Under the pieces are notes generated by a model that did no database searches, was not told where the DNA came from, and saw only the letters and a list, made by a program, of their open reading frames with translations. A stretch of 64,000 bases of DNA from Hirudinaria manillensis (Eukaryota; Annelida; Clitellata; Hirudinida; Hirudinidae): NCBI GenBank assembly GCA_034509925.1, contig CM067527.1:5142501-5206500 (forward strand), read 5' to 3'. The stretch's first letter is position 1, and each line of letters opens with the position of its first letter. Below, one piece after another: positions 1 through 64,000 of the stretch. A program made the position numbers and the translations under genes.

Positions 1-3000
1 CTACAGCTCCTGTTCCGGAAGTAACAACTGTTGTCGAGGTGAATCTCAATATATGCGAGTATCTTTCGAATCATGCTTAATTCATAATTGTTCCGTCAGG
101 TCTCGACTGCCGAAGCTACGACGGAAGCGGCTGAAGTGACGACTACACCGGTCGAGGAAGTTGTCGTAACCGAACCTCCCGTGGCGGTCGAGGTTACAAC
201 AGAGGTGAATTGTTGATTTTGATCCCATGACGTTTTAGGACGCTAACACATTGTTTCAATGCTGCAGCCGGAAGCAAGCGGAGAAGTGGTGGAAGTCGTC
301 ACCGAGGAAGTGACCACGCCGGTGGTCGAGGTTCCGGTAGAAGTCACGACTCCAGTCGTAAAGGTAACTCCAGTGGTGACCAAAGAAGAAGAAGAAGTCG
401 AGACTACAGCTCCTGTTCCGGAAGTAACAACTGTTGTCGAGGTGAATCTCAATATATGCGAGTATCTTTCGAATCATGCTTAATTCATAATTGTTCCGTC
501 AGGTCTCGACTGCCGAAGCTACGACGGAAGCGGCTGAAGTGACGACTACACCGGTCGAGGAAGTTGTCGTAACCGAACCTCCCGTGGCGGTCGAGGTTAC
601 AACAGAGGTGAATTGTTGATTTTGATCCCATGACGTTTTAGGACGCTAACACATTGTTTCAATGCTGCAGCCGGAAGCAAGCGGAGAAGTGGTGGAAGTC
701 GTCACCGAGGAAGTGACCACGCCGGTCGAGGTTCCGGTAGAAGTCACGACTCCAGTCGTAAAGGTAACTCCAGTGGTGACCAAAGAAGAAGAAGAAGTCG
801 AGACTACAGCTCCTGTTCCGGAAGTAACAACTGTTGTCGAGGTGAATCTCAATATATGCGAGTATCTTTCGAATCATGCTTAATCTATAATTGTTCCGTC
901 AGGTCTCGACTGCCGAAGCTACGACGGAAGCGGCTGAAGTGACGACTACACCGGTCGAGGAAGTTGTCGTAACCGAACCTCCCGTGGCGGTCGAGGTTAC
1001 AACAGAGGTGAATTGTTGATTTTGATCCCATGACGTTTTAGGACGCTAACACATTGTTTCAATGCTGCAGCCGGAAGCAAGCGGAGAAGTGGTGGAAGTC
1101 GTCACCGAGGAAGTGACCACGCCGGTCGAGGTTCCGGTAGAAGTCACGACTCCAGTCGTAAAGGTAACTCCAGTGGTGACCAAAGAAGAAGAAGTCGAGA
1201 CTACAGCTCCTGTTCCGGAAGTAACAACTGTTGTCGAGGTGAATCTCAATATATGCGAGTATCTTTCGAATCATGCTTAATCTATAATTGTTCCGTCAGG
1301 TCTCGACTGCCGAAGCTACGACGGAAGCGGCTGAAGTGACGACTACACCGGTCGAGGAAGTTGTCGTAACCGAACCTCCCGTGGCGGTCGAGGTTACAAC
1401 AGAGGTGAATTGTTGATTTTGATCCCATGACGTTTTAGGACGCTAACACATTGTTTCAATGCTGCAGCCGGAAGCAAGCGGAGAAGTGGTGGAAGTCGTC
1501 ACCGAGGAAGTGACCACGCCGGTGGTCGAGGTTCCGGTAGAAGTCACGACTCCAGTCGTAAAGGTAACTCCAGTGGTGACCAAAGAAGAAGAAGAAGTCG
1601 AGACTACAGCTCCTGTTCCGGAAGTAACAACTGTTGTCGAGGTGAATCTCAATATATGCGAGTATCTTTCGAATCATGCTTAATCTATAATTGTTCCGTC
1701 AGGTCTCGACTGCCGAAGCTACGACGGAAGCGGCTGAAGTGACGACTACACCGGTCGAGGAAGTTGTCGTAACCGAACCTCCCGTGGCGGTCGAGGTTAC
1801 AACAGAGGTGAATTGTTGATTTTGATCCCATGACGTTTTAGGACGCTAACACATTGTTTCAATGCTGCAGCCGGAAGCAAGCGGAGAAGTGGTGGAAGTC
1901 GTCACCGAGGAAGTGACCACGCCGGTGGTCGAGGTTCCGGTAGAAGTCACGACTCCAGTCGTAAAGGTAACTCCAGTGGTGACCAAAGAAGAAGAAGAAG
2001 TCGAGACTACAGCTCCTGTTCCGGAAGTAACAACTGTTGTCGAGGTGAATCTCAATATATGCGAGTATCTTTCGAATCATGCTTAATTCATAATTGTTCC
2101 GTCAGGTCTCGACTGCCGAAGCTACGACGGAAGCGGCTGAAGTGACGACTACACCGGTCGAGGAAGTTGTCGTAACCGAACCTCCCGTGGCGGTCGAGGT
2201 TACAACAGAGGTGAATTGTTGATTTTGATCCCATGACGTTTTAGGACGCTAACACATTGTTTCAATGCTGCAGCCGGAAGCAAGCGGAGAAGTGGTGGAA
2301 GTCGTCACCGAGGAAGTGACCACGCCGGTGGTCGAGGTTCCGGTAGAAGTCACGACTCCAGTCGTAAAGGTAACTCCAGTGGTGACCAAAGAAGAAGAAG
2401 AAGTCGAGACTACAGCTCCTGTTCCGGAAGTAACAACTGTTGTCGAGGTGAATCTCAATATATGCGAGTATCTTTCGAATCATGCTTAATTCATAATTGT
2501 TCCGTCAGGTCTCGACTGCCGAAGCTACGACGGAAGCGGCTGAAGTGACGACTACACCGGTCGAGGAAGTTGTCGTAACCGAACCTCCCGTGGCGGTCGA
2601 GGTTACAACAGAGGTGAATTGTTGATTTTGATCCCATGACGTTTTAGGACGCTAACACATTGTTTCAATGCTGCAGCCGGAAGCAAGCGGAGAAGTGGTG
2701 GAAGTCGTCACCGAGGAAGTGACCACGCCGGTGGTCGAGGTTCCGGTAGAAGTCACGACTCCAGTCGTAAAGGTAACTCCAGTGGTGACCAAAGAAGAAG
2801 AAGAAGTCGAGACTACAGCTCCTGTTCCGGAAGTAACAACTGTTGTCGAGGTGAATCTCAATATATGCGAGTATCTTTCGAATCATGCTTAATCTATAAT
2901 TGTTCCGTCAGGTCTCGACTGCCGAAGCTACGACGGAAGCGGCTGAAGTGACGACTACACCGGTCGAGGAAGTTGTCGTAACCGAACCTCCCGTGGCGGT

Positions 3001-6000
3001 CGAGGTTACAACAGAGGTGAATTGTTGATTTTGATCCCATGACGTTTTAGGACGCTAACACATTGTTTCAATGCTGCAGCCGGAAGCAAGCGGAGAAGTG
3101 GTGGAAGTCGTCACCGAGGAAGTGACCACGCCGGTCGAGGTTCCGGTAGAAGTCACGACTCCAGTCGTAAAGGTAACTCCAGTGGTGACCAAAGAAGAAG
3201 AAGTCGAGACTACAGCTCCTGTTCCGGAAGTAACAACTGTTGTCGAGGTGAATCTCAATATATGCGAGTATCTTTCGAATCATGCTTAATCTATAATTGT
3301 TCCGTCAGGTCTCGACTGCCGAAGCTACGACGGAAGCGGCTGAAGTGACGACTACACCGGTCGAGGAAGTTGTCGTAACCGAACCTCCCGTGGCGGTCGA
3401 GGTTACAACAGAGGTGAATTGTTGATTTTGATCCCATGACGTTTTAGGACGCTAACACATTGTTTCAATGCTGCAGCCGGAAGCAAGCGGAGAAGTGGTG
3501 GAAGTCGTCACCGAGGAAGTGACCACGCCGGTCGAGGTTCCGGTAGAAGTCACGACTCCAGTCGTAAAGGTAACTCCAGTGGTGACCAAAGAAGAAGAAG
3601 AAGTCGAGACTACAGCTCCTGTTCCGGAAGTAACAACTGTTGTCGAGGTGAATCTCAATATATGCGAGTATCTTTCGAATCATGCTTAATCTATAATTGT
3701 TCCGTCAGGTCTCGACTGCCGAAGCTACGACGGAAGCGGCTGAAGTGACGACTACACCGGTCGAGGAAGTTGTCGTAACCGAACCTCCCGTGGCGGTCGA
3801 GGTTACAACAGAGGTGAATTGTTGATTTTGATCCCATGACGTTTTAGGACGCTAACACATTGTTTCAATGCTGCAGCCGGAAGCAAGCGGAGAAGTGGTG
3901 GAAGTCGTCACCGAGGAAGTGACCACGCCGGTCGAGGTTCCGGTAGAAGTCACGACTCCAGTCGTAAAGGTAACTCCAGTGGTGACCAAAGAAGAAGAAG
4001 AAGTCGAGACTACAGCTCCTGTTCCGGAAGTAACAACTGTTGTCGAGGTGAATCTCAATATATGCGAGTATCTTTCGAATCATGCTTAATTCATAATTGT
4101 TCCGTCAGGTCTCGACTGCCGAAGCTACGACGGAAGCGGCTGAAGTGACGACTACACCGGTCGAGGAAGTTGTCGTAACCGAACCTCCCGTGGCGGTCGA
4201 GGTTACAACAGAGGTGAATTGTTGATTTTGATCCCATGACGTTTTAGGACGCTAACACATTGTTTCAATGCTGCAGCCGGAAGCAAGCGGAGAAGTGGTG
4301 GAAGTCGTCACCGAGGAAGTGACCACGCCGGTGGTCGAGGTTCCGGTAGAAGTCACGACTCCAGTCGTAAAGGTAACTCCAGTGGTGACCAAAGAAGAAG
4401 AAGAAGTCGAGACTACAGCTCCTGTTCCGGAAGTAACAACTGTTGTCGAGGTGAATCTCAATATATGCGAGTATCTTTCGAATCATGCTTAATCTATAAT
4501 TGTTCCGTCAGGTCTCGACTGCCGAAGCTACGACGGAAGCGGCTGAAGTGACGACTACACCGGTCGAGGAAGTTGTCGTAACCGAACCTCCCGTGGCGGT
4601 CGAGGTTACAACAGAGGTGAATTGTTGATTTTGATCCCATGACGTTTTAGGACGCTAACACATTGTTTCAATGCTGCAGCCGGAAGCAAGCGGAGAAGTG
4701 GTGGAAGTCGTCACCGAGGAAGTGACCACGCCGGTCGAGGTTCCGGTAGAAGTCACGACTCCAGTCGTAAAGGTAACTCCAGTGGTGACCAAAGAAGAAG
4801 AAGTCGAGACTACAGCTCCTGTTCCGGAAGTAACAACTGTTGTCGAGGTGAATCTCAATATATGCGAGTATCTTTCGAATCATGCTTAATCTATAATTGT
4901 TCCGTCAGGTCTCGACTGCCGAAGCTACGACGGAAGCGGCTGAAGTGACGACTACACCGGTCGAGGAAGTTGTCGTAACCGAACCTCCCGTGGCGGTCGA
5001 GGTTACAACAGAGGTGAATTGTTGATTTTGATCCCATGACGTTTTAGGACGCTAACACATTGTTTCAATGCTGCAGCCGGAAGCAAGCGGAGAAGTGGTG
5101 GAAGTCGTCACCGAGGAAGTGACCACGCCGGGTCGAGGTTCCGGTAGAAGTCACGACTCCAGTCGTAAAGGTAACTCCAGTGGTGACCAAAGAAGAAGAA
5201 GAAGTCGAGACTACAGCTCCTGTTCCGGAAGTAACAACTGTTGTCGAGGTGAATCTCAATATATGCGAGTATCTTTCGAATCATGCTTAATTCATAATTG
5301 TTCCGTCAGGTCTCGACTGCCGAAGCTACGACGGAAGCGGCTGAAGTGACGACTACACCGGTCGAGGAAGTTGTCGTAACCGAACCTCCCGTGGCGGTCG
5401 AGGTTACAACAGAGGTGAATTGTTGATTTTGATCCCATGACGTTTTAGGACGCTAACACATTGTTTCAATGCTGCAGCCGGAAGCAAGCGGAGAAGTGGT
5501 GGAAGTCGTCACCGAGGAAGTGACCACGCCGGTGGTCGAGGTTCCGGTAGAAGTCACGACTCCAGTCGTAAAGGTAACTCCAGTGGTGACCAAAGAAGAA
5601 GAAGTCGAGACTACAGCTCCTGTTCCGGAAGTAACAACTGTTGTCGAGGTGAATCTCAATATATGCGAGTATCTTTCGAATCATGCTTAATCTATAATTG
5701 TTCCGTCAGGTCTCGACTGCCGAAGCTACGACGGAAGCGGCTGAAGTGACGACTACACCGGTCGAGGAAGTTGTCGTAACCGAACCTCCCGTGGCGGTCG
5801 AGGTTACAACAGAGGTGAATTGTTGATTTTGATCCCATGACGTTTTAGGACGCTAACACATTGTTTCAATGCTGCAGCCGGAAGCAAGCGGAGAAGTGGT
5901 GGAAGTCGTCACCGAGGAAGTGACAACGCCGGTGGTCGAGGTTCCGGTAGAAGTCACGACTCCAGTCGTAAAGGTAACTCCAGTGGTGACCAAAGAAGAA

Positions 6001-9000
6001 GAAGAAGTCGAGACTACAGCTCCTGTTCCGGAAGTAACAACTGTTGTCGAGGTGAATCTCAATATATGCGAGTATCTTTCGAATCATGCTTAATTCATAA
6101 TTGTTCCGTCAGGTCTCGACTGCCGAAGCTACGACGGAAGCGGCTGAAGTGACGACTACACCGGTCGAGGAAGTTGTCGTAACCGAACCTCCCGTGGCGG
6201 TCGAGGTTACAACAGAGGTGAATTGTTGATTTTGATCCCATGACGTTTTAGGACGCTAACACATTGTTTCAATGCTGCAGCCGGAAGCAAGCGGAGAAGT
6301 GGTGGAAGTCGTCACCGAGGAAGTGACCACGCCGGGTCGAGGTTCCGGTAGAAGTCACGACTCCAGTCGTAAAGGTAACTCCAGTGGTGACCAAAGAAGA
6401 AGAAGTCGAGACTACAGCTCCTGTTCCGGAAGTAACAACTGTTGTCGAGGTGAATCTCAATATATGCGAGTATCTTTCGAATCATGCTTAATCTATAATT
6501 GTTCCGTCAGGTCTCGACTGCCGAAGCTACGACGGAAGCGGCTGAAGTGACGACTACACCGGTCGAGGAAGTTGTCGTAACCGAACCTCCCGTGGCGGTC
6601 GAGGTTACAACAGAGGTGAATTGTTGATTTTGATCCCATGACGTTTTAGGACGCTAACACATTGTTTCAATGCTGCAGCCGGAAGCAAGCGGAGAAGTGG
6701 TGGAAGTCGTCACCGAGGAAGTGACCACGCCGGTCGAGGTTCCGGTAGAAGTCACGACTCCAGTCGTAAAGGTAACTCCAGTGGTGACCAAAGAAGAAGA
6801 AGAAGTCGAGACTACAGCTCCTGTTCCGGAAGTAACAACTGTTGTCGAGGTGAATCTCAATATATGCGAGTATCTTTCGAATCATGCTTAATTCATAATT
6901 GTTCCGTCAGGTCTCGACTGCCGAAGCTACGACGGAAGCGGCTGAAGTGACGACTACACCGGTCGAGGAAGTTGTCGTAACCGAACCTCCCGTGGCGGTC
7001 GAGGTTACAACAGAGGTGAATTGTTGATTTTGATCCCATGACGTTTTAGGACGCTAACACATTGTTTCAATGCTGCAGCCGGAAGCAAGCGGAGAAGTGG
7101 TGGAAGTCGTCACCGAGGAAGTGACCACGCCGGTGGTCGAGGTTCCGGTAGAAGTCACGACTCCAGTCGTAAAGGTAACTCCAGTGGTGACCAAAGAAGA
7201 AGAAGAAGTCGAGACTACAGCTCCTGTTCCGGAAGTAACAACTGTTGTCGAGGTGAATCTCAATATATGCGAGTATCTTTCGAATCATGCTTAATCTATA
7301 ATTGTTCCGTCAGGTCTCGACTGCCGAAGCTACGACGGAAGCGGCTGAAGTGACGACTACACCGGTCGAGGAAGTTGTCGTAACCGAACCTCCCGTGGCG
7401 GTCGAGGTTACAACAGAGGTGAATTGTTGATTTTGATCCCATGACGTTTTAGGACGCTAACACATTGTTTCAATGCTGCAGCCGGAAGCAAGCGGAGAAG
7501 TGGTGGAAGTCGTCACCGAGGAAGTGACCACGCCGGTGGTCGAGGTTCCGGTAGAAGTCACGACTCCAGTCGTAAAGGTAACTCCAGTGGTGACCAAAGA
7601 AGAAGAAGTCGAGACTACAGCTCCTGTTCCGGAAGTAACAACTGTTGTCGAGGTGAATCTCAATATATGCGAGTATCTTTCGAATCATGCTTAATTCATA
7701 ATTGTTCCGTCAGGTCTCGACTGCCGAAGCTACGACGGAAGCGGCTGAAGTGACGACTACACCGGTCGAGGAAGTTGTCGTAACCGAACCTCCCGTGGCG
7801 GTCGAGGTTACAACAGAGGTGAATTGTTGATTTTGATCCCATGACGTTTTAGGACGCTAACACATTGTTTCAATGCTGCAGCCGGAAGCAAGCGGAGAAG
7901 TGGTGGAAGTCGTCACCGAGGAAGTGACCACGCCGGTCGAGGTTCCGGTAGAAGTCACGACTCCAGTCGTAAAGGTAACTCCAGTGGTGACCAAAGAAGA
8001 AGAAGTCGAGACTACAGCTCCTGTTCCGGAAGTAACAACTGTTGTCGAGGTGAATCTCAATATATGCGAGTATCTTTCGAATCATGCTTAATCTATAATT
8101 GTTCCGTCAGGTCTCGACTGCCGAAGCTACGACGGAAGCGGCTGAAGTGACGACTACACCGGTCGAGGAAGTTGTCGTAACCGAACCTCCCGTGGCGGTC
8201 GAGGTTACAACAGAGGTGAATTGTTGATTTTGATCCCATGACGTTTTAGGACGCTAACACATTGTTTCAATGCTGCAGCCGGAAGCAAGCGGAGAAGTGG
8301 TGGAAGTCGTCACCGAGGAAGTGACCACGCCGGTGGTCGAGGTTCCGGTAGAAGTCACGACTCCAGTCGTAAAGGTAACTCCAGTGGTGACCAAAGAAGA
8401 AGAAGAAGTCGAGACTACAGCTCCTGTTCCGGAAGTAACAACTGTTGTCGAGGTGAATCTCAATATATGCGAGTATCTTTCGAATCATGCTTAATCTATA
8501 ATTGTTCCGTCAGGTCTCGACTGCCGAAGCTACGACGGAAGCGGCTGAAGTGACGACTACACCGGTCGAGGAAGTTGTCGTAACCGAACCTCCCGTGGCG
8601 GTCGAGGTTACAACAGAGGTGAATTGTTGATTTTGATCCCATGACGTTTTAGGACGCTAACACATTGTTTCAATGCTGCAGCCGGAAGCAAGCGGAGAAG
8701 TGGTGGAAGTCGTCACCGAGGAAGTGACCACGCCGGTGGTCGAGGTTCCGGTAGAAGTCACGACTCCAGTCGTAAAGGTAACTCCAGTGGTGACCAAAGA
8801 AGAAGAAGAAGTCGAGACTACAGCTCCTGTTCCGGAAGTAACAACTGTTGTCGAGGTGAATCTCAATATATGCGAGTATCTTTCGAATCATGCTTAATTC
8901 ATAATTGTTCCGTCAGGTCTCGACTGCCGAAGCTACGACGGAAGCGGCTGAAGTGACGACTACACCGGTCGAGGAAGTTGTCGTAACCGAACCTCCCGTG

Positions 9001-12000
9001 GCGGTCGAGGTTACAACAGAGGTGAATTGTTGATTTTGATCCCATGACGTTTTAGGACGCTAACACATTGTTTCAATGCTGCAGCCGGAAGCAAGCGGAG
9101 AAGTGGTGGAAGTCGTCACCGAGGAAGTGACCACGCCGGTGGTCGAGGTTCCGGTAGAAGTCACGACTCCAGTCGTAAAGGTAACTCCAGTGGTGACCAA
9201 AGAAGAAGAAGAAGTCGAGACTACAGCTCCTGTTCCGGAAGTAACAACTGTTGTCGAGGTGAATCTCAATATATGCGAGTATCTTTCGAATCATGCTTAA
9301 TTCATAATTGTTCCGTCAGGTCTCGACTGCCGAAGCTACGACGGAAGCGGCTGAAGTGACGACTACACCGGTCGAGGAAGTTGTCGTAACCGAACCTCCC
9401 GTGGCGGTCGAGGTTACAACAGAGGTGAATTGTTGATTTTGATCCCATGACGTTTTAGGACGCTAACACATTGTTTCAATGCTGCAGCCGGAAGCAAGCG
9501 GAGAAGTGGTGGAAGTCGTCACCGAGGAAGTGACCACGCCGGGTCGAGGTTCCGGTAGAAGTCACGACTCCAGTCGTAAAGGTAACTCCAGTGGTGACCA
9601 AAGAAGAAGAAGAAGTCGAGACTACAGCTCCTGTTCCGGAAGTAACAACTGTTGTCGAGGTGAATCTCAATATATGCGAGTATCTTTCGAATCATGCTTA
9701 ATTCATAATTGTTCCGTCAGGTCTCGACTGCCGAAGCTACGACGGAAGCGGCTGAAGTGACGACTACACCGGTCGAGGAAGTTGTCGTAACCGAACCTCC
9801 CGTGGCGGTCGAGGTTACAACAGAGGTGAATTGTTGATTTTGATCCCATGACGTTTTAGGACGCTAACACATTGTTTCAATGCTGCAGCCGGAAGCAAGC
9901 GGAGAAGTGGTGGAAGTCGTCACCGAGGAAGTGACCACGCCGGTCGAGGTTCCGGTAGAAGTCACGACTCCAGTCGTAAAGGTAACTCCAGTGGTGACCA
10001 AAGAAGAAGAAGAAGTCGAGACTACAGCTCCTGTTCCGGAAGTAACAACTGTTGTCGAGGTGAATCTCAATATATGCGAGTATCTTTCGAATCATGCTTA
10101 ATCTATAATTGTTCCGTCAGGTCTCGACTGCCGAAGCTACGACGGAAGCGGCTGAAGTGACGACTACACCGGTCGAGGAAGTTGTCGTAACCGAACCTCC
10201 CGTGGCGGTCGAGGTTACAACAGAGGTGAATTGTTGATTTTGATCCCATGACGTTTTAGGACGCTAACACATTGTTTCAATGCTGCAGCCGGAAGCAAGC
10301 GGAGAAGTGGTGGAAGTCGTCACCGAGGAAGTGACCACGCCGGTCGAGGTTCCGGTAGAAGTCACGACTCCAGTCGTAAAGGTAACTCCAGTGGTGACCA
10401 AAGAAGAAGAAGTCGAGACTACAGCTCCTGTTCCGGAAGTAACAACAGTTGTCGAGGTGAATCTCAATATATGCGAGTATCTTTCGAATCATGCTTAATC
10501 TATAATTGTTCCGTCAGGTCTCGACTGCCGAAGCTACGACGGAAGCGGCTGAAGTGACGACTACACCGGTCGAGGAAGTTGTCGTAACCGAACCTCCCGT
10601 GGCGGTCGAGGTTACAACAGAGGTGAATTGTTGATTTTGATCCCATGACGTTTTAGGACGCTAACACATTGTTTCAATGCTGCAGCCGGAAGCAAGCGGA
10701 GAAGTGGTGGAAGTCGTCACCGAGGAAGTGACCACGCCGGTGGTCGAGGTTCCGGTAGAAGTCACGACTCCAGTCGTAAAGGTAACTCCAGTGGTGACCA
10801 AAGAAGAAGAAGAAGTCGAGACTACAGCTCCTGTTCCGGAAGTAACAACTGTTGTCGAGGTGAATCTCAATATATGCGAGTATCTTTCGAATCATGCTTA
10901 ATTCATAATTGTTCCGTCAGGTCTCGACTGCCGAAGCTACGACGGAAGCGGCTGAAGTGACGACTACACCGGTCGAGGAAGTTGTCGTAACCGAACCTCC
11001 CGTGGCGGTCGAGGTTACAACAGAGGTGAATTGTTGATTTTGATCCCATGACGTTTTAGGACGCTAACACATTGTTTCAATGCTGCAGCCGGAAGCAAGC
11101 GGAGAAGTGGTGGAAGTCGTCACCGAGGAAGTGACCACGCCGGTCGAGGTTCCGGTAGAAGTCACGACTCCAGTCGTAAAGGTAACTCCAGTGGTGACCA
11201 AAGAAGAAGAAGAAGTCGAGACTACAGCTCCTGTTCCGGAAGTAACAACTGTTGTCGAGGTGAATCTCAATATATGCGAGTATCTTTCGAATCATGCTTA
11301 ATTCATAATTGTTCCGTCAGGTCTCGACTGCCGAAGCTACGACGGAAGCGGCTGAAGTGACGACTACACCGGTCGAGGAAGTTGTCGTAACCGAACCTCC
11401 CGTGGCGGTCGAGGTTACAACAGAGGTGAATTGTTGATTTTGATCCCATGACGTTTTAGGACGCTAACACATTGTTTCAATGCTGCAGCCGGAAGCAAGC
11501 GGAGAAGTGGTGGAAGTCGTCACCGAGGAAGTGACCACGCCGGTGGTCGAGGTTCCGGTAGAAGTCACGACTCCAGTCGTAAAGGTAACTCCAGTGGTGA
11601 CCAAAGAAGAAGAAGAAGTCGAGACTACAGCTCCTGTTCCGGAAGTAACAACTGTTGTCGAGGTGAATCTCAATATATGCGAGTATCTTTCGAATCATGC
11701 TTAATCTATAATTGTTCCGTCAGGTCTCGACTGCCGAAGCTACGACGGAAGCGGCTGAAGTGACGACTACACCGGTCGAGGAAGTTGTCGTAACCGAACC
11801 TCCCGTGGCGGTCGAGGTTACAACAGAGGTGAATTGTTGATTTTGATCCCATGACGTTTTAGGACGCTAACACATTGTTTCAATGCTGCAGCCGGAAGCA
11901 AGCGGAGAAGTGGTGGAAGTCGTCACCGAGGAAGTGACCACGCCGGTCGAGGTTCCGGTAGAAGTCACGACTCCAGTCGTAAAGGTAACTCCAGTGGTGA

Positions 12001-15000
12001 CCAAAGAAGAAGAAGTCGAGACTACAGCTCCTGTTCCGGAAGTAACAACTGTTGTCGAGGTGAATCTCAATATATGCGAGTATCTTTCGAATCATGCTTA
12101 ATCTATAATTGTTCCGTCAGGTCTCGACTGCCGAAGCTACGACGGAAGCGGCTGAAGTGACGACTACACCGGTCGAGGAAGTTGTCGTAACCGAACCTCC
12201 CGTGGCGGTCGAGGTTACAACAGAGGTGAATTGTTGATTTTGATCCCATGACGTTTTAGGACGCTAACACATTGTTTCAATGCTGCAGCCGGAAGCAAGC
12301 GGAGAAGTGGTGGAAGTCGTCACCGAGGAAGTGACCACGCCGGTGGTCGAGGTTCCGGTAGAAGTCACGACTCCAGTCGTAAAGGTAACTCCAGTGGTGA
12401 CCAAAGAAGAAGAAGTCGAGACTACAGCTCCTGTTCCGGAAGTAACAACTGTTGTCGAGGTGAATCTCAATATATGCGAGTATCTTTCGAATCATGCTTA
12501 ATCTATAATTGTTCCGTCAGGTCTCGACTGCCGAAGCTACGACGGAAGCGGCTGAAGTGACGACTACACCGGTCGAGGAAGTTGTCGTAACCGAACCTCC
12601 CGTGGCGGTCGAGGTTACAACAGAGGTGAATTGTTGATTTTGATCCCATGACGTTTTAGGACGCTAACACATTGTTTCAATGCTGCAGCCGGAAGCAAGC
12701 GGAGAAGTGGTGGAAGTCGTCACCGAGGAAGTGACCACGCCGGTGGTCGAGGTTCCGGTAGAAGTCACGACTCCAGTCGTAAAGGTAACTCCAGTGGTGA
12801 CCAAAGAAGAAGAAGAAGTCGAGACTACAGCTCCTGTTCCGGAAGTAACAACTGTTGTCGAGGTGAATCTCAATATATGCGAGTATCTTTCGAATCATGC
12901 TTAATTCATAATTGTTCCGTCAGGTCTCGACTGCCGAAGCTACGACGGAAGCGGCTGAAGTGACGACTACACCGGTCGAGGAAGTTGTCGTAACCGAACC
13001 TCCCGTGGCGGTCGAGGTTACAACAGAGGTGAATTGTTGATTTTGATCCCATGACGTTTTAGGACGCTAACACATTGTTTCAATGCTGCAGCCGGAAGCA
13101 AGCGGAGAAGTGGTGGAAGTCGTCACCGAGGAAGTGACCACGCCGGTGGTCGAGGTTCCGGTAGAAGTCACGACTCCAGTCGTAAAGGTAACTCCAGTGG
13201 TGACCAAAGAAGAAGAAGAAGTCGAGACTACAGCTCCTGTTCCGGAAGTAACAACTGTTGTCGAGGTGAATCTCAATATATGCGAGTATCTTTCGAATCA
13301 TGCTTAATTCATAATTGTTCCGTCAGGTCTCGACTGCCGAAGCTACGACGGAAGCGGCTGAAGTGACGACTACACCGGTCGAGGAAGTTGTCGTAACCGA
13401 ACCTCCCGTGGCGGTCGAGGTTACAACAGAGGTGAATTGTTGATTTTGATCCCATGACGTTTTAGGACGCTAACACATTGTTTCAATGCTGCAGCCGGAA
13501 GCAAGCGGAGAAGTGGTGGAAGTCGTCACCGAGGAAGTGACCACGCCGGTGGTCGAGGTTCCGGTAGAAGTCACGACTCCAGTCGTAAAGGTAACTCCAG
13601 TGGTGACCAAAGAAGAAGAAGAAGTCGAGACTACAGCTCCTGTTCCGGAAGTAACAACTGTTGTCGAGGTGAATCTCAATATATGCGAGTATCTTTCGAA
13701 TCATGCTTAATTCATAATTGTTCCGTCAGGTCTCGACTGCCGAAGCTACGACGGAAGCGGCTGAAGTGACGACTACACCGGTCGAGGAAGTTGTCGTAAC
13801 CGAACCTCCCGTGGCGGTCGAGGTTACAACAGAGGTGAATTGTTGATTTTGATCCCATGACGTTTTAGGACGCTAACACATTGTTTCAATGCTGCAGCCG
13901 GAAGCAAGCGGAGAAGTGGTGGAAGTCGTCACCGAGGAAGTGACCACGCCGGTGGTCGAGGTTCCGGTAGAAGTCACGACTCCAGTCGTAAAGGTAACTC
14001 CAGTGGTGACCAAAGAAGAAGAAGAAGTCGAGACTACAGCTCCTGTTCCGGAAGTAACAACTGTTGTCGAGGTGAATCTCAATATATGCGAGTATCTTTC
14101 GAATCATGCTTAATCTATAATTGTTCCGTCAGGTCTCGACTGCCGAAGCTACGACGGAAGCGGCTGAAGTGACGACTACACCGGTCGAGGAAGTTGTCGT
14201 AACCGAACCTCCCGTGGCGGTCGAGGTTACAACAGAGGTGAATTGTTGATTTTGATCCCATGACGTTTTAGGACGCTAACACATTGTTTCAATGCTGCAG
14301 CCGGAAGCAAGCGGAGAAGTGGTGGAAGTCGTCACCGAGGAAGTGACCACGCCGGGTCGAGGTTCCGGTAGAAGTCACGACTCCAGTCGTAAAGGTAACT
14401 CCAGTGGTGACCAAAGAAGAAGAAGAAGTCGAGACTACAGCTCCTGTTCCGGAAGTAACAACTGTTGTCGAGGTGAATCTCAATATATGCGAGTATCTTT
14501 CGAATCATGCTTAATCTATAATTGTTCCGTCAGGTCTCGACTGCCGAAGCTACGACGGAAGCGGCTGAAGTGACGACTACACCGGTCGAGGAAGTTGTCG
14601 TAACCGAACCTCCCGTGGCGGTCGAGGTTACAACAGAGGTGAATTGTTGATTTTGATCCCATGACGTTTTAGGACGCTAACACATTGTTTCAATGCTGCA
14701 GCCGGAAGCAAGCGGAGAAGTGGTGGAAGTCGTCACCGAGGAAGTGACCACGCCGGTCGAGGTTCCGGTAGAAGTCACGACTCCAGTCGTAAAGGTAACT
14801 CCAGTGGTGACCAAAGAAGAAGAAGTCGAGACTACAGCTCCTGTTCCGGAAGTAACAACTGTTGTCGAGGTGAATCTCAATATATGCGAGTATCTTTCGA
14901 ATCATGCTTAATCTATAATTGTTCCGTCAGGTCTCGACTGCCGAAGCTACGACGGAAGCGGCTGAAGTGACGACTACACCGGTCGAGGAAGTTGTCGTAA

Positions 15001-18000
15001 CCGAACCTCCCGTGGCGGTCGAGGTTACAACAGAGGTGAATTGTTGATTTTGATCCCATGACGTTTTAGGACGCTAACACATTGTTTCAATGCTGCAGCC
15101 GGAAGCAAGCGGAGAAGTGGTGGAAGTCGTCACCGAGGAAGTGACCACGCCGGTCGAGGTTCCGGTAGAAGTCACGACTCCAGTCGTAAAGGTAACTCCA
15201 GTGGTGACCAAAGAAGAAGAAGAAGTCGAGACTACAGCTCCTGTTCCGGAAGTAACAACTGTTGTCGAGGTGAATCTCAATATATGCGAGTATCTTTCGA
15301 ATCATGCTTAATCTATAATTGTTCCGTCAGGTCTCGACTGCCGAAGCTACGACGGAAGCGGCTGAAGTGACGACTACACCGGTCGAGGAAGTTGTCGTAA
15401 CCGAACCTCCCGTGGCGGTCGAGGTTACAACAGAGGTGAATTGTTGATTTTGATCCCATGACGTTTTAGGACGCTAACACATTGTTTCAATGCTGCAGCC
15501 GGAAGCAAGCGGAGAAGTGGTGGAAGTCGTCACCGAGGAAGTGACCACGCCGGTCGAGGTTCCGGTAGAAGTCACGACTCCAGTCGTAAAGGTAACTCCA
15601 GTGGTGACCAAAGAAGAAGAAGAAGTCGAGACTACAGCTCCTGTTCCGGAAGTAACAACTGTTGTCGAGGTGAATCTCAATATATGCGAGTATCTTTCGA
15701 ATCATGCTTAATCTATAATTGTTCCGTCAGGTCTCGACTGCCGAAGCTACGACGGAAGCGGCTGAAGTGACGACTACACCGGTCGAGGAAGTTGTCGTAA
15801 CCGAACCTCCCGTGGCGGTCGAGGTTACAACAGAGGTGAATTGTTGATTTTGATCCCATGACGTTTTAGGACGCTAACACATTGTTTCAATGCTGCAGCC
15901 GGAAGCAAGCGGAGAAGTGGTGGAAGTCGTCACCGAGGAAGTGACCACGCCGGTGGTCGAGGTTCCGGTAGAAGTCACGACTCCAGTCGTAAAGGTAACT
16001 CCAGTGGTGACCAAAGAAGAAGAAGAAGTCGAGACTACAGCTCCTGTTCCGGAAGTAACAACTGTTGTCGAGGTGAATCTCAATATATGCGAGTATCTTT
16101 CGAATCATGCTTAATTCTATAATTGTTCCGTCAGGTCTCGACTGCCGAAGCTACGACGGAAGCGGCTGAAGTGACGACTACACCGGTCGAGGAAGTTGTC
16201 GTAACCGAACCTCCCGTGGCGGTCGAGGTTACAACAGAGGTGAATTGTTGATTTTGATCCCATGACGTTTTAGGACGCTAACACATTGTTTCAATGCTGC
16301 AGCCGGAAGCAAGCGGAGAAGTGGTGGAAGTCGTCACCGAGGAAGTGACCACGCCGGTCGAGGTTCCGGTAGAAGTCACGACTCCAGTCGTAAAGGTAAC
16401 TCCAGTGGTGACCAAAGAAGAAGAAGAAGTCGAGACTACAGCTCCTGTTCCGGAAGTAACAACAGTTGTCGAGGTGAATCTCAATATATGCGAGTATCTT
16501 TCGAATCATGCTTAATCTATAATTGTTCCGTCAGGTCTCGACTGCCGAAGCTACGACGGAAGCGGCTGAAGTGACGACTACACCGGTCGAGGAAGTTGTC
16601 GTAACCGAACCTCCCGTGGCGGTCGAGGTTACAACAGAGGTGAATTGTTGATTTTGATCCCATGACGTTTTAGGACGCTAACACATTGTTTCAATGCTGC
16701 AGCCGGAAGCAAGCGGAGAAGTGGTGGAAGTCGTCACCGAGGAAGTGACCACGCCGGTCGAGGTTCCGGTAGAAGTCACGACTCCAGTCGTAAAGGTAAC
16801 TCCAGTGGTGACCAAAGAAGAAGAAGTCGAGACTACAGCTCCTGTTCCGGAAGTAACAACTGTTGTCGAGGTGAATCTCAATATATGCGAGTATCTTTCG
16901 AATCATGCTTAATTCATAATTGTTCCGTCAGGTCTCGACTGCCGAAGCTACGACGGAAGCGGCTGAAGTGACGACTACACCGGTCGAGGAAGTTGTCGTA
17001 ACCGAACCTCCCGTGGCGGTCGAGGTTACAACAGAGGTGAATTGTTGATTTTGATCCCATGACGTTTTAGGACGCTAACACATTGTTTCAATGCTGCAGC
17101 CGGAAGCAAGCGGAGAAGTGGTGGAAGTCGTCACCGAGGAAGTGACCACGCCGGTGGTCGAGGTTCCGGTAGAAGTCACGACTCCAGTCGTAAAGGTAAC
17201 TCCAGTGGTGACCAAAGAAGAAGAAGAAGTCGAGACTACAGCTCCTGTTCCGGAAGTAACAACTGTTGTCGAGGTGAATCTCAATATATGCGAGTATCTT
17301 TCGAATCATGCTTAATCTATAATTGTTCCGTCAGGTCTCGACTGCCGAAGCTACGACGGAAGCGGCTGAAGTGACGACTACACCGGTCGAGGAAGTTGTC
17401 GTAACCGAACCTCCCGTGGCGGTCGAGGTTACAACAGAGGTGAATTGTTGATTTTGATCCCATGACGTTTTAGGACGCTAACACATTGTTTCAATGCTGC
17501 AGCCGGAAGCAAGCGGAGAAGTGGTGGAAGTCGTCACCGAGGAAGTGACCACGCCGGTCGAGGTTCCGGTAGAAGTCACGACTCCAGTCGTAAAGGTAAC
17601 TCCAGTGGTGACCAAAGAAGAAGAAGAAGTCGAGACTACAGCTCCTGTTCCGGAAGTAACAACAGTTGTCGAGGTGAATCTCAATATATGCGAGTATCTT
17701 TCGAATCATGCTTAATTCATAATTGTTCCGTCAGGTCTCGACTGCCGAAGCTACGACGGAAGCGGCTGAAGTGACGACTACACCGGTCGAGGAAGTTGTC
17801 GTAACCGAACCTCCCGTGGCGGTCGAGGTTACAACAGAGGTGAATTGTTGATTTTGATCCCATGACGTTTTAGGACGCTAACACATTGTTTCAATGCTGC
17901 AGCCGGAAGCAAGCGGAGAAGTGGTGGAAGTCGTCACCGAGGAAGTGACCACGCCGGTGGTCGAGGTTCCGGTAGAAGTCACGACTCCAGTCGTAAAGGT

Positions 18001-21000
18001 AACTCCAGTGGTGACCAAAGAAGAAGAAGAAGTCGAGACTACAGCTCCTGTTCCGGAAGTAACAACTGTTGTCGAGGTGAATCTCAATATATGCGAGTAT
18101 CTTTCGAATCATGCTTAATTCATAATTGTTCCGTCAGGTCTCGACTGCCGAAGCTACGACGGAAGCGGCTGAAGTGACGACTACACCGGTCGAGGAAGTT
18201 GTCGTAACCGAACCTCCCGTGGCGGTCGAGGTTACAACAGAGGTGAATTGTTGATTTTGATCCCATGACGTTTTAGGACGCTAACACATTGTTTCAATGC
18301 TGCAGCCGGAAGCAAGCGGAGAAGTGGTGGAAGTCGTCACCGAGGAAGTGACCACGCCGGTCGAGGTTCCGGTAGAAGTCACGACTCCAGTCGTAAAGGT
18401 AACTCCAGTGGTGACCAAAGAAGAAGAAGAAGTCGAGACTACAGCTCCTGTTCCGGAAGTAACAACTGTTGTCGAGGTGAATCTCAATATATGCGAGTAT
18501 CTTTCGAATCATGCTTAATCTATAATTGTTCCGTCAGGTCTCGACTGCCGAAGCTACGACGGAAGCGGCTGAAGTGACGACTACACCGGTCGAGGAAGTT
18601 GTCGTAACCGAACCTCCCGTGGCGGTCGAGGTTACAACAGAGGTGAATTGTTGATTTTGATCCCATGACGTTTTAGGACGCTAACACATTGTTTCAATGC
18701 TGCAGCCGGAAGCAAGCGGAGAAGTGGTGGAAGTCGTCACCGAGGAAGTGACCACGCCGGGTGTCGAGGTTCCGGTAGAAGTCACGACTCCAGTCGTAAA
18801 GGTAACTCCAGTGGTGACCAAAGAAGAAGAAGAAGTCGAGACTACAGCTCCTGTTCCGGAAGTAACAACTGTTGTCGAGGTGAATCTCAATATATGCGAG
18901 TATCTTTCGAATCATGCTTAATCTATAATTGTTCCGTCAGGTCTCGACTGCCGAAGCTACGACGGAAGCGGCTGAAGTGACGACTACACCGGTCGAGGAA
19001 GTTGTCGTAACCGAACCTCCCGTGGCGGTCGAGGTTACAACAGAGGTGAATTGTTGATTTTGATCCCATGACGTTTTAGGACGCTAACACATTGTTTCAA
19101 TGCTGCAGCCGGAAGCAAGCGGAGAAGTGGTGGAAGTCGTCACCGAGGAAGTGACCACGCCGGTGGTCGAGGTTCCGGTAGAAGTCACGACTCCAGTCGT
19201 AAAGGTAACTCCAGTGGTGACCAAAGAAGAAGAAGAAGTCGAGACTACAGCTCCTGTTCCGGAAGTAACAACTGTTGTCGAGGTGAATCTCAATATATGC
19301 GAGTATCTTTCGAATCATGCTTAATCTATAATTGTTCCGTCAGGTCTCGACTGCCGAAGCTACGACGGAAGCGGCTGAAGTGACGACTACACCGGTCGAG
19401 GAAGTTGTCGTAACCGAACCTCCCGTGGCGGTCGAGGTTACAACAGAGGTGAATTGTTGATTTTGATCCCATGACGTTTTAGGACGCTAACACATTGTTT
19501 CAATGCTGCAGCCGGAAGCAAGCGGAGAAGTGGTGGAAGTCGTCACCGAGGAAGTGACCACGCCGGTCGAGGTTCCGGTAGAAGTCACGACTCCAGTCGT
19601 AAAGGTAACTCCAGTGGTGACCAAAGAAGAAGAAGAAGTCGAGACTACAGCTCCTGTTCCGGAAGTAACAACTGTTGTCGAGGTGAATCTCAATATATGC
19701 GAGTATCTTTCGAATCATGCTTAATCTATAATTGTTCCGTCAGGTCTCGACTGCCGAAGCTACGACGGAAGCGGCTGAAGTGACGACTACACCGGTCGAG
19801 GAAGTTGTCGTAACCGAACCTCCCGTGGCGGTCGAGGTTACAACAGAGGTGAATTGTTGATTTTGATCCCATGACGTTTTAGGACGCTAACACATTGTTT
19901 CAATGCTGCAGCCGGAAGCAAGCGGAGAAGTGGTGGAAGTCGTCACCGAGGAAGTGACCACGCCGGTGGTCGAGGTTCCGGTAGAAGTCACGACTCCAGT
20001 CGTAAAGGTAACTCCAGTGGTGACCAAAGAAGAAGAAGTCGAGACTACAGCTCCTGTTCCGGAAGTAACAACTGTTGTCGAGGTGAATCTCAATATATGC
20101 GAGTATCTTTCGAATCATGCTTAATCTATAATTGTTCCGTCAGGTCTCGACTGCCGAAGCTACGACGGAAGCGGCTGAAGTGACGACTACACCGGTCGAG
20201 GAAGTTGTCGTAACCGAACCTCCCGTGGCGGTCGAGGTTACAACAGAGGTGAATTGTTGATTTTGATCCCATGACGTTTTAGGACGCTAACACATTGTTT
20301 CAATGCTGCAGCCGGAAGCAAGCGGAGAAGTGGTGGAAGTCGTCACCGAGGAAGTGACCACGCCGGTCGAGGTTCCGGTAGAAGTCACGACTCCAGTCGT
20401 AAAGGTAACTCCAGTGGTGACCAAAGAAGAAGAAGAAGTCGAGACTACAGCTCCTGTTCCGGAAGTAACAACTGTTGTCGAGGTGAATCTCAATATATGC
20501 GAGTATCTTTCGAATCATGCTTAATCTATAATTGTTCCGTCAGGTCTCGACTGCCGAAGCTACGACGGAAGCGGCTGAAGTGACGACTACACCGGTCGAG
20601 GAAGTTGTCGTAACCGAACCTCCCGTGGCGGTCGAGGTTACAACAGAGGTGAATTGTTGATTTTGATCCCATGACGTTTTAGGACGCTAACACATTGTTT
20701 CAATGCTGCAGCCGGAAGCAAGCGGAGAAGTGGTGGAAGTCGTCACCGAGGAAGTGACCACGCCGGTCGAGGTTCCGGTAGAAGTCACGACTCCAGTCGT
20801 AAAGGTAACTCCAGTGGTGACCAAAGAAGAAGAAGAAGTCGAGACTACAGCTCCTGTTCCGGAAGTAACAACAGTTGTCGAGGTGAATCTCAATATATGC
20901 GAGTATCTTTCGAATCATGCTTAATCTATAATTGTTCCGTCAGGTCTCGACTGCCGAAGCTACGACGGAAGCGGCTGAAGTGACGACTACACCGGTCGAG

Positions 21001-24000
21001 GAAGTTGTCGTAACCGAACCTCCCGTGGCGGTCGAGGTTACAACAGAGGTGAATTGTTGATTTTGATCCCATGACGTTTTAGGACGCTAACACATTGTTT
21101 CAATGCTGCAGCCGGAAGCAAGCGGAGAAGTGGTGGAAGTCGTCACCGAGGAAGTGACCACGCCGGTCGAGGTTCCGGTAGAAGTCACGACTCCAGTCGT
21201 AAAGGTAACTCCAGTGGTGACCAAAGAAGAAGAAGTCGAGACTACAGCTCCTGTTCCGGAAGTAACAACTGTTGTCGAGGTGAATCTCAATATATGCGAG
21301 TATCTTTCGAATCATGCTTAATCTATAATTGTTCCGTCAGGTCTCGACTGCCGAAGCTACGACGGAAGCGGCTGAAGTGACGACTACACCGGTCGAGGAA
21401 GTTGTCGTAACCGAACCTCCCGTGGCGGTCGAGGTTACAACAGAGGTGAATTGTTGATTTTGATCCCATGACGTTTTAGGACGCTAACACATTGTTTCAA
21501 TGCTGCAGCCGGAAGCAAGCGGAGAAGTGGTGGAAGTCGTCACCGAGGAAGTGACCACGCCGGTCGAGGTTCCGGTAGAAGTCACGACTCCAGTCGTAAA
21601 GGTAACTCCAGTGGTGACCAAAGAAGAAGAAGAAGTCGAGACTACAGCTCCTGTTCCGGAAGTAACAACTGTTGTCGAGGTGAATCTCAATATATGCGAG
21701 TATCTTTCGAATCATGCTTAATCTATAATTGTTCCGTCAGGTCTCGACTGCCGAAGCTACGACGGAAGCGGCTGAAGTGACGACTACACCGGTCGAGGAA
21801 GTTGTCGTAACCGAACCTCCCGTGGCGGTCGAGGTTACAACAGAGGTGAATTGTTGATTTTGATCCCATGACGTTTTAGGACGCTAACACATTGTTTCAA
21901 TGCTGCAGCCGGAAGCAAGCGGAGAAGTGGTGGAAGTCGTCACCGAGGAAGTGACCACGCCGGTCGAGGTTCCGGTAGAAGTCACGACTCCAGTCGTAAA
22001 GGTAACTCCAGTGGTGACCAAAGAAGAAGAAGAAGTCGAGACTACAGCTCCTGTTCCGGAAGTAACAACAGTTGTCGAGGTGAATCTCAATATATGCGAG
22101 TATCTTTCGAATCATGCTTAATCTATAATTGTTCCGTCAGGTCTCGACTGCCGAAGCTACGACGGAAGCGGCTGAAGTGACGACTACACCGGTCGAGGAA
22201 GTTGTCGTAACCGAACCTCCCGTGGCGGTCGAGGTTACAACAGAGGTGAATTGTTGATTTTGATCCCATGACGTTTTAGGACGCTAACACATTGTTTCAA
22301 TGCTGCAGCCGGAAGCAAGCGGAGAAGTGGTGGAAGTCGTCACCGAGGAAGTGACAACGCCGGTGGTCGAGGTTCCGGTAGAAGTCACGACTCCAGTCGT
22401 AAAGGTAACTCCAGTGGTGACCAAAGAAGAAGAAGAAGTCGAGACTACAGCTCCTGTTCCGGAAGTAACAACTGTTGTCGAGGTGAATCTCAATATATGC
22501 GAGTATCTTTCGAATCATGCTTAATCTATAATTGTTCCGTCAGGTCTCGACTGCCGAAGCTACGACGGAAGCGGCTGAAGTGACGACTACACCGGTCGAG
22601 GAAGTTGTCGTAACCGAACCTCCCGTGGCGGTCGAGGTTACAACAGAGGTGAATTGTTGATTTTGATCCCATGACGTTTTAGGACGCTAACACATTGTTT
22701 CAATGCTGCAGCCGGAAGCAAGCGGAGAAGTGGTGGAAGTCGTCACCGAGGAAGTGACCACGCCGGTCGAGGTTCCGGTAGAAGTCACGACTCCAGTCGT
22801 AAAGGTAACTCCAGTGGTGACCAAAGAAGAAGAAGAAGTCGAGACTACAGCTCCTGTTCCGGAAGTAACAACAGTTGTCGAGGTGAATCTCAATATATGC
22901 GAGTATCTTTCGAATCATGCTTAATCTATAATTGTTCCGTCAGGTCTCGACTGCCGAAGCTACGACGGAAGCGGCTGAAGTGACGACTACACCGGTCGAG
23001 GAAGTTGTCGTAACCGAACCTCCCGTGGCGGTCGAGGTTACAACAGAGGTGAATTGTTGATTTTGATCCCATGACGTTTTAGGACGCTAACACATTGTTT
23101 CAATGCTGCAGCCGGAAGCAAGCGGAGAAGTGGTGGAAGTCGTCACCGAGGAAGTGACCACGCCGGTCGAGGTTCCGGTAGAAGTCACGACTCCAGTCGT
23201 AAAGGTAACTCCAGTGGTGACCAAAGAAGAAGAAGAAGTCGAGACTACAGCTCCTGTTCCGGAAGTAACAACAGTTGTCGAGGTGAATCTCAATATATGC
23301 GAGTATCTTTCGAATCATGCTTAATCTATAATTGTTCCGTCAGGTCTCGACTGCCGAAGCTACGACGGAAGCGGCTGAAGTGACGACTACACCGGTCGAG
23401 GAAGTTGTCGTAACCGAACCTCCCGTGGCGGTCGAGGTTACAACAGAGGTGAATTGTTGATTTTGATCCCATGACGTTTTAGGACGCTAACACATTGTTT
23501 CAATGCTGCAGCCGGAAGCAAGCGGAGAAGTGGTGGAAGTCGTCACCGAGGAAGTGACAACGCCGGTGGTCGAGGTTCCGGTAGAAGTCACGACTCCAGT
23601 CGTAAAGGTAACTCCAGTGGTGACCAAAGAAGAAGAAGAAGTCGAGACTACAGCTCCTGTTCCGGAAGTAACAACTGTTGTCGAGGTGAATCTCAATATA
23701 TGCGAGTATCTTTCGAATCATGCTTAATCTATAATTGTTCCGTCAGGTCTCGACTGCCGAAGCTACGACGGAAGCGGCTGAAGTGACGACTACACCGGTC
23801 GAGGAAGTTGTCGTAACCGAACCTCCCGTGGCGGTCGAGGTTACAACAGAGGTGAATTGTTGATTTTGATCCCATGACGTTTTAGGACGCTAACACATTG
23901 TTTCAATGCTGCAGCCGGAAGCAAGCGGAGAAGTGGTGGAAGTCGTCACCGAGGAAGTGACCACGCCGGTCGAGGTTCCGGTAGAAGTCACGACTCCAGT

Positions 24001-27000
24001 CGTAAAGGTAACTCCAGTGGTGACCAAAGAAGAAGAAGAAGTCGAGACTACAGCTCCTGTTCCGGAAGTAACAACAGTTGTCGAGGTGAATCTCAATATA
24101 TGCGAGTATCTTTCGAATCATGCTTAATCTATAATTGTTCCGTCAGGTCTCGACTGCCGAAGCTACGACGGAAGCGGCTGAAGTGACGACTACACCGGTC
24201 GAGGAAGTTGTCGTAACCGAACCTCCCGTGGCGGTCGAGGTTACAACAGAGGTGAATTGTTGATTTTGATCCCATGACGTTTTAGGACGCTAACACATTG
24301 TTTCAATGCTGCAGCCGGAAGCAAGCGGAGAAGTGGTGGAAGTCGTCACCGAGGAAGTGACCACGCCGGTGGTCGAGGTTCCGGTAGAAGTCACGACTCC
24401 AGTCGTAAAGGTAACTCCAGTGGTGACCAAAGAAGAAGAAGAAGTCGAGACTACAGCTCCTGTTCCGGAAGTAACAACTGTTGTCGAGGTGAATCTCAAT
24501 ATATGCGAGTATCTTTCGAATCATGCTTAATCTATAATTGTTCCGTCAGGTCTCGACTGCCGAAGCTACGACGGAAGCGGCTGAAGTGACGACTACACCG
24601 GTCGAGGAAGTTGTCGTAACCGAACCTCCCGTGGCGGTCGAGGTTACAACAGAGGTGAATTGTTGATTTTGATCCCATGACGTTTTAGGACGCTAACACA
24701 TTGTTTCAATGCTGCAGCCGGAAGCAAGCGGAGAAGTGGTGGAAGTCGTCACCGAGGAAGTGACCACGCCGGTCGAGGTTCCGGTAGAAGTCACGACTCC
24801 AGTCGTAAAGGTAACTCCAGTGGTGACCAAAGAAGAAGAAGTCGAGACTACAGCTCCTGTTCCGGAAGTAACAACTGTTGTCGAGGTGAATCTCAATATA
24901 TGCGAGTATCTTTCGAATCATGCTTAATCTATAATTGTTCCGTCAGGTCTCGACTGCCGAAGCTACGACGGAAGCGGCTGAAGTGACGACTACACCGGTC
25001 GAGGAAGTTGTCGTAACCGAACCTCCCGTGGCGGTCGAGGTTACAACAGAGGTGAATTGTTGATTTTGATCCCATGACGTTTTAGGACGCTAACACATTG
25101 TTTCAATGCTGCAGCCGGAAGCAAGCGGAGAAGTGGTGGAAGTCGTCACCGAGGAAGTGACCACGCCGGTCGAGGTTCCGGTAGAAGTCACGACTCCAGT
25201 CGTAAAGGTAACTCCAGTGGTGACCAAAGAAGAAGAAGAAGTCGAGACTACAGCTCCTGTTCCGGAAGTAACAACTGTTGTCGAGGTGAATCTCAATATA
25301 TGCGAGTATCTTTCGAATCATGCTTAATCTATAATTGTTCCGTCAGGTCTCGACTGCCGAAGCTACGACGGAAGCGGCTGAAGTGACGACTACACCGGTC
25401 GAGGAAGTTGTCGTAACCGAACCTCCCGTGGCGGTCGAGGTTACAACAGAGGTGAATTGTTGATTTTGATCCCATGACGTTTTAGGACGCTAACACATTG
25501 TTTCAATGCTGCAGCCGGAAGCAAGCGGAGAAGTGGTGGAAGTCGTCACCGAGGAAGTGACCACGCCGGTGGTCGAGGTTCCGGTAGAAGTCACGACTCC
25601 AGTCGTAAAGGTAACTCCAGTGGTGACCAAAGAAGAAGAAGAAGTCGAGACTACAGCTCCTGTTCCGGAAGTAACAACTGTTGTCGAGGTGAATCTCAAT
25701 ATATGCGAGTATCTTTCGAATCATGCTTAATCTATAATTGTTCCGTCAGGTCTCGACTGCCGAAGCTACGACGGAAGCGGCTGAAGTGACGACTACACCG
25801 GTCGAGGAAGTTGTCGTAACCGAACCTCCCGTGGCGGTCGAGGTTACAACAGAGGTGAATTGTTGATTTTGATCCCATGACGTTTTAGGACGCTAACACA
25901 TTGTTTCAATGCTGCAGCCGGAAGCAAGCGGAGAAGTGGTGGAAGTCGTCACCGAGGAAGTGACCACGCCGGTCGAGGTTCCGGTAGAAGTCACGACTCC
26001 AGTCGTAAAGGTAACTCCAGTGGTGACCAAAGAAGAAGAAGTCGAGACTACAGCTCCTGTTCCGGAAGTAACAACTGTTGTCGAGGTGAATCTCAATATA
26101 TGCGAGTATCTTTCGAATCATGCTTAATCTATAATTGTTCCGTCAGGTCTCGACTGCCGAAGCTACGACGGAAGCGGCTGAAGTGACGACTACACCGGTC
26201 GAGGAAGTTGTCGTAACCGAACCTCCCGTGGCGGTCGAGGTTACAACAGAGGTGAATTGTTGATTTTGATCCCATGACGTTTTAGGACGCTAACACATTG
26301 TTTCAATGCTGCAGCCGGAAGCAAGCGGAGAAGTGGTGGAAGTCGTCACCGAGGAAGTGACCACGCCGGTCGAGGTTCCGGTAGAAGTCACGACTCCAGT
26401 CGTAAAGGTAACTCCAGTGGTGACCAAAGAAGAAGAAGAAGTCGAGACTACAGCTCCTGTTCCGGAAGTAACAACAGTTGTCGAGGTGAATCTCAATATA
26501 TGCGAGTATCTTTCGAATCATGCTTAATCTATAATTGTTCCGTCAGGTCTCGACTGCCGAAGCTACGACGGAAGCGGCTGAAGTGACGACTACACCGGTC
26601 GAGGAAGTTGTCGTAACCGAACCTCCCGTGGCGGTCGAGGTTACAACAGAGGTGAATTGTTGATTTTGATCCCATGACGTTTTAGGACGCTAACACATTG
26701 TTTCAATGCTGCAGCCGGAAGCAAGCGGAGAAGTGGTGGAAGTCGTCACCGAGGAAGTGACCACGCCGGTGGTCGAGGTTCCGGTAGAAGTCACGACTCC
26801 AGTCGTAAAGGTAACTCCAGTGGTGACCAAAGAAGAAGAAGTCGAGACTACAGCTCCTGTTCCGGAAGTAACAACAGTTGTCGAGGTGAATCTCAATATA
26901 TGCGAGTATCTTTCGAATCATGCTTAATCTATAATTGTTCCGTCAGGTCTCGACTGCCGAAGCTACGACGGAAGCGGCTGAAGTGACGACTACACCGGTC

Positions 27001-30000
27001 GAGGAAGTTGTCGTAACCGAACCTCCCGTGGCGGTCGAGGTTACAACAGAGGTGAATTGTTGATTTTGATCCCATGACGTTTTAGGACGCTAACACATTG
27101 TTTCAATGCTGCAGCCGGAAGCAAGCGGAGAAGTGGTGGAAGTCGTCACCGAGGAAGTGACAACGCCGGTCGAGGTTCCGGTAGAAGTCACGACTCCAGT
27201 CGTAAAGGTAACTCCAGTGGTGACCAAAGAAGAAGAAGAAGTCGAGACTACAGCTCCTGTTCCGGAAGTAACAACTGTTGTCGAGGTGAATCTCAATATA
27301 TGCGAGTATCTTTCGAATCATGCTTAATCTATAATTGTTCCGTCAGGTCTCGACTGCCGAAGCTACGACGGAAGCGGCTGAAGTGACGACTACACCGGTC
27401 GAGGAAGTTGTCGTAACCGAACCTCCCGTGGCGGTCGAGGTTACAACAGAGGTGAATTGTTGATTTTGATCCCATGACGTTTTAGGACGCTAACACATTG
27501 TTTCAATGCTGCAGCCGGAAGCAAGCGGAGAAGTGGTGGAAGTCGTCACCGAGGAAGTGACCACGCCGGTCGAGGTTCCGGTAGAAGTCACGACTCCAGT
27601 CGTAAAGGTAACTCCAGTGGTGACCAAAGAAGAAGAAGAAGTCGAGACTACAGCTCCTGTTCCGGAAGTAACAACTGTTGTCGAGGTGAATCTCAATATA
27701 TGCGAGTATCTTTCGAATCATGCTTAATCTATAATTGTTCCGTCAGGTCTCGACTGCCGAAGCTACGACGGAAGCGGCTGAAGTGACGACTACACCGGTC
27801 GAGGAAGTTGTCGTAACCGAACCTCCCGTGGCGGTCGAGGTTACAACAGAGGTGAATTGTTGATTTTGATCCCATGACGTTTTAGGACGCTAACACATTG
27901 TTTCAATGCTGCAGCCGGAAGCAAGCGGAGAAGTGGTGGAAGTCGTCACCGAGGAAGTGACCACGCCGGTCGAGGTTCCGGTAGAAGTCACGACTCCAGT
28001 CGTAAAGGTAACTCCAGTGGTGACCAAAGAAGAAGAAGAAGTCGAGACTACAGCTCCTGTTCCGGAAGTAACAACTGTTGTCGAGGTGAATCTCAATATA
28101 TGCGAGTATCTTTCGAATCATGCTTAATCTATAATTGTTCCGTCAGGTCTCGACTGCCGAAGCTACGACGGAAGCGGCTGAAGTGACGACTACACCGGTC
28201 GAGGAAGTTGTCGTAACCGAACCTCCCGTGGCGGTCGAGGTTACAACAGAGGTGAATTGTTGATTTTGATCCCATGACGTTTTAGGACGCTAACACATTG
28301 TTTCAATGCTGCAGCCGGAAGCAAGCGGAGAAGTGGTGGAAGTCGTCACCGAGGAAGTGACCACGCCGGTGGTCGAGGTTCCGGTAGAAGTCACGACTCC
28401 AGTCGTAAAGGTAACTCCAGTGGTGACCAAAGAAGAAGAAGAAGTCGAGACTACAGCTCCTGTTCCGGAAGTAACAACTGTTGTCGAGGTGAATCTCAAT
28501 ATATGCGAGTATCTTTCGAATCATGCTTAATCTATAATTGTTCCGTCAGGTCTCGACTGCCGAAGCTACGACGGAAGCGGCTGAAGTGACGACTACACCG
28601 GTCGAGGAAGTTGTCGTAACCGAACCTCCCGTGGCGGTCGAGGTTACAACAGAGGTGAATTGTTGATTTTGATCCCATGACGTTTTAGGACGCTAACACA
28701 TTGTTTCAATGCTGCAGCCGGAAGCAAGCGGAGAAGTGGTGGAAGTCGTCACCGAGGAAGTGACCACGCCGGTCGAGGTTCCGGTAGAAGTCACGACTCC
28801 AGTCGTAAAGGTAACTCCAGTGGTGACCAAAGAAGAAGAAGTCGAGACTACAGCTCCTGTTCCGGAAGTAACAACTGTTGTCGAGGTGAATCTCAATATA
28901 TGCGAGTATCTTTCGAATCATGCTTAATCTATAATTGTTCCGTCAGGTCTCGACTGCCGAAGCTACGACGGAAGCGGCTGAAGTGACGACTACACCGGTC
29001 GAGGAAGTTGTCGTAACCGAACCTCCCGTGGCGGTCGAGGTTACAACAGAGGTGAATTGTTGATTTTGATCCCATGACGTTTTAGGACGCTAACACATTG
29101 TTTCAATGCTGCAGCCGGAAGCAAGCGGAGAAGTGGTGGAAGTCGTCACCGAGGAAGTGACCACGCCGGTGGTCGAGGTTCCGGTAGAAGTCACGACTCC
29201 AGTCGTAAAGGTAACTCCAGTGGTGACCAAAGAAGAAGAAGAAGTCGAGACTACAGCTCCTGTTCCGGAAGTAACAACTGTTGTCGAGGTGAATCTCAAT
29301 ATATGCGAGTATCTTTCGAATCATGCTTAATCTATAATTGTTCCGTCAGGTCTCGACTGCCGAAGCTACGACGGAAGCGGCTGAAGTGACGACTACACCG
29401 GTCGAGGAAGTTGTCGTAACCGAACCTCCCGTGGCGGTCGAGGTTACAACAGAGGTGAATTGTTGATTTTGATCCCATGACGTTTTAGGACGCTAACACA
29501 TTGTTTCAATGCTGCAGCCGGAAGCAAGCGGAGAAGTGGTGGAAGTCGTCACCGAGGAAGTGACCACGCCGGTCGAGGTTCCGGTAGAAGTCACGACTCC
29601 AGTCGTAAAGGTAACTCCAGTGGTGACCAAAGAAGAAGAAGAAGTCGAGACTACAGCTCCTGTTCCGGAAGTAACAACTGTTGTCGAGGTGAATCTCAAT
29701 ATATGCGAGTATCTTTCGAATCATGCTTAATCTATAATTGTTCCGTCAGGTCTCGACTGCCGAAGCTACGACGGAAGCGGCTGAAGTGACGACTACACCG
29801 GTCGAGGAAGTTGTCGTAACCGAACCTCCCGTGGCGGTCGAGGTTACAACAGAGGTGAATTGTTGATTTTGATCCCATGACGTTTTAGGACGCTAACACA
29901 TTGTTTCAATGCTGCAGCCGGAAGCAAGCGGAGAAGTGGTGGAAGTCGTCACCGAGGAAGTGACCACGCCGGTGGTCGAGGTTCCGGTAGAAGTCACGAC

Positions 30001-33000
30001 TCCAGTCGTAAAGGTAACTCCAGTGGTGACCAAAGAAGAAGAAGTCGAGACTACAGCTCCTGTTCCGGAAGTAACAACTGTTGTCGAGGTGAATCTCAAT
30101 ATATGCGAGTATCTTTCGAATCATGCTTAATCTATAATTGTTCCGTCAGGTCTCGACTGCCGAAGCTACGACGGAAGCGGCTGAAGTGACGACTACACCG
30201 GTCGAGGAAGTTGTCGTAACCGAACCTCCCGTGGCGGTCGAGGTTACAACAGAGGTGAATTGTTGATTTTGATCCCATGACGTTTTAGGACGCTAACACA
30301 TTGTTTCAATGCTGCAGCCGGAAGCAAGCGGAGAAGTGGTGGAAGTCGTCACCGAGGAAGTGACAACGCCGGTGGTCGAGGTTCCGGTAGAAGTCACGAC
30401 TCCAGTCGTAAAGGTAACTCCAGTGGTGACCAAAGAAGAAGAAGTCGAGACTACAGCTCCTGTTCCGGAAGTAACAACTGTTGTCGAGGTGAATCTCAAT
30501 ATATGCGAGTATCTTTCGAATCATGCTTAATTCATAATTGTTCCGTCAGGTCTCGACTGCCGAAGCTACGACGGAAGCGGCTGAAGTGACGACTACACCG
30601 GTCGAGGAAGTTGTCGTAACCGAACCTCCCGTGGCGGTCGAGGTTACAACAGAGGTGAATTGTTGATTTTGATCCCATGACGTTTTAGGACGCTAACACA
30701 TTGTTTCAATGCTGCAGCCGGAAGCAAGCGGAGAAGTGGTGGAAGTCGTCACCGAGGAAGTGACCACGCCGGTGGTCGAGGTTCCGGTAGAAGTCACGAC
30801 TCCAGTCGTAAAGGTAACTCCAGTGGTGACCAAAGAAGAAGAAGAAGTCGAGACTACAGCTCCTGTTCCGGAAGTAACAACTGTTGTCGAGGTGAATCTC
30901 AATATATGCGAGTATCTTTCGAATCATGCTTAATCTATAATTGTTCCGTCAGGTCTCGACTGCCGAAGCTACGACGGAAGCGGCTGAAGTGACGACTACA
31001 CCGGTCGAGGAAGTTGTCGTAACCGAACCTCCCGTGGCGGTCGAGGTTACAACAGAGGTGAATTGTTGATTTTGATCCCATGACGTTTTAGGACGCTAAC
31101 ACATTGTTTCAATGCTGCAGCCGGAAGCAAGCGGAGAAGTGGTGGAAGTCGTCACCGAGGAAGTGACCACGCCGGTGGTCGAGGTTCCGGTAGAAGTCAC
31201 GACTCCAGTCGTAAAGGTAACTCCAGTGGTGACCAAAGAAGAAGAAGAAGTCGAGACTACAGCTCCTGTTCCGGAAGTAACAACTGTTGTCGAGGTGAAT
31301 CTCAATATATGCGAGTATCTTTCGAATCATGCTTAATCTATAATTGTTCCGTCAGGTCTCGACTGCCGAAGCTACGACGGAAGCGGCTGAAGTGACGACT
31401 ACACCGGTCGAGGAAGTTGTCGTAACCGAACCTCCCGTGGCGGTCGAGGTTACAACAGAGGTGAATTGTTGATTTTGATCCCATGACGTTTTAGGACGCT
31501 AACACATTGTTTCAATGCTGCAGCCGGAAGCAAGCGGAGAAGTGGTGGAAGTCGTCACCGAGGAAGTGACCACGCCGGTGGTCGAGGTTCCGGTAGAAGT
31601 CACGACTCCAGTCGTAAAGGTAACTCCAGTGGTGACCAAAGAAGAAGAAGTCGAGACTACAGCTCCTGTTCCGGAAGTAACAACAGTTGTCGAGGTGAAT
31701 CTCAATATATGCGAGTATCTTTCGAATCATGCTTAATTCATAATTGTTCCGTCAGGTCTCGACTGCCGAAGCTACGACGGAAGCGGCTGAAGTGACGACT
31801 ACACCGGTCGAGGAAGTTGTCGTAACCGAACCTCCCGTGGCGGTCGAGGTTACAACAGAGGTGAATTGTTGATTTTGATCCCATGACGTTTTAGGACGCT
31901 AACACATTGTTTCAATGCTGCAGCCGGAAGCAAGCGGAGAAGTGGTGGAAGTCGTCACCGAGGAAGTGACAACGCCGGTCGAGGTTCCGGTAGAAGTCAC
32001 GACTCCAGTCGTAAAGGTAACTCCAGTGGTGACCAAAGAAGAAGAAGAAGTCGAGACTACAGCTCCTGTTCCGGAAGTAACAACTGTTGTCGAGGTGAAT
32101 CTCAATATATGCGAGTATCTTTCGAATCATGCTTAATCTATAATTGTTCCGTCAGGTCTCGACTGCCGAAGCTACGACGGAAGCGGCTGAAGTGACGACT
32201 ACACCGGTCGAGGAAGTTGTCGTAACCGAACCTCCCGTGGCGGTCGAGGTTACAACAGAGGTGAATTGTTGATTTTGATCCCATGACGTTTTAGGACGCT
32301 AACACATTGTTTCAATGCTGCAGCCGGAAGCAAGCGGAGAAGTGGTGGAAGTCGTCACCGAGGAAGTGACAACGCCGGTCGAGGTTCCGGTAGAAGTCAC
32401 GACTCCAGTCGTAAAGGTAACTCCAGTGGTGACCAAAGAAGAAGAAGAAGTCGAGACTACAGCTCCTGTTCCGGAAGTAACAACTGTTGTCGAGGTGAAT
32501 CTCAATATATGCGAGTATCTTTCGAATCATGCTTAATCTATAATTGTTCCGTCAGGTCTCGACTGCCGAAGCTACGACGGAAGCGGCTGAAGTGACGACT
32601 ACACCGGTCGAGGAAGTTGTCGTAACCGAACCTCCCGTGGCGGTCGAGGTTACACCAGAGGTGAATTGTTGATTTTGATCCCATGACGTTTTAGGACGCT
32701 AAAACATTGTTTCAATGCTGCAGCCGGAAGCAAGCGGAGAAGTGGTGGAAGTCGTCACCGAGGAAGTGACCACGCCGGTCGAGGTTCCGGTAGAAGTCAC
32801 GACTCCAGTCGTAAAGGTAACTCCAGTGGTGACCAAAGAAGAAGAAGAAGTCGAGACTACAGCTCCTGTTCCGGAAGTAACAACTGTTGTCGAGGTGAAT
32901 CTCAATATATGCGAGTATCTTTCGAATCATGCTTAATCTATAATTGTTCCGTCAGGTCTCGACTGCCGAAGCTACGACGGAAGCGGCTGAAGTGACGACT

Positions 33001-36000
33001 ACACCGGTCGAGGAAGTTGTCGTAACCGAACCTCCCGTGGCGGTCGAGGTTACACCAGAGGTGAATTGTTGATTTTGATCCCATGACGTTTTAGGACGCT
33101 AAAACATTGTTTCAATGCTGCAGCCGGAAGCAAGCGGATATTTGGTGGAAGTCGTCACCGCGGAAGTGACCACGCCGGTGGTCGAGGTTCCGGTAGAAGT
33201 CACGACTCCAGTCGTAAAGGTAACTCCAGTGGTGACCAAAGAAGAAGAAGAAGTCGAGACTACAGCTCCTGTTCCGGAAGTAACAACTGTTGTCGAGGTG
33301 AATCTCAATATATGCGAGTATCTTTCGAATCATGCTTAATCTATAATTGTTCCGTCAGGTCTCGACTGCCGAAGCTACGACGGAAGCGGCTGAAGTGACG
33401 ACTACACCGGTCGAGGAAGTTGTCGTAACCGAACCTCCCGTGGCGGTCGAGGTTACAACAGAGGTGAATTGTTGATTTTGATCCCATGACGTTTTAGGAC
33501 GCTAACACATTGTTTCAATGCTGCAGCCGGAAGCAAGCGGAGAAGTGGTGGAAGTCGTCACCGAGGAAGTGACCACGCCGGTCGAGGTTCCGGTAGAAGT
33601 CACGACTCCAGTCGTAAAGGTAACTCCAGTGGTGACCAAAGAAGAAGAAGAAGTCGAGACTACAGCTCCTGTTCCGGAAGTAACAACTGTTGTCGAGGTG
33701 AATCTCAATATATGCGAGTATCTTTCGAATCATGCTTAATCTATAATTGTTCCGTCAGGTCTCGACTGCCGAAGCTACGACGGAAGCGGCTGAAGTGACG
33801 ACTACACCGGTCGAGGAAGTTGTCGTAACCGAACCTCCCGTGGCGGTCGAGGTTACACCAGAGGTGAATTGTTGATTTTGATCCCATGACGTTTTAGATC
33901 GCTAACACATTGTTTCACTGCTTCAGCCGGAAGCAGTCGGAGAAGTGACTGAAGTCGTCACCGAGGATGTGACCACGCCGGTCGAGGTTCCGGTAGAAGT
34001 CACGACTCCAGTCGTAAAGGTAACTCCAGTGGTGACCAAAGAAGAAGAAGAAGTCGAGACTACAGCTCCTGTTCCGGAAGTAACAACTGTTGTCGAGGTG
34101 AATCTCAATATATGCGAGTATCTTTCGAATCATGCTTAATCTATAATTGTTCCGTCAGGTCTCGACTGCCGAAGCTACGACGGAAGCGGCTGAAGTGACG
34201 ACTACACCGGTCGAGGAAGTTGTCGTAACCGAACCTCCCGTGGCGGTCGAGGTTACAACAGAGGTGAATTGTTGATTTTGATCCCATGACGTTTTAGGAC
34301 GCTAACACATTGTTTCAATGCTGCAGCCGGAAGCAAGCGGAGAAGTGGTGGAAGTCGTCACCGAGGAAGTGACAACGCCGGTCGAGGTTCCGGTAGAAGT
34401 CACGACTCCAGTCGTAAAGGTAACTCCAGTGGTGACCAAAGAAGAAGAAGAAGTCGAGACTACAGCTCCTGTTCCGGAAGTAACAACTGTTGTCGAGGTG
34501 AATCTCAATATATGCGAGTATCTTTCGAATCATGCTTAATCTATAATTGTTCCGTCAGGTCTCGACTGCCGAAGCTACGACGGAAGCGGCTGAAGTGACG
34601 ACTACACCGGTCGAGGAAGTTGTCGTAACCGAACCTCCCGTGGCGGTCGAGGTTACACCAGAGGTGAATTGTTGATTTTGATCCCATGACGTTTTAGATC
34701 GCTAACACATTGTTTCACTGCTTCAGCCGGAAGCAGTCGGAGAAGTGACTGAAGTCGTCACCGAGGATGTGACCACGCCGGTCGAGGTTCCGGTAGAAGT
34801 CACGACTCCAGTCGTAAAGGTAACTCCAGTGGTGACCAAAGAAGAAGAAGAAGTCGAGACTACAGCTCCTGTTCCGGAAGTAACAACTGTTGTCGAGGTG
34901 AATCTCAATATATGCGAGTATCTTTCGAATCATGCTTAATCTATAATTGTTCCGTCAGGTCTCGACTGCCGAAGCTACGACGGAAGCGGCTGAAGTGACG
35001 ACTACACCGGTCGAGGAAGTTGTCGTAACCGAACCTCCCGTGGCGGTCGAGGTTACACCAGAGGTGAATTGTTGATTTTGATCCCATGACGTTTTAGATC
35101 GCTAACACATTGTTTCACTGCTTCAGCCGGAAGCAGTCGGAGAAGTGACTGAAGTCGTCACCGAGGATGTGACCACGCCGGTCGAGGTTCCGGTAGAAGT
35201 CACGACTCCAGTCGTAAAGGTAACTCCAGTGGTGACCAAAGAAGAAGAAGAAGTCGAGACTACAGCTCCTGTTCCGGAAGTAACAACTGTTGTCGAGGTG
35301 AATCTCAATATATGCGAGTATCTTTCGAATCATGCTTAATCTATAATTGTTCCGTCAGGTCTCGACTGCCGAAGCTACGACGGAAGCGGCTGAAGTGACG
35401 ACTACACCGGTCGAGGAAGTTGTCGTAACCGAATCTCCCGTGGCGGTCGAGGTTACACCAGAGGTGAATTGTTGATTTTGATCCCATGACGTTTTAGGAC
35501 GCTAACACATTGTTTCAATGCTGCAGCCGGAAGCAAGCGGAGAAGTGTTGGAAGTCGTCACCGAGGAATTGACAACGCCGGTGGTCGAGGTTCCGGTAGA
35601 AGTCACGACTCCAGTCGTAAAGGTAACTCCAGTGGTGACCAAAGAAGAAGAAGTCGAGACTACAGCTCCTGGTCCGGAAGTAACAACAGTTGTCGAGGTG
35701 AATCTCAATATATGCGAGTATCTTTCGAATCATGCTTAATTTATAATTGTTCCGTCAGGTCTCGACTGCCGAAGCTACGACGGAAGCGGCTGAAGTGACG
35801 ACTACACCGGTAGAGAAATTTGTCGTAACCGAACCTCCCGTGGCGGTCGTCGTGGTTACAACAGAGGTGAATTGTTGATTTTGATCCCATGACTTTTTAG
35901 ATCGCTAACGCATTGTTTCAATTCTTCAGTCGGAAGCAGTCGGAGAAGTGACTGAAGTCGTCACCGAGGATGTGACCACACCGGTGGTCGAGGTTCCGGT

Positions 36001-38443
36001 AGAAGAAACGACTCCAGTCGTAAAGGTAACTCCAGTGGTGACCAAAGAAGAAGTCGAGACTACAGCTCCTGTTCCGGAAGTAACAACAGTTGTCGAAGTG
36101 AATCTCAATATATGCGAGTGTCTTTCGAATCATGCTTAATTTATAATTGTTCCGTCAGGTCTGGACTGCCGAAGCTACGACGGAAGCGGCTGAAGTGACG
36201 ACTACAACGGTCGAGAAAGAGGATGTTGTTACCGAACCTCCTGCGGCGGTCGTCGAAGTCACGGCAGAGGTGAATTGCCGAGTTTGATTTCATTATTTTA
36301 TTTACGCTTGCATGCCTCTTTCACTGGGGTTTGAGTCAAAGAAAGAAAATTGAAACCAATTAATTAATTGCGCCGTTGTTGGGGTTTGCTGTCTCTACTA
36401 CTGTCGTATTGGTAATTCCAGATGTGAGCGCTTAACAAATTTTGATAACCCTATTTTTCATCTCATTCAGGTTTCGACTTCCTCATCTTCCACTGAACCA
36501 ACTGTATTAAGGAGCAGTACGCCCACATCTTCATATGCTAATAAAACGTTTATTCCCGAAATTTCCAGAGATTGCTTCGTTTTGGATCCTAAGGTTTACA
36601 TTCTTGAATTTTCTTTCTTTTTTGGATATAAATTTTTTTGTTAACTTGGCTTTTATGTTTTGCCGTGTTTTATTTATCTTGTCTTTTTTTTTATAATTTT
36701 ACTTGTGTTATTCAGGTTATGGTTGTAGAATCTGAAAGAAATCTTATTTCTGACGGAGATAAATTCCCATTCGGTACTCTGGTTCTGACACAAGACGAAC
36801 AGATTCTTTATTTGAAACTATCCGATTCTTTTGTGGTTATTCCTGTTAGTGTGAAATTCTTAAATTTTCTGTTACTGATTACTACAATTTAACAATTATT
36901 TGATAGTACGAGAGCCACAGAATATTTCCAGGCAAAAAGGAAATTAAAGTAATTTTTGAACAACTTTTTTGAACCTGTCATATGCAAAATATTATTTGTT
37001 TTCTTACATAAGTTATTAATCTTTTAATTTTTTTCCAGATTCCGACCACAGCAAGTCCTGAAAAAGTTGGTCCATATAGCATTTTGACTTATTTGAATTA
37101 TTTCCGATTACACTATAATTAAAAGCGGTGCCATTACTATACGTATTTGACCCAATTCCAGTTTGATAAACTTTACGGACACAAAAATTAAGTGGTTTAT
37201 TTTGAATAAAGTCCTAAATGCTACTAACGAATTTACCAAATTTATAGAAAAAGAAGCTTTTTTAGACAATTTAATGAAATTGTGAAATATAAAAATTACA
37301 TAAATCAGTCAGAAATGTTCAATCCATTAAAAGCTATCTTTATCCAAATAATAATTATAGGAAAGTCAATAACACATTTTGTATATTTTCTAATTAATTA
37401 ATTCTATATTTTGATAAATCCAGCAAAGGTCCCAAAATCTTTCAACTAGTTTTTTCCATCCCTTATTAAAAACATTTTTCGATTTCGAAATATGTCATGA
37501 AGAATACTAGGGGTGGTAAGACATGTTCCACTGTCCTTATCAGCGTAGTGCAAAAACCAATTGTTACATTGATTAATAATGTTATTAGTTGGGTTTATTG
37601 AATTCAATTTTATTTCAGCGTCGACTTCATATTTATGCCGCAAATCATCCGCAAGACGGGAACATGGGTGGACTGTCCGGAGCAGATTATATATGCTACA
37701 AACAAGCTAAACAAGCAAATCTGGGTGGCACCTACAGATCTTTCCTGTCCTTCATAACCCAAGATCTGTTTTCCGTCGTCAACTTCGATCATATGAACGT
37801 TCCTATTTACAATGGAGAGGTTAAATTTAAATTAAATGTATTAAAATAATGCGATTAATGTTATACAATTTATTAATTGTATATATTGGATAAAATCTAA
37901 TTCATCTATTAATCAGTGCATCATTATTAATTTCGTGATTACGAAGCAATTAATATTATTATTTAACAAGTTATAAATGAATTGTTTCGTAACGAGTTAA
38001 ATAATATCTTGGAATAGGGAGAATTGTTGGTAACATCATGGCTGGATCTATTCGATGGCGGAAATGGTAATCTGGAGCCTTGGGCCAAAATTTTATCCTT
38101 CGACGGACGTGATGTTTTAACAGACCCTTCCTGGTGAGTTATTTATAAAGCTCATTAGCAAATGTTCAAACTAAACATACTTATAATTTCAACCAAAGAC
38201 TGTGCATAAATTCATTTAATTTACGTTTATAGGCCGATTAAAAGCGCCTGGCATGGATCAGACAGATTTGGAATAAGACAAGATACAGAAATGTGTCGAG
38301 GCTGGAACAGCAACCATCGCATTTCATATGGTATATCCACACCACTTGAGATGCACCAGTTGGCCGGTCAAGAGAAACAGTCTTGTGATAGAGCTCTCAT
38401 TTTGCTTTGTGTTCAAATTTCGTCAGTTTCTTCAACACAATGA
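1..38443 (+). CDS. Mp: Giant multiplexin-like (collagen XV/XVIII family) gene, 3' part: exon-repeat array, trimerization domain and endostatin
   Basis: Multi-exon gene entering from the left edge; the N-terminus is not in the window. From 5' to 3' it has a 38-nt tail of one A exon, then 90 full A exons and 91 B exons in a tandem array (to 36269), followed by unique exons 36471-36593, 36716-36844, 37039-37065, 37619-37819, 38018-38133 and 38233-38443 (stop TGA 38441-38443). All junctions are GT-AG. Phase is 0 throughout except the last junction (phase 2, inside a Trp codon). The unique exons give a Ser/Thr-rich linker, the multiplexin trimerization domain (pattern FPFGTLVLTQDEQILYLKL) and a full endostatin domain with its four cysteines. 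Multiplexins are basement-membrane collagens, so a secreted matrix protein is expected. No Gly-X-Y collagen triplets occur anywhere in the visible part; a triple helix could lie upstream. Family identity rests on the C-terminus and is strong. That the array belongs to the same transcript follows from continuous phase-0 splice sites and is inferred. Confidence 0.88.
268..670 (+). repeat. Mp: Reference cassette: exon A, intron 1, exon B, intron 2
   Basis: The first complete unit. Exon A 268-441 (58 codons) starts after ctgcag with CCG GAA GCA and ends GTC GAG before GTGAAT. Intron 1 is 442-502 (61 bp), ending ttccgtcag. Exon B 503-607 (35 codons) starts GTC TCG ACT and ends ACA ACA GAG before GTGAAT. 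Intron 2 is 608-670 (63 bp) and carries a textbook branch-point sequence, gctaac, about 28 bp before its acceptor. Both donors share the same GAG/GTGAAT context. The in-frame ATG just before exon A (259) lies inside the intron and is not a start. Both exons are phase 0-0, so each can be skipped without a frameshift. Confidence 0.9.
5077..5248 (+). other. Frameshifted A exon (unit 13)
   Basis: Reads CCGGGTCGAG where other copies read CCGGTGGTCGAG or CCGGTCGAG, so the exon is 172 nt rather than 174 or 171. If included, translation shifts frame and meets TGA early in the following B exon. The sequence is intermediate between the two common length alleles, suggesting consensus error. Alternatives are a true decayed exon that is skipped. 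Confidence 0.85.
6281..6449 (+). other. Frameshifted A exon (unit 16)
   Basis: Same CCGGGTCGAG lesion as unit 13 but on the three-Glu background, giving 169 nt (not divisible by three). The lesion on a different background argues either for independent errors at one ambiguous site or for spread of a defective allele. Confidence 0.85.
9488..9659 (+). other. Frameshifted A exon (unit 24)
   Basis: Carries CCGGGTCGAG and is 172 nt, on the four-Glu background with the ttcata form of intron 1. Its inclusion would put a stop in the next B exon. Confidence 0.85.
14301..14472 (+). other. Frameshifted A exon (unit 36)
   Basis: Carries CCGGGTCGAG and is 172 nt, here with the tctata form of intron 1. 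This is the last of the four frameshifted copies; none is seen between here and the 3' end of the array. Confidence 0.85.
32651..36269 (+). repeat. Mp: Divergent 3' edge of the cassette array (units 82-90)
   Basis: From about 32651 the copies accumulate changes absent from the core. Exon B ends ACA CCA GAG (for example 32653, 33053, 33853, 34653). Intron 2 changes to gctaaaac before units 82-83. Unit 83 has a Tyr-Leu and an Ala substitution in exon A. Units 85, 87, 88 and 90 share an alternative acceptor region (ttcag) and a GCA GTC GGA start. Units 89 and 90 change further, and their B exons grow to 36 (35759-35866) and 37 codons (36159-36269). Unit 90 has only two Glu codons (A exon 35930-36097, 56 codons). 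All remain in frame with intact GT-AG sites. Increasing divergence towards an array boundary is the known outcome of unequal exchange. Confidence 0.9.
36471..36593 (+). CDS. Mp: Multiplexin linker exon (Ser/Thr-rich) after the array
   Basis: A 41-codon exon from ttcag/GTTTCGACT to CCT AAG/gtttac. Its first codons (Val-Ser-Thr) match the start of the array B exon (GTCTCGACT), suggesting a common origin. The rest is Ser/Thr/Pro-rich and ends with a single cysteine in RDCFVLDPK. It is phase 0 on both sides. A 201-bp intron separates it from the last repeat exon. Confidence 0.8.
36716..36844 (+). CDS. Mp: Multiplexin NC1 trimerization domain exon
   Basis: A 43-codon exon from ttcag/GTTATGGTT to ATT CCT/gttagt. 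It fits the collagen XV/XVIII trimerization domain, a compact beta-sheet fold that assembles three chains. The pattern of hydrophobic residues, P-x-GTLV, DEQ-x-LYLKL and F-x-VIP matches the family's P-x-G-x-L, E-E-LYVRV and F-x-K-x-Q-L. The family match is from memory and no alignment was run. It is phase 0 at both ends. Confidence 0.8.
37039..37065 (+). CDS. Mp: 27-nt micro-exon between trimerization and endostatin domains
   Basis: A nine-codon exon (IPTTASPEK) between ttttccag and gttggt. It was chosen because it joins the phase-0 trimerization exon to the phase-0 endostatin exon. Reading on without splicing meets TAA after 27 codons. This segment is the hinge, which in the family is protease-sensitive. 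The donor AAA/gttggt is weak, so the exact end is the least certain junction of the gene. The following intron (37066-37618) holds nothing recognisable. Confidence 0.6.
37619..38443 (+). CDS. Mp: Endostatin domain (three exons)
   Basis: Exons 37619-37819, 38018-38133 and 38233-38443 encode the C-terminal endostatin (C-type-lectin-like) domain. Diagnostic segments are LHIYAANHPQDGNMGG, GADYICYKQA, GGTYRSFLS and QDLFSVV, then ILSFDGRDVL, then WHGSD and CRGW, and a final SCDRALILLCVQ. The four family cysteines are present (YIC, EMC, QSC, LLC). Of the N-terminal zinc ligands known in mammalian endostatin, only the His of the LH motif is evident; the first two His are absent. The protein ends SSVSSTQ. 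In mammals endostatin is released by proteolysis and modulates angiogenesis; in invertebrates the domain acts in nervous system and basement membrane. Confidence 0.92.
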
Positions 38444-39881
38444 CATAGAATGTTCAACTAGTCTTCAAATGCAGTGTTTCTGCAATTTTTCTGTTGTTTT
38501 TTTGGCAGACAATCATATTCGTCACCTCCGATTTGACTGCTCGTAACTCAAATCATCGGGAAATGTTAACTGTTAACTTCTCTACAATTTCAATAATAGC
38601 TAACATAGTTTCCTATTATAAAGACTAAATATCAGACATTTGCGGAACTTGCATTCATGAATAACGATCTCGGGGAGACTTTTCGGAAATCATTTGAATC
38701 GTCCATAGACATCAAATCATAACTAATAGATAAACAATTGTGACTATTTATTCTTTTAAATAGCAATTTGATGATTTATCAGAGACCATTGAGACGTTAT
38801 TTATTCAGTGATGTTTGTCTACTTTTTTCGACCTTTTATACGATATTCTTCATTCACGGTATTTCGCTCAAACCGTTGAACTACTTCTCAACTGTTCCTG
38901 TGTTCACAATGAACGGGTTGAGATGACTTTCTTAGTAAAAATTCTCCATCTTTAGTTTTTCGCTTAGGTTTCGATACATGACGAATTATGGTCAGTAACT
39001 ATCTCTACCTATCTACCTGTCTATCTGTCTATTGATCCAACTATTTGTGTCTGTCCATCTTACAATCTTCGAGGTCTCAAATATTGACCAAAATATCATA
39101 CGTACGGATATGCTTGGAGATATATTTTTTGTGACTATTTTTAAAAATTTAATAAAGAATTATATGGATGTAAAAGTTACCATTGCTACCATTTTTTAAC
39201 GAAGATTATCTCTTTAGTTTAGGTGTAATCGAAGTACTTTCACTTCTAACGAAGTAAGATTAATGAAAACACTTTTACAACGTCATTTGTCCGCCACTGA
39301 ACGCTAAAAAAATAATGTAAGCAAAACCTTATTTTAAAAATTACGGTTAATCAGCTTATCGAATTTTTTGCGTCACTGCCTATAGATTTGACGGGCAGAA
39401 ACAAATCAATCATCGTTTGCGATAATCGGACATCCGTGTGGTTTAACATTTAATATGTGTTAAGAATTATTATTAGCGATTACGTAATAATAAGCTAGAG
39501 TCATAAACTATTTGAAGATGAGATAATGTTTGAAGTAACTTCTGCATGATTATTAATTTTCAGTTTCTGATTTAGACAGATTATACAATAAATAACTCAG
39601 ACATTATTAACGGTCGTGAAATGACGTAAGATCGCAATAAAATACACTAGCATAAGATGTGCGACCATAACATAACCTAACTTTGATACTTTTAGTAACC
39701 TTAAAATAACCTTAAAATGTCCTCAGCCTTAACTTTTACTGAGGTGTTGCTTGTTTTGCAACTAGATTTTATCAAGTTCGATTATCTAGACCATCCGTAG
39801 CAGTCCCTCAGTACTTTCATGAGTGAAACTTTAAGAAGACCGCAAGCTAACTTCTCAATCGTGTCTTTTTACGAGTTTTTA
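38444..39881. other. Intergenic, 3' of multiplexin
   Basis: AT-rich sequence with no supported gene. It contains the probable multiplexin poly(A) signal (39151) and a degenerate ctat/ctgt microsatellite at about 39001-39042. Nothing else recognised. Confidence 0.6.
39151..39156 (+). terminator. Possible poly(A) signal of multiplexin
   Basis: First AATAAA downstream of the multiplexin stop, about 710 nt away, giving a long but plausible 3' UTR. Position only; no transcript evidence. Confidence 0.4.
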
Positions 39882-39994
39882 TATTATTATTATTATCACA
39901 TAAAGGCACGGGCGAACCCCTCGCCTAACACAAATTACTTAAGTAAACAAAAAGCAAAACCCTCTACATATCAAACAAACAATAAAACAACCAG

Positions 39995-42838
39995 TCACAT
40001 CAAATATTTACAATCCCCAAAAAAATCATCCAATAACATTTTGAAGATGTCCAGGTTTGGAGCACCGACAACCGACCGAGGAAGATCATTCCACTCTTGG
40101 ACAACTCTATTGCTGAAAAAAAACTTCCTCAAATCCCTGTGAGCAATGTTTGTTGATAGTTTCCAATCATGGCCCCTCGTTCTCTCCTCTGGGCAAAACA
40201 TAAGCCTAGGGCATAGGAATTCTGGTGCAGTTCCTCTGATGATATTGAACATCAATATCAAATCAGCCCTTTTTCGTCTGTACACCAGGGAGGGCAGTTT
40301 CAAAATTTTTAATCTATCAGTATATTCTAAGTCTTTGCATGATTTGCACATATGGGTGAATCTATGCTGCACACTTTCTAAAGTATCCACCAGGCCCTTT
40401 CTGTATGGATTCCATACCTGCACAGCATATTCCAGATGTGATCTCACTAGGGCCTTGTATACTGAAACCAAAGCATCTTCTGACAGATGCTTGAAGTTTC
40501 TATAAATGACTCCCAACATCTGGTTAGCCCTATTGACTCTCTGCAAAATATGCTCCTTAAATCCCAGTTTCGAGTCCAAGATGATTCCAAGATCTGATAT
40601 TTTGTCTACCTTGGGTATCAAGTGAAGAGTTCCCTCTGTGTCTGTTACTGTGTACTCGTAATCTGCCTGGTGAGTTCCAAATTTCATACAGCAGCATTTA
40701 TCCCAGTTGACTTTCATGCCCCACACATTATACCAATTGATGACCCTGCTTATATCATTTTGCAATAGATAACTGTCTCCTGGTCCCAGCATTTTATAAA
40801 TTTTAGCATCGTCTGCAAACAAAAAGATGTTGCTACAGACATTGTATATGTCATTAATGTAAATGATAAAGAGAACTGGCCCCAGGACACTGCCCTGCGG
40901 CACACCACTGGTAACTGGGTATAGTTCAGAGGAAGCTCCATTCACCACAACCCTAAATGATCTCTGTGTTAAATAATTTTTAATCCACTGAATCAAAGCC
41001 GGGTGAACTCCATATCTTTCCAATTTGAACAACAACTTGCAGTGTGATATTTTGTCAAAGGCCTTCTCCAAATCAGTGTACACTACATCTATTTCAGTGC
41101 CCTTATCAACAGCTTCAGTAACAACATCCAAAAATCTTAGTAACTGCAATGTAGTTGATCGGCCCGGAATGAAACCAAACTGGCCCGGACAGAACAACCC
41201 ATTACTCAGAAAGTAATCCATTAAGTGATCCTTGATGAGGGACTCTAGAATTTTACAACAAATTGAGGTCAAGGCGATTGGTCTGTAATTTCTTACATCA
41301 TTTTTGTACCCCTTCTTGTGTAGGGGGACTATGTTACTGATCTTCCAGTCTTCAAAAACTGTGGCAGTATCCAGAGACCCCCCAAAGATTTTACACAAAT
41401 ATTCTGCAATCTCATATCTAGTTTCCCTCAAAATTCTGGTATGAACACCGTCAGGGCCTGCTGATTTGTATATGTTCAAGTGGCTTAACTTTTTTGCTAC
41501 CATAAAAGTATCAACTTTAAGCTTGGCCATTCCCTCTGCTGGAATTTTTGGTTGGAAAACTTCATTTATTTGATACTGTTCCTCAGACTCGTACACCGAA
41601 GAAAAAAACTTTGCAAATAAATCTGCTTTTTCCTTGTCTCCAGTGATCTCTCTACCATCTTCAACCAGAGTGGCAATTTTGCTTCTACTTGATGTTCTCT
41701 TATTAACATAACTCCAGAATAATTTGGGATTTTTTCTGCACTCCATTGCGATGCGATTCTGACTTTCAACAATTAAGTTCCTAGAGAGTACCCTCACCTT
41801 TTCTCTCACCTGGTTAAAATCAGTTTTAACATCTTCTCCATGTCTGTATAACTTTCTCCATAGCTGATGTTTCTTCTTGATCAAGTTTTTCAGCTCCTCT
41901 GTCATTTTAAATCTGAACTTTTTTCTTTCTGTTTTCAAGGGCACATATTGCTGAGCTGACGACACCAATGAATCTCGAAAGAAACACCAATCTGTGACCA
42001 ATGAATCCTCCGACGTCGGCAGCCTCTCGAAAATCTCCCTCAAAGATGATTTCATTTCTTCGTAATTGCCTAGTTCAAAACAAAATTTTTTTCGGACATC
42101 TTCTGCGGTTGCATGCTTGATAAAAGTCCCGAATGTTATGACATCATGATCACTGTTTCCTAGGGGAGGTCTGTGTCTTACGTCATATATCAGTTCTTTA
42201 TCTGTTATAACTAAATCTAAGATATGAGGAGTCTCTTTTATTCTTCTTCTTGTAGGTTCAATCACGTGTTGTATCAAATGTTTGTCCCTAATGAATTCCA
42301 AAAATATGCTCTCGATGCTATCTTCACTCCCGGCGCATGAGTAATTAATCCAGTTGATTTGCGGCAAATTGAAATCACCCATCAACAGATGATCTCCCTT
42401 TTGCAGAAAGAAATCCTTAATCAGCAAAATAAAATTGTCATTATTTTTCAATGCACAGTTAGGACTTCTGTACACAACCAGGATATTTACAATGGAACCG
42501 GAGATAAACAACTTCAAGCACAAAAATTCCTCAAATGCAGAGTCAAAACTAACTTCAGACATAGACAAACTTTCTTTATAATAAAGCAGTATACCTCTTT
42601 TACCCTTTGCTGCAAAACCCGACGAAGCCATTTGATAACCCGTCAACTGGAACTCTGACAATTGACAAGAATACTTGAAATTTTTTGGATTGATCTCGGT
42701 CAAGATTATCAATTCTGGAACCACTTCCAACGTATTTACATAAACCTTGAGTTCAGAAAATTTATTGGGCAGGGAGTCAACATTGCTATAAAATACTGAG
42801 ATATCCTTGACTGTTTTGTTTCTTTTTGAACCTTTCAC
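39995..42838 (-). CDS. LINE ORF2: endonuclease and reverse transcriptase
   Basis: About 947 aa. The N-terminal apurinic-type endonuclease (EEP fold) shows SVFYSNVDSLPNK, LTEIN, MGDFNLPQINW and the terminal NSDHDV. The reverse transcriptase is mid-protein: TDLEKAFDKISH (motif A), SGVPQGSVLGPVLF (motif B) and FADDAKIY (catalytic motif C). The C-terminal part has SHLEYAVQVWNP and FSNRVVQEWNDLP, typical of CR1/L2-like elements. It nicks the target and primes reverse transcription there. The frame has no ATG near its start (42838 is GTG; the first Met is about residue 70, inside the endonuclease), so it is probably not initiated independently. The terminal stop is TGA 39997-39995. Confidence 0.9.
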   Translation of the reverse strand: MKGSKRNKTVKDISVFYSNVDSLPNKFSELKVYVNTLEVVPELIILTEINPKNFKYSCQLSEFQLTGYQMASSGFAAKGKRGILLYYKESLSMSEVSFDSAFEEFLCLKLFISGSIVNILVVYRSPNCALKNNDNFILLIKDFFLQKGDHLLMGDFNLPQINWINYSCAGSEDSIESIFLEFIRDKHLIQHVIEPTRRRIKETPHILDLVITDKELIYDVRHRPPLGNSDHDVITFGTFIKHATAEDVRKKFCFELGNYEEMKSSLREIFERLPTSEDSLVTDWCFFRDSLVSSAQQYVPLKTERKKFRFKMTEELKNLIKKKHQLWRKLYRHGEDVKTDFNQVREKVRVLSRNLIVESQNRIAMECRKNPKLFWSYVNKRTSSRSKIATLVEDGREITGDKEKADLFAKFFSSVYESEEQYQINEVFQPKIPAEGMAKLKVDTFMVAKKLSHLNIYKSAGPDGVHTRILRETRYEIAEYLCKIFGGSLDTATVFEDWKISNIVPLHKKGYKNDVRNYRPIALTSICCKILESLIKDHLMDYFLSNGLFCPGQFGFIPGRSTTLQLLRFLDVVTEAVDKGTEIDVVYTDLEKAFDKISHCKLLFKLERYGVHPALIQWIKNYLTQRSFRVVVNGASSELYPVTSGVPQGSVLGPVLFIIYINDIYNVCSNIFLFADDAKIYKMLGPGDSYLLQNDISRVINWYNVWGMKVNWDKCCCMKFGTHQADYEYTVTDTEGTLHLIPKVDKISDLGIILDSKLGFKEHILQRVNRANQMLGVIYRNFKHLSEDALVSVYKALVRSHLEYAVQVWNPYRKGLVDTLESVQHRFTHMCKSCKDLEYTDRLKILKLPSLVYRRKRADLILMFNIIRGTAPEFLCPRLMFCPEERTRGHDWKLSTNIAHRDLRKFFFSNRVVQEWNDLPRSVVGAPNLDIFKMLLDDFFGDCKYLM

Positions 42839-42840
42839 AT

Positions 42841-43698
42841 CTAAAAATTTTGCTTCCTATATACAACCACATGAAATTCTCCAGGCTGACCTCTAACAAC
42901 AAAATTCCATTTGGAAACATCGTCTCTAGCTGTGATTTCTTTTTTCTTTTCTTCCAGTAATTTATTTCTCTCGTCCCTGTCACCTTTGGACAGATCATGA
43001 GATATTATGACTTTCTTGAAAGATTCACTTTTTCTTAATTTAAATGCAGAATCCAGGATCAAATTTCTGCTGAAGAGATTATCTAATTTAATCAACAGTG
43101 GTCTTGGTTTTGTAGCTTCTCCTCTCTTGCCTAATCTAAAGCAATCCCTAATTTCTTTGTCCATGCTGTTGTCTGTAATCTCCTTGATGATCCTCAGCAC
43201 TTCTTCCTTGTCTTTAGCTTTTGAATTGGCCTCATTCTCATTCAGATTAAACAGAACCAGGTTATTTCTCCTCAGCTGCCTGTCGTTATTTACTGCAATT
43301 GTTGAATTGGTCTCCCCCACTTTTGTAACCAGAGTTTCCACCTTATGTCCAAATAAACTGGACCAAGCCTTGCTATCCTGGTGGCTTTCTTCAAGCTTTT
43401 GAGAAGAACTTGTAGAAATTTCTTCCATTCTAGCTCTGAGGGAGTCGATTCGCTTGTTTTGTTCCTCAATAGCTTCCATGATATTCTCGTTTTTCGCTAT
43501 TGTCTTTTTAATGACTTCGACATCCTTCAGTAAAACTTCAAGATGCATCTCCTGGCTCTCTTTATTTATCAAATCTTCCAAGGATTTTAACGCACTATCG
43601 TTGCATTCCATGCAGCTATGACAAAGCTTTAGCCCCAATATGTCCGCTATTTCCGTTGCAACGCAAACGGGTGATTTTTGACCCCTTAGCCTAGGCAT
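42841..43698 (-). CDS. LINE ORF1 protein (coiled coil plus RNA-binding region)
   Basis: 285 aa starting at ATG 43698-43696. The N-terminus has a short Cys motif (LCHSCMEC), followed by a heptad-rich, strongly charged coiled coil (about residues 40-110). The C-terminal half has the conserved ORF1 pattern RRNNLVLFNLNENE, FRLGKR and KPRPLLIKL, typical of RRM-like LINE ORF1 nucleic-acid chaperones. It forms the RNP with the element RNA. It ends with TAG at 42843-42841, three bases before the first codon of the annotated ORF2. Confidence 0.8.
   Translation of the reverse strand: MPRLRGQKSPVCVATEIADILGLKLCHSCMECNDSALKSLEDLINKESQEMHLEVLLKDVEVIKKTIAKNENIMEAIEEQNKRIDSLRARMEEISTSSSQKLEESHQDSKAWSSLFGHKVETLVTKVGETNSTIAVNNDRQLRRNNLVLFNLNENEANSKAKDKEEVLRIIKEITDNSMDKEIRDCFRLGKRGEATKPRPLLIKLDNLFSRNLILDSAFKLRKSESFKKVIISHDLSKGDRDERNKLLEEKKKEITARDDVSKWNFVVRGQPGEFHVVVYRKQNF
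42844..42850 (-). promoter_or_regulatory. Candidate -1 ribosomal frameshift site at the ORF1/ORF2 junction
   Basis: On the minus strand the last ORF1 codons are CAA AAT TTT TAG. The heptamer A-AAT-TTT fits the X-XXY-YYZ slippery consensus, and slipping one base back continues as TTA GAT GTG AAA straight into the ORF2 frame. No downstream pseudoknot was assessed. Confidence 0.45.
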
Positions 43699-43780
43699 GA
43701 CCCGAATGAAAAAATAGAAACCTAAAATAGTATGATTCCTACTAATTACTGCAAGAAATTAGCCGTTTATCGTCGGCTCT

Positions 43781-45079
43781 AGCAGAGCGGTAATGCAACG
43801 CCGAGAACGTATATTCTTAAAATATTTTCGCCATGTGCCTTGATTAACTACCCATAATAGCCATGTTTTAACAAAAGGATTGCCTTACGCATCGACAATT
43901 CTTTTGTAGCTATACAATAATAATATACGAGAGCTTAGCATTTATTAAGGCAAGCATTCGGGAAGTTAGGAAGGACTAGTGATTAATCAATAAGAAAACA
44001 TTTCTCGTAATTGGACTGCAATGTTGTTATCGAGTAACAGATTGGATTGATTGGAACATAAGAGCTTCGCAATAAAACGTGGTCTATGTGTGAACTTAGA
44101 GTCCCTTAGTGGATCTAAAGGGGCAGGGGAAAAGCCATACATGCCCCTCATATGTATGGTATATATATATATTATTGGTGGAATGTATGTAAATTCGGCT
44201 TGGTGTGATAAAGCTTTCCTTTAACTTTAATTCTACTGGCATTAGAAATTACAATAAAAAATTATCGCAAGTCTTAGTTGACCGCATATCACTAGGTTTG
44301 TAATATTATTTCTCGTCAGATCATTTCTATCGTGTAAATGTGCATCGATTAATTAATTGATTTTCTACGGTAGTTGTTTTGGTCTTCAATAAGTTCAAAC
44401 TCAATAGAATCTCCTGTCCCTGATGATATATATATTCAGACATGCTTCAAACCTGACGCAACCTAAAACTGTACCGAAGTATCTAGCTATCATGTCTATC
44501 TTATTTGATGTTAAATAAACATAGAATAAGACTTTAAAAAGTTTGAATTTATATTGATTTAAATTGATTTATTAAAAAAAACTATTTATGTGAAGCAACA
44601 AATCGTTCAATTCAGAATTGACATTTGGTAATCGGCATTAGTTCATGCAAACGACGAGGACAGTGATTTAAATCAAACAAATTATTTACTATTTTCATTC
44701 AAATTCGTAACTAGCAATTCTGAAATTAAGAGATTGTGATGACCCACAAAATTTGCTACTTCATTGGATTTATTTTGAAAAATCCACCTTAAAAAAAAGA
44801 AAGGTTTATTAGTTACAACGTATTTTTGTAAATTCACTCCATTTTAAAGTTTCTAAATATTAAGTAATTGTATTGCTTATTTCCAATAACATAAAATCAG
44901 GTTCTTATTTCAAATAATTCCTATTAATATATAAAATCAAACTTTGACCTTTAGGTTATAAATAGTATCTACACCAGCTTTTTATAATGTTTTAGAAAGT
45001 CCTCCATATATTTGGTTCTACCTTTACAGAGCGATTTTTAATCGGTTATTGATTATGGCAAATGTTTTCTGGTCAAAAT
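43781..45079. other. Intergenic, upstream of the LINE
   Basis: AT-rich with no supported gene. It contains a short (TA)n run at about 44159-44172. A tRNA A-box-like string near 43783 has no B box and was not called. Confidence 0.55.
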
Positions 45080-45085
45080 TTTATT
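45080..45085 (-). terminator. Poly(A) signal of the antistasin-like gene
   Basis: AATAAA on the minus strand, 58 nt past the TGA stop. Confidence 0.5.
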
Positions 45086-45142
45086 TCTTTACAAGCCTAA
45101 CTAACACAAAGCTATTAATCGATCAAGTAAATGTACCCACCA

Positions 45143-46440
45143 TCAATTTGGAAAACATTTGGCAACATTGTTGCAAGACGTTCCAACACATACTTGAACA
45201 ATATTGCAGACTTCGTCGCCACCACATGATAGGGTCTGCAGAATAAATGTGTTGGTAAAAATCCGTTAATATCTATTTCTTTGGTTTATCACTTATATGG
45301 CGATGCAAAGGCTACCAAACTAATAAATAAATTATTTACTTTGCATGGATCTTCGGCACATTTGCACGTTTCACATCCATATTGATCCTTTGCCAGCCCA
45401 TACGGACACGCCGGTATGGCGCACATTGGAGCAGGACAATCTGCAAAGTTATCATTTACTTAATATGATGTTTTTTAATCAACACAAGGCATGGAAAATA
45501 GCTTACAGTCAAATTAGATGACTTAGTTTGAAATGAATTTTGTTTTATAAAGATTATCATTTGTAGTAAATTCTCTGCGCTGTGATGTAGAGCAAGCCAA
45601 ATGGCAAGAAAAACACCCGTTAACTTTATCGCAGCTCTTAAAATATTGAATGGATCAAAACCAAATTAATTGTTATGCATTTGTATCAAATTTCTTCTTG
45701 ATAGGTCAAAATAATGATTCATCACGATACATTTTATGTAAAGATGCTGTGAAAAAACTTAATTTAAGGCCATATAATCAAATTTCTTCTTTCATTTCTA
45801 ACACAGTTTATTTATGTTTAGTTATTCATCCCAATGACAAAATAATTATTATTTTTAAATTTGATTAAAAAACAACTTTGATATTTAGCAACATGTCTTT
45901 TATTATTTAACATTTCCGAGCACATCTCTTATTGATTTATAATCATTTCAAAATAACGTTTTGATTCTTGGTAACGGGTCCGTGCCCTTTAAAAATTTTA
46001 ATGACATCCACATATTTCATTCATAATCATTCCACAAATATTTTAAATTAAATTTGAATGAGTATTATGGTGTTTCATCTCAAAATCTTAACTGATCAAT
46101 TCATACAACTGTAAATCTTTCTGTGACTTATGGGACTTATATTTTATTATGATAATTTTGATTTTCTAAAACATTTTCTCTGAGCACTTCACGAAAGATG
46201 TTTAATAATTCTAAAAAAAATATATCCCTCGAGCAACACTATATGGCGCACACCCGTGAGCAAAGATCCAAAATGCAACAAGCGAAAGGTGGATCTATTT
46301 TAAATTTTGTATCTTTGCAAAACAAGAACAATTAGATGTAAATCTACATGTTACTTATACATCAACCACCAACCTTCACCCAAACTGTCCACCATTGGCA
46401 AAGCAATTAACAGAATTATTAATGCCACGGTTACTTTCAT
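45143..46440 (-). CDS. Small secreted antistasin-like Cys-rich peptide (84 aa, three exons)
   Basis: Exons 46440-46380, 45440-45340 and 45235-45143. Exon 1 encodes a signal peptide (MKVTVALIILLIALPMVDSL) and ends in phase 1 before gtgaag. Exon 2 (after ttgcag) supplies the completing bases of an Asp codon, then CPAPMCAIPACPYGLAKD and YGCETCKC, which fits the antistasin-type inhibitor core C-x4-C-x4-C-P-Y-G...D-x-x-G-C-x-x-C-x-C. It ends DPCK before gtaaat. Exon 3 (after ctgcag) encodes a second Cys-rich stretch (SCGGDEVC, QVCVGTSC, AKCFPN) and stops at TGA 45145-45143. Introns are 939 and 104 bp. Antistasin domains inhibit serine proteases, so an extracellular inhibitor is likely, but target and activity are inference. 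Exons this short are easily missed by ORF callers. Confidence 0.75.
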
Positions 46441-46481
46441 AGTAACGGTCAGTAAACTTATTAACGAATTCAGGTAGAGCC

Positions 46482-46488
46482 TATATAA
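46482..46488 (-). promoter_or_regulatory. TATA box of the antistasin-like gene
   Basis: Minus-strand TTATATAG about 42 bp upstream of the start codon at 46440. This would put transcription initiation only 10-20 nt upstream of the ATG, a compact promoter common in small secreted-peptide genes. Confidence 0.45.
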
Positions 46489-46489
46489 G

Positions 46490-47615
46490 CTACTCGTTGT
46501 AACATTAACTACTTGGCCAGTATTTAATGGAGGCGACATGTGTTGATGCTGTTTAGATACTAAATACAATATTGAACACAGCTGACATTGCGAGCTCGCA
46601 CTTAAAAATATCTGAGCATGCTCAAAACGTTTTTTATACATATTATATGTTATATATATCTATTTCATTTGTATATTTATATATATTATATAATCATGAA
46701 CGTATATATTCTCTTGTATATTCACTTCATTCATTATTACATATAAGTTGTGATTTTTTTCCAATATCATTAGAAATTAACAGTTAGTTCAACAGACTCC
46801 CGTTAATCATTCCAGGACAAGAATTCTGGTTTTTGTTCAAATATTCCTACAAATATGTGATTCCATTTTCATTTTATGAGCTTGTAGTAAACACAGTTTC
46901 ACGTTAATTCAATTTGAAGTAATGATTCTTTTTAACTTTTTTTTTTCACAAAGTCCCACTTCAATACATATTTTTCTTTTAGCGTCTATCTCCAGCCCTC
47001 CTCAAAATATTTTTGTATATAAATTACCTAAAATACAAATTTCACAAATCGCTAACGAGAAGAATGAATAGGACGTTTAGGAATGTTTATTCATCAATGC
47101 CTTGGTCCTATATTGGTCGGGATTATCCTTACTCAAATAAAGAATTTCCTTTTGTTTTTGTTTTGAACCTGCTGAATGTCTCAAACACTTTTTGTATTGA
47201 CAAGAATTTTGTGGACTATGTCAAGACAATGAATAACCAGACAGATATAACCAAAGATGAGACAAAAAATAGCCGATTAGTTTCGGGGTCGCATGGGTTC
47301 AGACAATTGACTTTTGGATAATTAAACTATTTTTAAAGCATCTGCTTATTTTAAAAAAATGACTTTATTACTAATTATTTTCAAATTGCTTGCCTCTGGC
47401 CTATCTATGTAAATAAATGGCGAAGTTATTGTTTGGAATCTAGCTTGCTTCGTATACTGATTCAGGTAGTCGAAATTGATGACATGCAAATTTTAAGTGT
47501 TTAGGTTATACGAAATTGATCAATAATGTAATTCAACAACTTATCATGGGGATTTTAAACCGAATAACCGAGTTAACATTATTGAATTACTCCTTCCTCA
47601 ATTAATCAGATTAGA
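46490..47615. other. Intergenic between the antistasin-like gene and STEEP1
   Basis: AT-rich. A 102-codon open frame at 47013-47321 shows no recognisable domain, splice partner or codon signature and is not called. This stretch presumably holds both promoters. Confidence 0.5.
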
Positions 47616-48966
47616 ATGCCCAAAGTTGTATCAAAGAGCACAGTATGCACTGATGTTAAAGACCAGGAAGAATACCAGGAAGAAAAACCATTGAATGTTT
47701 ATTATTGCATATGTGGACAGATATCTCTCATTCTTGGTGCATAATAAATTACATTGGCTCTATTGGCCATAGTTTTCATTTTGTAATAAAAATTTTTTTA
47801 CATATTTCTTAAGAATCATTGCTATTATAGATTCAAAAAAGTTTCAAATTCATTTCATATCTGTTCCAGATTGCCCAGTTGAGAAACTTCCACTAAGGAA
47901 ATTAGAAGGAGCTCGAGTCATTGACTCATCAAAACATGCTCACAAAATAATGTGTATAGCTGATAGTGTTGTTTACTTAAAAAGGTATTTAGAGTTTATT
48001 TGAAGCCATTCATAATGAATGAAATTGCTATGTTCCAAAAAACCTCACCTTTGTAACAAAACATAGAATTTAATCAAAATGAGATGTTTCTTGTATTCTT
48101 AATCTAAGTAACTTGGCTGAAACAGTGAAGAAGTTTATCATATATTTTGTTATAGATTTTCTATTTATAAAGAGACCTGACTCATTAATCTAGTTCATTA
48201 TAAAATTATTTTCATTGTCTCAAATTTTACAGGAAAGAAGGTATTGAAAAGCAGTTTAGATTTAAGTGCCAAAAGTGAGCAGTTTCTTTTGCAACTTTTA
48301 ATGCTATTAACTGAATTTATTAAGATCCAGAAATTTTGTTTCAGGTGTAACCTTTGGCTATACTACAGACATAGGGATGACAATCAGGTCACGTATATTG
48401 TTGAAGGTGCTTTAATTAAGCACGGTGAGGGGCAAACCAGGCCGGATATGTATTCGCAGTTGTCAGAACCAAAGAAGGTTGATAGCTTCCAATTTAAGTT
48501 ACTTGAGTCTTGGATTCATAATGTTCATGTTTAAACCAAATGAAGGTTATGGTGACAAAACATACCAAGAACATGGGGAAATTTAGTTCTGTAACAGTTT
48601 CAACTATTGATGAAGAAGAAGATGAAATTGAAGCAGTAAGTACTCTTTGTTGTTGTTGTTTTGAAGCTTACCACTTTTTTAAGTTTACCAGTTAGGGTAA
48701 GTTTTAGAAATTATCATTCATTTACTTAACTTTTTTTTTTATGTAGAAAGAAATAGCAGATTCTTATGCTGCTAATGCTAGAGTAATAGAAAAACAACTT
48801 CTGAGGAAAGGTGTCAATAAGAGCAAACTCCTGGAATTGGTATAAAAATATTTTGTGTTTTTTATGGTGGTTGGAATAATTTAGTATGCACGTTAGTAAC
48901 TCTTTTTAATAGGCCGAACTTGAAGCAAAGAAAGGAAGACCAAAAGGAACGCTCATTGATAAATAG
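47616..48966 (+). CDS. STEEP1: STEEP1 homologue (STING ER exit protein, UPF0428 family)
   Basis: Seven exons: 47616-47736, 47870-47984, 48233-48274, 48345-48477, 48546-48635, 48747-48839 and 48913-48966 (TAG 48964-48966). They give 215 aa; human STEEP1 is slightly longer (about 222). The N-terminus [11 protein letters not shown] and [12 protein letters not shown] are near-identical to the family start. The zinc-binding CxCG and a later CQKC motif are present. The conserved [20 protein letters not shown] block is present, as is the [15 protein letters not shown] terminus. Vertebrate STEEP1 promotes STING exit from the ER; the family is widely conserved, and a splicing-associated role is also proposed. 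All introns are GT-AG with consistent phases. The 68-bp intron 48478-48545 has a weak acceptor (aatgaag) but is required to join PKK to VMVTK. Confidence 0.92.
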
Positions 48967-49578
48967 CCTTGGTAAATTTTCAAAGATTTATTGCAAAGAA
49001 ATTATTAATTTCAGAAACTTTAGCAAAATATTATTTGGACGTTAACTGGTTAAGAAACATATTTAATTGTTAACCTTGCTCAAAGACATTAAAGTTAGTT
49101 AAATGTTTTTGCTAGTATTTGCAAGAACTATTGAGTATGTCAACATACTCGAACTGATGTGATTATTGTCAGAGGAGTGGATCTTTTCCTAGCCTTCCAC
49201 AAATTTAACTTAAATGCATGTTCTTGTTATTTACCTTATTTAATTACTTTTAATTAAATTGCATTAATAATGGAGGTGCCAAATGAATATAAAAAATATA
49301 ATTTGCATTGGTTACCATGAGAAAGCTTACAAACAGTTCAGGATACAAAAACCTCAGGTTATTGAAAAAAACGTGATTTAAAAACCTGAGATAAATTTTT
49401 TTAAACAGATTGAATAGTCTGAATAATATTCCAAGGTGGACATACAGATCCGTAACAAATCTACTTTTCATATTCGAGTAATCAGGATAACCAATGAATA
49501 AAACTTGAGAGTGCACGATCATGACTATTTGGCAGACCATTAACGACAAAAAAGATAAATGCATAGAATGTTCATTTT
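48967..49578. other. Intergenic between convergent STEEP1 and Kir gene 1
   Basis: AT-rich 3'-flank of two convergent genes. A possible ATTAAA signal for STEEP1 lies at 49088. No gene seen. Confidence 0.5.
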
Positions 49579-51230
49579 TTAATTGGAGAGCAAGTCCTCA
49601 TCTTTAGGTGATTCTGAAGATGAGATCGCCGATGACGAACTTTTCCGATGGTAACGTCTAGAACATGTTATAAAAGGCATAGGGAGTGTGAGTTGAATAT
49701 CGTCGAAATTAGAATAGTCCATTTCGTATTTATCCGTTTTATTGTTGAAGTTCATCATTGGTGAAAAGGAGGCACCCCAGAGGATTTCTTTTGATATGTA
49801 AGAAGTTCTAACCTGAAAAAAAAGTATCTTTGTATTAATATTATTTTGAAAAATAAACAACTTAATTACAACGACGGATGAAACTCAATGCTTTATTTCT
49901 TTATGTGTATTTCAATTTTAAAACAAAATAGAGAATGATAATGTAGACAAATACAACAGAGATTTTAATTTGAGGAATAGATACGGAGGCGGAGACAAAC
50001 GCGTTCAAAAAATGCAAATTCTCCCACAGTGGTGGACGACTGGCTTTGATAAACAAATTTATTCTTGGTATTATTCAGTATTTAGTCAGCTATTACATAA
50101 TATTTATTCTGAGTAAATGTAACCTGATACGTCCGAACTACATGCGTAAAGGTATTCACAAAGGTATAACTGCTAAGGCACAAAACAGATTTAGACAATG
50201 AGCCAATTAAGAAGCATTTAGAGTAGATTTGAAATTTTATGTAAACGATTAGAATGCGACGGAATACCTGCATTAGTTTACCGCTGTTCTCCACAACTCC
50301 TTCAAGTATCACAATAATTTCCAGGTATTCCTCCTGAAGTTCTCTCGGTGTCAAACCAAAGAGGGGACTTTGGCTATCGATGACATGAATAACATTTACG
50401 GGCCAAGCCAAAAATAGGTTGCTACCAACAGTTTCTTCGATGTTCAAAGTGAGGCTTCTATTGTAAAACGGAATAAATTCTCCTTCCTTCGTTATGTGGT
50501 CTCTGATCAGAACAGCTTTGACATTGCAATTTACGAGGTTCGATTCCTTAAAGTCGATAACTCTAAAGACAAAACTTGGAACACCGTTGTTAAAAGATAT
50601 AACTGCCTGACGGCTAAACCTTATGAGTTTTGATCTGTATTTAGGACTCATAAGTTTCGCAAATATTAATCCACAAAAAAGGCTGCTTATCAAAATACCG
50701 GTCGAGGTTTGCACTTTCCAAGTTACTATTGCAGATGGACAAATTTCATTCATGGCTCTGAATCCGTAACCGATTGTGTGTTGGGTTTCAATGGAAAACA
50801 GGAAGCATGTTATGAAACCATTAACATTCGAAATGCAGGAGTCCCATTCTGGATTATCATGATTACTCACATCCTGATGGATCGATATGATAACATAATA
50901 AATCATGGCAAATAACGTCCACGTTGAAATATTCGCCGCTATCGAGATTAGCAGACAATATCGCCATTTGAGGTCCGAAAGAGTAGTGTAAAAGTCATTC
51001 AGGAACCTATGTCTCTTAGAAGATCTGGGGATCACATTGCATGTTCCATTCTTTTCTACGAGTCGTTTTGTATATAGAGAACTGTTTTCGTTTGTATATT
51101 TTGCATCGCTCCTGGATTCCTCCAAGACAGTAATCAAATTATGGGACTCATCCCCCTGCATATGCGTAGATTCAGAGTTTAAGCCGTACAGATAATTTTT
51201 AGAATCTTTAAACTTGCCTATGGGTGACAT
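49579..51230 (-). CDS. Inward-rectifier K+ channel (Kir/Irk family), copy 1
   Basis: Main exon about 51230-50268 plus terminal exon 49812-49579 (stop TAA), joined in phase 0 at LMQ/VRTSYISKEILWG across a 455-bp intron; about 398 aa. It has a cytoplasmic N-terminus with the conserved GTCNVI, then TM1 (YCLLISIAANISTWTLFAMI), an extracellular loop, the pore with selectivity filter TIGYGFR, TM2, then MSPKYRSKLIRFS (PIP2-contact region) and the immunoglobulin-like cytoplasmic domain (FRVIDFKESNLVN, WGASFSP). It is a plasma-membrane K+ channel subunit, acting as a tetramer. At the Kir2.1 Asp172 rectification position it has Ser. The N-terminus is uncertain. The frame is open to about 51284 without an ATG, so I used the internal ATG at 51230; an upstream exon joined at ttcaag/AAATTACTG near 51252 is possible. 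Confidence 0.85.
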
Positions 51231-51284
51231 GTGGTCGGTGACAGTAATTTCTTGAACGAAAACCAATGTCTTAAAGTATTTCAA

Positions 51285-52239
51285 TGAGGGGTTTAGACTG
51301 ACTTTTAGCTAGGTTTAACTTCTGAAATTTGCCTTATGACTTTTATTGCTTCTGCTTCACATTGTTAGATCGACTCTACTTAACTCTTTACCTCCGATTC
51401 CCTCTTTTTTTCTTCAAAATATTCGATTTTGATCGAGATCAATGTCGAAACTAGGTGCCTTTAGCCTGATGTAATCCTATGAGTTCAAATTACTAAATCA
51501 ACTTTTATTAGCAGAACGGACCTCTCATTTTAAACAAACCCATTGAAACTTCGCATACTAATGATTAGCAAGTCTTGTGAAAGGAGCACATATTTTATTC
51601 ATGTATCACAATCAATTCAAAAGCCGGTATGGCTCACTTAATCCGGTTGAAGCCGCACGATAGCTAATAGCTCAGCGAATTTAACCAACCAAGGGGCTTG
51701 CTCATTAAATTTTGAAAGCTACCGAACTAGTTATGATGAGAAAACTAAGTTTTGCATTAACTATCCATAGACTTACTGCCAGTAACATATTTTTATTAAG
51801 ATGAATTTCAATTTGATTTCGAATATATAATAAAATAATAGTGGGAGGATCAAATTATACCCGCAAACCTATAATAAAAAGTTTTAATTTAGGGAAATTA
51901 GGGTTATTACAAAATAGGAAAACTAACAAATCATTTGACATATGTTTCAGTTTTAAAACTGTTGAGCTAATTACTATGTTGGGAAACTGTGAAAGAAATT
52001 TTGTCTGCCAGTATTACTAAGAAATCCCTATATTTTAGTTGTGCAAACGGTTCTAGATATGGTACTATAAACCAATGCTTCAATAATTGGCAAGCAAATA
52101 AAAACATTTTTATTATTAATATCAACAGAATATTACTTGTATATAACTGAACATTACTAATATATCTTGTCAAACGCATTGATCTATTTTAGGCTGCGAA
52201 AATCTATTGTCAGAATCATCACAAAATCATGATACTTAA
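51285..52239. other. Intergenic between the tandem Kir genes
   Basis: AT-rich region upstream of Kir copy 1 and downstream of copy 2. No coding frame supported. Any 5' exon of copy 1 would lie here or further upstream. Confidence 0.5.
52109..52114 (-). terminator. Poly(A) signal of Kir copy 2
   Basis: AATAAA on the minus strand, about 126 nt beyond the TGA of the terminal exon. Confidence 0.45.
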
Positions 52240-54620
52240 TCAATGGTTTGTAAGTGGCGCGCGATCGAGTTGTATTTCATCGAATTTCTCGTAGTCCATT
52301 TCGTATTTCTGTGGCGATGGATTGAAGGTCAACATTGGGGAAAATGAAGCTCCCCAAAATATTTCTTTTGAAGTGTATGAAGTCCTTACCTACCAAAAAA
52401 TAATTCATATTATAAATATTTCTTAAGCAATAAGGTTAGTTTAGGCATATATACTAAAACATTAGATTAAGATCACACTAACATTTAAATTTAAATTAGT
52501 ATCTTCGTACTGATAGCAATAATAAACGATAAAATTAACTATTATGACCAGTCAGGAGAAGAAGTATACAAAGATTTATAATCATCATAATAAAGTTTCA
52601 AAATGAAATGCCTCTTCAAGCACATAAAAAGGCCAAGCCAAAAATGTTAAATAGATTCATAATCCCTTCATCAAGAGGTCCCATCTCCATATTGCTGCGC
52701 GCCACATTCAAAAATCTTAAAGGGTTTGTTTGTCGCACAAATTACAAATTTATGAAATCACGTATAATACTTTGAGTAGATTTATTAATCAGAAGAGAAA
52801 AGAGATGAACAATAAGCGCAACGGGCAGATTAATAAATGATTCAAGATCATCCTTACGGAAGCTCTTTGTCAAACCTTAATGTATACAGTATAATAAAAG
52901 CACTGCTTAAAACTAATGAAAGCAATATTTGGGTTTTTATGGAGAAATTCGAGAAAAGGCGATAATTGAGCCACAGTTAAATCGGAAAACCTGGCCGCAT
53001 ATAAAACTATGATTGTTAAATTACTGCTGGCCATACGAGACACCCTCTCTGGCCCGCGGGTTGAGACACATTCTTAGGCCCAACGGACAATCAAATAATA
53101 GCATTAAAACATACATGTGATCTATTAAATTGTTTGAGAGTGAATAATTAAAACGGAGGCTCAAACTTTTCCACTTCATCGACAATATAAATGTTCTTCA
53201 TTACAATTAAATACATCAAATAACAAAAAATACATCAAAAATAAAAATATAAAATTATAAAAAAAACTATTAACAATGATGCTAGCACCTTAATGAAATT
53301 AGCATTACGTATGAGATAGGCTAATTTGAAATGTTTTAAACTAATCCAAATCAAAACCTTATCACATAAATTGTCGATCACTTTACAATTAGTTTCATTT
53401 TAATCTCTTCTAATATCTTCTAAAAATGCAAACTAATAATGATTGAAGATTTCACAAACCTGCATTAGTTTACCGCTATTCTCAACAACTCCTTCAAGTA
53501 TCACAATAATTTCCAGGTATTCCTCCTGAAGTTCTTTCGGCGTCAAACCAAAGAGGGGACTTTGGCTATCGATGACATGAATAACATTTACAGGCCAAGC
53601 CAAAAATAGGTTGCTACCAACAGTTTCTTCGATGTTCAAAGTGAGGCTTCTATTATAAAACGGAATAAACTCTCCTTCCTTCGTCACGTGGTCTCTGATC
53701 AGAACAGCTTTGACATTGCAATTTACAAGGTTCGATTCCTTAAAGTCGATAACTCTAAAGATAAAACTTGGAACGTCGTTATTAAAAGATATAACTGCCT
53801 GACGGCTAAACCTTATGAGTTTCGATCTGTATTGAGGGCTCATGATTTTCAAGACAATCAAGCCGCAAAAAAGACTGCTTATCATTATGGCAACATAAGA
53901 TTGCAGATTCCAGACTATAATTGCGGATGGACAATTATCTTTTATGGCTCTGAATCCGTAACCGATTGTGTGTTGGGTTTCAATGGAAAACAGGAAGCAT
54001 GTTATGAAACTATTCACATTTAAAATGCAGGAGTCCCATTCTGGATTATCATGATTACTTATATCCTGATGGATCGATATGATAACATAATAAATCATGG
54101 CAAACAACGTCCACGTTGAAATATTCGCCGCTATCGAGATTAGCAGACAATATCGCCATTTGAGGTCCGAAAGAGTAGTATAAAAGTCATTCAGGAACCT
54201 ATGTCTCTTAGAAGATCTGGGAATCACATTGCATGTTCCATTCTTTTCTACGAGTCGTTTTGTATAAAGAGAGCTGTTTTCGTTCGTATATTTGGTAACG
54301 TTCTGAGATTCTTCTGCAAAATTAATCAAATTACGAGATTCATCAGACCGTAAATGTCTCGATTCAGAATTTAAGTGAAATTGAAATGGTTTACGCCCTT
54401 TGAATGGTTGAATGAGGGAAGACTGACATCTACGAGGAATGCTTCTTTCTTGCATCTTAATTTGAGAAACTGTAACGCTCCCTTCAGTTTCAACTTCTGA
54501 AAATTCTCGAAGAAGGTCATCGTTATTTGAGGGCATCAGAAGTGGATCAGTTATCTTCTTTTCTAATTGAATGACCGAAAATATCCGTTTCTTCTCATTA
54601 TCACTATGAGTTTGAGCCAT
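52240..54620 (-). CDS. Inward-rectifier K+ channel (Kir/Irk family), copy 2
   Basis: Main exon 54620-53460 (starts ATG, 387 codons) and terminal exon 52389-52240 (after ttggtag, stop TGA), phase 0, 1070-bp intron; 436 aa. The N-terminal about 90 residues are unrelated to copy 1. From KYTNENSSLYTKR onwards it is nearly identical to copy 1 through TM1 and the pore filter TIGYGFR. It then diverges sharply over the post-filter/TM2 segment and is again nearly identical through the cytoplasmic domain. The C-terminal tail is shorter (ends RAPLTNH) than in copy 1. The rectification-controller position in TM2 is Ser, as in copy 1. The same-strand tandem arrangement indicates local duplication. The acceptor-like ttatcag just upstream of the ATG suggests a 5'-UTR exon further upstream. 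Confidence 0.9.
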
Positions 54621-56105
54621 TGATGTTACCTGATAAATTTCAAATAAGTAATGGCAAACTATAACTCACAAATTTCAATCACGAGCTCAATATAGAAGTT
54701 AATCAGCATAACAGCACTTGAATTTAAATTTAATTGCAAGTTGCCCTACTTGAATTTATACCTAGAAACACGTGATCAATTTGCACTACCACTGCAATAA
54801 ACATATTTGACCGTGTTTATGTTTACTTCTATCAATGAATCTATTATAATGTTGGTTACAAAGACATAAAAACGATGTAATAAAATATAACCCATGTAAA
54901 GACTACAATACAAACAAAGGATAATACCTTGAAACTGCGACAAGAAATATAGTATTTAGCCTTGAGCGATTAATTAAAAGCTTTCATCTTTTGATATACT
55001 TAAATTTGCATTATTCGATCTCTCTCACAAAGAATTTAATTTTTACTCTCTTCAGTCCTTAAACCTCTCACGACGTCAAGCTGCCCTAAAAAGATAAATA
55101 ATTCTACAATTATTTTTTTAATTGTATTTATCAAACTTTTGAATATTTTAGGAATTCAAATCTTTAATTAAAACCAGTCATGGATTTTTTTATTGAGTCA
55201 TATGGGTGGGTTTTGAATGCATTATAAATTCATAAGGGAAGAGCTATGGGCGTTAAGGGCGGAGTTTGAACAAAGTGATGTTTGTAAATGTTACCATGAT
55301 TTATCCAACTTTAATTGTAACTTTTAAACAATATTGATTATTATTGTTGTAATGTTCATGTAAATCGGATTTATTTCTACATGATTGGAAATGTAAATAA
55401 ATTTTTAGAATAGTAGATCATTGGAGATCGCTTTTTATGAACCCTAGTTTGCGTGAACACATCCCGGAAGACTGAAAACATTTAATGAGGTCAAGCCAAA
55501 AACTAACCCTAAGCCCCTACGACCCTAGAAATCCAGAACTGAAAGTATGTTCCTCATAAAATGCATTTTTTAAAATTATTTGACCAAGATTTTCTTTATT
55601 TTGAGAAAAACATAGTTTGAAATAAGCGATGAATTTAATTTGGTTTTAATGTGTTCGATGCATCGTTATCATGATAACTCACGATGATTCAAAAACACAA
55701 ATTGGCAGCTCGTTTGCTTAATTTGTTTACAAAACTTAGCTCCTTTTCCCATGAATATAAAATTACTTCAAAACCGCATCATCTGAGTATTCACGGTTGG
55801 GCATTCACTAACATTTTCACTTCCAATACTTCATAAGTTTCGTTAAGGATTTTAATAACTATATGAAGTTTAAATTTAATATATCAATAAGAGTCAATTA
55901 CTTTGATAAACGATAACTTTTACATTTTTATTTAGAGCCAAATAGCTCGTTGTTTACTCCATGCTAACATTAGGTGGCTTGGTGCTTGATGGGGTTCTGT
56001 TGGTCAGAAAGCTGCGGTCTCGGTTTTGTTGGATCTTTATGACGGCGCTCTCATTGAGCTTAATGGATGTGATTTAATGATAATAATAAATAATTTTGTC
56101 TTAGA
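54621..56105. other. Intergenic between divergent Kir copy 2 and Tak1
   Basis: AT-rich, with no supported coding sequence. It probably holds both promoters and 5'-UTR exons: an acceptor-like tttgtcttag lies immediately before the Tak1 ATG. Confidence 0.5.
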
Positions 56106-62221
<6,116 letters not shown>

Positions 62222-62355
62222 CGACCAAAGGTCTTATTTCAGGTCATATTGTTAGAAATCTACTACATTCAAAGAGTTTGGATTGCATAGTTCTTGAAGA
62301 GCTCAGCTTTGTCTGATGTAGGTCGTGATTAAATCACGCAGTTGATGTTTTGATT

Positions 62356-62361
62356 AATAAA
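62356..62361 (+). terminator. Poly(A) signal of Tak1
   Basis: AATAAA 135 nt after the Tak1 stop codon. Confidence 0.5.
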
Positions 62362-63027
62362 AACTTTTCAATGCATTATTTTGTTATTGATTGCCTTCAA
62401 ATTATCAAGTCGCTAGCTATTATATTCATATGAAGAGAGTAGAAAGCCTAACAAACTGAACGGTAATTCAGAGTGTCATCAAAGCCGCATTCTGTTGGCA
62501 TTTCCCAGTGGCAGTGTGTCTTGTGTCACAGCTCCGAAAGTTCGCGTCGTTTGACGCATCTATAAGGGTGCTTGATGCTTCAATGGGATTCCGGGCTGCT
62601 GTGAAGATTTCTGATTAAAACCTATTATAAAATTAGTTTATACCGAGATCCCAGTCGTTTATTATAATACCATATGATCGACTTCCATGTATAAATAAAA
62701 GTAATCCATTTTACAATTGACTTAACAAAATTGTACGTAAATTATACACAACAAAATTTCAAAAATGATTCTTGGAAACAAAATAGTTCATCACGTAACT
62801 TTAAAACTTAATTGTTATTTTGAGTTTTAACGTTTTTGGGTATGTGAAAATTTAAATATTTAATCCGCCTTATAAATTATTTATGTACACATATTTAATA
62901 AAGTAACCGTTGATGTTCTTAATCTAGACGTAGTTTAATTTTTTTAAAGTTAGAAATCCGTGGAAATATTATATCCAGTTTACAGTGTGAACCTAAATTT
63001 CCTCGATCAAAAAAAATAAAAGTTAAC
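62362..63027. other. Intergenic between convergent Tak1 and the right-edge gene
   Basis: AT-rich; nothing recognised. Confidence 0.5.
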
Positions 63028-63973
63028 TTATGTCTTGACCGTTATCTTTAGCTCAGAACATGTTAAAACAAAAAGAAATACCAAAACTCCAGCAAAGGAA
63101 AAAATATAGGCTACACTAAGATGATATCTGGCTGTTTGTCTTTCTCCTTTAGACGCCGACATTTTTCCAAGACCTGGAAAAAAATGCAGCCAAGAAATAA
63201 TTGCGATTAAAATACATATCCTTTAGCTTTGCTTGGAATTATGAATTTAGAATGATTTTTTTAGCAACAGAAGAAACTAAACTAACATTAATACAATATC
63301 CATGAAACAAGCATCATTAATGAGAGAATCGGCATATAAAACATTTGAAAACAAAATTATAATGGTTATAATCCCGACCTTTTACAATTGTTTAATTTTA
63401 TTATTAGGTTAGACATTTAATATAGTCTAAATAAGATGCTCTTGACATATCTCCAATTATTCATTCGGTAATGAGCAATAATAATTCTATCAGTTTCCTC
63501 GCGAAGGAACTGGTAATTACCATGAAGCTGCTGGACTGCATATTTACTGAATATATTTTGGTCAATAACGGTCAAATAAACTGTGAACCAGCGATCTAAT
63601 AAGTTTAGCAAGATTATTAAATGGCCCATAAAGTAGGGTATTGCTCTAGAAGTGGGTGCGGAAAGATACTTCTGAACTTCGGGTTTGTCCGAAATGTTGA
63701 CATCTTGACCTACACAATTTTGGAAGAACAGGGGAGGGCAATGACCATGCGATTGACTTTGTACTATTGCCTCTCCCCTGGAGAAGTGAGAAGCATAAAA
63801 GATCAGGTGTAAGGGCTGGTCTGCCCTTCTAGAAAATGATGAAATTGCGGACGTTTGCTGATAAATCATATGAACTTTGTTGACTATAATGTAAGCTTGG
63901 AAGTAAAGAAATAAGTAAAATTAAACTTGGCCAGGGTTGCACCAATCTTCACGAATGAGAAAATTTTTCCCAT
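63028..63973 (-). CDS. Candidate three-exon gene, unrecognised small membrane protein
   Basis: Proposed exons 63973-63927, 63777-63521 and 63173-63028 (stop TAA 63030-63028), 149 aa. The ATG is preceded in frame by TAG nine bases upstream. Donors are gtttaa and gtaatt; acceptors are ttctccag and tttttccag. Phases (2, then 1) chain without a stop. Two hydrophobic segments are visible: IPYFMGHLIILLNLL in the middle and YIFSFAGVLVFLFVLTC near the C-terminus, which ends in a short polar tail. A strong alternative acceptor (gtgtag at about 63719) inside exon 2 could give a shorter product only with a different upstream exon. I do not recognise the family. Exon 3 is the best-supported part. Confidence is limited because one open frame plus two splice joins can arise by chance. 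Confidence 0.45.
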
Positions 63974-64000
63974 GATATTCTAGTTTTACATTAAATCGGT

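Follow-up and report, generated by a model that had tools for sequence, protein, structure and literature searches.

A pair of short exons rich in Val, Thr, Glu and Pro is repeated together with its introns about 189 times in the leech Hirudinaria manillensis; the copies have been kept alike, the edges of the array have diverged, and the array runs in frame into exons that encode endostatin. The best reading of this sequence is that the product would be a giant secreted proteoglycan-like protein, derived from a multiplexin and tethered by its endostatin. It seems fairly probable that a single gene of H. manillensis encodes a giant acidic protein, probably disordered, that is secreted and held by the C-terminal endostatin. 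A more specific version, in which the only multiplexin of this hirudinid has had its collagen helix replaced by about 189 two-exon cassettes and encodes, in about 388 exons, a secreted, endostatin-tethered proteoglycan some 17,700 residues long that would carry as many as about 180 glycosaminoglycan chains, is offered tentatively, as a possibility falling somewhat short of probable. By our own sum the full gene would comprise about 388 exons and about 17,760 codons, counting the array, three edge exons, six C-terminal exons and two putative N-terminal exons. Coordinates are collected in Table 1, in which positions without a prefix are those of the window, the whole stretch of 64,000 nucleotides that was analysed.

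Table 1. Coordinates of the array, its flanking exons and nearby features
Feature	Position	Strand	Remarks
C4 zinc finger ORF of receptor	C2:5087128-5087424	-	PF00105 above cut-off
Edge exon B'	C2:5102694-5102798		before array core
Edge exon A1'	C2:5103064-5103162		before array core
Edge exon A2'	C2:5103224-5103265		before array core
Array, 3' half	1-36269	+	91 whole B exons (105-111 bp), 90 whole A exons (168-180 bp)
Cut A exon	1-38	+	at left edge of window
Last complete unit	35698-36097	+	intron, 108-bp B exon, intron, last A exon
Last A exon	35930-36097	+	reads SEAVGEVTEVV, without Ser-Gly
Last B exon of array	36159-36269	+	111 bp
Decayed copy of A1' (split 5'-edge A exon)	36362-36429	+	in the intron between array and C1
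Exon C1	36471-36593	+	phase 0, first exon past the array, starts VST
Exon C2	36716-36844	+	candidate multiplexin trimerization domain, PFGTLV...DE..LYLKL
Exon C3	37039-37065	+	9-codon hinge, weak donor GTTGGT, inferred from phase
Exon C4	37619-37819	+	endostatin domain
Exon C5	38018-38133	+	endostatin domain
Exon C6	38233-38443	+	endostatin domain; stop TGA 38441-38443
First AATAAA after stop	39151-39156	+	candidate poly(A) signal
Candidate small antistasin-like protease inhibitor gene	~45336-45442 and ~46350-46440	-

Build and coding character of the array

In the window alone, Tandem Repeats Finder found a single array (1-36252, period 400, 90.5 copies, 98% matches), in agreement with the about 91 units of about 400 bp counted in an earlier, sequence-only reading and with the whole and cut exons in Table 1. 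When 100 kb upstream and 10 kb downstream were added to the window, the array extended over about 75.5 kb (C2:5103266-5178769), with its 5' start about 39 kb before the window (window position about -39234). Pattern-based dissection of the whole array gave 189 exons of the shorter type (B) and 188 of the longer type (A), together 377; the at least 180 tiny exons proposed earlier were thus borne out, yet the array is about twice as long as had been noted. All 187 steps between the 188 anchors measured 397-409 bp. Intron 1 was 61 bp in 186 of 189 copies and intron 2 was 63 bp in all 188. B exons were 105 bp in 187 of 189 cases, the last two being 108 and 111 bp, and all 189 were multiples of three. 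The A exons were 168, 171, 174, 177 or 180 bp in 181 of 188 cases and 169 or 172 bp in the other seven. The suggested cassette of two phase-0 exons with introns of 61 and 63 bp therefore holds except in these seven A exons, which are not multiples of three. The patterns used in the dissection themselves demand GT and CAG, so that the splice dinucleotides are not an independent result, whereas the regular order of donor, acceptor and donor is. The exact acceptor pattern was present in 188 of 189 units, the remaining one being one base off, and in 185 of 188 copies intron 2 had CTAAC, which we take to be the branch-point consensus, placed so that its second A is at -22. In a search with the unit peptide, all listed matches lay inside the array (150 of 385 candidates scored).

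With all exons included, the array exons amount to 52,126 bases or 17,375 codons; the more than 8,000 residues estimated earlier are right for the window. Joined B and in-frame A exons read through 16,977 residues with zero stops, against 1468 and 194 stops in the other two forward frames, and none of the 188 B exons counted contained a stop; reading the joined exons in reverse likewise gave two open frames. Retention of an intron brings in an in-frame stop in every case (189/189 and 188/188), and thus the array is readable only if it is spliced. An unspliced reading was rejected, the longest stop-free stretch being 105 codons on the plus strand and 87 on the minus strand. Units acting as separate tandem genes were rejected as well, because the 16,977 in-frame residues include no Met and hence no start codon, and because the 201-bp gap after the array has neither AATAAA nor ATTAAA.

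The array protein is composed of about 31% Val, 23% Glu, 22% Thr and 11% Pro, with 2% Lys and no Cys among the in-frame residues, and its calculated pI is 4.05. Nearly all A exons open with PEASGE, and Glu-Ala-Ser-Gly was found in 184 of 188 (177 of the 181 in-frame exons and all seven frameshifted ones). D/E-X-S-G is the glycosaminoglycan-attachment consensus that PMC7852327 cites for human collagen XV, and the E-X-S-G of the A exons fits it, suggesting candidate glycosaminoglycan sites. Neither the 5' edge copy nor the last A exons have Ser-Gly, which indicates that Ser-Gly is a feature of the core and may only have hitch-hiked.

Spliced as predicted, the product would be a stalk of up to about 17,000 residues with a pI of about 4, one Glu-X-Ser-Gly per repeat and about 22% Thr. 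Glycosaminoglycan chains and O-glycans could make of it a hydrated brush in or beside the basement membrane, and the stalk would take over the extending role that the collagen helix has in collagens XV and XVIII. As every intron comes with splice sites of its own and the in-frame array exons are of phase 0, units could presumably be added, lost or skipped with the frame kept. If this is true, the length of the product could be changed in steps of about 93 residues by unequal exchange.

The endostatin end and the upstream side

The last B exon ends in phase 0 and C1-C6 continue in frame, as had been claimed for the array and the endostatin C-terminus, and the positions first given for the end of the array, the start of C1 and the end of C6 (36269, 36471 and 38443) were correct. 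The VST at the start of C1 is common to nearly all B exons. The DNA similarity of C1 and exon B was matched by one of 1000 shuffles, and the protein similarity by 146 of 1000, which is not significant. In the intron between the array and C1 lies a decayed copy of A1' (score 40 against 29 for the best of 1000 shuffles). GTGAGC comes next, just as it does after the 5' copy; the decayed copy contains an in-frame TAA and has no AG behind it, which indicates that it is not an exon.

Exons C4-C6 encode endostatin (PF06482, E 2.4e-50; collagen XVIII, 1bnl, E 1.4e-42), and their four Cys align with those of turtle and fly proteins. With the endostatin Pfam model no second endostatin locus was found elsewhere in the genome. 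The multiplexin-type C-terminus proposed earlier is thereby confirmed for its endostatin part, while its candidate trimerization domain has a weak match: with a nine-sequence profile C2 came fourth among the real exon and 1000 shuffles (729 reported). The position and pattern of C2 are as expected of a trimerization domain before the hinge; it did not reach Pfam Collagen_trimer, and a search of PDB gave chance-level matches only. Protein searches with the C-terminus gave three matches among 2659 candidates of about 334-1064 residues and seven among 5874 of about 744-2366 residues, and these were from two turtles, one unnamed dockerin-bearing protein and seven drosophilids. No annelid protein was among the matches within these limits of length; giant models fall outside the lengths searched, so the missing annelid matches say nothing about absence.

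The sequence-only reading spoke of a multiplexin and of the collagen family, and as stated these labels found no support, as a search of both strands over 174 kb gave no collagen triple helix. There were no Gly-X-Y runs of at least five in open frames of at least 20 codons, and none of at least three with collagen-like composition (25% Pro, Lys and Glu). The 60 kb upstream of the array had no collagen triple helix; a helix spliced in from past the neighbouring genes would lie outside this scope. Multiplexin is thus a name that applies only by the endostatin end. A Drosophila TSPN query had no match in the genome at E<=1 (no positive control at that distance).

About 15 kb upstream of the array the locus is bounded by a receptor gene on the minus strand, presumably an NR4A-like nuclear receptor. 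It has the C4 zinc finger of Table 1, beyond that a ligand-binding domain below threshold, and an N-terminal ORF that reaches to about C2:5088329. In this minus-strand ORF a sub-threshold match to the collagen IV C4 domain (19.7 bits against a cut-off of 27) was not counted as collagen. With the receptor gene as its upstream bound, the array gene should start within the intervening 14 kb. There, an ATG at C2:5094668 opens MKLDQFVILSCICHLTSEKSLWNKG, which can be joined in phase to a 32-bp exon and is a possible signal peptide of the array gene, 7.4 kb from B'. A scan for V/T/E/P-rich exons in C2:5088501-5103300 returned B' alone and is non-exhaustive, since A1' as well fails to pass its pyrimidine and donor filters. 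Further upstream (C2:5060000-5088500) there are HMG-box and bZIP-like ORFs on the plus strand and a CDK9-like kinase and a WD40 protein on the minus strand; the upstream neighbours were named by eye, except WD40 and zf-C4. Microsatellites, including long tetra- and trinucleotide runs, are dense at C2:5044700-5070200, and the non-array part of the window has two short tandem repeats only.

Copy variation and alternative readings

Among the 188 units there are 60 distinct sequences. The number of sites at which a unit departs from the consensus is 0-3 for most, up to 9 for a few within the 5' third, and 8, 2, 13, 3, 13, 13, 9 and 23 for the last eight; the last complete unit, with its 23 substitutions, is the most diverged of all. 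No higher-order repeats were found, in that no series of four units occurs identically at two places, whatever the spacing. The 5' edge copy A' is related to core A, with alignment scores above those of any shuffle (114 against at most 36 for DNA, 102 against at most 67 for protein), and it is split by a 61-bp intron that core A does not have, its introns not aligning with those of the core. It has diverged from the core, yet is open and in phase. The DNA similarity of B' to core B was matched by 23 of 1000 shuffles, which is suggestive, and their proteins showed no similarity (535 of 1000 shuffles as good). An ancestral exon pair of a multiplexin-type gene may have spread by unequal exchange or gene conversion. 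The founder would have had a split A exon, with the intron lost in the core, and exchange of single units could then have spread the core form. Diverged edges are expected in such an array, as unequal crossing over predicts them.

The variation among copies gives little indication of constraint. Between A' and core A, 18 of 41 aligned codons change the amino acid, with 20 changes at codon positions 1 and 2 and 13 at position 3, a pattern suggesting mild constraint at best. Disordered repeats commonly show such mild constraint. In the core, variants occurred at 13 of 203 nonsynonymous, 7 of 76 synonymous and 9 of 116 intron sites (p 0.44 and 0.65), and in the last eight units there were 0.089, 0.092 and 0.086 variants per site, respectively. 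Rates this equal mean that copy-to-copy variation does not reveal selection on the protein. When the indel site of exon A (codons 17-20), at which variants are concentrated, was taken out, nonsynonymous variants fell below intron variants (5 of about 195 against 9 of 116, p 0.046), yet not below synonymous ones (p 0.45); this removal was post hoc and is not relied on as a sign of selection.

Read literally, with all array exons included, the frame breaks upstream of endostatin. Seven of the 188 A exons are frameshifted, four of them in the window (starting at 5077, 6281, 9488 and 14301), and all seven frameshifts are at two length-variable sites, the V/VV site accounting for six and the E run for one. 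At such sites reads of different copies would merge, so these are perhaps consensus errors. In contrast, five of the seven have an identical CCGGGTCG form and may therefore be a real variant that was spread by exchange, in which case the exons would be skipped or the product shortened. It is somewhat unlikely that the array is transcribed with a variable subset of its exons, giving far shorter proteins of many lengths. The phase of the in-frame exons would let the cell skip damaged or surplus units, the frameshifted exons would need skipping if real, and the very short introns with near-identical splice sites probably make errors of register likely. However, introns 1 and 2 have only 10 and 4 alleles, so that no class of units is distinct by its splice sites, and the confinement of the frameshifts to the two length-variable sites is what consensus errors would give.

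A wrong copy number in the assembly, collapsed or inflated, is unlikely in our view and would be compatible with the single giant gene, the array itself being real. The mitochondrial COX1 of this genome is 97% identical to that of Poecilobdella javanica and 96% to that of H. manillensis. The H. manillensis assembly is described in PMC10671345 as built from PacBio HiFi reads with a mean of 18.73 kb, with a quality score of 33.5. Such reads, at about 19 kb, are too short to settle a 75-kb stretch of units that are 98% identical; by our own arithmetic the score allows about 34 errors in 75 kb. The distinct units and the lack of any shared run of four identical units nevertheless indicate that the assembler did not duplicate blocks, and one read spans about 47 units and should show their distinctive order.

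It is improbable that the array arose when a former exon pair within an intron expanded like a satellite, that it is never part of an mRNA and that endostatin is expressed from another promoter. The nonsynonymous variants are not depleted, an amplified founder would stay open for a while without selection, the A1' copy beside C1 has decayed, and the length classes in threes are weak coding evidence, since the GTG/GTC doublet and the GAA run slip by three anyway. Against this, the older 5' edge copy A' has stayed open and in phase in spite of its divergence, and the GC of exons (0.59/0.54) differs from that of introns (0.35/0.40) as in real genes.

Known systems and neighbouring features

The aggrecan chondroitin-sulfate domain and the mucins have copy-number-variable coding repeats with regularly spaced attachment sites in one large intronless exon. 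The leech repeats, in contrast to these single-exon repeats, are split by introns. Spidroin genes have fewer, larger exons and silk-type sequence, and the spidroin protein is unrelated to the leech array protein. The likeness of the spider flagelliform and other intron-bearing spidroin genes to the leech gene, going by PMC3522626, is in the highly similar introns within one repetitive gene. In unit build the leech array resembles human LPA, in which, as described in PMC4378929, kringle IV-2 repeats of two exons and two introns lie in tandem within one gene. These repeats are 5.5 kb long, present in 1 to >40 copies and encode a kringle (PMC4378929), whereas the leech units are 0.4 kb, number about 189 and encode V/T/E/P; the LPA kringle is bonded by Cys, while the leech unit is Cys-free (none in 16,977 in-frame residues). 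Tandem in-frame two-exon units of the LPA KIV-2 type are thus present here, with 7 of 188 A exons frameshifted and a single transcript predicted.

Multiplexins (collagens XV and XVIII, Drosophila Mp and C. elegans cle-1) share with the leech gene the C-terminal endostatin/restin, the possible trimerization domain and the hinge, and also candidate glycosaminoglycan sites and, as PMC7852327 states for other invertebrates, a single gene. The leech gene differs in that no triple helix or recognisable TSPN was found in it and its middle is the 377-exon array; an isoform of Drosophila Mp lacking the central collagen domain is known (PMC7852327). With titin/connectin it would share a giant repeat-rich protein from hundreds of exons. 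It is unrelated to titin, nearly all exons of the leech model of about 388 being two repeated cassettes, and with only 2% Lys its array is not a PEVK segment. None of the matches listed from open-access literature on endostatin/multiplexin, annelids/leeches and tandem exons described this gene or a similar array, in line with the earlier judgement that no such expansion had been described. A two-exon cassette array is already known from LPA; as far as seen, novelty lies in the scale and setting and in the missing collagen helix.

If spliced as predicted, the gene would have more exons than human titin, whose 363 are called the largest number in PMC12198301, and it would be a test of the spliceosome on hundreds of near-identical introns of 61-63 bp in register. 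If true, it would also demonstrate that a matrix gene with endostatin can dispense with a collagen helix in favour of a repeat stalk. A tiny symmetric cassette homogenised with its introns is also a clear case for the growth and frame-keeping of coding arrays. Leeches are in medical use and endostatin is under study as an inhibitor of angiogenesis, so there is practical interest in the form that leech endostatin naturally takes.

Several other features were observed in the window and the genome. A LINE-type retroelement lies just downstream of the gene (39995-43698, minus strand) with a 947-codon ORF containing endonuclease and reverse transcriptase domains, next to a 285-codon ORF without a significant Pfam family; both ORFs are open, suggesting a recent insertion. 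An antistasin-family exon (PF02822, E 1.4e-7, hand-read) has a possible signal-peptide exon, MKVTVALIILLIALPMVDS, 1 kb upstream (Table 1). An exon with a STEEP1 domain at 47869-47985 (plus strand; PF25809, E 1.3e-6) scored just above the cut-off, and by eye its flanks resemble the remainder of a STEEP1/CXorf56 gene. On the minus strand, two ORFs of inward-rectifier potassium channel type stand in tandem (50082-51284 and 53433-54620); they share long identical stretches by eye and look like a recent tandem duplication; IRK domains were confirmed for the second. Elsewhere in the genome, a nuclear contig (C9:3024946-3029286) has a copy of mitochondrial DNA with 99.7% identity over a stretch of at least 2871 bp that takes in COX1; this copy is either a very recent nuclear insertion or a misassembly.
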